DNA of 64,000 bases from positions 2,480,001 through 2,544,000 of the forward strand of contig NC_031674.1 of NCBI RefSeq assembly GCF_001640025.1, in the 5' to 3' direction. The first letter of the stretch is position 1; each line of letters starts with the position of its first letter. The position numbers were made by a program, and so were the translations under genes. The notes under the pieces were generated by a model. That model saw only the letters and a program-made list of their open reading frames with translations, was not told where the DNA came from and ran no database searches. This stretch comes from Sugiyamaella lignohabitans (Eukaryota > Ascomycota > Dipodascomycetes > Dipodascales > Trichomonascaceae). This document shows positions 1 through 64,000 of the stretch, one piece after another.

Positions 1-624
1 TAATATGCCCTACTTGTTATAGTATGAATAACACCTATCTTCTAATGAGAGTATACTTGAATAGATAAGTGGATCTCGGAAAGTGCCGGAGACATTTCTC
101 CTCTTGAAGACTTCGCCGGCACTAGATCAGCAAACTACACCACGTGTTTATCAATACAAGACACAGGCTGTACGATTGTGTTAGCTTTTAAGTGGAGCTC
201 TTCTTCTAAAGCGATTATAGGAACCTCCAAATATTTAGGATCGGCCTACAGGGGCCCATATAATTATTCTTTGCATTTCAGGTATACTTCAGGCATCTAA
301 GCTCATTACTGCACCGAGCCTACAATTATTTTTTTATTGGAATAGCAAGACTCACCATACCTCTCGTAAACACATGAATTGATTTCTTTTTTTTTTCCCC
401 TTAGTCGGTCAAGTGAACTAAATCTGAATACTCGAGACAGCTTATAGACTTCGCGATAGATACATCCTAACCCACATGATGTACGGCGCTAGCAGGTCTC
501 ATCTGCAGATTCGACTCTTATTGGTTAAAGAGGTTCGCAGGAAAAGTAGAAGTTGAAATTTGAACGAGAGAACGAGTTTCAAGCCAATCCACGCCAAAAC
601 ACACGCATCTAATTCATATACACA
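1..624. other. Intergenic, upstream of ATP15
   Basis: No supported gene. A palindromic CACGTG lies at 141-146, too far from the next start to assign. T-rich tracts occur near 390. The last 100 bases serve as the ATP15 leader and promoter. Confidence 0.6.
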
Positions 625-1297
625 ATGGCCAAGCCCGCTGGAGTTTCGTAAGTCTACTTTTGCGCATTAACAGGATACTCATGTTGGATCTCTGATTTCC
701 CTCAGAAGTGCACTGGCATCGAAATTCCACTACTCAGATACATGAGCCAGGTGTCAAATAGTCATGTTCGAGTATCTCGAGCCGGTTGTCTGGAATTGGG
801 ACCAATGATTGAGCAACATGTTGAAGTTTTTGCGAATTCGCAATGATGTCAATCGTTCAAGGAAACGGTTTGTAACCGCTGTTCCCTGGCGTAGTGGGAC
901 TTTTTGATACCATCAACCAGATTAGGAAGCTCTGGATGGATGTGAAATGGGTTACTTGGCCATAAGTCTATGGATACCAAGCTACTTATAGTTCAATGAC
1001 TAACTTCCAGTTTTAACAAATACGTTGCTATTGCTGCTCGTACCTTGAGACGTGCTCTCAAGGAGGACCAACGTGTCGCTGCCCAAAAGGTCGACTTCCT
1101 CGAGACCAAGGCCGCTAGATGGACTGATGGCAAGCGTAAGTAGATACCTCTGGTTTAATGCCAGCCATTTAAATCACGGATATAACGTGCTTGGATGTTT
1201 TTATTTGTTCCATGATACTCTTAAAGATATTGAGACTAACTATACAGAATCCGAGCCTCAACTTTTGTCTGTTGGTCTTAAGAACACCACCGCCTAA
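625..1297 (+). CDS. ATP15: F1Fo ATP synthase epsilon subunit, three exons
   Basis: Exons 625-647, 1011-1135 and 1248-1297 join in frame to a protein of 65 residues. Both introns start GTAAGT and end CTAAC-TTCCAG or CTAAC-TATACAG. The product begins MAKPAGVSFNKYVAIAARTL and matches the small epsilon subunit of mitochondrial ATP synthase, whose yeast form has the same N-terminal plan (a GISY-like motif, then an amphipathic AQAIR/AARTL-like helix) and a SEP motif near the end. It belongs to the central stalk of the F1 sector in the inner mitochondrial membrane. The length agrees with the family (about 60 residues). The reading without introns gives nonsense, so splicing is required. The assignment is by recalled family sequence; the exon joins are seen directly. 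Confidence 0.88.
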
Positions 1298-1908
1298 GCG
1301 CTCGATCTAGGTTCATTTATGTAATTAAAATTGATAAAAGTTCACTGTAATGAGAGATTAGGGCCTTAAAACAAGCTCACTGTGGACAGGGTCCAGAGTT
1401 TCGGGGCTCTCACTTAACTACTAAGCCACTTTGCTCCTGAAAAATAGGACCCGCCCCCATTGTATAATATCCTGAGAGACAGTAAAACATATTTCACAAA
1501 CTATTGAGGACGATTTGAGCCAATCCCCAAAGCCCCGGTCCCGGCGTCAGCGGAGGTCGAGCTCGTTGAGACATGACTGTTCACATCTCGGTATCAGATA
1601 AATGGCATTTATTGACTTGCAGGCAGACGAAATTTAAGCATATTACGGAAGATACCCCGCTGATGTCGGCAGGACCTAACTCGGCTTAACTTCGTAGAAC
1701 TATAGAGGTAAAATTCGAAATTGGACAAATAAAATACCAGGGTGTATTGGTTCTTTAAAACTACCAGATTTATAGAGAAAAGTTGACACAGATCATTCAG
1801 TCGCATTTCTTGCAGAGCTTCAATTTACCATTTTGTGTTTAGACTGTGTCATAGCGGAGGGTCTAGCGTTGGAATGTTATGAGATAGATTGAGAAAAGTT
1901 CGCTGGAA
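1298..1908. other. Intergenic ATP15 to MDL-type transporter
   Basis: No gene supported. The minus strand of 1383-1443 reads like a box-A/D-arm segment (TGGCTTAGTAGTTAAG) followed by AGAGCCCCGAAACTC, faintly like a tRNA or 5S rRNA relic. The rest is AT-rich. Confidence 0.5.
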
Positions 1909-4341
1909 ATGTTTTCACAAATGTCAACGCGGATATGTCTCGTCAGTAGAAATATATCTATTGACCATTCTGTGCTAGGTGGGAATACTCTGGCAATAGG
2001 ACTGGCGAGAGGCTATCTACAGTCGAGGTTAGGTGTTGGACTCAGTCATCGAAGCGCTCATACTGGAACTAGATCAGTTGGAAAAGTGAGCATAAGGAAT
2101 ACAAGACTATTGGCGGGGTCAATTCTGAATGATGTAGTTAAGGGGTTTAGACCTGCTATAACATCGGACGCTAATAATGTTTCTGGAGCATTATTTTCGA
2201 GAACGTTTATGAGCACACCCAATGCATCTGCTGGCAAGCAAGCTGCTAATTCTAATAAAACAACAGATGGACCAATAGATTCATCATCAAACCTCTCACA
2301 AGGCACACAGCCAGACTCTTCTGTTCAGCAAGCACCTGCAGATTTCACAAAATCGGAGAAAGCTATTCAGGCTGCTCAGGTGAATTTAGCAGCCAGACTG
2401 CCTCAACATGCAAATGGTGCTAGTGGTAGTGGGTCCAGAAAAGAGATTTTTCGTCTATTCTCGCTTGTAAGGGGTGAGAAGAAAAACTTGGCAGCTGCCA
2501 TGGCTCTTTTACTCCTGTCCTCAGGTGTAACTTTAACTCTACCCTGGGTTATTGGTAAAATATTGGATGCAGTAAATAATGCAACTCCCACAGAGCCGCC
2601 TCTTGTATTTGGATTACCATTAAGCCATTTCTTCATAGGTCTTGGATCTGTGTTCCTGGTTGGCAGTGCAGCGGTGTTCGGTAGAACTGTTCTCTTACGA
2701 ACAATTGGTGAGAGAGTAGTGTCCAAACTACGTTTGGCTATCTTCAAAAAAACTATTTCTCAGGATGCGGAATTTTTTGATGCCAATAGAGTCGGTGATT
2801 TGATTTCAAGACTAACAACAGATGCAAATGTTGTATCGAAATCGGTCACTCAGAATATTGCTGATGGTCTGCGATCCACTTTGAGTGCTATAATGGGCGT
2901 GGGAATGATGAGTTACATTTCGCTAGAACTAACTAGCACAATAATGCTTGTATTACCTCCTGTTCTTGCTGGAACCTGGCTCTACGGAAGAAAGGTGCGC
3001 CAGATTTCTAGAAATTTCCAAGTCGCCCTTGGTTCGCTTACAAAAGTTTCTGAAGAACGATTTAGTAATGTTCGTACTGCTCAATCCTTCGTAGGAGAGT
3101 CACAAGAAGTAAGGCTTTACGCTGATCGGGTAAGAGAGGTTTTCGGCATTGCCAAACAAGAAGCCGTCGCGAATGGAACTTTTTTTTCAATTGTTCAGTT
3201 AACGGGAAATTTCGCTCTTATGGGATTATTGGCCATTGGAGCTAATATGGTAACTAGTGGATCTCTAACATTTGGCCAACTGACAAGTTACATAATGTAT
3301 ACTGCTTACGCTGGATCGGCTGTAAGTGGTATAGGCAACTTTTACAGTGAGCTCATGAAGGGATCTGGGGCAGCTTCGAGGCTTTTCGAAATCATGGACA
3401 GAAATCCATCCATCCACCCATCCAAAGGTGAAAAGTTGGAGAATCCAAGAGGAATAATCAAATTTGAAAATGTCAAGTTTGCTTACCCAACTCGACCTGC
3501 TGTAAATATTTTCCAAAACCTGACATTTACCATTCCTCCAGGAAGCAATGTTTGTATTGTTGGCCCATCTGGTGGCGGTAAATCCACTATTTCATCACTA
3601 TTATTACGATTTTATGACCCATTGGAAGGATCTATCTCTATCGGCAAACAGAAATTAAAGGATGTAAGCGTTAAATCCTTGCGTCGAAATGTAGGTGTAG
3701 TATCGCAGGAACCGGTTCTATTCAGTGGCACTATTGCCGAGAATATTGCCTACTCTGTTCCTGGAGCTACAAGAGAACAGATTTTTGAGGCTGCTAAAAA
3801 GGCCAATTGTAGTTTTATTTCAGATTTCCCTGATGGACTTGACACCCTGGTAGGTGCTCGTGGAGCTCAGTTGAGTGGCGGTCAGAAGCAGAGGATTGCC
3901 ATTGCCCGTGCTTTAATAAAAAGTCCATCTATCCTTATTTTAGATGAGGCAACGTCAGCATTAGATGCCGAGTCTGAGTCGTCTGTCAATAAGGCTCTCG
4001 TCAATCTGATGAAGGAGAAGTCAACCACAATCTCGATTGCACACAGACTATCTACTATCAGTAGAAGTGATCAAGTTATTGTTCTTGGCCAAGGAGGCTA
4101 TGTTGCTGAGCAAGGTAAGTTCAAGGAGCTGTATGCCGACCCACACAGTGCATTGTCTCAGCTTCTCCAAGCTCGCAGTGATATTCTCCCTGATAATGTT
4201 TCCCACTCTTTCACTGAAACCCCCGAACGGTTGGAAGAAACCGAGGCAGACAAGGAGGAGGCCATGGTTGAAATTGACCAAGAGCTCAAGCGCGAAATGG
4301 AGGAAGAAGATGATGATAGAAATTTGAATTACATTAAATGA
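1909..4341 (+). CDS. Mitochondrial ABC half-transporter, Mdl1/Mdl2 type
   Basis: 810 residues, no intron. The first 170 or so residues are rich in Ser, Arg and Asn without acidic clusters at the start, as expected of a mitochondrial presequence. A six-helix ABC membrane domain follows (about 190-490), then a nucleotide-binding domain. Walker A GPSGGGKST lies near residue 551, the signature LSGGQ near 655 and Walker B ILILDEATSALD near 675, with the switch His in IAHRLST. The closest families are yeast Mdl1 and Mdl2 and human ABCB10, inner-membrane homodimeric exporters; Mdl1 exports peptides from the matrix. I cannot separate Mdl1 from Mdl2 by eye. The acidic C-terminal tail (EEEDDDR) is unusual. 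The stop is 119 bases from the convergent Rpp40-like gene. Confidence 0.85.
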   Translation: MFSQMSTRICLVSRNISIDHSVLGGNTLAIGLARGYLQSRLGVGLSHRSAHTGTRSVGKVSIRNTRLLAGSILNDVVKGFRPAITSDANNVSGALFSRTFMSTPNASAGKQAANSNKTTDGPIDSSSNLSQGTQPDSSVQQAPADFTKSEKAIQAAQVNLAARLPQHANGASGSGSRKEIFRLFSLVRGEKKNLAAAMALLLLSSGVTLTLPWVIGKILDAVNNATPTEPPLVFGLPLSHFFIGLGSVFLVGSAAVFGRTVLLRTIGERVVSKLRLAIFKKTISQDAEFFDANRVGDLISRLTTDANVVSKSVTQNIADGLRSTLSAIMGVGMMSYISLELTSTIMLVLPPVLAGTWLYGRKVRQISRNFQVALGSLTKVSEERFSNVRTAQSFVGESQEVRLYADRVREVFGIAKQEAVANGTFFSIVQLTGNFALMGLLAIGANMVTSGSLTFGQLTSYIMYTAYAGSAVSGIGNFYSELMKGSGAASRLFEIMDRNPSIHPSKGEKLENPRGIIKFENVKFAYPTRPAVNIFQNLTFTIPPGSNVCIVGPSGGGKSTISSLLLRFYDPLEGSISIGKQKLKDVSVKSLRRNVGVVSQEPVLFSGTIAENIAYSVPGATREQIFEAAKKANCSFISDFPDGLDTLVGARGAQLSGGQKQRIAIARALIKSPSILILDEATSALDAESESSVNKALVNLMKEKSTTISIAHRLSTISRSDQVIVLGQGGYVAEQGKFKELYADPHSALSQLLQARSDILPDNVSHSFTETPERLEETEADKEEAMVEIDQELKREMEEEDDDRNLNYIK

Positions 4342-4460
4342 GATGACTAAAATGCATAAACTCTTGTACATATAAATAAATGATTATGACACAACTTCAA
4401 TATTGTCCGTTTGTGCATATCTGACAATGGAATTTCTTTATAGACGGTTGGAGATGACTG

Positions 4461-5522
4461 TTACAAATCCTTTCCATTGACAATTTTTAGCGAGAGAATT
4501 TTATTATCCATGAGCTTAGTTACAGAATAATTGTTCTCTCCACTGGTCAGAAAATTGTGTTCTTTCGATCCCCATGCAATGGGGATGTCCTCTATTCCCA
4601 TGACATTAACCATATACCAAGAATTGCTTGGCGTTTCTTTTAGGTTCTCAAATAGAGCTAAAACGTAGGATCTCGGAATTGGACCGTTCTTCCAAGTCAC
4701 AAGGGTTATATCGTCTGGTGTATCTTCGGGGTCCAATAACGAGTATGTCGACAGATAACTGTCTACGTTGGAATGGACATGAACTTGAGGCGATTCAAGA
4801 GTCACTAAGCTTGACCACTCATAGCAACTGCTGGCCCATTCCTGTACCTCCTCCTTATAAACCTCACTACTAACATTACCATCTTTTTCTGGGATTCTAA
4901 ACTTGGGGATTGCAGCCTTGGGAATTGTTCTCACTATAGGTTTAATCTCGGTATATCTGGCATTTGAAAAGTCGGGTGCTGGTGTCAAGGAGGTATGGAT
5001 TGTGAAGGCAAATGGGAGCTGATCTGTTAAGGTATTTTCGGAAGCCCACCGGAGCCGTTCAAAGCTTTTGGACTCGTATAGTTTAGGATCTCGTAAGTCG
5101 TATTTGACGATGAACCTGGACTTCGAACTTTTAGACTTTTGCCCTAGCAGACCTGCCTTGTAATATGTATCCTTCGTGAAGGAGAGCACCAATTGTCCGT
5201 CAATGATAGAGTACACATCTTCGTGATCCAGTCGTGTCTCTGAGATAAGTATAATATTAATCCCACTTTTCCTTATCCAGTTATCTAAAAAGTCATTACT
5301 AAGAAATGTCCTGAGTTCGCACTTTATAGTATAGGTGTGTAGTGAGCCCAATCCAGCAGTAAGAGATTTGATGCTAGAATTGAATGTTGTACTAGTAGTT
5401 ATAAGATCAACCTGTTTGGAGCCATTGTGACTCTCTATCAACTTTAAAGGAAAAGTTCCAGTATTTTCAGCTATCGCGAGAAAACATTTTGCAGGAGGAA
5501 GGTCGCTAGTCAACAATCCCAT
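4461..5522 (-). CDS. RNase P/MRP subunit, Rpp40-like
   Basis: 353 residues, no intron. The central part holds IIDGQLVLSFTKDTYYKAGL followed by RFIVKYDLRDP, which matches the Rpp40 protein family (human RPP40 has DGQLVLSLDKDTYEKLGL at the same place). Rpp40 is a protein subunit of nuclear RNase P and RNase MRP, acting in tRNA 5' processing and rRNA maturation. The C-terminal third, with NSWYMVNVMGIEDIPIAWG, also looks conserved. Saccharomyces has no obvious Rpp40, so the gene points to an early-branching yeast or to a fast-evolving family. The gene is divergent from MET2 across 426 bases. Family recognition is from memory. Confidence 0.75.
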   Translation of the reverse strand: MGLLTSDLPPAKCFLAIAENTGTFPLKLIESHNGSKQVDLITTSTTFNSSIKSLTAGLGSLHTYTIKCELRTFLSNDFLDNWIRKSGINIILISETRLDHEDVYSIIDGQLVLSFTKDTYYKAGLLGQKSKSSKSRFIVKYDLRDPKLYESKSFERLRWASENTLTDQLPFAFTIHTSLTPAPDFSNARYTEIKPIVRTIPKAAIPKFRIPEKDGNVSSEVYKEEVQEWASSCYEWSSLVTLESPQVHVHSNVDSYLSTYSLLDPEDTPDDITLVTWKNGPIPRSYVLALFENLKETPSNSWYMVNVMGIEDIPIAWGSKEHNFLTSGENNYSVTKLMDNKILSLKIVNGKDL

Positions 5523-5948
5523 CTTCTCTGGGATTATCTTTAACCAGGATGTTATGCATCAAATGTGAATTATCATTAATTGATTTTCATATGTACGGCA
5601 AAATATTCTTGCGCTCTATTTCAATAGGATAGTAAATGTTAATATAAAACAAAACCAAGCTGGCAGCCCTTGGTAATAGAAGAAACAAAATCGATCGAGT
5701 TATCCACAAGTTTTCAGTTTCTACTTCTTAAATAGGCTTCTCGATGCGAATGACGAAATCACTTTAACCCGATATTTCTACGCGCAGGAGATACCGGAGT
5801 TAAGGGAGAATGCATACGACCGTCCCTGCATCCTTGCATAACAGTCGAGATTTGATGACTGAAACATACTTGATCTGTTTTTCAGCATAATAGTCAAAGA
5901 CATCATCATCCCTCATTTTTACAAGCTATTCACATTTTTAACGAAGCG
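5523..5948. promoter_or_regulatory. Divergent promoter region, Rpp40-like and MET2
   Basis: 426 bases between two divergent starts. AT-rich on both sides. I looked for the CACGTG motif expected for Cbf1 control of MET2 and did not find one. Confidence 0.5.
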
Positions 5949-7551
5949 ATGACTGAGGGCGATATAAGTGGGACCACTAACGGTGCAAACCACATTAATA
6001 GTCATGTTCCAAAATACAGTAAGTAATTCGAACCTTGTTCTTATCCGAAACCAGCTTGCTAAACAACAGCTCAGGCCAGGGTGCCATTGGGTCATAACTA
6101 ACTATATGACTTTAGAACGTTTGACATCTCAACCAGAAAACCCCTTCGCTAAACTAGTGGGTTCACAAGAGATAGCAGTCATTCCGGAATTTACATTAGA
6201 ATCAGGAGATGTACTTCACCAAGTGCCAGTTGCTTACAAAACATGGGGTAAACTAAACGACCAAGCCAATAATGTCATGGTCATTTGTCATGCGTTAACA
6301 GGATCTGCTGATGTAGCAGACTGGTGGGGTCCTTTGATGGGTGTTGGCAGGGCATTTGATCCAGAGCGCTTTTACATTATTTGCATAAATGCCCTAGGCT
6401 CTCCCTACGGTTCGGCATCACCTTGTACCACTAATCCTGATACAGGGGATTATTACGGTCCCGAATTTCCTTTGACCACGATTAAAGATGATGCTAAAAT
6501 TCAGAAGTTATTGCTAGATGATTTGGGAGTTAAAGAAGTGGCGGTTGTTATCGGTGGTTCTATGGGAGGAATGCTGGTTTTAGAGTATGCATATTTTGGT
6601 CCTAAGTACGTTAGATGTATTGTTCCTATCGCTACCTGTGCCAGTCATAGTGCCTGGGCTATCAGTTGGGGTGAAGCTCAACGACAGTCGATTTATTCTG
6701 ATCCTAAATACTTAGACGGCTATTATGCTTTTAGTGATCCTCCTGCCGTTGGTTTAGGAGCAGCAAGAATGTCTGCCTTGTTAACTTATCGATCAAGAAA
6801 CAGTTTCGAATCGAAGTTTGGGAGGGCAAAACCTGATCCTTTGAAGCATAAACAAACAAAATCTCTCGGCCTAGAACGTGCTCCCTCTACACCATCTGAA
6901 GAACGTTGGGCGATTCACAACCATGGGCATCGTCAGGGAAAGAAACTGTCGCACTCAACAACAGCAAGTCCAAATGGAGCATCCAATGAATCTCCAGAGA
7001 TCTCCCCTAGCTCGTCTGTGGATAGCTTGACATCATTGAACTCTGTATCATCTGCTCCCAAGCCTCTAAGAAGACCACAAACATATTTCACCGCACAAAG
7101 TTATCTCCGTTATCAAGGCGCTAAATTTGTTGAGCGATTTGATCCTAACTGTTATATTGCAATCTCCCGTAAACTTGATACGCACGATGTATCCAGGGGT
7201 CGTGGTGATGAGATTGAAGCGTCTTTGAGAGACATCGAGCAGCCCACGCTAGTAATCGGCATCTCATCTGATGGGCTTTTCACATTTACAGAACAGGAGA
7301 GGTTAGCTGAGCATATTCCCAACTCTAGACTTGTGAAAATAGATTCTCCGGAAGGGCACGATGCCTTTCTTCTTGAGTTTGCAGAGATTAATCAATTGAT
7401 TATCAACTTTCTCAAGGAGCAAATCCCCGATATTATGAATAGCGGTGGCAGAGAGTTTAAGGAGCAGGAGATCGGCCAGCTCACTCAATCTAGTGTCTTT
7501 GGCGAAGCCGAGACGGTCACTGAAGACATGGCTGATATAACTAGATGGTAA
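5949..7551 (+). CDS. MET2: Homoserine O-acetyltransferase, two exons
   Basis: Exon 1 is 5949-6018 and exon 2 6116-7551, joined over an intron GTAAGT...CTAAC-TATATGACTTTAG, giving 501 residues. The first ATG of the long open frame (5968) is a false start in another frame of exon 1. The enzyme transfers acetyl from acetyl-CoA to homoserine, the first committed step of methionine synthesis in fungi. It is an alpha/beta hydrolase: the nucleophile elbow GGSMGG has Ser near residue 172, the acid is in GISSDGLFT and the His in SPEGHDAFLLEF. Other near-identical stretches to the Saccharomyces enzyme are CHALTGSADVADWWGPL and AARMSALLTYRSRNSFE. A Ser-rich insert before PQTYF corresponds to the variable insert of yeast Met2. 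Ends SVFGEAETVTEDM..W as in the family. Confidence 0.96.
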
Positions 7552-9038
7552 TAGAATTACAATAGCATAGTAGATTAATATTGGTGGTGGGTAGGTTTGA
7601 ATGTAATTGGCAGAATACTAGTACCTATTTTTCCAAACTCTCCGAGCTATACTAGTGTAGACAAATTAATGCTAGCTATTCAATTTTAGTGGGCCGTCGC
7701 TAATTATGAATCCCAACAACTGATATAAAATGGAGATGAGAGCAGTTATTCACATGGTGTGCGGATATTTGACAGCTGTGCATGATATTCAGGGGGTTAC
7801 AGGGTGATCAGCAAGATCTATGCAGACTGACAACGGCGAAATCTACGAGCATGAGCCTCTGTCAGTACACCTAATAAGGAATTTACTTTGAATCCCATTG
7901 ATGCAACCAGTTTAATATGTGGCCGAATTAACTACGATATCCAAAGCGCCTGACTAATTGACGCAGACACACATATTGCGTCTGTCGTTACGATTGGGGT
8001 TGTCGATTCGACCGAGGGGAACTGTTTCCAGTCAAGTATTGAATTAACCTTTTCTTATTGTGGGAGTTAGCCGAGGAGCTTCAAGCCCTTTCAACATCTT
8101 CAAAACCTGAATAATTTGTGAGAGATATTGAACAAAGAAGCATATTCCTTGAAGCTGTTGTCTTCTATTATCTTAAAGCACCCACTTTGAGTTTTCTGTA
8201 GATTACATAATTATTCTAATAAATGTTCTCTAAATTTCCAGATTAAGTTATCTTATGCTGCGACACATGAGATATTGTGCATGTATTAGCTGATAATCAA
8301 TCAATGTTGTGATAGCTATCTTATACCCATATAACGCAAATACCGGATTCACTCAAAAAGGGTAAGCGGGGATTCACTTTGCTATATAAGCCAACATTTA
8401 AATGAAGTTAACTAATGTTCTAACACTTTCCTGATTTTATTATCTAGTATTCATGTGCAGCAAAAAAAGAACCATCCTGCTAGTAAAGCAGAGAATATAT
8501 GCTTGATATTCAATACAAATTATAGGACTGACGTTATTCTCAAAAATACATACTCCGAAAATGGAAACCTAGTCTAGCAATATAAGAGCACAATATCTTT
8601 TGAGAACTCGCTTATTTTAATAATATTAGGCGTTTGTTGTTTTTTTGCCCGAATAGGCTGAACAATCAAACTTCCCGAACGGCTGAAACATTCCAGTCAT
8701 GTACATAGATAATCGACGGTAGTAATTAAACTTAACGCGCAGTATTTTGAGTCTGTGCTCGAAGGTGATTTCGAGAAGAGGGGGATAGATCCCAATACAC
8801 GTCACGACACATACAAAGGACCCAACAACTTCCGAGACATTGATTCTTTCATGAACTTTTTCTAACGACCAATAATTTTTTATTTATTTATTTATTTATG
8901 ACTCCAAACGGGACTTTATTGCGACTGTAAGACGTGTACCGTGAACTCGTCTTCTGCTCTGTTTAGAGAGGTGTTATAGCTGTTTACAAGGCAGCGCACA
9001 ACTTTTGACACTTGTGAGTTGGTTATATTTATTAGAAC
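7552..9038. other. 1.5 kb intergenic region
   Basis: No gene, tRNA or repeat element recognised on either strand. AT-rich, with a short (TTTA)n tract at about 8879-8899 ahead of the KAR9-like gene. Confidence 0.55.
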
Positions 9039-11744
9039 ATGACAGAAGTCAATAACACGGACTTGATAACTGCTGCCGCAATATCAAGAGCTCCTTTTGG
9101 CGACCAACTATCGCGTTTAGCATCAATAACTTTACCGAGTCCAGAGGAAATTGATTCTTTGGCTAAAGGAAATGCCAATACATCTGGAAAGCCTTTATCA
9201 GATAAAACAGTAAATGCTAGCTCGCCAACTATTGATGGATTTCCGAATAACTCTTGTCCCACGGGGCCTCACGCAATCTTAGCTCAGATATCTTCAGCTG
9301 TAGACAATGTTCTGTTTTATTTTAAAACTGCAAGAGCAGTTCTTACAGGTCTTGATGCAGAAGATAATGTCGAATGGATTTACGAAGGCCGGCAGGCCGT
9401 CTTCGATGTTGGTTCTACAATTCTTCGGGCAGGCGACACTATGACACAGATGATGAGTGTTTTGGAACAAACAAAGTCCTCAAATAACGACAGTGAGCAG
9501 CAAGAACAGGATGATAAGTTGAGTGCAAAACAATATATTCCTGTTGTGGATAAAATCGAACAAGCTATTAAAGAATGGCATGAGATTTTGGACCTCGTAA
9601 GGTATCTGCGCCTACAGGTTGATATTTCCACTGAGTGGAAAGATCTGTACGAACAAATTTTGACAGAAGTCAGCGATGAGATTGATAGCTGTGCAACATC
9701 TGTCTTTGAGATTCAAGAAAAGCTATTGTCCAAGGCTGAACCAACTAGTGTCGACATCGATGCTTTGATCACAGTGATGGACGAGAGCCCGTATATGGGA
9801 AAGATCAAGTTACCCAGTTTGACGGAATCTGAAAGAGATCTTAATCGAAGCTATCTAGAACTTAACTCTAAGCTCAAACCATTGCGAGCGAGTCTCGATT
9901 TTGTACCTCTTCGAATTGAGCATTACAACCAAACAGCTAAGGACATATTTCCTTCGTCTGTTGCAACTCTTAACAAAAAGCATAAAGAACTTGAAGAAAG
10001 GTTTGATAAAGTGACGCGAGATGTCAAGGCTCTGGAAAAACAGCTTGGTGATGAGCGTTGGAAGACTATCTTTCGAAAGACTGGAAACAAAGCAGTAGAG
10101 ATGCTGAATACGCTCCAGGAGAATCTGAATATAATCAGCTCCGAACAACAGAAAGCTCGTCAAGGAGATAAAATTGACAGGGCAAAAATGGATCGATATG
10201 CTACTAAAAATGGATACTTGATGCCAGCTATAGCCCGTCACATATCCATCATTGATCGTGCTATTAGGGAAAGATTTTCTGTTACAAGTGAAATGTATAC
10301 GGTCCAGGCAGCTTTGCACCGACAATGGAACTCCCTGGTACTTCTCGCTGAGACAAAAGCAGGTCTGGATGAGGAACTAGGTGAAGGAGTTGGAAGCCCT
10401 TGTTCTGGGAGAGGTAATAATTCTACGCATTCGGGTGACTTTTCTATTACCACTGCATTTTCTCAATATTCAATAGGGTCAAGCTCTCCAAATTCTTCTC
10501 CAGCGACATCACCGACACCATCGAATTCTGGAACTTCGAAACCTGGATTAGTTCGCCATCATCGCAAGAAGTCAAGTCTAGATATAGCGCCTGTTCGGGG
10601 GTTAGCAATCAAGTTCCCTGCTCCTCATCGAAGAAAACCGTCGGTAACGAACCCAATGTTAGCTCCAGTAGGTACAGCTGCAGAAAGTAGCACTTCTTCG
10701 AATGATGAGCTAGAAAGCCGGTTATCAAGTATTTCATCTACTACCAGTGCGAATGAAAGTAATAAAATTGCATCACCATCTCCGTCCTCTCCTTCTCCTC
10801 ATGTGCCAATATCATCCACTGAGGCTATATCGCCCTCAATAATGCACCCGCGCACTTCTCCTAGCACTACTGCTGTCGCCATTGTAAATGTCTCGAAAAA
10901 ATCATCACCGCTACCTCAAAACGATCTTAAGAGTGCCACAGCTGTTAGTCCATCGCTATCGAGAGATGGTAACTTTTTGAAACCCGTGTCATCACTATCA
11001 CATAGTCATACGGCTCAAAACTCAATCCCAGCAGGTCGAAATTCTAGACTGAGCATGACACCTTCCAGTTTATCTTTGTTGCCCCTACCAATGCCTGCCA
11101 AGCAATCTCAAATTCCTATTTATTCACCAGAGAGAAAGTCATTTCCCTCTAGGGCATCACTTGGTACCCCGTTGTCACGGCCATCGTCCAAACTCGAGTC
11201 TCGTCAGTCACTAACCGGTGCATATCCAGAATTCCAGACCCCTAGCAAGCTTCCTAGGCCTGCCTCGAGGCGAAGCGACATAGGTCCAACTGCATCTATG
11301 ACGGAACGTCGAACTTCATCTAGAATTGGAATGATTCCAGTTCCAAGTACGCCAGCACAGGGTACTCAACGAGCATCTAGGGTCTCCATGACGCCCATCC
11401 CGAGTACTCCAAATACAAGGCCCCAGCCAGCTTCTGGAATAAAGCGCCCAACATCTCGTCTTGAAATCCAAGCACTCCATACCCCAAAGCTGAACTCATC
11501 TCATTTTGAACCTCCAGCGTCTACTCCTAGCCCGGGGGTTAGTCGCAGAGTCTCGAGTTCCTCGCTCCAGAGACCAATGACAGTGGATAGAAGGTTGGAT
11601 CGAAAGGTTTCACTTCCGAGTCATCTTCATCAAACGGCTTCAGTACGAAGGGCTGTGACTCCTTTCGAAATGAATCGCCCAGGAAGCAGCTCGTCGAATT
11701 CACGAATTGTACCACCTGTACCATCCAGACCCCCATGGAGGTAA
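9039..11744 (+). CDS. KAR9: Kar9-like spindle-orientation protein
   Basis: 901 residues, no intron. Residues 1 to about 460 are mostly helical, with the pattern of the Kar9 domain (LSRLASITLPSPEEI, FYFKTARAVL, RWKTIFRKTGNKAVEMLNTL, MDRYATKNGYLMPAIARHIS, ERFSVTSEMYTVQAALHRQW). The rest is a Ser/Pro/Arg-rich disordered tail. The tail carries an SxIP motif (QSQIP, residues about 689-692) and a related SKLP near 735, the kind of short motif that binds EB1/Bim1. Kar9 links Bim1-decorated microtubule ends to myosin V and orients the spindle. It is longer than the Saccharomyces protein (644 residues), mostly in the tail. Recognition rests on overall pattern rather than a catalytic motif, so it is good but not certain. 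Confidence 0.72.
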   Translation: MTEVNNTDLITAAAISRAPFGDQLSRLASITLPSPEEIDSLAKGNANTSGKPLSDKTVNASSPTIDGFPNNSCPTGPHAILAQISSAVDNVLFYFKTARAVLTGLDAEDNVEWIYEGRQAVFDVGSTILRAGDTMTQMMSVLEQTKSSNNDSEQQEQDDKLSAKQYIPVVDKIEQAIKEWHEILDLVRYLRLQVDISTEWKDLYEQILTEVSDEIDSCATSVFEIQEKLLSKAEPTSVDIDALITVMDESPYMGKIKLPSLTESERDLNRSYLELNSKLKPLRASLDFVPLRIEHYNQTAKDIFPSSVATLNKKHKELEERFDKVTRDVKALEKQLGDERWKTIFRKTGNKAVEMLNTLQENLNIISSEQQKARQGDKIDRAKMDRYATKNGYLMPAIARHISIIDRAIRERFSVTSEMYTVQAALHRQWNSLVLLAETKAGLDEELGEGVGSPCSGRGNNSTHSGDFSITTAFSQYSIGSSSPNSSPATSPTPSNSGTSKPGLVRHHRKKSSLDIAPVRGLAIKFPAPHRRKPSVTNPMLAPVGTAAESSTSSNDELESRLSSISSTTSANESNKIASPSPSSPSPHVPISSTEAISPSIMHPRTSPSTTAVAIVNVSKKSSPLPQNDLKSATAVSPSLSRDGNFLKPVSSLSHSHTAQNSIPAGRNSRLSMTPSSLSLLPLPMPAKQSQIPIYSPERKSFPSRASLGTPLSRPSSKLESRQSLTGAYPEFQTPSKLPRPASRRSDIGPTASMTERRTSSRIGMIPVPSTPAQGTQRASRVSMTPIPSTPNTRPQPASGIKRPTSRLEIQALHTPKLNSSHFEPPASTPSPGVSRRVSSSSLQRPMTVDRRLDRKVSLPSHLHQTASVRRAVTPFEMNRPGSSSSNSRIVPPVPSRPPWR

Positions 11745-11849
11745 GGATGGATGGTCTTTTATAGTTTCATGTCATGCTATATTATATTTTTTTCGGAGTC
11801 TTATGATTATATATTTATGCATATTTCCTATTCTTTTTTGTCATAGTAA

Positions 11850-12437
11850 TTAGTCCCTATTCCTACCTGAAAACAGACCGGCACCAGACCGGTTTTCTGA
11901 TCCAAAAATTTTAGAAGCTACTGTCTGTTGCTCTCTCTTGATCAACTCAGCTTCATCAAACATCCTCAAGCCTCCATCTTGGGTGAACTCTCCTAGCTGT
12001 CTTTTCCTTTCTTCACCGAGAATGACTGCATTGTTAGGGTCCATCTTCCAATTATAACTGGTGCTGACTTATAACATACCTCTTTTATATAATCCAATAG
12101 AAGAAACAATCAGTAAAGGCACAGCAATGAAAAGTAACTTTACACTGAAAGTGTTAGTTTCATGCACTTCATACTATACAATGTCCAGTAATTTACCGCT
12201 AGTGCAACAACAAAGCACCACAAACAAGCCGTAACACTTTTAACAACTTTTCTAAGGTTTTGGAAAGCTTTGACATGATCAAGCCGTTTCGAAAAGACCC
12301 ACGGATCAGATACACAGATAGTCGAGATATCTATTAACATACCTTAGAGGATTTCCTACTCCAGGAATAGACTTGGGAGCTGCTTTAGGGCCGGATTTCG
12401 AGCCTGAACGGGGGCTATATTTAGGATTAGGAGTCAT
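11850..12437 (-). CDS. Unnamed single-pass membrane protein, three exons
   Basis: Exons 12437-12343, 12144-12080 and 12025-11850 join to 111 residues. The introns begin GTATGT and end CTAAC-ACTTTCAG and CTAAC-AATGCAG; the second is only 54 bases. The N-terminus is basic and Pro/Ser/Lys-rich (SGSKSGPKAAPK), exon 2 encodes one membrane helix (VKLLFIAVPLLIVSSIGLY) followed by KR, and exon 3 encodes a charged tail ending SGAGLFSGRNRD. The short frame beginning at the ATG at 12044 is not the real start: that ATG lies inside intron 2. I do not recognise the family. A small organelle or ER membrane protein would fit. Consistent phases across three exons and classic branch sites make the gene itself credible. 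Confidence 0.62.
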
Positions 12438-12580
12438 TCTCCCATACAGTCTGAGCTATAGTCGAAATGTCGCGAACCTATATTAAAACTATGACCCTAA
12501 CCTCTGCCTTATCTTCAGGTTAGGGAAGTTGATAAATGAACCATGCAGAAAAAATATTTATTAATGAAGGGGTGCTGTAG

Positions 12581-12595
12581 ATGTTTAAAAATTAG
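12581..12595 (+). promoter_or_regulatory. Short uORF ahead of DIM1
   Basis: ATG TTT AAA AAT TAG, four codons and a stop, ends 30 bases before the DIM1 ATG. Whether it is in the mRNA depends on the unknown transcription start. Confidence 0.3.
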
Positions 12596-12625
12596 TATTT
12601 GTCTCTCTCTTTTAATACCAACAAA

Positions 12626-13639
12626 ATGGGTAAAATAGCATCTTCTAAGAAGTCCAACTCAGATGCCGCGGCCAAGACCTCGGTATTCAAGATGAATACA
12701 GATCTTGGTCAGCATATACTTAAAAATCCTCTTGTTGCACAGGGAATTGTAGACAAAGCTGATATAAAGCCATCAGATACCGTTCTAGAAGTTGGTCCAG
12801 GTACTGGTAACCTGACAGTCAGAATCTTAGAAAAGGCACGAAAAGTAATCGCTGTAGAAATGGACCCTCGTATGGCGGCCGAATTAACTAAGCGTGTTCA
12901 AGGCAAACCTGAACAAAAGAAACTTGAAATTATGCTGGGCGATTGTATCAAGACTGATCTCCCTTATTTCGATATTTGCATTTCCAACACTCCATATCAG
13001 ATTTCATCACCCCTGGTGTTCAAACTTTTGAACCAACCTCGTCCTCCAAGAGTGTCAATCCTCATGTTTCAAAGAGAATTTGCATTGCGGTTGTTAGCTC
13101 GTCCTGGCGATACTTTGTACTGTAGATTATCAGTCAATGTACAAATGTGGGCTAAAGTCACTCATATCATGAAAGTTGGTAGAAATAATTTCAGACCCCC
13201 ACCACAAGTTGAGTCGTCAGTTGTAAGGATTGAAATCAAACAACCTCGTCCCCAGGTTGATTTTAATGAATGGGACGGTCTTCTCAGAATCTGTTTCGTA
13301 CGTAAGAACCGAACAATTTCCGCTGGTTTTAAATCAGCTCAGGTTATGGCTATTCTTGAAAAGAATTATAAAGCGTACTTATCAGAATACGGCCCTACTC
13401 CAGATGATATCGAAGCCAGTCAAAACGGAGAAGCAGATCAAGATGTAGAAATGGAAATCGATGATGGAAATTCCACTAAGAAGCAGAAGGCAACTGGATT
13501 ATCGGCTGTAGTATTGCGCAAGGTGGAAAGAGTTCTTAAACAGACTGAAATGGGTGAGAAGAGATCAGGGAAATGCGATGAAACAGACTTTCTGAAACTT
13601 TTGTATGCATTCCACAAGGTGGGAATTCACTTTGCGTAA
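12626..13639 (+). CDS. DIM1: 18S rRNA dimethyladenosine transferase
   Basis: 337 residues. The open frame extends upstream without an ATG, so the start is ATG 12626 (MGKIASSKK), matching the MGKAAKKK start of yeast Dim1. Dim1 dimethylates two adjacent adenines near the 3' end of 18S rRNA and is needed for pre-rRNA processing in the nucleolus. The SAM-binding motif [10 protein letters not shown] and the NTPYQISS catalytic motif (NxPY class) are intact. Long stretches are nearly identical to the Saccharomyces protein, including [24 protein letters not shown] and [19 protein letters not shown]. The C-terminal [16 protein letters not shown] is also family-typical. Confidence 0.97.
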
Positions 13640-13817
13640 ATATTTATGAGCTATCTCACCATTAATTATTAATTACTATTATTATTTTTATTGAGCTTTT
13701 TTTTTTTTTTGCAGTATATAGTGTAATGTGAACTGCGACGAGTTCAAAACACCCAGTCATAAAACGGGAAGGACTTACCCATTAGTCATAAAACGTATCG
13801 TATTATTATTATTAACA

Positions 13818-16800
13818 TTATTCTTGTTCTTTGGATTCGGTATCCACAACGGTCCAGGAACCATCAGTATGAGTTGAGTCGTCCTCTTGACTGGAATTAC
13901 TCTTCTTGTCTCTCTCTTCATCATGTTCTTGATCAGAGTCGTCATGACAAATTGGCAACGACGGTAATGGGGCTGTTGCTCTTTGTACCAGTTTCACAGG
14001 AAGTCCAGCCACGTCCATCAGTGTCGGTATTTTCCGTCCTACAGGGACATTTCCATCTTTAATCAAGCTTCTAGCATATTCAAGCTCTTGATAAATAACT
14101 TGAATAGCAGTATCCACACCATTTTCCTCTCTAATTCTCTTACCAATGTCTGCGGCTTTAGAGATGATTCGCTCATTATGAGTTACCTCCCAAAGTGCCT
14201 TTGAGAATTGATTCACAGTCAGCTTACGCAGATGGACACCTGCTCCCAAGTCTTCAACTCTTCCAGCATAGAAAAACTGATCACCAAAGAAGGGCTTAAT
14301 AATAGTTGGCAGACCAGCTCTTAAACTAGCTCCGGTGGTACCTGAACCACCATGGTGGACGGCAGCATCCACTTGTGGGAACAGCCAATCATGAGGGGCC
14401 GACTTAATTTGATAAATCTCTGGAGGTAGCTCAACTTCAGGGACAGAGGCATCGCCTTTACCAAGTCTGTCAGACCAACCCTTCGACAAGATGCAACGAA
14501 CACCGGCCTTTTGAACAGAAGCAACAACAGCTTTAGTCAACTCCTTTGGATTGGACACAACAATCGAACCAAATCCAATATATACCAGCTTGGCATCATC
14601 CTTACGGGCTTTAGCGATAAAGTCTACCAAAGATTTATCTGGGACATAATCTTCGCCACCCTCATCAAGGAACCAGTAACCAGTAACACGAATCCAGGAC
14701 GGGAAGTCAACAGGAGGTACTAATACACTTGGACTCACATTGTACATGAAAGGAACTTGGGTCTGCTGAAGAAGGTCTAAGTTTGTTCGTGGCAAATGTA
14801 GAGTCTTCTTTCTCCAACGATTGACCTGTCCAGATATGCCCTTCCAGAACACATTATCAAACATAACATATGTGAGATAATTGTAAGAACCGCCCATCTT
14901 CTGTTCAGGGACAATGAATGCATGTGGATAAGCTCTTGTTCTGGTCCATGGCATTGTAAAAGCCCTCATATAAGGAATCTTCAAAGCCTCGGCAATATGG
15001 ATACCCGCCATGGCACTTGGACTCTCAATCAATACATCAGTATCCTGACATGCCTTCCAAGCAGTTAAAAGCAATTCATCAATCCAGTCGCGGAATTTAG
15101 CTGCAGCTTCTCTAAGGAACGAGACAGAAAACATACCATGTTCAATCATAATTTTCATCAGAGCACCAGGATCACCAGCAACTTCAGCAAACTCAATTCC
15201 ATGTTTTTCGATCCATGGCTTGAATTCAGCATGCGTGGCAATCTTGACTTTGTGACCCTCTTTCAAGAGACCTTTGCCCAGTGAGATATATGGTTGAACA
15301 TCACCTCTTGAACCAATTGTGAGTAGAGTAAATCGAAGACTATCTTTGGCCTTACCGACAAAGAAATCGTTGCTAGTATCATTACAAGGCTCAAGAATAA
15401 CAGGTGGGACATTAATACCTGGTGGCAATTCATTGCGAAGCGCATCTTCATAAGTAATGAGTCTGGCCGAACGAAGAGCGTAATCACTCCCAGATTGTCT
15501 AATAATAGATCTGTTCTTGGATCGATCCATTTCCCGGAGAATCATGATTTCGCAATCATCTCTATTATTACTAGAGCCAAACTCGAAGAAAATCTCTTCG
15601 TGACCATGCACAACAATAACCAATCCAGAGTAACCGAATCTGAAACCCTTTTCTTTTGTGACATTCTCAACCACGTGAAGAGGTAAAATCATCTTGGTGT
15701 TTGTACCAGGAAGCAGACTGCGGAAGCATAAATGCTCATTACTAAGATACATCTTTCCGTAAATCGGGATAGCTTTTTGGATATGGCAAAAATAAGTAGC
15801 CACAAGGTTATCAGTTTCTCCAAGAGAGAAATGAGCCCTGAATCTTTCATTACTTTCGGCACCATCCTCTTCGGAAACCAGATGTCGGTCATCTCTAAAG
15901 CCACCAGCTTGATTTGGATCACGGAAATGTTTCCGCCCACCACCCCACATATCAGTGACCTTATGAACAATATTAGCGCTCTTCTTCTTTTTCTTATCAG
16001 AGCTTTCATATTGAATCTGGTTCGATTCACTTGCAGAAAGAAAGTCATAGCTCTTGTTGTCTTCTCCTGGAGTAGATGCTCCACTTCCACTGCCTCCTTC
16101 TTTCTTGAATATCTGACCAATTGAGCTACTGATCCTAATATGACCAGTAGTATGACCAGTAGGATAAACCTCTTCTTGTTCATGCGACTTCCGGTCCCTA
16201 TCACTCTGGAGGGCCGCCATGGCAGCCGAAACAGCCAACTGATCAGGGGGAGTACCAGGTCGACTCTTTTGACGAGACGGCATTGATTCACCAGGGGGAG
16301 ATTCCAAACCACTTGGCGAATCCAAGGTCCAGTCCTTGATGACTTCTTTCGATGAAGTCGACTTAAGGGGGCCAATTCGTGGTGACAAATGTGGTGATCC
16401 GGGAGTAGTACTTCCCTCATTGTCGTTAAACAAATTGCGTACCTTTTTGCTCAGAGAGACAGACGAATTGGTCTTTTTCAGAGAATCGACAGGGCTCTTT
16501 GGCGTACTAGCAACATTGCTCGCAGCGGCTGCAACCATAGGCGACTTCACTTTCAGCGACGTCTGAGTCTTGAGCAACTTTGGGCGATTTTCACGAATCT
16601 CTTCCAAATTCAATGAACCAGCTTTTGCTGCAAGATCAGTACTGGAGGAGTCGTCGACGGCAATACCAGAAACTCCAAGTTCCTTCATAGAAACTTTGAT
16701 TGCGTCAACCACCTCTTTACCCTTGGTGAAGAAAGCCAGTACATACTCATCAACGGCATATGTTTCATCGTTCTCAATTGCTCTGATCTTAAGCGTGGTG

Positions 16801-17604
16801 GCAATATTCATAATAGGACTATCTTCCAAGTCTATAATATTGACCAGAGGTATGATGATCTTAACATAGTCGCCTTCGTTTCGACTACGGAAGATCTCTT
16901 TCTGAAGTGCTTTCACCCACTCATGAGCAGCCTTTGCTGAATCGGCCTTGAATGTGTAGGTACGAGTTTCAGTGATAATACTGAAGGTGGAAGATTTAAG
17001 CTGTTCTTTCTCAAGGCCATGATGGACGATTTCGGCCTTTACAGCATAACGGAGGTCGATAGTTCCAGCAGGGAAGTACATTTCAGTGGCATTGGTATAG
17101 TAAGAAAACGAGTCGCTTCTTAGCACAAACCAAAATTTCGAAAACGAGGGAGTCTTTCTGCTCTTCTTTCGCAACGAGCCACTCTTGATAGAATCCGTCT
17201 GGTTTCGGGGCATATACGCAAAGAAGCAAGCATAGCTGTTTGTCAAATAGAGATGGCCCTGTAAGAGGATCTCCTTGAGCAGCCAGCATGGATAATCTAT
17301 CTTCAGTTAGTAACTATATATCATAACCACGCCACACATAGCTCGCGAAGCGAGCACAACGAGGTCTGGGGCAGCGCCTCAGCCACCGGAGGCAACAATC
17401 ACTTACCGCCCAGAAGAACATCATCAGAAGAAATTCCAAGCTGTTGGCGCAACTTATCGGTCAGGGCCAAAGCCCGTGAATTCTGGACTTTGGTAGATGA
17501 AGAGCGACCGCCATGTCTAGATGCAGGAGACTTGCTTCTAGATCTATTGCTAGTATCATTGACGACAAGAGATTGCACGCTGGTAGATAAATGACATGGT
17601 GTCG

Positions 17605-17639
<35 letters not shown>

Positions 17640-18370
17640 ATGGATGGCGATGTCTCAGAGCTCTCAGCAGGGGTAGAGGTCTCGTCCGATTTGTTAGTCT
17701 TTTCCTTGTTGCTCTCAGTAGTAGCAGCTCCTTCCGCAATAGTATCAAGAGACGGAGTCAAAGACTCTTCGCTGGGGCTACGGGCAGGTGTTAGAGGCTT
17801 AGGACTTTGGGTGCTATCAGCACCATCTTTCTGGTCTTCATCATCACTGGTGGCAGTATTGCTAATGGAAAGTTTGTGTCGACTCGAGTCGGTGGCACTC
17901 TTCGAACCAGGAGTCTTGGAGGTGGTCGCAGGACGTCGAACAGGTGAGGCACTGCGAGAACTGGTTGACGACTGAGGAGCGAGGCTGGTGTCATCATCTT
18001 CATAATCATCACCGTCGTCGCCATAGTCCTCATCCACGTCGTCGTCAAATTCGTCGAAACGCTTGGATTGGGCTCGAGCAGTAGCAGTCAGAAACGAAAA
18101 CATAGAGTGGGCCATACCACGGCCATCAGCACGATCTTCAGATGACGACCGTCTTGAAGGCGATCCAGATCGAGATGAAGCTTGTGAAGATGACGAGCGA
18201 GTATGACCAAACAGAGTAGCCTTAATGCTAGATCCAGACGGCAGGTGGTCTTCACTTTCATCACGCTCATGATCTTTTGATTCGCCTTCAGACTCTTTTT
18301 TAGAAGCCCGGCCTCTACCCCTATGGGGGTGCAGGTTCGGCAAGAACATTGAAGCTGATGGTGGGGTCAT
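13818..18370 (-). CDS. ATG26: Sterol 3-beta-glucosyltransferase, two exons
   Basis: Exon 1 is 18370-17407 and exon 2 17296-13818, giving 1480 residues. The 110-base intron starts GTAAGT and ends CTAAC-TGAAGATAG, and half of it is a hairpin element (17341-17393). The join reads LLG-DYPCWLLKEILLQGHLYLT, restoring the first GRAM domain seen in Atg26. A PH domain follows (GSLRKKSRKTPSFSKFWFVLR), then a second GRAM domain (FRAHFSLGETDNLVATYFC) and a UDP-sugar transferase domain starting LLTIGSRGDVQPYISLGKG, with HHGGSGTTGASLRAGLPTI in the donor site. It adds glucose from UDP-glucose to ergosterol at membranes; in some yeasts it acts in pexophagy. The N-terminal 320 residues are low-complexity, with an 11-Gln run. 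Size agrees with other yeast Atg26 proteins. Confidence 0.95.
17341..17393 (-). repeat. Hairpin element copy 1, in ATG26 intron
   Basis: 53 bases. In the sense of ATG26 it reads forward from GCCTCCGG. Terminal hairpin GCTCGC-TTC-GCGAGC; the internal stem is slightly decayed (CTGAGGC/GCCCCAG). Confidence 0.9.
17606..17638. repeat. CTG/CAG trinucleotide run
   Basis: Eleven CTG units on the plus strand, which is CAG in ATG26 and encodes 11 Gln in its disordered N-terminal region. Confidence 0.95.
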
Positions 18371-18625
18371 TGTGAGTTTGTAATGATCCCACTAGTACCA
18401 GTTACCAGTCAGAACAGTCGATAGAATCACAGAAGTGTTCTTCACTTTAATTCGTTTTCTTATTTGAATCACAATAATCAGAGTTCTTCTCAGTTGTTGA
18501 TTCGGCTGCTGCTCCTGAGTGTCTCAATACAAAGTTCACTCAGACGATATCCCAAAAGATACCGTGCGATCTGCTAAACAAGTAAAATCACAATTACTCT
18601 GATTTGACCAGAACCCACTCTGATT

Positions 18626-18662
18626 CAACGCTGATTCAAATTCAATTCAAATTCAATTCAAT
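18626..18662. repeat. ATTCA-type tandem repeat
   Basis: Alternating ATTCAA and ATTCA units, in the ATG26 upstream region. Confidence 0.7.
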
Positions 18663-19517
18663 TTCAACTCTTGCCACTTCTACAATCACCTTCAAAACCG
18701 TTTATAAGTCGGTGGTAGTAGGTTATGTATACTTCGGCAGGGCTGCTTCTGCTGCTGCTGCTTGTCTCTCTTATCTTATCTGCTGATGCACAAGCACCAT
18801 GTAATAACAGTAGTCAAATATAGTGGTGGTACAGGAAATGAAGTAATAGAATAGACGAGCTCAGTAGGATTTTAATCAATTTAAAAATTCCAAAAAATCC
18901 AAAATCGTTTTATTTCAATTTGTCTTAATGTGTGTTTGTTTGATTAAAGAAGAAAAAAAGCGAAGTTTTGTCAGATTGCTTCTTGAAGGCGCCGAACGAA
19001 AAAAAGTGCCCAGATATACTCGTCTGCCAGAAGTGCCGAAAACCCAATCTTCCGATGCGCGTCTGCCTCAATATTTATTCCTCCCGCATACTTACTTACC
19101 CAAAGATTATTGAATGACGATCTCCCAAGAGGCAACTGCAGATTGCGCACCGAATGCACCGGTACCTCCCGCAGCACCGACGTTCGGCCTTTTGAAAAAG
19201 AGAAATAACCTCTATAGTTTAAGTGTACAGGACCGATGCTGCACCGATCTGTCCTAATTCAGTACCAGTCTAGTACAGGTACAGAAGAAGAGTAAATCAA
19301 GGTTACTCGGGAAGCCCACAACCTCGATATAGAATACTATCACAAGGGCTTTTGTGCTAGTACTGACTCTACTGGAATAATTATTCAACAATTAACAATC
19401 AGCAATGGCAATTCACTTACACTATAATAGACACGACACGCTATGCCCTTTGAGTAGATGTGTCTGGCATAGGTATACGTACACCCGCGTCACATAGAGT
19501 TTGTAGCAGCACTAATT

Positions 19518-19605
19518 GGTGATATTTGGTAGGGATGTGTAGTGGTGATATTTGGTAGGGATGTGTGGTGGAGATATGTGGTGGGGAGTATGTGTGGATG
19601 CGTAG
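19518..19605. repeat. 26-base minisatellite
   Basis: Two near-exact units containing GATATTTGGTAGGGATGTGT, followed by diverged GT-rich units (GGAGATATGTGGTGG). G-rich on the plus strand. Confidence 0.75.
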
Positions 19606-20456
19606 TCCTAGGTAATCTGTGCCAATTGGTATGTGGTGGAGACAGTTGATAGGTGGTGAGAGATATGTCTAGTTCCTAGGTAGTTAAGTGATATGTACTA
19701 TTCCCAGGGAGTAAGTGGTAGCTATAACAGTAATTGACCTATGTATGACCAAAGTAACTTAACAGCTCATTTCCTGTGCCAGCATCAAATATATATATAT
19801 ATATAAATACAAACGATTGGCAAATACCAAACCACTTCCCGGTGAAAAAACAACCCAATCAAGTATCCACACAGAAAACTGTGGCCAATATACGACAAGC
19901 ATGGAACAATAGGCCGACAATACATACATAACTCCGAAAAAATGTCATATGCAAAGCGGACAATCAAACTTACTTACTTCAACAGGCATATGTCCGGGAT
20001 TTCCACCTTTGGTGCGGTGGAGGGGTGGCATATCCTGGGCACCATGCAAACTCTCAACAAACAACAATTTCCCGTCCCGATTAGCTTGCCAGCCTAAAAT
20101 GATGACCACAAAATTAGATTCGGGAGCATCAGGTAAACAAACGACGCCACCGGACCGTTCGGACGGGCTAGAAACTGCACTTCCTCCCCGTCTTTCCCTG
20201 ATAATACCACCATAACAAGGGCCACACTAAAGCTTGTTTAGGGACTATAAAGGGTCATCATTACTCAAAACAAAACGTCCGTGAAACCAGTCCGCGGTGG
20301 TCAGTCCCGTCTCTGTTCACAGTGCCAATTGCCTCCTGACATCACCCGCTACGGTTTTAGATTGGGTGCCTGGGTTGTTGACCCCCGTAATATAGATTCA
20401 TACCTGAGTCATACTTTTCTCTGTCTTTTCGTAAGTTTAATGGGTTTGGGAGACAT

Positions 20457-20513
20457 GCCTCCGGCGGCTGGGGCTCCGCCCCAGACCCCGTGGCTCCTCT
20501 CGCTGCGCTCGAG
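20457..20513 (+). repeat. Hairpin element copy 2
   Basis: 57 bases, GCCTCCGG start, internal stem CTGGGGC-TCC-GCCCCAG, 3' end CTCTCGCTGCGCTCGAG. Identical to copy 3, which lies inverted 1 kb away. Confidence 0.92.
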
Positions 20514-21473
20514 TCGTGCGTGTGGGTTGGCATCTGGCAGTAAAATTGACGGTTGGCAGCTGATGGTTGAGGTGGATAGGTTTGGGCCTGGGGGGATCAC
20601 AATTGCCTAATTAAACAAGCTATGCTTCGGTGCAGGGGTGCGAAGTTCGATCGGCAGCAGCGAACTAATTGTCCTGTGCGGCCTGCTCATCTGACTGGCA
20701 GATGCCGTTGAACTGTGCAGTCAACTGGCACATGCATATGCATTGCTCGTGCGAGCGGGCGGAATAATTCCATCCCGCCCCTGCCAGACGTACGACCGAC
20801 CTAGCTTCTACGGACTATTACGTACCCGAACTCGGACTAATTTAGATACAGCCATTTGTGACTTTTCACGTTTCAGGATTGATCCGATTGGCAGCGTAGT
20901 CAGTAGTCAGCCGGTTAATTATATCAGAAAAGTGGCCACAGAAACTCGTCAATGTTCAGAGAGGAGCACTGTGCCTCGGTTCCAAAGCTCGATCTCTTCC
21001 ATAAACATATGAGACGCTGAAAAACAAGACCACACAAATCTCTGAGCTAACTCCGGCAGGTAACAGCAGCAATTGTTACCCTCAGGTGACATTCCACGAC
21101 CATAACAATTGCACATGAAAGTCTGGTTCACAAACGGCTTCTGACTGTCACACATCAGAGTCCAGATGTTCATGTGAAAGAACCCGACGACGCCTCTGCT
21201 CATCCAAATCGCATGTGCAACTGGCAATCTCATCTCACTTCACCTTCGCCACCTATCCATTGGCATCACACCACTGGCACGGCATTTGCATCCTGTGACA
21301 TAATCGGAAAACCAAATCGAGAATTGCAAAAACACAAATCGTCTGCACATGCGCGTTTATACCGAGGTAGCGGTGAACCAATGCACCATGCAGGGTCCAC
21401 CACCCCTGCATCACACGAAGATCCCTCTTCCGACATGACACCCCAAAATCCAGACCCAACCCCGACGCAACGA

Positions 21474-21530
21474 CTCGAGCGCAGCGAGAGGAGCCACGGG
21501 GTCTGGGGCGGAGCCCCAGCCGCCGGAGGC
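21474..21530 (-). repeat. Hairpin element copy 3
   Basis: 57 bases, the exact reverse complement of copy 2. Just downstream of the PEP12 3' end. Confidence 0.92.
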
Positions 21531-21575
21531 AACACAGGAACCCTCCAAGTATGCTCTCTTTACGTATTAAATAAA

Positions 21576-22560
21576 TCACCCTACAAAGATCTGTCGACCA
21601 GTTAGTATCTCCTTATGCCACATGGATCCGGGTTTTACTTACACCCAGCAGGATCACTGCCAAAATAACGATGAGAATTATCAGCAGACACATGGCTCTG
21701 CCGCGCGAGTTGCGTTGGTACCGGGCCGCTTTGGTCAGCTGTGTCGAGGCGTCTCGCGTGGCCATGGCCACATTGTAGATATTGGCTTCGATGTTGTCTG
21801 AAGGTTAGTGGTGTGGTGTGGGTGGGAGGTGGGGTGCAGCCTCCGGCGGCTGGGGCTCTGCCCCAGACCCCGTGGCTCCTGCTTCGCAGGAGAGGGAGGG
21901 GGTGGACTCACCTATGATTGTGCCTTGTTCGGTAACGATGGTGCTGATGTCGGTGAAGATCTCGTTTAATTCTTCAATTCCGTGCTCGATGCCTTGGATT
22001 TCGAGCTCACGCTCTTGAATTAGTTGCTGTTGGTAGTCGACTTCTTCTTGGGATAAAGTGGTCGCTGTTTGCTGCTCAAGAAGGCTGTGTTGTGGATTGG
22101 CATCTTGACCGTCGGCATGGTGGTTGGTGCCGTCAATGTCGTCTGGGTGGGCTTGAGATGATGCAATGTCTGTCTTTGCTTGAATGATATTGGATCGCTG
22201 CTTCTGCGCTAGGTCTCGTTGGATCCCTTGGAACTCGGTTAATGCCGTGCTGAACTCTCGTGATAGCTTTTGTTGAGTGAATTTCTGTGACGCTGCGCAA
22301 TCTGTCCAGGTCTGCATCGACCGCACCGAACTGCTCAACTCTTTGAACTTCTGTCTTGTGGATTCCGCTACATCCACTGCTCTTTCTTCAGTGGCCACAT
22401 CTGGTTTCGAATTCAGGGTTCGCAGCAACCGCTGTAATGATACAATATTGGAGTTGATATCGAACAGTCCTGTGGCGACTGTCTCCGCCAGTCTATCAAA
22501 TTCTGGAGAATCCGAGTACGGAATCTGCGCTTCTAAATCTACATCATCAGAGAACGACAT
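21576..22560 (-). CDS. PEP12: Endosomal Qa-SNARE (syntaxin), three exons
   Basis: Exons 22560-21912, 21797-21643 and 21590-21576 give 272 residues. The start is ATG 22560 (MSFSDDVDLEAQ); the frame upstream has no ATG. Intron 1 (114 bases) contains a hairpin element, intron 2 is 52 bases. The SNARE motif runs ERELEIQGIEHGIEELNEIF to DNIEANIY, with the central glutamine of a Q-SNARE in VTEQGTIIDNIEANIY, and ends in one membrane helix (CLLIILIVILAVILLG) with a four-residue lumenal tail. The N-terminal part is an Habc-like helical bundle. The match is closest to yeast Pep12, which mediates fusion at late endosomes. Without the second exon the protein would lose its membrane anchor, so splicing is required. 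Confidence 0.9.
21839..21892 (+). repeat. Hairpin element copy 4, in PEP12 intron 1
   Basis: 54 bases, antisense to PEP12. Internal stem CTGGGGC-TCT-GCCCCAG (loop variant) and terminal stem CTCCTGC-TTC-GCAGGAG. Confidence 0.92.
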
Positions 22561-22779
22561 CGTAAAAGAAAACTCGCTCAATCAATAGCTCGTTGTTGTT
22601 CTGACTTCTAACTAGTTTCTTGTCAAACTTGTTAATATAAATAAGAAACTGATGCACCTAAATGTACATGATAAGTGAGCTTAGATAGGCTTAGAGTTGG
22701 GATCAGCAGTTGTTTCTCAAAATCGTTCTATTATAGACCCTGATAGAGCTTATAAGGGCTCCGGAGACTTTAACTTATC

Positions 22780-23174
22780 TCATAGCACAATTCCTACAGA
22801 TACGAGGGCTAAATTATAATTTAATGGATCAAAGCACCCAGTGAATTTGAAACCAGTTTCGGTTTTACTTGTCTCTTTTGATTTGTCGGGTTCTGAATTG
22901 GGATCGTACTCCGCATTTAAGGGCTGCTGTGACAGGATCTCCATCGACTGGTGAAAGCCGTACACCGTTTGCAGGATGCAGCAGCTTAATTTAGTTTGTT
23001 GTGGTAGTATACATTAGAAAAATTCATGTTCTGAGATTCTGTTTCGCTTAGAACCAGCCTGTTCCGAGTTGTTTCACAAATAGCTTGTAATAACAACCCA
23101 AAATCCAAATTATAACAGATATCACGATAAAATCCCAACTGAAATTCAAAGATAAGAACTTACGTGTCAGCCAT
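22780..23174 (-). CDS. Possible small spliced gene, unknown
   Basis: A tentative model: exons 23174-23164 (MADT) and 22984-22780 give 71 residues with consistent phase, ending in a hydrophobic stretch NYNLALVSVGIVL. The 5' site GTAAGT is good but the 3' site TTAAG has only a weak branch motif. No family recognised. It would share a 90-base divergent promoter with TFC3. Treat as a hypothesis. Confidence 0.28.
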
Positions 23175-23264
23175 AATTACACGGACATTGCGACCAATTG
23201 GCACCACGGCCAGCCAGCCACATAGTAATTCATTTACTCAGACTTGCAACCAGGATACCTAGCA

Positions 23265-26200
23265 ATGTCGGTAGCGCCAGATGAGCTGGTGGACCATCTC
23301 ATCGAGAGCCTGGCTTTGAATGGAGATGAAGGTGAGATTTTTAGGTTATCACGGTTCGAAACTGTTAGCTTACTCAACTGAGGCTGCTGGAGTCATGCCG
23401 GTTCGAATCGCGACTGCCGTAACTAACAAAAATAGGTGCTTCAATTGAAGAGCTATGGAAGTTCGCAGAGGAAAAGGTTCCTAAACTCAATGATTTTCTT
23501 AGAGGCGCCATATGGACCTGGCTGACTGAAGAGGATGGTCATGTCGTGGTGGGTATAGCCGGAGGTACCGTTCTTGACCGAGACACAATCCAACTCGGAC
23601 CATCAGCTCTGACCGAGAAATACCAAGATCGTGTAAGAGTATATGCCTCTGAAGAAAACCAATGGCAAAAACTTACTGGCATGCCAAAAGAAGGTAATCC
23701 TGTAAGTTTTTTTGTTTGTCAGATAATACGCGACGGAGTTACGCACTTCGCCTGCACTGCAGGTGCAATGTATTATTGAGACAGAGTCCCAGTCGACGAG
23801 ACACGGGCGGACTGAATTGTTCAAAGACTTTTTCACTAACAGAAGGTTGTAGATTGGTGCGTTTCCCTTCCAGCTGCTATGTGCAGTATCAAGGTCCCGA
23901 TTCAGAGGACTTACCAGTGTCGAGATTGCCCAACAGACCGGGCAAGATCCACGTTCTATTCATGGAAGAGTACAAATGCTATCGGATCTAGGATTGGTTC
24001 AGCGATTTCCGATGCTTAGTAAAGGAATAACTACCCATTTAGTGGTTTACAGGAAATTCATCACTGGAAATAGAAAAGACTCTAGTGCAAGAGGAGCTGC
24101 TGGTGTAGATATCATACAGCTGCGAAATTCGATTGTTTCAGCAGTTAAAGAAGCTCGTAATGGCTTGCGACAGCATCAGGAGCTGAAAGTTCAGCTGGGA
24201 TTCGAGAAAACTCATCGTCAATTTGTTATATTTGCAAGAGCAGTAAGGGTTCTAGAATCTCAGGGATACGTCAAGAGAGTTATTGTACATACACAGAGCG
24301 ATAAAGGAGAGAAGGTATATAAAGTGAGGTGTATTAAGTTTGTCAAGGATTTACCAGAGTCTGACGACAAAGGCGATTTGGAGTCGGATTTATCTGATGA
24401 TAGCGATTTTGCCGAAATCGATGAGGAGCCTGACGCTGATGGAACAGGTACCACAGCTGCTGGTGCCACCACAGACACTACATCTTCAAAGACTTCAACT
24501 CCTGCGAAGGGTAAAATCGGTCAAGGAGCAGATTCAAATGTTACTTCTGGGACCAGAGAGAGAAGTGGTGATAGCGCAGACGCTCCAGATGTGTCTCAGA
24601 TAGATTCTTCATCGTTGGTCAAAATTTATGAAGACGGCTATATTCCCGATCAATCTGACAAGAAGTACATCTTTTTCAATCAGTTCTATCCTCTAGAAAA
24701 TCAGATCTATGACTGTATTAATTCTGGAGGTGAGTTTGGCATTCCCGCCATGGATCTAGGTAGTAATCTTGTGGGAAGTAATTATAGCCGAATTTTTGCT
24801 AGAATACTGGATACACTCTCTGATAAACCCGCCACTGCTTCTAAATCTGCTGGTAAGAAGAAGAAGCCCATTGTTCCTCCTAAAAACTTGGAGCATTTGA
24901 CAATTATTCGTGGTATTGATTTCTCTGCTCGTATGAAGTTCTATCGGTACTTTTCCCAGCCAGGTTATTTTGCATACGGAGGCAAAACTCCGGAGGAGAA
25001 CTGGGGGACATGGAAGGAGATAAATCTCACGGGAGCTGCAAAGTCTCTACGCGCTTTAGACAAGAAGCTGTCATCCGCTCTGCCAGGATTAGTAGAAGTT
25101 CGTCAAGATAACGAAGGTAATGTCGTACCATTGTTCCACGGAGAAAAAGGCAAGATTGGCGACTACGCTGTTATTAATGCTGCACCGAGACCACCAGAAA
25201 CGAGTACTGGAAAGAAAAAAGGTAGACCACGCAAAAGCGATGTAGCGGTGGATCCCAACGCACCGCCACGGAAAAGAGGTAGACCAAGAAAAGACAAGAG
25301 TGACCAACCACCTGTCAAACTTTCGAAATCTGGGAAAGTTCGTGCAACTAGAGCAAGTAAGGAGGCTGAAGTCAAGATAGAAGAGGGAGTTGATAGAGCA
25401 AGTGCAGAAAGTGTAAATATCCAAGAAGATATGTTGACACAAGATGCTGCCGATGAAGCAGCCGCAGCGTTGGTAGGACTGAGGGGTGAGACCAGTTCCC
25501 AAACATCATCAGCCTTTAATGATAGAGAGCAAGTTATGACCGATGGTGAAGAAGAGAGAGACCTGGATCAGGTCAGCACGGATGTTACACCAATAGATAA
25601 CACTGCTCAAAACAATGTAGATTCTGCAGTTGTATCTCGTGTGGACGTAGGTGTTCCTGTTCAGCCAACTTCTCCACATGTCGAGGGGACTACATCAATC
25701 AAAGTAAAGGCCGAACCTGACGACGACCACAGTGCTAATTCAAGCATTTATACTACGCCAGTGCCTGATATTCCTGTTATTCCTACCACTCCTAGTTTGA
25801 CTCCCGGATTCCAGCCAGAAGTAAGAGAGGGGCCTACAGTTGATACTCCGGCTGCCACTAGTACTACGGGAGAACAAATTAATTCCACGGCACCATCCGA
25901 AAGCGGGCCAACACCAGGGGATGCTGAAGAGCTGGCTAATTCTTCAAATACAATAAAACGTTACAAGCCCAAACCAAAGGCACCAAGTTCTGAGTTATCA
26001 TTCGCGCTCATAAAGCGCAAGGCACAGATTATGTCTATTTTGGAGGACAAGAATGGTGTCGTTGAAGGAGGTACTCACTTGCAAAATCTCATTGCAGCAA
26101 AGTTTTCTGAGAAAGAGGGAAGTACCATTGATCGTAAGACGGTACAACGCGTTGTTACTCACATGTTGGCCAATAACGACCTTCATGAAATTCTACTCAG

Positions 26201-28106
26201 CGTGCCTAAAGATAAGGACGCTCCTGCAAAGGGGTCTCCTGGCTCAAAGCAAATTCTATTCCTACCATCGATTGATCCCGACTGCGAGGAAATCCGCAAG
26301 CTAAAAGCCAGCATAGCAGAAGGCGTCAAAAAGCGAGCGCCTACCATACTGCCAGTCCCGAGAATTTCAATGAGCAAAGATGACTTATTTGTAAGACATA
26401 TTAGAGCCAGTCGTCTGAAACAGGTAGACAGTACTAAAGTCAAATCCAGGAAATCCGAAAGATCTAGACCCGTGGCAGTTCGACGGGAGCCCCGAGTTCC
26501 GCCAACTCCAAGAGAAGTTGTGCCACCCAAATCAACAGCTGACGCCGAACGACCTGCTAAAGCGCGCCGTGTATCGAAGAAGGAAAGTGCTATCGATAAG
26601 AATATTTTAATGATCAGACCATACAACCCGCCATCGAACGAACAGTCTACTTCTGTGGGCGGAGAAGGATACCAAGCTCTTGAATTCTTGCCAAACTATG
26701 TTCCTCCTAAGCCACAGCGTCGTCATAAGAACCTTGATCCAGTAACTGGAAGAATCAGACGGTCGTTGCAAAAAGGTAGACGAAGCAAAGTTGATAATGA
26801 AAGACTCTATAGAGTTGTCATTATCGTACGATCGATGTTTTCGACGTCACTCGGGTCTATTGATTGGGAAAAGGTAGTGACTGCTTTCCCTAATATGCTG
26901 CCTTCAACAGCTAAATCAAAGTGGCCCAGTCTCAGAGATAGATATGGGGGTAGGAAACAGGTTGGTCGAGCAATGAAACGATGGGAGGATCTATTCCTCA
27001 AGAGCTACGAAAATGGAGAGCTACCCCTGGTGCACGACAATGACTATGATGTTGGATTCTATGCTGATTTTTGGAAAGCCAATGAAAATGAGCTCGAAAT
27101 CTCGCCTGTTCCATGGCTCCTTGATAATGATGAGGGTATAGAACAGGGCTATGAACTTGTTTCAATTGAGGCAGATCATGCAAGAGATCCAATAGACCTT
27201 TTATACTATTCCACATCTATGGTGAAGACGGACGAGCTTATGACACAGTCTCCATTTGGATACGACCCTGCTAGTTTACTCCCAGAGACCAGTCCAACTG
27301 ATAAAGCCAAACAAGCTGTTAAAGGAACTATTGCCACGAGTCATCGGATTTATGACGCAAATATTTCTAAGGACATTCTTCTTAGCCATGGTGCTGAGAC
27401 CTCGATCAAAGCTGTTAAAGAGCTTGAAGCAGATAGGTCAATTGTTTACTTGCCACGGGACAAAGAAAAAGTTCTTCCTGGTCGAAATTACTTATTTTCT
27501 GATAAGTTTAATGCACAACTCGATCTGCGTATTGGAAATGGCATGTTTCATGAAGCAACTGAGTTTGAAAACAAACTGATTTCTACATTCGAATCGTCCA
27601 AGGGTATGATTATGTCGAGAACTGCCCCTGATAGTTCACTAGTAGCTCTGCTTGATCTGATATGCTATAGAAAAGTGGATCTGGTGCGCATCAACACTTT
27701 AACGAATATCATGCTGTCAGGTTATACTTCACGTATTATAGATAAGGAGAAGTTGGATAGTGATATTATCATCCGTGGTCTATTATCTCACGAAGAGTCG
27801 TTAACGAAGCTTGTTCGACCGGAAATCCCTCCTCCCTTGGGCTCGGGCTGTCAGTATATTTGGACCAGTGTTATTGGTACTTTGAATGAGGATATCTGGG
27901 CAAGAGTTCTCAAACAGATTCTCATGGTGGTAACATTCCGTCCTGGTATTTCGAGTGTGGCCCTTCATAGAAAGATGTCTCTTGTATTAACTTATGAGGA
28001 AACAACCACTGCGTTAAAATGGCTATGCGAACGCGAGTGTATCCGAGTTGGAGAATACGATGCTCATTTTATTCTTCCACGATGGTATTCAAATATCTTT
28101 GCTTAG
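23265..28106 (+). CDS. TFC3: TFIIIC subunit tau138 (B-box binding), three exons
   Basis: Exons 23265-23331, 23436-23701 and 23853-28106 give 1528 residues. Intron 2 (GTAAGT...CTAAC-AGAAGGTTGTAG) was placed because the join restores GNP-IGAFPFQLLCAVSR..GLTSVEIAQQTGQDPRSIHGRV, the winged-helix region at the N-terminus of yeast Tfc3 (AQVTGQDPRSVTGRI there). Tfc3 is the largest TFIIIC subunit and contacts box B of tRNA genes to recruit RNA polymerase III. Two AT-hook-like GRPRK motifs lie near residues 568 and 587, inside a long disordered acidic/Ser/Thr region. The C-terminal half (GRIRRSLQKGRRSKVDNERLYR and onward) contains the Myb-like and extra winged-helix parts. It is longer than the Saccharomyces protein (1160), mostly through the linker. 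Intron 1 holds two box-B-like motifs. Confidence 0.86.
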
Positions 28107-28582
28107 TAAATGCTTCTCCCTTTTTATTTTATTTTTAATATAATATTTATTGCGTTTATCGTCACCCTGATCTCGTGGCTCTCTGTGCAAGATACTAAGC
28201 ACCTAAACAGAGCCTTCAAAAGGTGTTACAAAACTAAGGATTGATGTGTGAATGCTATGTCCACTCACTTGATGAATAAGTATTCAAGTCTTGCCTGGAA
28301 TATTATTATCCTGCAACCTAATCACAAGTATCGTTGCATATATTAATGCAGGGTTCATATTCCTGTAACTCAGCCGCATTCGTCGTTGAAAGTTGACCGT
28401 ATACATCACCAATGTTTATTGGCCTTACTTACATCAATAACTTGCAGATAATCAACATCATCACAACAACGGAATGCTGATGACTTAGCACCCTGAGAAC
28501 AACTGAATGCACTGCATTATCACAGAATATTAATTTGTTTTTTACAGACAAAACAGAAGGAGTGCAGTCAGCATATGGGTCG
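28107..28582. other. Intergenic TFC3 to ESC2
   Basis: Nothing recognised. The ESC2 frame is open upstream to 28535 but has no ATG before 28583. Confidence 0.5.
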
Positions 28583-29971
28583 ATGACAACGCCAACTAAC
28601 GGTACAGAATCGCCGGAATCGGCAGAAGAGCGGGCAGCGCCAGTAACAACACAACCTACAACTGATCCAGGTCCAGAAAAACCCAAATTATCAAAATGGA
28701 AGCAACGCAGGAAGCTGAGGCCAGCCGCCAAAAAAACACCCTCAGTTACTGAATCAGACAGCGGCTTTTTTAGCATGGCTCATAGGTTCTCGATAGATGA
28801 TGATGACGATGAACCTGATGATAAAAAGACTGCAGTGGAAGAGTCAGAAATCAAACCAGAAGCAACCGCAAGTATGAATAAGAAGGTTGACAAAAGTTTG
28901 ATATCTAAATCTATTGGATCTGTTGAAAGCGAACTGTCCAAGTTAGCGGGTCAAAGCGATATTTCAGCCCAGCCAACGATGTTGTCAGATTCGCGCTCGA
29001 TACTTGTTAATGGTAATAAAACTGCCAGGGAACCTGGATTTGAGCCTCAGTCAATGGTGTCATTTGATACCAAGCCGATATCTAAAAGCAGACCAGCTAC
29101 TCGGGCTGCTACTACGCAAGCTAAGAAGGCAGCTGATACTGTTATTATTCTGGATGACTCGGACAATACGTCGAGTGACATTGAAATCGTAGAGGATTCC
29201 ACTCCGCCCGACGTATCAGGAGCCAAAAGATCAGTAGTGGACCCTACAGACGATCCCTTCAATACAATTCAACAATTAAAATTGAGAGCGTTGAAGCGAA
29301 AGAAAGTTGAAAATGTGTTCGAGGTATCTGTAAACATATCAAGCGACATGCCAGAACTGGGCAATTGCAGGTCAACTGTAATGACCATGAAGAGCAACGA
29401 GCCATTTGGTGTGCTGAAAATATTGTATACTAAACATTGCGTAGAAAATCGACTGAACTATTTTGAACCAAAGGCTATTGAATTGTTGATAGAAACTGCC
29501 GTGCTTGTTTGGAATGACACTGTACTAAATGAAGATGTTGTGACACCCAGTTCTCTAGGAATTACGAATGCCAACTCTGTGATGAGTATTAATATTATGT
29601 CTCGATTTGACTATGACAATAAACAAAAGAGTAGTGTTGAAAGACTGCTAAGTGAAGAAAATTACACTTTGCAAGCAATTTTGGCAAGTACTTCAACACA
29701 AACGGATACGAGAGAATTGCAAAAACCTGATAATTTGGGTCCTGCTTATTTCAGAGTCAGACTCAAAGATAAGGATAACGCTCAGTTTGAAGTTAGAGTC
29801 AATAGCGAAACCAAGATCTCGAAGCTTGTGGACTTTTATCTCCGTAATAAAAACTTACCACAGAATACCAAGATTCGACTTGATTTTGACGAGGAACCTT
29901 TAGACCTGGACGGTGTTGTGGGTGATACTGAACTAGAAGAGGACTATACCATCCATGTTTATATACTTTAA
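28583..29971 (+). CDS. ESC2: SUMO-like domain protein, Rad60/Esc2/NIP45 family
   Basis: 462 residues from ATG 28583 (MTTPTNGTESPES). The N-terminal half is disordered and acidic, with a clear SUMO-interacting motif TVIILDDSDNTSSDIEIVED (hydrophobic core next to acids and serines). The C-terminus has two ubiquitin-fold domains: a diverged one around VFEVSVNISS..LGVLKILY, and a SUMO-like one ending IRLDFDEEPLDLDG..YTIHVYIL. This layout is that of Esc2/Rad60, which act with Ubc9 and Smc5/6 in genome stability and silencing. Length equals Saccharomyces Esc2 (456). Confidence 0.82.
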   Translation: MTTPTNGTESPESAEERAAPVTTQPTTDPGPEKPKLSKWKQRRKLRPAAKKTPSVTESDSGFFSMAHRFSIDDDDDEPDDKKTAVEESEIKPEATASMNKKVDKSLISKSIGSVESELSKLAGQSDISAQPTMLSDSRSILVNGNKTAREPGFEPQSMVSFDTKPISKSRPATRAATTQAKKAADTVIILDDSDNTSSDIEIVEDSTPPDVSGAKRSVVDPTDDPFNTIQQLKLRALKRKKVENVFEVSVNISSDMPELGNCRSTVMTMKSNEPFGVLKILYTKHCVENRLNYFEPKAIELLIETAVLVWNDTVLNEDVVTPSSLGITNANSVMSINIMSRFDYDNKQKSSVERLLSEENYTLQAILASTSTQTDTRELQKPDNLGPAYFRVRLKDKDNAQFEVRVNSETKISKLVDFYLRNKNLPQNTKIRLDFDEEPLDLDGVVGDTELEEDYTIHVYIL

Positions 29972-30076
29972 GATGTGTATGGACGTATATGTATTATATT
30001 ATTTATTGATATCGACAACTGACATGTTCAAGGTCTGCTTGAATCTTTTGACGGACGTTATGCATTATCTTTTGCA

Positions 30077-30084
30077 TCACGTGA
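30077..30084. promoter_or_regulatory. TCACGTGA palindrome
   Basis: Perfect 8-base palindrome 84 bases before the BIG1-like start; matches the core of Cbf1/bHLH sites in yeasts. Function inferred. Confidence 0.45.
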
Positions 30085-30167
30085 TTTTATCTTTTCAACT
30101 ATATCCGTAGTGCTAAACTTAGATCATTGCTTACATGACCATATTTTGATTCTGGTGGATCCCGAAA

Positions 30168-31436
30168 ATGAGACCATTTGAAAGAGGATTAATTGCATGG
30201 TTCATCTGGCTGGTATCATTTGTATTAGCAAGCGAAGATAGCAACGCTAATGATAGCGAATTGGTGCGAAGCTTTCCATTGATTGTTTCATCATACAAAG
30301 AGTAAGAAGAGAATTTGTCACCATTATCTGCTAAGGCCCTTACTAACAATTTCGTGAGAATTCATGATGTTCATGGTGAAATTGCAGAATTAAGAAAATC
30401 AAGGAACGGAGGGTTAACATCATTAGCCGCTGTAGATGAAATCCTTACAAAATGGAATGGTCAGTGCCCTTCTGATGAGTATCTTATAATTGATCAACCT
30501 GGACTGAAAGTGAGCGATTTCCAAGAGTTATGGACTCGCTATGATATCATTCTTTGGGAGCAACTGCGGAAATTTTTAACTCAATCTGCCACTATAGGTT
30601 CCTTTCCACGACTAGACGGTCCTCTTGATACTAAGAGCATTGAGAATTTATTGGTAGAGAGGTGTCAGGCGGAGATTATAGTAGCAGACATGACTAGTAA
30701 GTACATGATGGGTTGATATAAGCAGCGATCATTTATATGGCAAATATTAATAGGGTCCTGGTAGTATGTCAGTGGAGAGACTGATTATTTGTCGAATGGC
30801 TATTCATGACCGTTCTTAACCACTAACTTTTCAGTTGACCCGCCTATAGCAGAGTATCGTGATACACGTCCAAGAATTATAAAGATGCAGTTTGATCCAC
30901 TGCCAGAAAGTGAGGAGGAGAGAATTAGAACTCTTCAACTGAACGATGCAAAGATTCTGGATGTTTTAAGACAAACTCCCACACCATTTTTCACACTTAT
31001 TTATACATCATCTACAGGTGAAGATTTTGACCCACAAGCGGAGCACCGTCGCCAACGTCATTGGGACATTTTTGCTGATATTGTTCGCCAAAAAAGGGAT
31101 CCAAGGAATCGTGCTTTATGGAAACAGCATCAGGAACGAGCAAAAAAGGAGCTCAGTGATGAGCCAGTGAGTGCTCTCCCTCCAAGAGCCGAATTCATGC
31201 GTCAGAAAGAGCGTGAGAAATCTACTACAGCTCTGTCGGTCTCTACTCAAAGCTATCAGACCAAAAGTAATTGGGTCTACGATAAAATTATGAATATAGA
31301 TTGGGAGAGGCTAGATAATCTCTTCAACACGGATATTATTGTCGGCATTGTTCTTACCAATGCCGCAATTCTCTGTATATATTTTGGTTTCAAAGCCATT
31401 AGCGCTATATTTGCCTTTGCCTTTCAGGCACAATAA
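30168..31436 (+). CDS. BIG1: Big1-like ER membrane protein, three exons
   Basis: Exons 30168-30301, 30359-30696 and 30835-31436 give 357 residues. Introns have GTAAGA/GTAAGT sites and CTAAC-AATTTCGTGAG and CTAAC-TTTTCAG ends; the first is 57 bases. The product has a signal peptide (GLIAWFIWLVSFVLA), a lumenal domain with CPSDEYLIIDQPGLKVSDFQ, and one membrane helix near the C-terminus (IIVGIVLTNAAILCIYFGF), so it is type I. Big1 is needed for beta-1,6-glucan in the cell wall and is distantly related to the V-ATPase accessory protein Ac45/Voa1. The conserved QPGL segment and size (335 in Saccharomyces) favour Big1; Voa1 is the alternative. Confidence 0.68.
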
Positions 31437-31640
31437 GAATTTTTTTTTTTTTACATGAACCCAACGAGGAATTAAGTCTAAGACAACCAGTGTATCTAGC
31501 TATCTTGAACCCTGCATACATGCATAGCCGCGGTAGCGCATGATATCAAATACATATTGCAATATATTTTTCGAAGGATGTACTATTTAACAGTATCTTG
31601 AGGTACTTGAGTTAGATCGTTAAGGTCGTGTTCTATCAGG

Positions 31641-33734
31641 ATGAGTTCGTATCGACAGAGAAACCAGCCTCCTGGTAAGATGGCAACCCCTAGGTTGTCA
31701 GCTTTACGAAGCCGAACGCCTTATGATCGTCGACAATCAGGGAACGCTGGAGAAGCTTCTGTTACCGCTAGTAGTACCGGCGAACAGAGTTCAACAGAAG
31801 CTCAAAATTCGACCCCATCCTTATTTGGTGGATCACCTAGCAACTTTTTTTCTCGAGTAAAGGGTCTACTGTCGCCAGCGAAATTTTTCTCTCGTCAAAA
31901 TGTACAGACGAGCAATCGGCAACCGGAGACTGAAGGTGGAAATGGCAATGATTATATGAATGAAGATGAAGATAGTCTTAATGAACACGATACGGGTCTC
32001 AATGCAGAGTCTGGTATCAGTTCTGGATCTCAAAGTGTATTCAGTTTTCCATCGCCCGAGAATCCTTTTGAGCGTGGTTCAAGGCGATTATCGTCTGAAA
32101 GTGGGGAAACTGCCAGCCCAAATGAGAAGCTTCAGGAGTTCTTCCGTTCAGTTGGGTCCAGGCGCTTGACTGAAATTGAAATGGAAGGTGTTTTGTCCCT
32201 GATGAGACAAAACGGAGTAACTTCAGTGAATCAATCTCCACTTGAAGCCGAGAGAGGTGTAAGACTCAGCGTACCTCCTTCATCTTCCAAGTCGGAGGTA
32301 GATTTGGGCACAAGCCCTTCCTTACGAATTCCCCATTCTTCTACACTCTCAGACTTGTCTGCTATATCTGATATAAATCAGTCTCCATCTGTAGATAGGC
32401 GGATTACAAAATCAACAACGATGGGACAATTGGCTCCTTCAAAAGTACTTTCTACCCCCACAAAAACACCCAGGTCTAGTTTGAGATTCTCCACCCCGTC
32501 ACGAAGTGATTCTCCCTCTTCAGGTGAACCATACAGTCCATTATTCAGCCAATCGAAGCGCTCAACACCTTATAGCAGATTTGTCCATGCTTCATCCAAT
32601 GGAAGGGAAACTATCAGTTCTCGCTCAAATGCGATGCACTATCATTCTATTCCCACTCCCTATAGACCCGGTGCAGGTAGCTCTTTCCGTCGTAGCCCCA
32701 GTGGCTCCAGAATTGGTTCTAGAGCTGGATCGTTATCTCCCAGTGTTCGGTCCGATACTGACAGTAACTCACAAGTAGATGAGTCGGAAGCTCAAACTGC
32801 ATCAGAACAGTTAGTATCAGAACCGAAACCTAGTCCTAAGCCGCTTAGTAGCACAGCTTCAGCTTTACTATCAATTATTGGTGCTGGAGACAACCAGAAG
32901 AAGTCTGAAGAACCCGCGCCTGAAGTCAAGCCGTTTATTAATCCATATGCATCCAGAACCCACAAATCTACTCCCAGAAATCCAAATCTGACGAAAAAGT
33001 CGTCAAAAAGTTTTGGCTCGTCTGCCTCTACAGCGACTGTTAACAGCAGTAACTCCACTCCAAAAGCAACACCGTCTTCGCCTGTGACTACTGCCAGTGC
33101 AGCTAAGGAGCTTGAGATTACCAAACCAACATCTCTGTCAGTAAATTCTACAACCTCACCAGCTGCAAAACCAGTTCTTGGGTCGTCTTTCGCCTCGACA
33201 CAGAAATCTTCGTCAGGATTTCCAGAACAATATAAACCCGCAAAGAGGTCTAATCTGAGAGAATCCATTGTCGCGAGCCCGGAGTCTCCAGCGGCCCGGG
33301 AAGCAATCCCTCACAATGCACCAACTCCACCCCGCTTGTTTAAGTTTTCCTCGCCGTCTGTTTCATCTACAACTATTGCAACTTCTGCCAGCAAAGACAC
33401 ACATCCAGTAGATCCACCATCTGTATTTTCCTCAATTGAAAAGTCGACACCACAGAACATCATATCTCCCGCCAAACCACTCTTCCCCAGTTCCAAGACA
33501 AATGGTTTTCCTACAAATGGGGTCACAAAGACCACTGAAGCATCAGTAAACACCACTTCTACTTCAAATATAGGGTCACTGGCATCCACGACAAATGAAA
33601 AAGACCGTTACAAGAGCTCTTTCAACTTTGATTCTACATTTTTGGCTCAGGGCACAGTTCATCAACTGTCGTCATCGGAGAATCTGGCTGTCAAGAACTT
33701 TAAAGAGGATGTATTTACCTTTACCAGTCTCTGA
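31641..33734 (+). CDS. NUP60: Nuclear basket nucleoporin
   Basis: 697 residues, no intron, almost wholly disordered (Ser/Thr/Pro). Short blocks match yeast Nup60 in the same order: FFSRVKGLLSPAKFF (amphipathic membrane-binding helix), KLQEFFRSVGSRRLTEIEME followed by GVLSLMRQ, STASALLSIIGAG, QYKPAKRSNLRESIV followed by ASPESP, and a C-terminal VKNFKEDVFTFTSL. Nup60 anchors the nuclear basket and helps tether Nup2 and Mlp proteins at the inner face of the pore. FG-type motifs are sparse (FNF near the end), as in Nup60. It is longer than the Saccharomyces protein (539), all in linker sequence. Confidence 0.85.
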   Translation: MSSYRQRNQPPGKMATPRLSALRSRTPYDRRQSGNAGEASVTASSTGEQSSTEAQNSTPSLFGGSPSNFFSRVKGLLSPAKFFSRQNVQTSNRQPETEGGNGNDYMNEDEDSLNEHDTGLNAESGISSGSQSVFSFPSPENPFERGSRRLSSESGETASPNEKLQEFFRSVGSRRLTEIEMEGVLSLMRQNGVTSVNQSPLEAERGVRLSVPPSSSKSEVDLGTSPSLRIPHSSTLSDLSAISDINQSPSVDRRITKSTTMGQLAPSKVLSTPTKTPRSSLRFSTPSRSDSPSSGEPYSPLFSQSKRSTPYSRFVHASSNGRETISSRSNAMHYHSIPTPYRPGAGSSFRRSPSGSRIGSRAGSLSPSVRSDTDSNSQVDESEAQTASEQLVSEPKPSPKPLSSTASALLSIIGAGDNQKKSEEPAPEVKPFINPYASRTHKSTPRNPNLTKKSSKSFGSSASTATVNSSNSTPKATPSSPVTTASAAKELEITKPTSLSVNSTTSPAAKPVLGSSFASTQKSSSGFPEQYKPAKRSNLRESIVASPESPAAREAIPHNAPTPPRLFKFSSPSVSSTTIATSASKDTHPVDPPSVFSSIEKSTPQNIISPAKPLFPSSKTNGFPTNGVTKTTEASVNTTSTSNIGSLASTTNEKDRYKSSFNFDSTFLAQGTVHQLSSSENLAVKNFKEDVFTFTSL

Positions 33735-33976
33735 TCCTAGTCTATATTTATGCTCTTGAGTACTCTCATATCGTATGTAATACTAATTAGATTTCTACGA
33801 AATTCTATCTTCCTGACTCAAATCTGAACCAGGACTTTCGTATGACCAGAATAGAGCCCCCCTCGTTCACGTTGATGCACGGCTGAAATATTTCAGTATG
33901 TGTATGCTTCACGAGACTGGATTCAGGAGTCACGATATCGTATCAGTTCAGATCCACTGTAGGCACATTCGCTCAA

Positions 33977-35047
33977 ATGTCTACTCAACCTCTGTCTATT
34001 CCTGCCAAGAAGGTTCTTCTTGTTGGTGGTTGTGGGTTCTTGGGCCTGCATCTTATTGACCAATTCTGGAATCTGTCGCCTCGTCCCGAAATTCACGTTT
34101 TTGATATTCGTGAACTACCCAAAGTCTCTCCTAATTTCTATAAGTTCAACCCATCTCAAATCAATGTCCATATCGGTGACTTGACATCTCCTACTGATGT
34201 TAGTGAAGTTATTTCTAGAATCAGTCCAGAAGTTATCGTCCATTCTGCATCACCTGTTCACGGTATGGGATCTGCTATTTACTACAAGGTTAATGTGGAC
34301 GGTACCAAGAACTTAATTGCCTGTGCTAAAAAGCTCAAGGTTCCTGCTTTAGTATATACCTCTTCTGCAGGTGTTTTGTTTAATGGAGATGACCTATACA
34401 ACGCTGACGAAACACATCCCTTCCCAGCAAAATCCATGGATGCATACAACCTTACCAAACAAATTGCTGAAGAGTTGGTTCTCAAGGCCGATAGTCCTGA
34501 ATTCCGTACTACTGCTATTCGACCAGCAGGTATTTTTGGACCAGGAGATCGACAAATGATTCCTGCTCTGAGAGCTATGGGCCAGAAGGGCCAACATAAA
34601 ATCCAGCTGGGAAACAACCTCAACCTCTTTGATGTCACTTACGTTGGAAACGTTGCGTACTCACACGTTTTGGCTGCCCAAAAAATTTTAGACCCCAAGG
34701 AAGCCGACAAGGTGGGAGGTGAGTGCTTCCTTATCACTAACGATGCGCCAATTTATTTCTGGTCTCTGGGACGTGCTGTATGGAACTACGATGGTCTGGT
34801 TGCTGAAAGAACATTTGTTATCCCCAGATCCGTGGGAATCGCTATTGGCTATGTGTCTGAATTTTTTTCATCTCTGCTCGGTAAGGAGCCTGGCTTGACT
34901 CCTTTCAGAGTTCGCACTACTTGTGCTGTTAGGTACTATAATATTACCAAAGCAAAGACAGTCCTCGGATATGCTCCTCAGACTAGTTTGGAAGAGGGTA
35001 TCAATCTCACGTGTGCTTCTATGGATGAGTCTCTTGAGAAGAAATGA
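33977..35047 (+). CDS. ERG26: Sterol-4-alpha-carboxylate 3-dehydrogenase
   Basis: 356 residues, no intron. A 3-beta-HSD-type short-chain dehydrogenase: NAD(P)-binding GGCGFLG near residue 18, SASPVHG, TSSAGV and the catalytic YNLTK (YxxxK) near residue 157, then RPAGIFGPGDRQMIP. These match Erg26, which oxidises and decarboxylates the C4 carboxyl sterol intermediate in ergosterol synthesis at the ER with Erg25 and Erg27. Length matches the family (349 in Saccharomyces). Confidence 0.94.
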   Translation: MSTQPLSIPAKKVLLVGGCGFLGLHLIDQFWNLSPRPEIHVFDIRELPKVSPNFYKFNPSQINVHIGDLTSPTDVSEVISRISPEVIVHSASPVHGMGSAIYYKVNVDGTKNLIACAKKLKVPALVYTSSAGVLFNGDDLYNADETHPFPAKSMDAYNLTKQIAEELVLKADSPEFRTTAIRPAGIFGPGDRQMIPALRAMGQKGQHKIQLGNNLNLFDVTYVGNVAYSHVLAAQKILDPKEADKVGGECFLITNDAPIYFWSLGRAVWNYDGLVAERTFVIPRSVGIAIGYVSEFFSSLLGKEPGLTPFRVRTTCAVRYYNITKAKTVLGYAPQTSLEEGINLTCASMDESLEKK

Positions 35048-35235
35048 AGTGACTCGTATTAGTTTCAAGTATCTCATTCAAAGAATATAATAGTTCGTAT
35101 AAGCTTTTGTGTATATAGTTGTCTCATTCATGTTTGATATATTGTTTAACGAAAGTGAAATATCTAGGCTGTTTACATTGCCATCAGAAACTTGCGAATA
35201 TACAGAAGTCACGAATTACCTAGATGTCAAAGAAG

Positions 35236-37610
35236 TTATATAACTCTATTGATCAGCAATACTCCACTGATCACAACCATGCCGAATACTTTTGCTGAAA
35301 GAGCCACTTGTTTCTGAGCTGCACCAGAAACTGCCGCTGTCTTGGAATAAGTGTGGCCGACTTGAAAAAATGGATTTTTTCTTGCCACAGCATTGCCTTT
35401 TCCATCATTGGTGGAGTCTATTTCGGCCGTCCCTGATGTATCTGATGTAGCAGCTGCCGAATACAACGATGTTGTAGTTTTGGCGGGTTTGGAATTCATG
35501 TTTTGCCCCGTGCCGGCAGTCTCACGCGATTTTGCTGACCTTTCTGATTTAAGTTGTGATTTCAAGCTTCTAAGTTTATCCTCTTCTAGTTTCCTGGCCA
35601 ATTTTTCTTTCTCTGATAAGTTCTTCATTTCATCATCCTCGACTGTTTCAGTTGGCTTCGACTCAGGTTCGGCGGAGGGTAATACTCGGATTATTGATGT
35701 AGTTGTTATTGTTATTTCCATTAGTACACCATCAGTAGGTGCCAAAGTATCCACATTTGCTTCCAAAGGTGTAGCACTATTGTTAAGCAACACCATAGCA
35801 GCGATTGGGCTTGAGAAGTTAATATAGGATGTCGAAGTTGAGTCACGATTTGCTAAATTCTCATGATCGTATAAACCAGTATCTGAAACAGCGAGAACAT
35901 TTACAGGTAGCCATCCTAGCTTTTTCTTGATTCGATTGAGAAATGTTGGCTCGGTATCGTCATCTTCTGACATGATCTCTTCTTCCTCCTCTTCTTCATC
36001 TATAAATCTGTTTCTGCTGGCATGTGGACGAACTTGTCGGAATGGGCTATAATCCTCTTCAAACCTATCAATATCATCATATCTATTTCTTCCTGACTTG
36101 AGATACCTACCAATGCTATCATCGTCATCTTCGTCATCGCCACCTATATAGAAGTCATCTGGGATTCCTTCTTCTTTGTCTTGGTCGACATCACCAAATT
36201 CATCCATGCGATGCCCTCTATTAGCCTTTTCCCAGTTTGTTCCACTTTGGTACGAGTTACGACTATCGTCGAAATAATCCCCATTGTCAAACTTCTTTAG
36301 GGAAACACTATCTTGTCTAGTTCTGTGTCTTTCAATATCTTTCTCACGCTCAAATTCTTTTGAGGTCGATTCTGAAAATTCTACCGAATCATCTGACAAT
36401 TGATCCATGTACTCAAACAAAGGTTCAGGGGCGTATTCTTTAGCATTATCCACGCTTTCTTTTACTTGGATACGAGGAGGCGATCGAGATGGAGAAGAGT
36501 TTTCAAGCATATTTGGCAGTTGCCGGGTTTCTTTGTAGTCATTGTCGGGCTGACCCGAATCTATTGAATTTTCGACAAGACGTTGACGAGAAATCCTGTC
36601 ATTAAGCCTTCCTGCACTGTTTCTGTTGTCATAAATGTCGCTTGGATTAAGATCGATTTGGCCAGTTGGGTACTCCATTTCAAAATCACCCAAGTAGTTG
36701 TCAATAAGACCATCATTGATAACGTAATCTTGGTTATCATACATTTGGTCAGTGAAATCGGTAATTTCATTTTGAATAGGATATTCACTTCCAAGTATTT
36801 GGTCATCTGGATAGAAAAAGCTACCACTCTCTTCGTATCTTGTCGGGGGATTTATATCATTGAATGTGTATTCAAGCAAATCGTTGGGATTCTGTACAAT
36901 GACCTCATTCTCATCGTACATGGGAAGCGAATTTCGTGGGTTTTCTAATACCGGCCTAATCCTACCACTAAGCTGTGGATTAGGATTGTAACGGTCAACG
37001 GCAATCTCATTCCGACTTGAGACAGGGTTCCTAGGAGTAGGGGCTTGTTCGACAAATCGACCCTGCTGAGATTGGGATATGTCTAAACCGCTCAAACCTG
37101 GGTGACTTGAAGGTTTTCTCACATCTGCTAAAAAATAGTCATCTTCTGGTTTCAAATCTGGTAGAACAGGATTGTCCAGAAAGCCGGGCGATTTTATCAT
37201 GTCATCTTTGTGTTGATATGCAGAATCTCCTTCGAACCGGACGACATTGGCAGCAGCTGAAACCTCAATATTTTTTCGTTCGATACCACTTTTATCAGAC
37301 ATGAGCCGTTCACAGTTATTTTCTAAATATAGATGAATCAATTTTGAATGCTGGCTCTTGTCACATAACGAGAGACATGAGTTCTTTTCACTGATTATCG
37401 TTAAGCACCTGCAATTAGTATCATTGTGACAGCTGTCCAGAGATTGATTGAATGTCTCCAAACATTTCTCTTGACTGATAGAATCCTAACGTTGTTAATA
37501 GAGCTCTGTCTCTTGGAAATTATTTCTTACTTACGCAATCTATCGCAAACGCACCAATAAAAGTTATTGGTATGAGACTTGTAAATGTTAGCAGCGATGC
37601 GTATTTCATT
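35236..37610 (-). CDS. Secreted, acidic, probably GPI-anchored protein, two exons
   Basis: Exon 1 (37610-37535) encodes a signal peptide (MKYASLLTFTSLIPITFYW). The frame then needs an intron: GTAAGT at 37534 is clear, but the only in-phase 3' site is an AAG at 37470 near a CAG that is out of phase, so this junction is uncertain. The model gives about 769 residues. After the signal comes a Cys-rich segment of about 55 residues with nine or so cysteines (CLETFNQSLDSCHNDTNCRC), then a long Asp/Glu/Asn/Arg-rich disordered region, then a Ser/Thr-rich part and a hydrophobic C-terminus (VFGMVVISGVLLINRVI) typical of GPI attachment. I do not recognise a named family. A cell wall or surface protein is likely. 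Confidence 0.6.
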
Positions 37611-38057
37611 TATTTAAGCTGACGATTGCCCAACTAGACCAATTTGGTATCTCCAAATTTAAAAGATGATTCAATTAAGTTCCATGGAAGTTAAATATTA
37701 TTGGGGGTAATGTCTAATATATATTATCCATGTTCACGAACATAATGCCATCGCAATATGCAGGGTCCAAGATCTCGCATACAACTTGCATAGAGAATCA
37801 TTTGACCAATATAACAATTACGTTCATGGTAACAATCAAAGATTAATTTTGATATATCTTTGATATATCTCTAATCTATGCTTGAAACTTAAGTGGAGTA
37901 TCATGGAGTCGAAATTTATCTGCTACCAAAGGATGAAAGTTTAGTGAGATAAGTGCACTGAGCTTGACTATCAAAAAATACCGGTTATTGAGATACATCT
38001 ATAACTGGACCTGAACTTATGATTGAATTTCTATGATATTTCACCAGACGGAGAAGG
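37611..38057. promoter_or_regulatory. Divergent promoter, GPI-anchored protein and MED8
   Basis: 447 bases, AT-rich. A 12-base direct repeat TTGATATATCTT occurs twice at about 37850-37874. Nothing else seen. Confidence 0.5.
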
Positions 38058-38678
38058 ATGGATACGGCACAATCGTCTGTGCAACCTGACTTGTCAGGGG
38101 TGCCTGTAACTGCATTGGAGTCGCTTAGATTGCGACTTGCTCAGCTGACTCATTCTTTAAATTCGCTTCAAGCACAGATTCAACAAGCATCACTACCATC
38201 ATGGCCAGCGTTACAAGGCCAACTCAATGTAATTTTAACACAACTGACCTCACTTTCAGCTACAGTAAGTGGGTATGCCGAAACTCTGCAAAGGACAGTG
38301 GCTTATCCTTTGCCTAATTTCCCCACCAACACAGAAGCTGGGCTGCTTACAACATTGCTAAGGAAAAAGAATCTCCCGGAAGTAGACGACTGGATAGCCG
38401 AAGGAAAGGAAATAGGCGAGAAAACACGTGCCAAACAAGACGGTGAATTCTGCTCGTGGGCTGCCAAAGTTGTTGATGAATGTCGTCAGGATCACGAGTG
38501 GTCTGGATTTCTCAGTCGTAAGGATATCGAGAACGGTCTTGAAGATGAGGGTCTCAATAGAAACAAAACGTCACCAACGGCTGGACCGTCTTGGACAAAT
38601 GACGAAACTATCATCTTCTTATCACGAGGAGAAATACCAGCCCGTTTTCAAAAAGTTGATGAGTCAATTGCATCCTAA
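38058..38678 (+). CDS. MED8: Mediator head subunit Med8
   Basis: 206 residues. Two N-terminal helices with hydrophobic heptads (ALESLRLRLAQLTHSLNSLQ and LNVILTQLTSLSATV) and the conserved VAYPLPNFPTNTEAGLLTTL segment identify Med8. It belongs to the head module of Mediator, which bridges activators and RNA polymerase II; the Med8 C-terminal helix binds Med18. The WxxKVV segment and the FLSRGEIPARF end fit the family. Convergent with FCF2. Length is close to Saccharomyces Med8 (223). Confidence 0.85.
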   Translation: MDTAQSSVQPDLSGVPVTALESLRLRLAQLTHSLNSLQAQIQQASLPSWPALQGQLNVILTQLTSLSATVSGYAETLQRTVAYPLPNFPTNTEAGLLTTLLRKKNLPEVDDWIAEGKEIGEKTRAKQDGEFCSWAAKVVDECRQDHEWSGFLSRKDIENGLEDEGLNRNKTSPTAGPSWTNDETIIFLSRGEIPARFQKVDESIAS

Positions 38679-38884
38679 TCTGTACGTCGTGATGAGCCTC
38701 TCATTTAGCTGCTCATATCCATGATAATCAGGTAACTCAAGTTGACGTCTTGCCTAGGGGCACGTAGGTTTCAGCAAGAGAGTGAAACACTGCATATTAC
38801 GGCTCAAAGGCGCCATCAATAACTTCGTTAATCGCATGAAATTAATTAAATAGTAATAATGCAAAAATAATACAAACTATCGCT

Positions 38885-39757
38885 TTATAGCTTTTTACGC
38901 ATCTGTTTAAGCTTCTTATAGTGAGCCTTTCTGCCAGACGTCTTAGAGCCTTGGATGTCGGTGTACTTCCTTTTGAAGTATGCTTTACTAGAGACATCAG
39001 CAAGAATTTCATCTGCAATAGTTTGTCTACGCTCCTTTCTAGAAAGTCTGGCGGAGTAGAATTCGGTGTTGCCCTCAATCACAGTACCAGTCTGGAAATA
39101 CTTCGGTAAGGGAGAGTTATCCTTCTTATAATGTCTTTTTGGATCCAGAACATTTCTCATTTTCAACAGTTTCAGGTCTCTTTTTAAAGTGGGAGTGAGT
39201 TCAGGCTTAGGCATGTTGAACCATTTATCCCCAGCATTGGACTCGCGCTCTTCCTTCTCTTGTTTGGCTACCTTCACTGGATCTACAATTTTACGAAATG
39301 TAGCTGTGGAAGAAGACTGTGGTCTTGCTGATGGAGAAACATCAGGTACTAAACGAACAACAGATTTCGACTTGGGATCGATTTTGACGGTATGAACATT
39401 ATCCAAACCAGGGTCTAATTTAGGAAGCAACTTCCATGATCGTTGAATCTCCTTGAATGTCGCTGAAGGACCTTGGTTCTCTCTTGCAAAAGTCTCTGTC
39501 AACATATCCACCTCAGGCTCGCTATCAACAGCCTTGCTTGCTTCTGACTTCTTAGTGGTCAGATTCTTTTTGGCTTGAGCTAATAGCTTATCAAGGTCAT
39601 CCTCATTATCGATGGAAAACTCAGGCTCGTGCTGTTGTTGTTGTTTCTTGGCGGGTGAGTCAACGTTGGCTTTTGTCTTTCTAGTAGGCGTGTTTGTCAC
39701 ACTAATATCGGACGACAACTCATGGTCGTCATCCTTAGTCTGAGATCTGGTTCTCAT
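38885..39757 (-). CDS. FCF2: Pre-rRNA processing factor Fcf2
   Basis: 290 residues from ATG 39757 (MRTRSQTKDD); the open frame runs further up but without ATG. The C-terminal half carries the Fcf2 domain: WFNMPKPELTPTLKRDLKLL, RNVLDPKRHYKK, YFQTGTVIEGNTEFYSARLS and FKRKYTDIQ..SGRKAHYKK. Fcf2 works in early cleavage of 35S pre-rRNA at sites A0-A2 in the nucleolus. The N-terminal half is disordered with a KKQQQQHEPEF stretch and is longer than in Saccharomyces (217 total). Conserved domain makes the call firm. Confidence 0.92.
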   Translation of the reverse strand: MRTRSQTKDDDHELSSDISVTNTPTRKTKANVDSPAKKQQQQHEPEFSIDNEDDLDKLLAQAKKNLTTKKSEASKAVDSEPEVDMLTETFARENQGPSATFKEIQRSWKLLPKLDPGLDNVHTVKIDPKSKSVVRLVPDVSPSARPQSSSTATFRKIVDPVKVAKQEKEERESNAGDKWFNMPKPELTPTLKRDLKLLKMRNVLDPKRHYKKDNSPLPKYFQTGTVIEGNTEFYSARLSRKERRQTIADEILADVSSKAYFKRKYTDIQGSKTSGRKAHYKKLKQMRKKL

Positions 39758-40046
39758 AATAAATAAAATAAATAAATAATTTGTAAGTTGTATCAACCTT
39801 TAACGCTCTGGCTGAAAAAAATTAATTTTCTGGATAGCACTGCAGAAATGTCATGTACGGCTAATTTTTATTGATAGCGGTTAGGGCAAGACCCTGGCGA
39901 TCTTCGACGTCCATACTGCCGGTCGATGGGCTTGGCTCCAAGTCTACTACTCCTCTCGGTGGGTGGAATGATTATCTCAGTTGTTTCCAGCTATCTCCCA
40001 AAAAATAGGAGAAAAATTACAAAGTAAATATCATAAATATTATTAA

Positions 40047-41441
40047 TTAAGATTGTGAGAGCTCGGTCTTTTTGGCATGCTCATATGATAGCGAAAAGTA
40101 GGTATTGGGCGCCATGATAGTTTCTTTTGAGGGCTCACCTCCTTGATGTGTGAGTTCAAAAACACGGGTACATGCCATGCTATACTGATGCTTCTGGGTG
40201 AGGTCGCGGATTTTCGACAACTCAGCAGTATCGGTGATGCCCATTTCTCGCAGTTCACTTGCTAGACGGTCTGGAGAGAACTCTTTATACGGACAACCGT
40301 GAATCTCGTCACGGCCAACACCGCTCATGCCTATATGAACACAATTCTGAGGCTCATATGCCCGCCTTGAACCTACCAAGCCGTAAGAATGCTTGATATT
40401 GTATGCGTACTCCTTGTTGAACTTGTCATCAGTCACCTTCTTGAACATCATACGCCAAAACTTAAGCGACTCTTCCACAGACAGACCAATTGCTCGAAGA
40501 AAAGTACCGTATTGTTTTCGGCCCTCATATTTCAGATGTTGGTTGACTTCTAAACCTCGCTGCATATTGTGCATACATAGAGGAAAGTGTCCTGCTCTGT
40601 CTAAAGCTGCTACTGAATCTGCTGTAAAGCCTTCATCAGAGTAGATAGGTCCGCTGTAAGTCTGCCAGGCAAATCCGGACGATAAGTGAGTTAGTACAGG
40701 TACTAATCTCTGATCTTCTTCTAACCTTGGCAGAGCTCGAGCTGTGAGCATTAATGCTTGGTCCAGTCGAGATGAAAATTCCGCTGCAATTAATGACTGT
40801 TGCAGTGAGTTAGGAACATATGCCTTTCCACGTTTAACAAGTACTCGACGTGATTCTACTAGATCGCAAACTCTCTCGAAGTCGACTTTGAAGTAGGTTT
40901 CGTTGATAGCTGGCGAGGGAACAGTGGCATGAGCAAGCTCCGCAGCCAGAGTATCTTTTTCTTGCTGGCTCACTTGTTCCCAATCAAGATTGAGATCTTG
41001 AATAAACGACTTTCTATCATTAGAATCGTCTGTTGCAAATCGGTACTTGAATAGTGCTGTCTCTAATCTGACCAGTTTAGCTCGTAGATCTTCATTACGA
41101 CAGAACGCCAGTCGTAAGATATAATGTGAATAGTGATCTTTCTTCCTCTCACTCTCAATGGCAGATCCATGTGTTCCCAATGGCAAATGTTCTGCCAGAA
41201 CCGGTTTCAGTAGCGATTCCATTGTCTGGCCCGTGATGTTATTCACAATACATCTCTCGACCTCTGCCAGTACCTTCAACCGGTCTATCGCCCACAATTC
41301 GAACTGATCCAGTGTGATCTCTTCCAAAGGAGGTAGAGCATAGAAACTCAGTCTATGTGGATAATTTGCCGGCGTGACTGTGGAGTCATCTCCCACGATG
41401 TTGTTCCGTTCCAACACTCGGCGCTTGCTGTGTCTGTACAT
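40047..41441 (-). CDS. PRI2: DNA primase large subunit
   Basis: 464 residues, starting MYRHSKRRV as yeast Pri2 (MFRQSKRRI). The large subunit of primase in the DNA polymerase alpha complex; its C-terminal domain holds a 4Fe-4S cluster. The four cluster cysteines are visible in PLCMHNM, QNCVHIG, HGCPYKEF and YSMACTRVF. LSFYALPPLEEITLDQFELW near the N-terminus and the FWRMMF segment are also diagnostic. Somewhat shorter than the Saccharomyces protein (528). Just upstream, a GTAAGT at 41656 and an AG at 41446 suggest a 211-base intron in the 5' leader that contains a degenerate hairpin element; its branch site is weak, so the intron is inferred. Confidence 0.95.
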   Translation of the reverse strand: MYRHSKRRVLERNNIVGDDSTVTPANYPHRLSFYALPPLEEITLDQFELWAIDRLKVLAEVERCIVNNITGQTMESLLKPVLAEHLPLGTHGSAIESERKKDHYSHYILRLAFCRNEDLRAKLVRLETALFKYRFATDDSNDRKSFIQDLNLDWEQVSQQEKDTLAAELAHATVPSPAINETYFKVDFERVCDLVESRRVLVKRGKAYVPNSLQQSLIAAEFSSRLDQALMLTARALPRLEEDQRLVPVLTHLSSGFAWQTYSGPIYSDEGFTADSVAALDRAGHFPLCMHNMQRGLEVNQHLKYEGRKQYGTFLRAIGLSVEESLKFWRMMFKKVTDDKFNKEYAYNIKHSYGLVGSRRAYEPQNCVHIGMSGVGRDEIHGCPYKEFSPDRLASELREMGITDTAELSKIRDLTQKHQYSMACTRVFELTHQGGEPSKETIMAPNTYFSLSYEHAKKTELSQS

Positions 41442-41494
41442 GTCTCTGATCTTAGTTAACGTTTCTGATCTAGAAAAATGGATGCTCGGCTTGT

Positions 41495-41550
41495 GCCTCC
41501 GGGGGCTGGCTAGCAGAGCCCCAGACTCCGTGGCTCCAGCTTCGCAGGAG
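41495..41550 (+). repeat. Hairpin element copy 5, in inferred PRI2 leader intron
   Basis: 56 bases, the most decayed clear copy: the internal stem is disrupted (GGGGCTGGCTAGCAGAGCCCC), and the terminal stem CTCCAGC-TTC-GCAGGAG has one mismatch. Antisense to PRI2. Confidence 0.85.
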
Positions 41551-41656
41551 ATAACTGGGACCGTGGGCGACCAATTCGAATGGTTCGCGAGGAGCTACTG
41601 TGTCTCTGGAGAACCAGCCCGAGCACAGGGGGGTTGTGACTCTAGAATTCACTTAC

Positions 41657-42071
41657 TAATAATCCTATGAATATTCAGACTATTCACAAAAGTACTGTTT
41701 TAATAAATCAGGACCCGAATGGTTGTGTATACTGGTATTAAGTGTGGTGATGTTGATGTTGACTTTGATGCGGTCGCGATAGAGGTTCAGAAACGCGATC
41801 TGGATACGCGTTTTTAATTAAGGCTTGCAGATGCTTCGGTCGACATTCCTTGCATATCTTCCCAACCCATTCCAACCTCCGATGTTAGGGTTTCTCGCAA
41901 AAACAACCAGTTCTACAATTCGGCAGCCAAGACCAAAATATCACAGGAAGCTAACTGAATTTTCGATTCCGATATCGGTCATCTCCAGTTGCACTCTTTA
42001 AACGTCGTGATATTTTCCGCTAGTCTCGACATAAAGATTTTGGCCTGGTGCTGCTATCTGCTTCACACGAA
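41657..42071. promoter_or_regulatory. Divergent promoter region, PRI2 and HAP5
   Basis: 415 bases between the inferred PRI2 leader exon and the inferred HAP5 leader. No coding potential seen. Confidence 0.4.
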
Positions 42072-42513
42072 GTAAGTCGTAATTTGCTTTCCGAGGTTTG
42101 GTTGGTTTGTCACGCGAGCAGTATTCCCGGTGGTGATGCTGCAATGGCGGGTATGGGTGAAGGTGGAAAACGACGTGGAACAACACTTCGACTGACTAGT
42201 TATCTCACTGACATTGATGTTGTTTCTACTCAATCTTAGTCAGTCGGATATGGCGTTTATTATTATTTTGATCTTGAATTTGCTTTCTTTCATCCATTGG
42301 TATTTCTTTTGCGGGATATGGACATAGACATAATCAGTCAGCTGGGGATGAATATTTTATTATTCTACTTCTAAAAGTTTTCTATTGACTTTGTCTACTT
42401 TTATGTCGTGGCTGTGTTTTTTCCGTGTGTCTATGTTGGTCGTGGATTGTGTGGTTTTCCATATCATGTTCCTAGTGTTGTACTGGGACACATTAATACT
42501 AACACATATACAG
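42072..42513 (+). other. Inferred leader intron of HAP5
   Basis: GTAAGT at 42072 and TACTAAC-ACATATACAG ending at 42513, nine bases before the HAP5 ATG. The branch site is a perfect TACTAAC. No ATG precedes it in the candidate leader, so it would not alter the protein. Confidence 0.45.
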
Positions 42514-42521
42514 ATACAGAT

Positions 42522-43514
42522 ATGAATGAAATTGTAGATGATGAATATGGTGCTGAAGCACCATTGGATGACAGCGTGGCTTATGGTGAAGCCGATGGTG
42601 TGCCCCTTGGAGAGTCGGACTCGTTTTCGAATGTAGCTCAAGGACTAACAGGTCATCATAAAGACCTGATGATGCAATACTGGCAAGATACTATCAACAG
42701 TATTGAACACGATGACCACAAATTCAAAATTCACCAGCTTCCTCTAGCAAGAATTAAAAAAGTCATGAAAGCCGACGAAGATGTCAAGATGATTAGTGCC
42801 GAGGCACCTATTTTGTTCGCTAAAGGCTGCGATATATTTATTACTGAATTGACCATGCGAGCGTGGATTCATGCCGAAGAAAACAAACGTCGCACATTAC
42901 AACGTTCGGACATTGCAAGCGCTCTTCAAAAGTCAGATATGTTTGATTTTTTAATCGATATTGTGCCGAGAGAAGAAGCACTTGCTGCTAACCGTCGTCC
43001 TCCAAACTATCAAGATATGTACCAAGAGGCCGGTAGTATTCCAGGCTATGTTGACGAGCAGAATATGTCTGGTTTACCTCATTCAGCACAAGATGTCTCT
43101 CATGATGAGCTGACTCCTACATATACAGCAGAGCTCTCACAGCTACATCATCAGCAACAACCGTCTCACCTACCACCTCACCAACAACCAGTACATCACC
43201 AACAGCAGCAGTTACCACAGATTCCATCTCAACAGCCAACTCCTCAACAACATATTCCTTCGGCTCAGCAGTCACCACATCATACACCTCAGCCACAGTC
43301 ACACCAGCCATCGTCTCAACACTCTACTCCCCAGCCTGGTCAACAACCTCATTATAATATGGACGGCTCATCAGTGGGCCCTGGATCTGGCCTGACGTCC
43401 GCTAATAGCACTCCTGGACCACACCCACAAGGACCACAGCAGGACTATAACCAGGTGTATCCTCAGCACTCATACAGCGAAAACATCGATTATAATGGCT
43501 ATCGCCAGTACTAG
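42522..43514 (+). CDS. HAP5: CCAAT-binding factor subunit (NF-YC)
   Basis: 330 residues from ATG 42522 ([10 protein letters not shown]). The histone-fold core [20 protein letters not shown] followed by [20 protein letters not shown] is the NF-YC/Hap5 signature, with [20 protein letters not shown] after it. With Hap2 and Hap3 it binds CCAAT boxes; with Hap4 or HapX-type partners it governs respiration and iron genes. The C-terminal 130 residues are Gln/His/Pro-rich and disordered. The open frame runs upstream to 42408 but that part lies in the inferred intron. Confidence 0.94.
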
Positions 43515-44885
43515 CGCTTACGCGCCCTTATGTATATTATGACACATATATTCTATTTCTGCTTAACTTATTGTAATATTTGATGTATCTATCAGAGTGT
43601 GCTTCTGGTGGTTGGAACTCTGTTCCTCCTTGACTTGATAGCTTCCTCTGGCTTCACTCAAGTGATTCTCTTTGCAAGTTGCATCTCTTCTGAGAGTGAA
43701 GTTCAGGAGAAAGAGACTTTCATTGTCGGTGGGTACTTGGGTGTGATAAGGGGTAAGGTGAGACGCCGAAGTAGCTCAAGACTTACCCGCTTTCGGGGCG
43801 CAACCGGACCGTTGTGTAGCAAACGGTTTGTGGGGTAGTCGTTGACTCGGATCCGAAACCTTAACCCTTATCTAGATGATGTCTGTAGATCTGCGGTTTC
43901 CATGCAGTGAGCAAAAAAGAAACTTGGCTCTATTGTATTGTTATTCAAGGTGACTATTACAATGACTGCGGAACCAATATTAGATATGTAGTATGAAATA
44001 GGACATTGTTTCCAATAGTCTTCCTCCTATTCGAACCGGTTCATAAATTGTAACGTGGCCACCCTTTAACCAGTCAGTGCGAACAGCCTCCAGAGACAAA
44101 GTGACTGCCAACTGTTGATAAGATTAAATATAATTCTATAATTCTCATGGGTGTGATATTGCTAGACTCGAGAGAAACAATAGGAGCTATAGGTTCTGGG
44201 ACATTGCCGCCAGAGACTCTCTTTCTCGTTAGATGGATAGCACTAATACCGCTAGTAAATGAACTACTGTTGGCAAATGTACATTATTGATAGTTGTCAA
44301 ATCCACTAAGTTCGACTTGACTACTGCGGGGTTAAAGTAAATATCGGACTCCATCAGATCCGGTATGTATACTAAATTCGATGGATATTTTGACCTTACA
44401 TTTGTGGGTCTGCACCAGTGTAGTGACCCCCACCCGTGTAAATCGCATACGATATGCTATCAAAAGGAATTGTTTTCTTTATCTCCGGACAACTAACAGC
44501 CGTATATCTTTAGTTCGGAAAAAGTGTTCCAGGTTCTGTTTAATGCTATCCGGAGTTATGTTTGTACTTATTGGAGAAACTAGTCGCTTGTGCACGAGGT
44601 AGCCATACGATATCAAATGTCGTAGTTGGTTTGAGGTCCTATCTAAATTCCGATTTCCGCACGCTTTTCCGCAAAATGTACGGCTTAGTTATAGCACACC
44701 CTAATCAAGCTAGGATCCGCCGTTATCCGAAAAAAGATCTTGCATATCGTGAAACTAATATAACCAGTGAGATTAATTTTTTTTTTTTATTTTGCTTCCC
44801 CGTAAGATTTCCATTCTAGCATTTAAAACGGCTAGTATTTCCGGTTTTTGGGGAATACTTGATAGAACAGTCGTCTCCGAATACA
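43515..44885. other. 1.4 kb intergenic region, HAP5 to DIC1
   Basis: No gene, tRNA or hairpin element recognised. Short frames here have no family resemblance. Confidence 0.5.
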
Positions 44886-45908
44886 ATGACAGGGTCAAAA
44901 AAACCACATCAACCGTATGTTAGTCATAAATGATTAAACTCTCAAGGGCAGCTCGGAATAATGTCGCGCATATCACAAAGTTTTGTGTAAACGATAGATG
45001 CCTCTTATTTTTCAAACGCTTCGGTTACTAACGGTATCACTAGATTCTGGTATGGCGGTTTCGCCAGTATGGTAGCTGCCTCATGCACACATCCTTTAGA
45101 TTTGGCCAAGGTTAGAATGCAGACTGCTGCTAGACCCGGTGCTAATATGTTCGGCACTTTGCTCGGAGTTGTTAAGAACGAAGGCTTATTGGCCATCTAT
45201 CAAGGACTTAGTGCTAGTTTGTTGCGACAAGCTACTTACTCGACAACAAGATTTGGTGTCTATGAATACCTCAAAGAAGCAGTCAGCACAGACAAGTCCA
45301 AACCTCCTTCTACCAGTGTACTATTACCTATCTCCATGTTTTCTGGTCTTGTTGGTGGTATTGTAGGCAATCCTGCTGACGTTGTCAATATCCGTATGCA
45401 AAACGATAAATCATGTCCACCAGAACTCCGTCGTAACTATCGTAATGCATTTGACGGAGTGCGAAGAATTATTGTTGAAGAGGGTCCTAAAGCATTATTC
45501 CGAGGATTAGTCCCCAACTGTGTCAGAGGTGTGCTAATGACTGCATCTCAGGTTGTTTCCTATGACCGTATGAAATATTTATTAGTATCTGGCTTTGGCA
45601 TGGATGAGAAGAAGAGATCTACCCACTTTTCTGCTTCTTTACTGGCTGGTTTGGTAGCTACTACAGTTTGTAGTCCTGCTGATGTAGTGAAAACCAGAAT
45701 CATGAACGCCGCTTCTAACAGCGATAGTGCCTTCGGTATTCTCGTTAAAGCAGTGAAATCAGAGGGTATTCTTTTTGCATTCAGAGGCTGGCTCCCTGCA
45801 TTTATTAGATTGGGTCCCCAGACAATTGTAACATTCCTAGTATTAGAACAACTCAAGGCTTCTGGATTGGGTCAGAAGCGACCAGTTCTACAACAGCAGT
45901 CCCTCTAG
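44886..45908 (+). CDS. DIC1: Mitochondrial dicarboxylate carrier, two exons
   Basis: Exon 1 (44886-44914) gives MTGSKKPHQP; exon 2 is 45044-45908; total 297 residues. The intron starts GTATGT and ends TTACTAAC-GGTATCACTAG. The join restores P-FWYGGFASMVAASCTHPLDL, matching the YPWWYGGAAG start of yeast Dic1 (298 residues). Three carrier repeats carry PxDxxKxR-type motifs: HPLDLAKVR, NPADVVNIR and SPADVVKTR. It exchanges malate or succinate for phosphate across the inner mitochondrial membrane. LLAGLVATTVCSPADV and the MLMTASQVVSYD-like segment are near-identical to Dic1. The internal ATG at 45069 would cut off the first transmembrane segment and is not the start. Confidence 0.93.
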
Positions 45909-45990
45909 ACATTATTACAGTATCATGAGATCATTAATATTATTTATATTGTTGGATATTTCAGGTTGTAAGTGTTGGCCTGCTTTTGGT

Positions 45991-46020
45991 GACTGGGGTT
46001 CAGCTCCAACCACCGGTAGC
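45991..46020 (-). repeat. Probable decayed hairpin element
   Basis: Reads GACTGGGGTTCAGCTCC then AACCACCGGTAGC; about 20 of 29 positions agree with the internal stem and 5' motif of the element in reverse orientation, including the order of blocks. Confidence 0.4.
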
Positions 46021-46149
46021 GTCTTTCCCTCTACTTTAGTATTCTTCCTACAATCCCTCATCTTCTTGCAGACATAGAAAGAGTAAATCTGGGTTATATC
46101 AGTTTCTAAATCAGTTCATCACCATCATTTGATACTCAGCCAGTGGCCT

Positions 46150-46157
46150 TCACGTGA
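46150..46157. promoter_or_regulatory. TCACGTGA palindrome
   Basis: Perfect palindrome 108 bases ahead of the next gene; same octamer as at 30077 and 55871. Probable bHLH (Cbf1-like) site, inferred. Confidence 0.45.
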
Positions 46158-46264
46158 TGTTTTATGTCATGATCATCGTCAATTGATCTTATAGGGGATA
46201 TGCGTATAGCTGACACGATTTACGTGATGGTCATCCCCAAGAATTTCGAATTATAATATCTTGT

Positions 46265-47605
46265 ATGGATGTACAAACAGAGATTCTGGCTAGTCTCAGT
46301 GCTGTTGGCTCAGTTAGCAGCTTAGCAGATCTTGGTAAAGAGGAAATTGGTCAGAAAATCCCGAAGCCGTCATTATCGAAGAGCACCAGCCCTGCTGCGG
46401 AGTATTATATTAAGGGTGTTAGAGAGGATTGTGTTCGCTGGGTTGTCGACGAGCAGACGGGTGAAGAGCAACTTCGAATTGTTATAACACGAGGGGTGAA
46501 GAAGTGCCCTATTGAATCGTGTGAAAAAGCCGGTGTCATCTGCGATGGCAGAACTGTGATAAAGCACTACAACAGTGTCCATACCGAGCAGTATGGAGAG
46601 CTGCTTCCATCAAATTATGATAAAGGCCCGAAAGTATTGTCTCGAGTAGGAGGCCGCGTTAGACTTCTCCACGCTGATAGAATGCCTGCTAATTATACCA
46701 TTGATCCAGAGAAGTCGTTTACCAACAGTGAGCTTGTCAGTCTAGTGAGAAACGCACGAGATAAAGAGCGTCGACTGAAATTAAAGGGAAGTCTGTCTGA
46801 CTTTACACAGAAAATACGAAATTATATGAACTCGCGACCTCGGCGAGTAAAGGCTTTAATTACAGCGTTTTCAAATATGGGTCCCCAGAAATCTTTGGAG
46901 TATGTCAGAGTTCAATGGGGAGAATTTCGCAGAAGAGCGTGCAACTTTCTGACACCTGTGGAGATGGAGCTCCTAAGAACCTGCCTCCCCTTTAACATAG
47001 CTGTATTATTACCTCCCGCTATTGATTATGACACTAGGATGCTTCCAGGACAGACTCATGAGACGCTGATTAACGACGTGGCTGGCGTGCAGAAACTAAC
47101 CTGGGATTTTGTCTATTGGCCAGTTAATTCACTCTCAGCTGTCTTAAACGCTTGCTCAGCTTCGATTCATTTATCCAACCGTGACAGCGAACAACTGCCA
47201 GGTATGCCGCTGTACAAACAATCGGAAGAATTAAAACGGTACAACTACCGCACAAATAAAAGGTACTGTCGCTGGAAACGCGACTATCGTCCAGATTTAG
47301 AACTTATTCCAGGCTTTAAAACTGTCGAGCTGAGGTTAGAGCAGAATTCCTTTCGTCTAACTGAAGTGGACGAACTCATTTATGACGAGCTTGTTATGAA
47401 TATGACCACACTGGCCGAATCAATGGTTGACTTTGGTATAAATAAGCAGATACTGGCAAAATATTCTTTAAAGGTAATCCCGAGTCTAACTGGCGGATGT
47501 TTGAATGAATTCGTAACCTCTGAGCAAGAAATCAGTAAGATATTTAACCAATGTGGCTTGACGGATCTTAGAAAAGTTACCCGATGGAATGAAGAACTAA
47601 GCTGA
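46265..47605 (+). CDS. Unnamed protein with one C2H2-like finger
   Basis: 446 residues, no intron. A single zinc-finger-like motif lies at residues about 80-105: CPIESCEKAG..GRTVIKHYNSVH, that is C-x4-C-x(15)-H-x4-H, longer between the second Cys and first His than a classic C2H2 finger. Around it are Arg/Lys-rich stretches (RRLKLKGSLSDF, NYMNSRPRRVKALI) and a middle part with several conserved-looking Trp and Tyr (LTWDFVYWPVN). No membrane segment or signal. I do not recognise the family. A DNA- or RNA-binding role is possible but inferred from the finger alone. It has normal codon use for the region and its own promoter, and runs convergent to TOR. Confidence 0.65.
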   Translation: MDVQTEILASLSAVGSVSSLADLGKEEIGQKIPKPSLSKSTSPAAEYYIKGVREDCVRWVVDEQTGEEQLRIVITRGVKKCPIESCEKAGVICDGRTVIKHYNSVHTEQYGELLPSNYDKGPKVLSRVGGRVRLLHADRMPANYTIDPEKSFTNSELVSLVRNARDKERRLKLKGSLSDFTQKIRNYMNSRPRRVKALITAFSNMGPQKSLEYVRVQWGEFRRRACNFLTPVEMELLRTCLPFNIAVLLPPAIDYDTRMLPGQTHETLINDVAGVQKLTWDFVYWPVNSLSAVLNACSASIHLSNRDSEQLPGMPLYKQSEELKRYNYRTNKRYCRWKRDYRPDLELIPGFKTVELRLEQNSFRLTEVDELIYDELVMNMTTLAESMVDFGINKQILAKYSLKVIPSLTGGCLNEFVTSEQEISKIFNQCGLTDLRKVTRWNEELS

Positions 47606-47845
47606 ACGTCTGAATAAACTCCAATGCTGTAATTTATTTTCTTTATTTATATTTGTGTTCAGAGACTTTATTGCTCCAGTAAAAACAATCTCAACAAACG
47701 CCTTTAGCTTATTCTTATCTTATTTATTATTATTTTTTTTATTGGAGAAATCGTCTTAGCCCCCTTAAGTTTTTGAACGGACGAATTAATTCTTTTCTAT
47801 TAGTCATATTTCATTTATTATTAAATAGTATAATGTAGACAGCCT

Positions 47846-50800
47846 CTACCAGAAAGAGCACCATCCGACGAAATGTTGGCACAAGTTTTCAATGTTCGTT
47901 GCTTGTTTGATCAGCCTGTCAACTTGGTTTGGTGTGTCAAGATTGTGGAACCTCTTGAAATCATTACCAGTCAGTTTATCGGTGATACGTCTCAAAACCA
48001 GTTGAGCACGAGCAGTACGAACCTCTGATTGTTGGATTGTCTCCTCAACCTTTGAAGCCTCGTTATCGTTGACGATCGTTCTTCTTCGCAATTCTGCAGG
48101 ATCAACAATATTATTCGGGTTATTCGATGACGATACACTGGCCCTGCGTTCTACAGTTTGGTCAGTTGCGGGAGGAACTGGGACCAATGTTTTATCTGCT
48201 TTTGCATTGGCAGGAATATCGAAACCCCAGTTGATCAAAGGATCATATGCAAATGCTTCGAGAATAGCCATCAAGGACTCACTATTATCGCGTAACAACC
48301 TCATAACATTTTCACATGTGATACGGTAACTTCCTTCAATACCAGACACCTCCATTGCGTAAGTTAACATTCTAGTTAATCTAAACGGAACCTTTTCAGG
48401 GAACTTCTCACGCAAGATGGCCGCTTCAAAACAGTCACCAAAATCAATATGAATGACTTTACCTGTATATCTGTCCATCATCAGATTAGAAGGATGTCTA
48501 TCACCCAGGCCAAGAATATAGCCCACCATCGACATGACGGCCAATGACCGCGTGTATTGTGTACGACGATCAAGCCAAGCCTCTGAAGATCTACTCTTGA
48601 GCCATAGGACTCTATAGAGATCTTGACCACGCGTGTTGTCAAGAGCATGAGTAAACACTTCGATCTTTTGGATGTGTGTCAAGTTCTCGTAGTCTGGTGC
48701 CATCTGTAACATGATACGGTGCTCAATATTCAACAGAATCTTATTTTCACGATATTCTCTGATCAAATAATGGAAGGTATCACTGTGAGGTACCCATCCT
48801 AGTAGACCAGACTTGGGTGATAGAGGAATAGCTGCATAACGTTGAATGTTAAGATGCCTCTTAAAGCACTCTGGATCGTCAGCAAGTAGTGTATTAACCA
48901 AACCGAACAATTGCATGACCAGGTTGTCTTGGCGAATATCTTCGTGACCCTTGAGTACATATTGGTATTCTTTTCCATCACTACCCTTGATAGTAACCTT
49001 TCTTGGTCTCTGTTTAGACGAGATAACTGAGAAAATAGGGTCAAATTTGACAATACTGATAACTGGTTTTCCAGGAACATAGGTACCCGGAACAGCTAGT
49101 GACAAATCATGAGCAGCCATAAGCTTGGGAGATACGTATTGCAAATCGAGCGATTGCAATTGAGGCAGTTGCCTAGTGATTCTTCTGAATACACTGTAGT
49201 AGATATCCCAAGCTTGATTCAAGTGAGTCAGATCGTTTGTACGCTTATAACTCAGAGCCCATTCGTAAGCGTCATGCAGGTCTCGACCAAAAGCAGTCTG
49301 GAAAGAAACTTCGCGTAATGTTTCAGGACCCCGTTCAAGAGCTCTGTGGAGCGGTTCCAACGTAGCAAACATTTTGTCAATGTTATGCTCTCCAAAGAAA
49401 TATCTTGAAGCATCTTCCAAGCCCTCATGCCATTGTTCATGCCAAAGAACTGCAACTCTAATAAGTTCAAAACTTACTAGTTCAGACTGATCAACTAAAA
49501 CTGCACTGTGTGCTCTCATCTTATCAAGAATAGTAGACGCGGCCTTTTGGCGGGAAACACTATCCGATTTGATGGCAACAGTCAATGGATATGCCAAAGC
49601 TTGTGGATGTTTCTTACCAAGCTCATTAAGAAGGCCATGAAGAGTTTTACTGACAGTGGGATCTGGTTGATGAATTCGAGAAATCAACTGTGGTACAACT
49701 TCCAGCCACACTTCTACCTTGATCATTGCAAACCCTTCAGTCATAGCGGAAGCAGCTTCTACTACTCCACCATATTTGAACCACAAGGTGAGCAATCTTA
49801 AAATGTCTTGGAGTGCCTTCTGATCTGATAATGAGATAGAATGGAAGAAACCGCGAAGAGCTGGCACGACATGTCGCTGCACAAGATCTTTTGGTGGTTC
49901 ATAAGGTAGTGGAGGGGGTCCTGCACTGGGATTTGCAAGAGCAGCAGCTATTGCTTGAGTGGATTGCATTTTCAAACTTTCGTGCATCGACACAACATCG
50001 AAATTCGCTAGAGCCCAACTATGCCAAGCTTTATACCATTTGCGATCGAAATGGGTAGCAAGAAGATAAGCACCCAGAACTGCGTCTTTGTCATCAGTTT
50101 TCCAATTCGGAATTAGTTTAACTTGCCATTCACCTTGCTTCAAGAAACATCTCGCAAGAAGTTTGGTATACTGCTCAGTTTCCTCTGTGGCTCCCGGTCT
50201 CTCTGATGGTAATGGCTGTGATATGAGATCATCATTACTACCCAGGTTAAGATCTTCTGCCATGCGACTGGTAAACTCCAACAAGCAATTAAGAGCTTCT
50301 CTGTGGCTTCCAGTTGCCCATAAGTATTTAACTTGGGCATATACAACCTGTGGAGGTGCACCGCCTCGTGAAGAACTGTGATCGCCATCTTCTTTTTCCA
50401 GTAGAGATCCTAGCGACTTCTCTGCTAAGCCCATTCTATTGGATTTACGACATAGATTAGCAAACTTAATCCACATGTCCATATCTTGCTTCGGTTTGAC
50501 AACCAGCGCACGGACTTTGAGCATTCTCTGCCAAATATCGACATTACGCTGGCATCCTTTAAGACGTCTCATCCAAGTCTTCCTCATGGTCTCCTTTTCT
50601 TCAGCGTTATCTGGAAGTAATTTATAGGTGATAATTTCTTCCAGTTCTGCGAGCATCTGTACTCGTACAACAACACCATAGGCACGATTATAACTTTCAC
50701 TGACAAGTGCAGTCAACTCAGTGATAAGCTGATCACGAGCCTTGAGAATTTGCTGAGAGGCTTCCTCAAAGTTGCTACGATGAATATACAGAATAGAGTT

Positions 50801-53800
50801 GAAGAATGAACGATCGGGGGAATCTGGTTTCATAACCGAGATATAAGTATCCATCTTTTCCCATTGACCAAGACCCCATGAGGCAGCGGCTGCCAAAGGA
50901 GCGACTGCTCTACGGATCTCATTCGTAGAGTTGGTCCATTTCTCTTGTGCCAGTTGTGACAACTGCTCCCACTCTCCCAATGCATGCAAGCAACGCATTT
51001 TACCCATGGTAATGTCCATTGAATCAGGTTCAGTTTTTTCTCTAGCTCTATAAGCGGCCAATGCCTCTTCCCATCGTTGCAACTTTTCGTACCAGGTTTC
51101 CTTTAGTTGTAGATTGTGGTGCTGTTGTGCATGCTTCAGAATACCGATAGCGGCATCTGACTGTTGCAATTGGTTATTAATCGTGATTAACGATTCAATT
51201 GTAGGCGTCGAAGGTTCTGTCATAAACTCTAGCTCCTTATAATGGAGAGCCTTGGCATATGCATGACATTTCTGAGCATAGATTGCAAAAGTTCTGATGT
51301 CGATTGGTAGCGGTTTCTCATCATGTTCCATGTACTCAGCAAGGTTTAGGATGACTTGTAGGACTTCAGGAGGGATATTCGGAGACGTCAGCGCAGCTTC
51401 AATATGCTTAACAAGATCTTCTTTATACTGATCATAGAGTTCGGTCCAGCAGCTGAAGAAACTGGCATTGAACAGGTCGCGGGCTAAAGGTGGGTATACA
51501 CCAGCAATACTAGAGCATGCTCTGATTGCATGAGAGGGAGATTCTTTTAGCAATTCAACACTAAATTTACGAATCCACTCATACCAATCTTCACGAGTCG
51601 ACCGTTGTGAAGTATCCCATGCTGACTTGAGTTGCTGTTGGTTAACAGGAAGCTTCATTGATGGCACATCGGCGGGTGAAGCTTCATCTCTCATCTTGTC
51701 TCGCTTGCGGAAAGGATTCAAGTTTTGCGGTAATGGCTCATTATTGAGCAGTTTCGAAATAAGTCTCTCGTATGTGGACGAGTGTACCTTTGCTTTGGCT
51801 AGTTCGTGATTGATAACTTCGATAAACACTGTGAATTCCGATCCCATTTGGTAAGCTAGAGAAGACAAAGTTTCAACGGACACCTTCCTAAGCTCTTCAT
51901 TGCCGTCTCTAATAACACGTAGTAAGGGGTGAATTATACGTGAAGCCATATCATTCAGATTTACAGTACGACAGAGGTCACCAACTGATTCAATAGCAGC
52001 AACTCGCAATGGCAGCGGGGCATGTTCGAACCTATTCACAATTGTCGGAATAATGAGGTGGATATATTCTTCAATATTCGACCCGAAGGTGACAAAGCTA
52101 TTAAGAACCTTGATCGAAGATTCAAGAGACCCGCCTACCTGTTGTTGATCATTTTGGAGCACTCCGATTAGCAGTGGTAACAAAGATGGAATATAGATTT
52201 TGAATTCACCATCCAAAGCTTGCGAAATGGAATCGATAAGCATTAAAATAGTGGGTTGGAGCGAGGGAATGGGAAAGAACTCCTTGATAATAGCGAATAT
52301 ACTATCCAAATAAGTTCGAATATGCTGCTTGACCACGTTGACGAGAATTGACAATTGCTTAAAAAAGAACTCGGTCATGGTATTTGTGCTCGTTCTCATG
52401 ACACCCAACAGTCCAGGGATAATCTGGCTCAAAAATGGAACACACTTCAAACCTAATGATTTGAAGATAAACAAAATAGCTTGAGCTATCATTGTATGAT
52501 GGGTAACTAATGAACTATCCTTCAATAGACCCATGAGTGTTGTGATAACTACTGTTGGGAAATATTCGTCTGATGTGGGGCTCATACCCTTCATAAGTAA
52601 TTTAATATCGATTGGAGTTTGTTCACGTTCACCCTCGTCATCTTCGGTTTTTCTTACTACCTCACGATACTTGTATGGATCCAGAGCACCTAAAATTCCA
52701 AGTAATCTGACAGTCTCTCGTTGAATTGGTACCGATTGCTCTGTTCGAAGGATATTAATCAAGATACCTAATAATTGTGGGTAGTCGATAAATGGATCAA
52801 TGACGTAGCCTGTGCTACTTGCCAGTTGACCCAAAGTTCTTAATGCGGCATCCCTCTTAACTGGTGATGCCTGGTCCTGGAATGTATCCAAAATCAAGTT
52901 CATTAACTGTGGAATGTATTCTTCCATTTGTTTTGGACCAATACGAGCCAATTCACCAATGGCCTTGATTGAGCTGGCAGCAACTGAGGAGCTCGAGTCT
53001 CTGGCACGAGGGATCAAAACTTTGAGAATCGATTTAACATAAGGCTTAATAAGGCCCTTTGACGACCTGATAAGAGCTGCCAGTAATTTAGCACTTTCTT
53101 CCTTATTTCTGGGGTTATTAGAGTATTCAAGCTCGGTAAGAAGCTGAATCAAAGTTTTTCGAAGAGACGGGATAACATATGCCGGGTTACATCTGCTTAG
53201 TCGGCCAATTACTGTTATCGCTACTTGACGGATACTGAATACTTCGTCGTTTAAGGCCATAAAGAGAAGTCTGACATTTTCTGGTTGTGAAAGATGAGGA
53301 TCAAGTCTTGCATCTAATGAACTTAGCACTTCATATCGAATCTCAGCCGAAGGATCAGTAACAGAAATTGTCAGCAACCGCTCAATAACAATGCCAACAG
53401 ACTTTAAGGCATTGCTACTAACATGGTTACAAATAGGGTCTTTAGTGTAAATCTTGCAAGAAGTCAGAGCGGCAGCTTTTCGCACTTGTGGATCGTCGTG
53501 TTCCATATATCTGATTACACAGTCTTTGACAAAATCAGAGAGTGAACGACCCTTGAAATTGAACAGACCTAACACAGTCAGTGCTAGTGTAATCAGCTGG
53601 TTCTCAGTCATGTCGGAGGACAAGCCGTCTTTGGCCAGAGTCATTTCTCTATACTCCCTAGCAGCGGTTTCATTCATATTATGACTGTGATTTGGGCTTC
53701 CTGGGGCCCTATAAGGGCTACCATTTAGAGTCAAACTAAGAATATCCAGCAGTCTATCTCTTATGGTATCTTGTAATGGCGGGATATACATGACAAAATC

Positions 53801-55326
53801 AGTCAAGCAACGCACTAAAGCATCACTCAATCCACTGGCAAATATGAGCTCCAAAATCTCTCTAGTAATATGTTTAGCAAGAGTTTGGCCAACAGCACCA
53901 GCCAGCATTCCCAAACAGCTAAAAATAGCCCCTTCCTGCTCCTTCCTAACTCGTCTAAAATAGTTAGTTCTGCTCCTTATAATAGGACCTCTCACTATCT
54001 CCTGCGAAGCAGGAGCAACGGGGTTTGGGGCGGAGCCCCAGCCGCCGGAGGCACAATGTCACCCAAAATAACATACCCTTTTGACATGAGCCCTTCACGG
54101 ACATTTTCCAGGATGGGTTCGAGGTAGAAAGTCATGTTACTGCGAACGCTGACGGCGATGTTTCCGATCGAGAGAAAAACGAGTCCCCGGTCTTTTTCTT
54201 TCTTGAGCTGGCCAATAAGATGTGCGGTACAGTCGACCAGGTACCGCTTGGTGAACTCTACAGGGTTGTACTTTGCGAGATCTGGCAGGATCATGATGAC
54301 GGTGCGACGAATAAGCGGGTCCTTGTGATCTTTGTATCGTAGCACAGTATCACACACCTCGATATACCTTGGTTGCATAAACATGCCAGCGTGACCGAGA
54401 AGCTCGCGGTATACTAGTAAACTTCCGTGAATGGTTTCGGTGATAGCAGTCTTGAACCCACTTTGCGCTTCTTCTAAAATCTTGTTATACCATTGCTGTC
54501 TTTGAACACTATCTCTAGCGAAAATAATCTTTAAACAGGCACTCAGTGCATCAGCAGCGTCGACTCGAATGGCCAATCTCGGGTCTCGCAATGCTACCCA
54601 GATCGATTCTATAATCTGTCCAACATATGAATACAAGAGTGTCGGACTGTTTTCGGCCATGGCCTTGATTTCGAGCACAGCAGCGTGTCTTCTCACTTCC
54701 TGGCGGTCTGATTGCAGCCATTCTAAGCATCGCTTGACTTCGAAATCGACTAAATCACCTGCCAAACTGCCGGAAATCGTCAGCTTACCAAGTGCACTGG
54801 CTGCAGCTCTTAATACATCGGTATCTGTAGTCTGAACTACCGATCGTAAGTAGTTCACAAACCGGGTGATTTTTACAGCTGCTTCTTCTCCCGTATCGGC
54901 ATCAATCAACTGGTCAATGGCGTAGACGGCACCCAGCCGAAAACTCGGGTCGGGACTCCTTAAAAGTTCAAAAATGCGCTTGTTGATGTCATTATTATAC
55001 CTAGCAAACTGCTCTGGCGGTATCTCTGGTGCAACCGACACTAGATGTGTTTTCAGGTTCTCAGCTGCCCGCTTTTTTTCTTCATGCGATCTACTCTGTT
55101 AGCACATGTCTTCTAACTAACCATACTTCCATTCCCTCCTTCTCTTCACCTGGCAACTAATCTCCCCATAACCAAACAAATAATCCTGTAAGTACATCAC
55201 AAGGACCAATGGGCTACAAATATCATGTTTCGGTGATAAAAGTCTCTGTTTTGGGACTTACTTCGACTTCAGGCCTGCGAATATCGTGGACACAACTGTG
55301 CTGTCCAGCGTCGTTGACGCCGACAT
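47846..55326 (-). CDS. TOR: TOR serine/threonine kinase, three coding exons
   Basis: Exons 55326-55262, 55090-54077 and 53954-47846 give 2395 residues (Saccharomyces Tor2 has 2474). Exon 1 encodes MSASTTLDSTVVSTIFAGLK; intron 2 (54076-53955, GTATGT...CTAAC-TATTTTAG) contains a hairpin element, and the join reads SKG-RVRKEQEGAIFSCLG. HEAT repeats fill the first half, then the FAT domain, the rapamycin-binding FRB domain near 1850-1950 (VLWHEQWHEGLEDASRYFFG), the kinase (GHEDIRQDN, catalytic DRHPSN near 2177, HIDFGD) and a C-terminal FATC ending HFVGWCSFW. The serine before the FRB helix whose change gives rapamycin resistance in other yeasts is present (LVSFELIRV), so sensitivity is expected. 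TOR is the core of TORC1 and TORC2. An additional intron (55485-55329) in the leader is inferred from CTAAC-AACCCAG. This is the only TOR gene here; whether a second exists cannot be seen. Confidence 0.97.
53999..54052 (-). repeat. Hairpin element copy 6, in TOR intron 2
   Basis: 54 bases, in the sense of TOR. Terminal stem CTCCTGC-TTC-GCAGGAG as in copy 4; the internal stem has one changed base (GCCCCAA). Confidence 0.92.
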
Positions 55327-55381
55327 GTCTGGGTTGTTAGATCTCTTACTTCAATTAGTACTTGTGGGTTGTCGGCCAGTT

Positions 55382-55431
55382 GCCTCCGGCGGCCGGGCTC
55401 CGCCCGGACCCGTAGTGCTCGCTTCGCGAGC
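55382..55431 (+). repeat. Hairpin element copy 7, in inferred TOR leader intron
   Basis: 50 bases, antisense to TOR. Internal stem CCGGGC-TCC-GCCCGG, terminal stem GCTCGC-TTC-GCGAGC. Confidence 0.92.
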
Positions 55432-55485
55432 TGCTGAGACGCCCTGCGTCCTGTTCAGTGTTTAGTCAAGAGAGCTCGTTCTTAC

Positions 55486-56593
55486 TTTACTGTGTTGTGT
55501 GTGCAGTTCTGAGCTCCAAATATACTGCTATACCTTGTGAAATGCTTCAGGAGTTAGTTTTATGCTTCAAATTACAGCACCAGGGGGATAAATAGTGCCC
55601 GGCATGGACCCTAGCCAGCCAGTGGCATTCATATATTCACCCTGTATAAGACCGTTTTCCAGATTTTCCCTGAATTTGTCCACTTACCAGTCTTCAATGT
55701 GTTTCTAGAGATACAAAATACCGATATTCAGTTAGTACAATCAATTTTCTGGAGGAATTGCCTCCTCTTCTCTATCGCTTTCTTGATAAGCGATGAATCT
55801 CGAACACAACATGGTTCACATGATGCTGAGATGCAGTTTGGGTTAAGCGCGCTCGCAGCGGCTACTGCCGTCACGTGATGTTTATATCCATGTTTGTGTT
55901 AAAACTGTCGATAAATCTTGATTTAATCTTATTTTCCGGATGGACTTTTTTATTAACAATGTCTGTGTATCAAGGGACACAGCGGATTAACTTTGGTCTC
56001 AAATAATGACCGTAGAACGAAGAGATGACAAGCCCAACCGAGGCTCATGGTCATATCACTACCTTCCTGTAGTCGACAATAAAAAAGTCTCATTTCAAGA
56101 ACACTGTAGTCCTGTACTTACTTTACACTATACTCGGTATCCTACAAATTTTATAGTTGTTCCTTTTCTTTACCTTAATGCTTATTATTTGCACAATTGA
56201 TACCCGCTTCTCACCCTGATATGTATGAGTGGTTAATATATATGCATTGTACACTCAACACATAATACCAAGATACTATAAAATATACTGATACCCTCTA
56301 ATGTAGAGCCAATAAATTCAAAGTTTAACACTTATACTTGATCATCTAATAATTAAAAAGTGTTAAAGTGTTCTGGAAAGTGAGATCCCAACAACAACTT
56401 GTCTAGATAGGAAACACAGTAGCTGCACGATAAGCGGTAGAAACTGCGATCATCACTGCAGGGCCTGGAAAGAATTTTTTTGTTTTTGAGCCGCACTCGA
56501 AAATAAATTACCACTATACATACTGAGGTAGCTGATATCGACACTTGATATACGCCTTAACTGTATCGATATTTCAGATAAAAAAAAGCAGAT
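55486..56593. other. 1.1 kb divergent intergenic region, TOR and TMA23
   Basis: Contains a TCACGTGA site at 55871. A frame at 56006-56200 (MTVERRDDKPNRGSW) has no recognised relative and is not called as a gene. Confidence 0.5.
55871..55878. promoter_or_regulatory. TCACGTGA palindrome
   Basis: Perfect palindrome between TOR and TMA23, 545 bases from the TOR ATG and 716 from TMA23; target unclear. Confidence 0.4.
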
Positions 56594-57388
56594 ATGGATT
56601 CAGCGAGCTATCTGCAGTCTTTCGGCTGGTCTCATGGCCAGCCTCTCCAGAAAGGTGGTTTGAGAAAGCCCATTCTTGTCAAGCATAAGAAAGACACCAA
56701 GGGCCTCGGTCATACAGCAGGAGACCAGGAAGCCTGGTGGGAGAGGATGTTTGATGGCCAGCTCAAGGGTCTTGATGTCAGCACCAGTGGATCTAGTAAA
56801 GACGGTGGCGTGACTTTCAAACAGAACGAGATCAAAGTTTCTGCTGTCAGCCAAAATGTATCCCCCCTGTATCGCATGTTCGTCCGAGGTGGAGTGCTAG
56901 AGGGCAGTATACCTCCAGAGGGTCTATCGAGTTCCAGCAAAAAGAACCAGAATTTAAAAGATGAAAAGAAGGAGTCCGACAAAAGTATTAAAGACAAATC
57001 AAACAAAAAGAAGAGCAAAAGCAAGAGCAGCAGTGATTCCAACAGCAACAGCAGTAGCAAGTCAAAGAGCAGTAAACGAAAGAGAGATACTGATAGCGAC
57101 GACAGTGAAACACAAGAAAACGACAACAAAGCCAGCTATGACGATAAAAAGAAGTCCAGGAGAGACAGCAAGGACAGTAAAAAGAGCAAGTCGAGCAAAA
57201 GCAGCTCTGGTTCTAGCATGCCAGCATCCAAAACCAGCAAATCTGACGGCAGCAGCAAATCCAAAAAAGCTCGCAAGTCTAAACCCAGCTCGACATCCTC
57301 GTCTTCATCCCCCACACCCTCCCCCGAAGAAGACTGGATGCGCCAGCTCATCCGCACCCACGCCGACGCTCAAACGGTCTCTGCATAG
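56594..57388 (+). CDS. TMA23: Ribosome-biogenesis G-patch-like protein Tma23
   Basis: 264 residues. The first 110 match yeast Tma23: MDSASYLQSFGW..GQPLQKGGLRKPILVKHKKDTKGLG, EAWWERMFDGQLKGLDV and SPLYRMFVRGG. The remainder is a Lys/Ser-rich low-complexity tail (KKKSKSKSSSDSNSNSSSKS), the type found in nucleolar proteins. Tma23 associates with ribosomes and pre-ribosomes. Length is close to the Saccharomyces protein (211). The stop is followed by an inverted pair of hairpin elements. Confidence 0.93.
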   Translation: MDSASYLQSFGWSHGQPLQKGGLRKPILVKHKKDTKGLGHTAGDQEAWWERMFDGQLKGLDVSTSGSSKDGGVTFKQNEIKVSAVSQNVSPLYRMFVRGGVLEGSIPPEGLSSSSKKNQNLKDEKKESDKSIKDKSNKKKSKSKSSSDSNSNSSSKSKSSKRKRDTDSDDSETQENDNKASYDDKKKSRRDSKDSKKSKSSKSSSGSSMPASKTSKSDGSSKSKKARKSKPSSTSSSSSPTPSPEEDWMRQLIRTHADAQTVSA

Positions 57389-57459
57389 CTACACCCCTCT
57401 GGCATCACACCAGTCTTTAATTTATTATATTTGCATCTATCTTTGTGGCCTGGCCACAT

Positions 57460-57510
57460 GCCTCCGGCGGCCGGGCTCCGCCCGGACCTGGTTGTGCTCG
57501 CTTCGCGAGC
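57460..57510 (+). repeat. Hairpin element copy 8
   Basis: 51 bases, CCGGGC-TCC-GCCCGG internal stem, GCTCGC-TTC-GCGAGC terminal stem; pairs with copy 9. Confidence 0.92.
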
Positions 57511-57603
57511 GGCGTGGACCCTGCAGCGGACCCTGCGTCAAGCCCTGTCCTCTGTGTATGCCCACACCAACTAAGCAATCCCCCCAACACCTCTCTCCCA
57601 CCC

Positions 57604-57653
57604 GCTCGCAAAGCGAGTACAACCAGGTCCGGGCGGAGCCCGGGCCGCCGGAG
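57604..57653 (-). repeat. Hairpin element copy 9
   Basis: 50 bases, inverted relative to copy 8 and of the same CCGGGC subtype. Terminal stem ACTCGC-TTT-GCGAGC with one mismatch. Confidence 0.9.
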
Positions 57654-57917
57654 TGTTGAAATATGATCGATCAGCCTTGTATAAAAGTTACAGTAAGTCC
57701 CACCCTGAGCATAGAACATTGATAGTAAACTTTAAGGTTCTCACCTGCAATACTATTAGTGGCTCGTATTGATTGCGAAGATATAAATATGCAGGAAATG
57801 TGTCTAGTAGTAATTTCTAATAAGTTGAGTACTATATCAAGCAATTCTGCTATAAGAAAGATTACTGAATAACAACCTCAAATTGTTCACTAAGTCTATT
57901 CTTTTATCGATCCTGCA

Positions 57918-58079
57918 ATGCCCCCTCCCCCTGAGACGCGGCTGTGCCGAGATCGTAAAGTGGTGAAGCAGGTCGTGGAGAGAGCATGTCGCTCGTCATT
58001 CACACAGCATGGAGCAACGGCAGCCGTGGCGGAAGCTGTTGTGGGTCAAACAACCATATCCGGACAATTTCGTGGATAA
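57918..58079 (+). promoter_or_regulatory. Upstream open frame overlapping GPI2 start
   Basis: 53 codons (MPPPPETRLCRDRK...) from ATG 57918 to TAA 58077-58079, in a different frame from GPI2, whose ATG is at 58009. A second out-of-frame ATG lies at 57986. If the mRNA leader includes them, translation of GPI2 would depend on leaky scanning. Confidence 0.35.
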
Positions 58080-58872
58080 ATCGTTTCTGTCGCAGTTGAA
58101 ACGCAATTCCAACGTCCAACCGTACTCGTACTGGCGACTGATCTGCGATTCGTCAGTGATTCTGGTGCATCTGTGTTCAATAGCCATTTTTGTCATTGCA
58201 TTTGTGGGTATTTATAATCGAGATTGGAACCCCGTGTGGTTTGCTGGTACCAGTGGACTCACCACAGTAGCAGGATTTATACTATGGGACCTACGGACTC
58301 ATGTGGTTCATGACAGAGGCACCATTCTGAAAAGCTCACTGCTCATTCTATTCACAGTTCTGGCACTATCACCTGTCTTGAAATCACTCACTCAGTCCAT
58401 TTCCTCAGACTCTATCTGGTCGATTGCCTGCTGGCTCTGTGTAGCCAACGTATGTCTATATGACTACTCGTACATCTCGCGAACTGGGTTCAAACTTATG
58501 CTCTCCACCAACCTAGCACTCTCTACAGCCATAGTCCTGGCATCACGACTCAACACATCACTATCAGTCTTCTGTTTTGTTCTTTACTCGATCCAGATTC
58601 TCGGAGTACTACCGACATTTGCTCAATGGGTGCGATCCTCGTCGGAAACCGCACACTGGGTCCTTCTGGGAGTGCTGCTGACCCTCACCGACGTCGGACT
58701 ATACATCATTGGTGGGATCTGGGCGCTCCTAGTATGGATCGTGGTCCAGCTGACAGTCACCATCGTCATCCCAGGCTGGTTCCTGAGACTTCAAAAATAC
58801 AAAAACGAGATCCAGGGTCCCTGGGACCCTGCCAAACCCATCGTCAAAACCAACCCCGCACCCCCGCCCTAA
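58009..58872 (+). CDS. GPI2: GPI-GlcNAc transferase subunit (PIG-C)
   Basis: 287 residues. The N-terminus PWRKLLWVKQPYPDNFVDKS followed by FL is the diagnostic PIG-C/Gpi2 block. About seven or eight hydrophobic segments follow (for example VILVHLCSIAIFVIAFVGIY, WVLLGVLLTLTDVGLYIIGG), as expected for this polytopic ER protein. Gpi2 is part of the complex that moves GlcNAc from UDP-GlcNAc to phosphatidylinositol, the first step of GPI anchor synthesis. Length matches Saccharomyces Gpi2 (280). The 3' side has a pair of hairpin elements. Confidence 0.93.
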   Translation: MEQRQPWRKLLWVKQPYPDNFVDKSFLSQLKRNSNVQPYSYWRLICDSSVILVHLCSIAIFVIAFVGIYNRDWNPVWFAGTSGLTTVAGFILWDLRTHVVHDRGTILKSSLLILFTVLALSPVLKSLTQSISSDSIWSIACWLCVANVCLYDYSYISRTGFKLMLSTNLALSTAIVLASRLNTSLSVFCFVLYSIQILGVLPTFAQWVRSSSETAHWVLLGVLLTLTDVGLYIIGGIWALLVWIVVQLTVTIVIPGWFLRLQKYKNEIQGPWDPAKPIVKTNPAPPP

Positions 58873-58920
58873 ATCTCCCCCCATTTACCCCTTATTTATT
58901 CTCATACACTGCCCGAAGCC

Positions 58921-58972
58921 CTCCGCGAAGCGGAGCCACGGGGTCTGGGGCGGAGCCCCAGCCGCCGGAGGC
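58921..58972 (-). repeat. Hairpin element copy 10
   Basis: 52 bases, terminal stem CTCCGC-TTC-GCGGAG. Ends 21 bases before copy 11, in the opposite orientation. Confidence 0.92.
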
Positions 58973-58993
58973 ACCACCGGCGTCCCCCCAAAA

Positions 58994-59045
58994 GCCTCCG
59001 GCGGCTGGGGCTCCGCCCCAGACCCTGTAGCTCCGCTTCGCGGAG
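58994..59045 (+). repeat. Hairpin element copy 11
   Basis: 52 bases, same CTCCGC/GCGGAG terminal stem as copy 10. Together the pair could fold as one large cruciform with a 21-base centre. Confidence 0.92.
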
Positions 59046-59248
59046 AAGAAGACCCCCTGAGATCAGTGCGGGTTAGGGCATATGTTACCCGGCTGCGAGC
59101 GAGGCCATGAAAAAATTATGACTGCAGATGTATGTGGCTAGGCAGTAGCAGGATTGATTTGATTTAGTGTTAATACACCCGTGTGTTGAGTGCGATTGAG
59201 TAAGCTGTTAAGTGGATTTTCGAGATCGTTACACGCAGAACAGAGACA

Positions 59249-61492
59249 ATGTCGGGATTTGATCAGGACAAGTTTGCCCAGGACTTCCAGGCCCGTGCCC
59301 AGGTGGGTGGAAATGGCCAGGCTCCCGGCCAGAACCAGAACCAGGGCCAAGGTCAAGGTCAAGGTCAGGGCCAGAACTTCCAGTATAGTTTCCAACCGGG
59401 TCAGAACTTCCAACCTGGTGGTCAGACTTTTACTCCTGGACAATATGGCCAGTATGGAGGCCAACAATATGGTCAATATGGCCAACAACAATATGGTCAA
59501 TATGGTCAATATGGCCAGCAACAGGGCCAATATGGCCAATATGGACAACAGCAACAACAGTATGGCCAGTACGATAATACCTATAACCGCGGTGGTTATA
59601 ACAACAGAGGAGGTTACAACAATTACAACCAATCGTACAACAATAACAATAACTACCAGCAAGAAGACAGTGGAAGTACTATGACTCTGGAAGAGTATCA
59701 GAACAAGAAGAGCAGCCTGCCTCCACCACCTGCCAGAAGCAGACCTTTAGCAGGAGGTGCTGCTGCCACTCCTTCTTCTTCTTCTTCTGGCTCTTCTATT
59801 ATCACCGGTACCAACAAACCCAAGGTTTTGAAGCTTGGTGAGGAGAAGAAGCCTGAGGCTAAGCCCGCTGCTGCATCTACTCCAGCCAAGACTGAAGCCA
59901 AGACTGAAGCCAAGTCTGAGGTCAAGACTGAGACCAAGACTGAAGTCAAGTCTGAAGCCAAAACTGAAACCAAGACTGAAGCCAAGACCGACAGCAAGGC
60001 TTCTACTCCATCTATTACTCCTTCATCCACTCCTAAGCCAGAAGGCAAATCCAGTGCAGCAGCAGCTGCTGCAGCTGGTAAAAAGGCAGACTCACCAGCT
60101 CCATCTGCTAAAAGTGGAGAGAAACAAGATGCTGATACATTGACCAAACAACAGGAAGAAGAGCTCGACAAAGAGGTGCTTGCTGATTTGTTTGGATCTA
60201 CTGGTGGTAAAGAGCATATGTCGATTATCTTCATGGGCCACGTCGATGCTGGTAAGTCCACTATGGGTGGTAACTTACTGTACTTGACTGGTGCTGTTGA
60301 TAAGCGTACAGTTGAGAAGTACGAGCGCGAGGCCAAAGATGCTGGTCGTCAAGGTTGGTATCTGTCTTGGGTCATGGATACCAATAAGGAAGAGCGTGCC
60401 GAAGGTAAGACTGTCGAAGTTGGTAAGGCATTTTTCGAGACTGAAAAACGTAGATACACCATTTTAGACGCGCCCGGCCACAAGATGTATGTTTCCAGTA
60501 TGATTGGAGGTGCTTCGCAAGCCGATGTGGGTATTCTGGTGATTTCCGCTAGAAAGGGTGAATATGAGACTGGTTTCGAAAAGGGCGGTCAGACTAGAGA
60601 GCACGCTGTTCTTGCCAAGACTCAAGGTATTAATAAGTTGCTGGTGGTGGTTAATAAGATGGACGACCCTACTGTGCAATGGAGTGGTGAGAGATATGAG
60701 GAGTGTACTAAGAAGCTGAGTGTGTTCCTCAAGGGCAGTGGATATAATAAGACCGAAGTCACTTTCATGCCAGTATCTGGATATACCGGAGCTGGTCTTA
60801 AAGAGCGAGTTCCCAAGGATCTGGCTCCTTGGTACGACGGACCCTCTCTTTTAGAGTACCTTGACGCCATCTCCATTGAGGATCGTAAATTAGGTGCTCC
60901 TTTCATGATGCCTGTTTCTGGTAAAGGTAAGGATCTCGGAACCATTGTCGAAGGTAAGGTCGAGTCTGGTAACGTTCGTAAGGGCGAGTCGTTGATTCTC
61001 ATGCCTAATAAAACCCCTGTCGAGGTTTTGGCGGTATATAACGAGTCTGAAGCCGAGGTGCCTGCTGCTATTTCGGGTGACCAGACCCGTATTAAACTCA
61101 AGGGCATTGAAGAAGAGGATGTACAAGTGGGATACGTGCTGACGTCGGCTAAAAACCCCGTTCACACTGCCACTAAGTTCCAGGCCCAAATCGCCATTCT
61201 CGAGCACAAGTCCATTATCTCGACCGGTTACGGTTGTGTCATGCACGTCCACACTGCCATCGAGGAGGTGGTGCTGACCCAACTGCTCCACAAGCTAGAG
61301 AAGGGCACCGGCCGTAAGTCCAAGAAACCACCTGTGTTTGCCAAAAAGGGCATGATGGTCATTGTAGAGCTCGAGGCATCCGAACCCGTCTGTCTCGAAC
61401 CCTTCAAGGACTACCCCCGTCTGGGCCGTTTCACCCTCCGTGACCAGGGCCAGACCGTCGCCATCGGCAAAATCACCAAAATCGTCGCCTAA
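59249..61492 (+). CDS. SUP35: Translation termination factor eRF3
   Basis: 747 residues. eRF3 is the GTPase partner of eRF1 in peptide release. The GTPase motifs GHVDAGKST (about residues 329-337), DAPGHK and NKMD are intact, followed by the two beta-barrel domains, with the family end LRDQGQTVAIGKITKIV. The N-terminal domain (1 to about 145) is prion-like: first GQ repeats, then YGQYGQQ-type repeats, then an Asn/Tyr-rich block (RGGYNNRGGYNNYNQSYNNN). The middle domain is charged with KTEAKTE-type repeats and a short polyalanine. This is the N-M-C plan of Sup35, but the repeats come before the Asn-rich block, the reverse of Saccharomyces. Confidence 0.97.
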   Translation: MSGFDQDKFAQDFQARAQVGGNGQAPGQNQNQGQGQGQGQGQNFQYSFQPGQNFQPGGQTFTPGQYGQYGGQQYGQYGQQQYGQYGQYGQQQGQYGQYGQQQQQYGQYDNTYNRGGYNNRGGYNNYNQSYNNNNNYQQEDSGSTMTLEEYQNKKSSLPPPPARSRPLAGGAAATPSSSSSGSSIITGTNKPKVLKLGEEKKPEAKPAAASTPAKTEAKTEAKSEVKTETKTEVKSEAKTETKTEAKTDSKASTPSITPSSTPKPEGKSSAAAAAAAGKKADSPAPSAKSGEKQDADTLTKQQEEELDKEVLADLFGSTGGKEHMSIIFMGHVDAGKSTMGGNLLYLTGAVDKRTVEKYEREAKDAGRQGWYLSWVMDTNKEERAEGKTVEVGKAFFETEKRRYTILDAPGHKMYVSSMIGGASQADVGILVISARKGEYETGFEKGGQTREHAVLAKTQGINKLLVVVNKMDDPTVQWSGERYEECTKKLSVFLKGSGYNKTEVTFMPVSGYTGAGLKERVPKDLAPWYDGPSLLEYLDAISIEDRKLGAPFMMPVSGKGKDLGTIVEGKVESGNVRKGESLILMPNKTPVEVLAVYNESEAEVPAAISGDQTRIKLKGIEEEDVQVGYVLTSAKNPVHTATKFQAQIAILEHKSIISTGYGCVMHVHTAIEEVVLTQLLHKLEKGTGRKSKKPPVFAKKGMMVIVELEASEPVCLEPFKDYPRLGRFTLRDQGQTVAIGKITKIVA

Positions 61493-61559
61493 GCGACCCT
61501 CCCCCCACCTCATATACGCAATCTATTAAATGTACCACCTTCTACGGGCCCCAGGTCCT

Positions 61560-61615
61560 GCCTCCGGCGGCTGGGGCTACGCCCCAGACCCCAGGCTCCT
61601 CTCGCTCCGCTCGAG
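61560..61615 (+). repeat. Hairpin element copy 12
   Basis: 56 bases, internal stem CTGGGGC-TAC-GCCCCAG (loop variant), 3' end CTCTCGCTCCGCTCGAG like copies 2 and 3. Confidence 0.9.
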
Positions 61616-61699
61616 TCGGGGTTCAGTGGAACCTGGATCTGGGGTCTGGGGTCCTTTCGATTCACGTCAAACGACGTTGTCAACGACACCCGAAAACCA

Positions 61700-61750
61700 T
61701 CGAGCGAAGCGAGCCACGGGGTCTGGGGCAGCGCCCCAGCCGCCGGAGGC
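61700..61750 (-). repeat. Hairpin element copy 13
   Basis: 51 bases, inverted to copy 12, internal stem CTGGGGC-GCT-GCCCCAG. Confidence 0.9.
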
Positions 61751-61948
61751 AGCAGGGCACCAAGCAAATGGAAATGTAATGTATAATAACAACAATGAAG
61801 ACAACAAAGAAACAATAAAAATAAGGCTGAGGTCGGCAGAAGTGCGGTTAGTGGATGGGCGAGGAGGGCAAATTAAGTAGGATTTTTGTAAACAAAAAAC
61901 ATAAGCAAGCGAAAAACCACGAGATCAATATTCTAATTCTCCTATCGT

Positions 61949-62545
61949 TTACAATACAATACACTTCTTCTTACGTTGGGCCTTGTCCTTGACCATGAGG
62001 GCGGCTCGGGTGGCGTGCTCGAACACCTCGCGGACACCGGTCTGGTTCTTGGCCGAGCACTCGAGGTACTTGATGGCTCCGATCTTATCAGCGACGGCCT
62101 GACCCTCGGAAGAGGCCACAGGACGTTGCGACGAACGGCTAAGCTCCTCGATGGTACGAGGGTCGTCACGCAGGTCGACCTTACATCCGACGAGAATAAT
62201 AGGGATTCCCTGGCAGAAGTGCAACACCTCGGCGATCCACTTCTCTTGGACGTTGTCAAGAGAGTCGGGCGAGTCAATGGCAAAACAGATGAGAATCACG
62301 TTGGAATCGGGGTAAGACAGAGGTCGAAGACGGTCATAGTCTTCTTGGCCAGCGGTATCCCACAGAGCCAGCTCGACCCGTCTTCCGTCAACCTCGACGT
62401 CGGAAACATAGTTCTCGAACACAGTAGGAACGTACACCTCGGGGAAAGTGCCCTTAGAGAATACAATCAGCAAACACGTCTTACCACAGGCACCATCACC
62501 GACAATGACGAGCTTACGTCTGAGTTCAGCTTGTTGGGAAACCAT
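61949..62545 (-). CDS. RHO1: Rho-type small GTPase Rho1
   Basis: 198 residues. P-loop GDGACGKT, effector loop [26 protein letters not shown] and SAKNQTG are all intact, with a polybasic KAQRKKK and a C-terminal CIVL box for geranylgeranylation. The Rho insert region ([20 protein letters not shown]) is present. Rho1 activates the beta-1,3-glucan synthase and protein kinase C and so governs wall integrity, downstream of TORC2 in yeast. Upstream, TTACTAAC-AGAAGAGCAG and a GTAAGT at 62988 suggest a 420-base leader intron (62988-62569) that includes a hairpin element. Confidence 0.97.
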
Positions 62546-62627
62546 TGCGAATCTATGTCAAAAATATTCTGCTCTTCTGTTAGTAATCTAGACAGGGGGT
62601 GTCAATGTTGAGGTCGGAGGGGGGTGT

Positions 62628-62688
62628 GCCTCCGGCGGCTGGGGCTCCGCCCCAGACCCTGGTTGCTCCTCGAGCAAAGCTCGAGGAG
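62628..62688 (+). repeat. Hairpin element copy 14, in inferred RHO1 leader intron
   Basis: 61 bases, antisense to RHO1. The terminal hairpin is the longest: CTCCTCGAGC-AAA-GCTCGAGGAG, a perfect 10-pair stem. Confidence 0.92.
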
Positions 62689-62988
62689 GGCAGGGCGTAT
62701 AGGGTGCCAGCTGAGTTGAAGGTTTGTTGACTTTGGTCCTGACACTGTGGATACTGTGACCCTGTCATGCGACATATTATGACCCATTATGTGGACGAGG
62801 AGGATGTGCCACCAGTAGCTCGATAGAACTACTGATTCCAAGACCAACGGACTGAAACGAACCAAACCAAATACTACTTGATATGTGTAGCTAGTGCTCA
62901 CGGTCTTGGCACAAACTGTTTGTATGGGTCATGATTCTGGCGCGACATAACAACACCCGACTCATCATCCCATGATTCGCCTACTTAC

Positions 62989-64000
62989 TATGAATAAAGT
63001 ATGAAAAGTGTCTTGTTGTGGTTCAATCTATCTCCAATCAACGGGTCTAGAACTGAATCTTGGACTATCACCAAAGTAGAATCAAAATCAAAAGTCAAAA
63101 ATCAAAAATTTCAAAACAGAATCCAACCAAACGAAAGAAAAAAGACAATATTAACTGCTTAGTCTCTCACTGTTTTTTTTCTCTATTTTTCTGTTTTTCT
63201 GCTGTTCTTTTTTTCCTGTTGATGGTCTATCTATCGAGAGTCTACAGGAGAATCAATAGAATTTACTAAATCAATGGAAAGAAAAAGTATCTGTGTTAGA
63301 CTGGTCAAAGTATCAAGTCAGAAAAATTTCGTGTTGATACTGATATGTGTATGTTTATGTGTGTATGTTATGAGTGTGTGTGTGTCTGTCAGTCGGCAGT
63401 AAGTAGTTAGTTAGAAGTTGATGGATGTAAAAAATCACTGCCGCTTGTAAACAGGACGACGGACGGGGACGTCCTCTGCAATGCTTGCAGCCAGCCCGCA
63501 GGCTCAGCCTGCCTTCTGGTCTGCTGCTGCTCTCCTGCCTGGTCAACTGCCCTTCTACCTTTTTCTGCTGCCGGCCTACGTTTCTAATGCCTCTGTCCTG
63601 CGGGCCGAATGCTTGTTCTGCGGCCCGTCCTGATCGCTCTCCTGCTGCCCCAGTGAGTCGCTGCATTGCCCTCGGATGCCGCTTCCTGGCGCGTCCTCCA
63701 TGCCCCTATGTTTAGCTCTGTTTTAGGGGTTCTGTTGGCGGTTCTGGCCGCTGATAGCCCCAAACGCACCAATACCACCGCCCGACCGCCCGGCCGCCGC
63801 CCGCGTCGCCCCTAACGGGCATTATTAGCCCCCCAACTGCCCTGCAGTGTCTGCATATGATACCTATCTCTCTGCTGGTGTCCCTAGTGCAGTTGGGAGT
63901 TGAGAGTTGGGAGTTGGCGTCGGCTGCTGGAACCGCTCTTGGGAGTTGGAGTTGAGAGTTTGAGTTGGGAGTCGGAGTTGGGACTTCGCTTCAGACCCGC
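62989..64000. other. Non-coding end region upstream of RHO1
   Basis: No gene supported. A/T homopolymer tracts (63075-63215), a TG-rich tract (63350-63390), a GC-rich segment (63460-63830) and a GA/GT-rich minisatellite at the end. Confidence 0.5.
63890..63983. repeat. GGGAGTTGAGAGTT-type minisatellite
   Basis: Irregular tandem units of TTGGGAGTTG and GAGAGTT, interrupted by about 20 bases of other sequence at 63920-63940. Runs to near the window end. Confidence 0.75.

What the first reader, a model, noticed from the sequence alone, without database searches (positions are those of the whole stretch)
17341..62688. A nuclear family of 50-61 bp multi-hairpin elements, 14 clear copies
Copies at 17341, 20457, 21474, 21839, 41495, 53999, 55382, 57460, 57604, 58921, 58994, 61560, 61700 and 62628 share a plan: 5' GCCTCCGG(CGG), an internal hairpin (CTGGGGC..GCCCCAG or CCGGGC..GCCCGG), a linker like GACCCCGTGG, and a terminal hairpin. 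They have no coding capacity and no long terminal repeats. The base before GCC is T in most copies. The layout resembles the double-hairpin elements and GC clusters known from fungal and algal mitochondrial DNA, but these copies sit among nuclear genes. I know of no named nuclear counterpart in yeasts; that novelty is inference.
Basis: partly seen in the sequence, partly recalled or inferred. Interest (0 to 1): 0.88.

Follow-up and report, generated by a model that had tools for sequence, protein, structure and literature searches.

The report
Thousands of REPIN-like yeast hairpin repeats
A budding-yeast nuclear genome carries thousands of tiny GC-rich double-hairpin repeats, often arranged as inverted pairs like bacterial REPIN elements, and their fixed sequence boxes resemble repeats of sulfate-reducing bacteria; this may be a mobile hairpin system of a kind not yet described in a cell nucleus.

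Summary
In detail: all 14 copies are real, and they are a small sample. The head GCCTCCGGCGG occurs 3143+3143 times in the 15.93 Mb genome (pattern read backwards: 2+7). Size and four contigs fit Sugiyamaella lignohabitans CBS10342 (inference). In a 264 kb sample with 176 arms, 48 convergent pairs lie under 330 bp apart; 34 join arm types A and B, 25 of these 130-144 bp long. The A/B junction occurs 571+563 times genome-wide (control 0). One such pair, tested, folds into a long hairpin; 48 pairs show no target-site duplication; pairs avoid coding DNA. This is the grammar of bacterial REPINs. The boxes GCCTCCGGCGGC and GACCCC around a variable hairpin recur in 26 of 59 Desulfovibrionaceae genomes, 14 of them with five or more matches. 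No Y1 transposase was found in the yeast. Best reading: REPIN-like non-autonomous elements with an unknown mobiliser. Horizontal origin is possible, not shown.

The parts
17341..17393 (-). solo arm, type C terminal hairpin GCTCGCTTCGCGAGC
20457..20516 (+). solo arm, type A terminal hairpin
21471..21530 (-). solo arm, type A
21839..21892 (+). solo arm, type B, inside a predicted intron of a syntaxin gene
41495..41550 (+). arm, type B, altered inner-hairpin centre
53999..54052 (-). solo arm, type B
55382..55431 (+). solo arm, type C with CCGGGC..GCCCGG inner hairpin
57460..57510 (+). left arm (type C) of a 196-bp convergent pair
57604..57655 (-). right arm (type C, head diverged) of the same pair
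58921..58972 (-). arm, type D terminal hairpin; head-to-head with the next
58994..59045 (+). arm, type D; head-to-head with the previous
61560..61618 (+). left arm (type A) of a 191-bp convergent pair
61700..61750 (-). right arm of the same pair, shortened terminal hairpin
62628..62688 (+). arm with extended terminal palindrome CTCCTCGAGCAAAGCTCGAGGAG

Best explanation
These are non-autonomous, REPIN-like mobile elements in a yeast nuclear genome. The mobile unit is most likely the inverted pair (arm A, variable core, arm B, about 137 bp). As single-stranded DNA it folds into one long hairpin or, arm by arm, into two small hairpins. An enzyme supplied in trans, not identified here, would recognise the fixed boxes (GCCTCCGGCGGC, the hairpin, GACCCC) and insert the element after a G-rich stretch ending in T, without duplicating the target. 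Copies persist where they do least harm: between genes, more often towards 3' ends. Solo arms would be decayed or rearranged pairs plus minor solo subfamilies. Shown: copy number, pairing, folding, covariation, no detectable target-site duplication, intergenic location. Inferred: mobility, the single-stranded intermediate and the trans-acting enzyme.
For: Copy number with controls. Neighbours under 300 bp apart: 46 convergent, 6 divergent, 22 tandem. 34 of 48 convergent pairs under 330 bp are type A/B, 25 of these 130-144 bp long. Both strands of one 136-bp pair fold at -69 and -70 kcal/mol as DNA, z -10.9 and -12.7. In 49 distinct arms 97.7% of pair cells are standard against 89.8% in shuffles, and 65 cells are changed on both sides against 23.6 (0 of 500 shuffles for each). 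Linker ends agree within pairs in 17 of 47 against 9.4 shuffled (4 of 5000). Terminal loops, read on the other strand, are GNA in 148 of 154 parsed arms, the loop class of extra-stable DNA minihairpins (PMC6479982, passages). T at -1 in 161 of 176 arms; no target-site duplication in 48 pairs. 1 of 48 pairs and 5 of 80 solos lie inside ORFs of 200 aa or more, against 48% of random points. Paired arms are less diverged than solos, 1.44 against 2.16 mismatches in 33, p 0.008, as Bertels and Rainey report for REP doublets (PMC3116915, passages).
Against: No mobiliser found: no Y1_Tnp in the genome; the Helitron search is uninformative because its control rang nowhere; other transposase families were not searched. 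No empty site and no nested insertion with both halves was seen in the sample. The paired-versus-solo difference weakens to p 0.033 when four very diverged solos are dropped. The count of further pair types does not exceed shuffles (456 of 500 at least as high). Single arms fold only modestly better than shuffles (z -1.1 to -2.5). Density follows regional GC, which conversion or mutation bias could also produce. 80 of 176 arms are solo.
Confidence: 0.55

Rival explanations
1. A foldback MITE family: the arms are terminal inverted repeats of a DDE DNA transposon, mobilised by an autonomous relative encoded elsewhere.
For: Inverted arms of about 60 bp with variable interiors, over a thousand copies of one arrangement, T and A at the outer borders.
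Against: No target duplication of 2-8 bp at three border offsets in 48 pairs; solo type C arms with a sharp end at the terminal hairpin; two different arm types per element; similar fixed boxes in bacterial repeats. DDE transposases were not searched for, so their absence is not shown.
Confidence: 0.2
2. Amplification without a transposase: GC-rich palindromes spread and are homogenised by template switching, break repair and gene conversion.
For: Two arms with inverted terminal loops (L016 7578, L021 2136), fused or truncated copies and tandem partial heads, agreement between arms of a pair, correlation of density with local GC3.
Against: Over a thousand exact matches to one A/B junction pattern, a fixed border and T at -1 in 161 of 176 arms are easier to explain by a specific enzyme.
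Confidence: 0.15
3. Mainly functional 3'-end elements (transcription terminators or RNA-processing hairpins) kept by selection.
For: 30 of 47 intergenic pairs lie nearest a gene 3' end, against about 43% of random intergenic points; 15 pairs in tandem intergenic regions average 0.30 of the way from the upstream stop.
Against: Density runs from 0 to 19 arms per 10 kb, so many genes lack one; 17 pairs lie nearest a 5' end; one copy sits in a predicted intron.
Confidence: 0.1

Closest known systems
REPINs / REP doublets of bacteria
   Same: Short conserved arms as inverted pairs, less conserved spacer, hairpin folding with compensatory change, extragenic, singlets more diverged (PMC3116915, passages).
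   Different: Eukaryotic nucleus; each arm has two hairpins; arms of a pair are usually of two types; no Y1/RAYT gene detected.
GCCTCCGGCGGC repeats of Desulfovibrionaceae (no published name seen)
   Same: Boxes GCCTCCGGCGGC and GACCCC around a hairpin in 26 of 59 genomes, 14 of them with 5 or more matches; in G001, three of six places picked for opposite-strand neighbours are convergent pairs 144 bp apart of two arm types; in the 10 loci fetched from G210 a second hairpin, T at -1 in 16 of 16 arms, and in 6 of 10 a truncated head 27-61 bp upstream.
   Different: Stems and second hairpins differ; bacterial stems vary widely; T at -1 only 15 of 26 in a mixed bacterial set and not in the one G212 arm; the 33-mer shared exactly with G210 is a rare local change in the yeast (4 copies).
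Hairpin-GACCCCG stretches in Streptomyces plasmids and others
   Same: Partial likeness to the inner hairpin plus GACCCCG: 51 plasmid records at E up to 10, 31 of them Streptomyces; best E 2e-3 with 8 places in one record.
   Different: Of the 20 rows listed, most cover the hairpin part and not the head.
Mitochondrial GC clusters of Saccharomyces (GC42)
   Same: Short GC-rich palindromic, TE-like DNA under structural constraint, with mergers (PMC4478555, passages).
   Different: Mitochondrial, AG target nucleotides; here nuclear, thousands of copies, paired arms. Sequences were not compared.
Double-hairpin elements of Allomyces mtDNA (recalled, not from a call)
   Same: Two adjacent GC-rich hairpins per element (recalled).
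   Different: Mitochondrial; nothing about them was tested here.

Membership tests
REPIN (REP doublet) | inverted pair of conserved arms with spacer, able to form a hairpin | tested here: met
   folding tested on one pair
REPIN (REP doublet) | compensatory change across the hairpin | tested here: met
   within arms; between arms, weaker:
REPIN (REP doublet) | doublets better conserved than singlets | tested here: met
   p 0.008; p 0.033 without four diverged solos
REPIN (REP doublet) | cognate RAYT (Y1 tyrosine transposase) in the genome | tested here: not met
   0 matches; the same search rang in 5 of 14 control genomes
REPIN (REP doublet) | excision or insertion seen in a population | not testable with these tools
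   no strain data
Desulfovibrionaceae GCCTCCGGCGGC repeat | boxes GCCTCCGGCGGC and GACCCC around a hairpin | tested here: met
Desulfovibrionaceae GCCTCCGGCGGC repeat | descent from a common element | tested here: inconclusive
   only the two boxes and the layout are shared; the shared stem variant looks independent; the hairpin-GACCCCG part also recurs in Streptomyces plasmids
DDE MITE | terminal inverted repeats with target-site duplication | tested here: not met
   inverted repeats yes, duplication no
tRNA-derived SINE | tRNA-like head or Pol III promoter | tested here: not met
   no tRNA or Rfam match in the window; promoter boxes not scored
Helitron | Rep/helicase partner in the genome | tested here: inconclusive
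   control rang nowhere
mitochondrial GC cluster | location in mtDNA | tested here: not met
   among nuclear genes such as TOR kinase and KAR9; the mtDNA itself was not available

The most novel reading that the evidence does not exclude
A bacterial REP/REPIN-type hairpin system crossed into a budding yeast and expanded in its nucleus to thousands of copies, moved through single-stranded DNA by an enzyme that is not a RAYT in the yeast and perhaps not in the bacteria either (6 of 12 repeat-bearing bacterial genomes tested lack a Y1_Tnp match). On rechecking I lowered this from 0.35 because one search shows the hairpin-GACCCCG part also in Streptomyces plasmids, which makes convergence easier.
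Probability: 0.3. Interest if true: 0.93.

Novelty: new variant of a known kind. Interest (0 to 1): 0.77.

Why it matters
REPINs are presented in the paper that I read in part (PMC3116915, passages) as bacterial and tied to RAYT transposases. A nuclear population of several thousand paired hairpins in a culturable yeast would let such a mechanism be tested outside bacteria, and the shared boxes raise the question of cross-domain transfer, of a common unidentified enzyme, or of strong convergence. For yeast genomics it would account for about 2% of the genome (inferred: 6286 heads times 55 bp) and goes with regional GC differences. In the listings I saw no title or abstract start that describes it; one search listed 25 of 578,397 papers and 12 of 337, so these two are weak. 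The likely genome paper (Bellasio et al. 2016) is not held.

Tried and rejected
SINE or tRNA origin: no Rfam or tRNA match in the window. Target-site duplication: none above shuffles. Empty sites by self-comparison of the masked 264 kb sample: 13 repeated segments, none bearing on elements. Nested insertions: only orphan or fused halves. Links of Y1 genes with the repeats in bacteria: no head within one mismatch in the 12 loci around Y1 matches. Plasmids and phages: no match to a 136-nt element at E 1e-5 in plasmids; with a 49-nt query at E up to 10, 51 plasmid records (31 Streptomyces, best E 2e-3, mostly the hairpin part) and 23 phage records (best E 0.02). Viral contigs: none with the 31-base core, 5 stretches with the bacterial-style module, of which only the arms were looked at. 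Protein homology for species naming: one weak hit, no use. An argument that yeast and bacteria share two exact 33-mer variants was dropped: the CCGGGGC variant has 4 copies in the yeast, inside ordinary yeast arms, so it probably arose locally. A first impression that a fifth of the arms lie in ORFs (35 of 176, ORFs of 120 aa or more) was dropped: with ORFs of 200 aa or more it is 1 of 48 pairs and 5 of 80 solos.

Limits of counts: 11 of 176 arms had no parsable inner hairpin and 22 no parsable terminal hairpin, 1 of 48 pairs was not parsed, 74 arms of types B, C and D were collapsed to 49 distinct and types A and E were left out. The 176 include a few partial heads and at least one chance hit (window 33284), so the number is slightly high. 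The sample is not random: 60 of its 264 kb is a dense stretch that I chose.
Full report
Setting. The window is G000:C2:2480001-2544000 of a 15.93 Mb genome in 4 contigs (contig lengths 5.93, 4.95, 2.77 and 2.28 Mb). Its genes are ordinary nuclear genes of a budding yeast, for example a TOR kinase and primase, KAR9 and an Rpp40 subunit. Size and number of contigs fit Sugiyamaella lignohabitans CBS10342, listed at 16.0 Mb and 4 chromosomes in PMC5499181 (passages); the species name is my inference.

Observation. A profile from 49 distinct arms (8 of them from the window) recovers these 14 at E 4e-7 or better, three much weaker stretches, and one match at E 0.2 in the reversed window. They are a tiny sample: the 11-mer head occurs 3143+3143 times in the genome against 2+7 for the pattern read backwards, a 41-mer core 168+183 times against 0, and head-hairpin-GACCCC 1858+1846 times against 0.

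Anatomy. I read 264 kb (the window plus 200 kb fetched, of which 60 kb is a dense stretch that I chose) and found 176 arms. An arm reads GCCTCCGGCGG, inner hairpin, ACCCC-type linker, terminal hairpin. By terminal hairpin there are types A (80), B (52), C (21), D (5), E (4) and 14 unclassed. Solo type C arms lose similarity right after the hairpin, while type A arms run on for some 20 weakly conserved bases (by eye). Arms are not placed at random to each other: neighbours under 300 bp apart are 46 convergent, 6 divergent and 22 tandem. Of 48 convergent pairs under 330 bp, 34 are A/B, and 25 of these are 130-144 bp long. The A/B junction occurs 571+563 times in the genome, control 0. The core between the arms is the most variable part, by eye.

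Structure. A 136-bp pair folds as one long hairpin on either strand: -69.0 and -70.2 kcal/mol with DNA parameters, z -10.9 and -12.7. Two single arms from the window fold more modestly, z -1.9 to -2.5 as DNA and -1.1 to -1.6 as RNA for one of them. In 49 distinct arms of types B, C and D, 97.7% of cells form standard pairs against 89.8% in shuffles, with 65 double-changed cells against 23.6 (0 of 500 shuffles reach either); pairs with a change on both sides are 5 against 3.4 (36 of 500), and the number of further pair types does not exceed the shuffles (456 of 500). Shuffles do not keep relatedness; sliding the partners drops pairing to 25-49%, but the structure was drawn from these sequences, which favours it. 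This is support, not proof. Within pairs, the last three linker bases agree between arms in 17 of 47 against 9.4 in shuffles (4 of 5000), whole linkers in 12 against 6.8 (59 of 5000), inner loops in 31 against 27.3 (141 of 5000). Read on the opposite strand, terminal loops are GNA in 148 of 154 parsed arms and inner loops in 124 of 165. GNA loops make extra-stable DNA minihairpins (PMC6479982, passages). Two arms carry the terminal loop inverted (L016 7578, L021 2136), as expected if these sites fold or switch template.

Borders. T stands before the head in 161 of 176 arms, and positions -15 to -4 are G-rich. No duplication of 2 to 8 bp above shuffles was found at three border offsets in 48 pairs. 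Complementarity of the two flanks is above shuffled at each of positions 2 to 12; I did not compute a significance for it.

Location. With ORFs of at least 200 aa, 1 of 48 pairs and 5 of 80 solos are inside, against 48% of random points; 30 pairs lie nearest a 3' end and 17 nearest a 5' end, against fractions of 0.223 and 0.297 of all random points. Fifteen pairs in tandem intergenic regions average 0.30 of the way from the upstream stop. Density per 10 kb correlates with GC3 (rho 0.84) and with intergenic GC outside elements (rho 0.86) over 26 bins. Paired arms are closer to the consensus than solos (1.44 against 2.16 mismatches in 33, p 0.008; p 0.033 after dropping four very diverged solos).

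Relatives. An exact scan of the bacterial and archaeal species genomes (84,980) with a 31-base core gave 3 stretches, all in Desulfovibrionaceae. In those three genomes the 11-mer head is itself a repeat: 161+160, 73+73 and 124+123 copies against 3+5, 5+10 and 9+13 controls. GCCTCCGGCGGC-N12-30-GACCCC occurs in 5 of 198 genomes drawn from the phylum, three of these with a single match that does not look like a hairpin, and in 26 of 59 drawn from the family: 14 with five or more matches, up to 88+92, and 12 with one to four, some of which are not hairpins; two genomes have one control match. In the listed matches (a capped list) the stem between the boxes varies widely and mostly stays complementary. 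In G001, of six places that I picked because opposite-strand heads were neighbours, three hold pairs 144 bp apart, each of two different arm types, and three hold wider ones. In 10 loci fetched from G210, the full copies have a second hairpin, T stands at -1 in 16 of 16 arms, and in 6 of 10 a truncated head lies 27-61 bp upstream; same-strand partial heads shortly before a full head are also seen in the yeast. In a mixed set of bacterial and viral-contig arms T at -1 was 15 of 26, and the one G212 arm has G. So the shared part is the two boxes and the layout; second hairpins differ. One exact 33-mer is shared with G210, but that stem variant has only 4 copies in the yeast, inside ordinary yeast arms, so it is probably a parallel change. 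The hairpin-GACCCCG part, mostly without the head, also recurs in plasmids, chiefly of Streptomyces (51 records at E up to 10, best E 2e-3), which makes convergence easier. I rate common descent as possible, not shown.

Mechanism. The grammar is that of REPINs (PMC3116915, passages): inverted arms, less conserved spacer, hairpin with compensatory changes, extragenic, worn singlets. The defining partner, a RAYT with a Y1 domain, is not found in the yeast. In 12 repeat-bearing bacteria, 6 have no Y1 match, and no head lies in the 12 loci around the matches found. Hence it works like a REPIN, but I do not file it as one. A single-stranded, hairpin-mediated insertion by an unidentified enzyme is the reading that I think most likely; a foldback MITE and enzyme-free template switching are the main rivals. 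No insertion polymorphism could be tested.

Literature. Searches for sequence strings (6 papers, all unrelated by title), for GC-rich hairpin or MITE repeats in yeasts, for Sugiyamaella, and for REP or REPIN elements with Desulfovibrio or eukaryotes showed no title or abstract start that describes this; several lists were capped. In the two other REP papers that I searched for passages (PMC3733652; PMC12306157) the places found do not mention such elements in eukaryotes or in Desulfovibrionaceae. The likely genome paper is not held, so prior mention there cannot be excluded.

Noticed in passing
window 21798-21911 (-): The type B arm at 21839-21892 makes up about half of a predicted 114-bp intron (GTGAGT, CTAAC, CAG) of a syntaxin gene; the ORF end at 21805 is an artefact of that intron.
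   Followed up: partly
window 44183-44213: Weak fifteenth copy, E 0.024, possibly a decayed arm.
   Followed up: no
L010 5132-5382: Three to four heads at 75-88 bp spacing in which the G-rich flank GGGATGGRGGNCAT recurs before the arms, so flank and arm may have been copied together.
   Followed up: no
L009-L028 and window, solo arms: Solo arms nearest a gene start have the strand opposite to the gene in 25 of 32 cases; cause unknown.
   Followed up: no
L011 1316-1570: Two pairs seem fused through the centre of an inner hairpin, with loss of the heads between them, suggesting hairpin-mediated deletion.
   Followed up: partly
G250, G247, G215, G208, G246, G043: Repeat-bearing Desulfovibrionaceae genomes without a Y1_Tnp match: their repeats may not be RAYT-driven.
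   Followed up: partly
plasmid NZ_CP108097.1 (Streptomyces sp. NBC_00239): 8 places match the hairpin-GACCCCG part of the yeast arm (best 93% over 30 bases, E 2e-3); a further hairpin repeat family worth a look.
   Followed up: no
L022 9389-9681: A minisatellite-like direct repeat unrelated to the elements.
   Followed up: no
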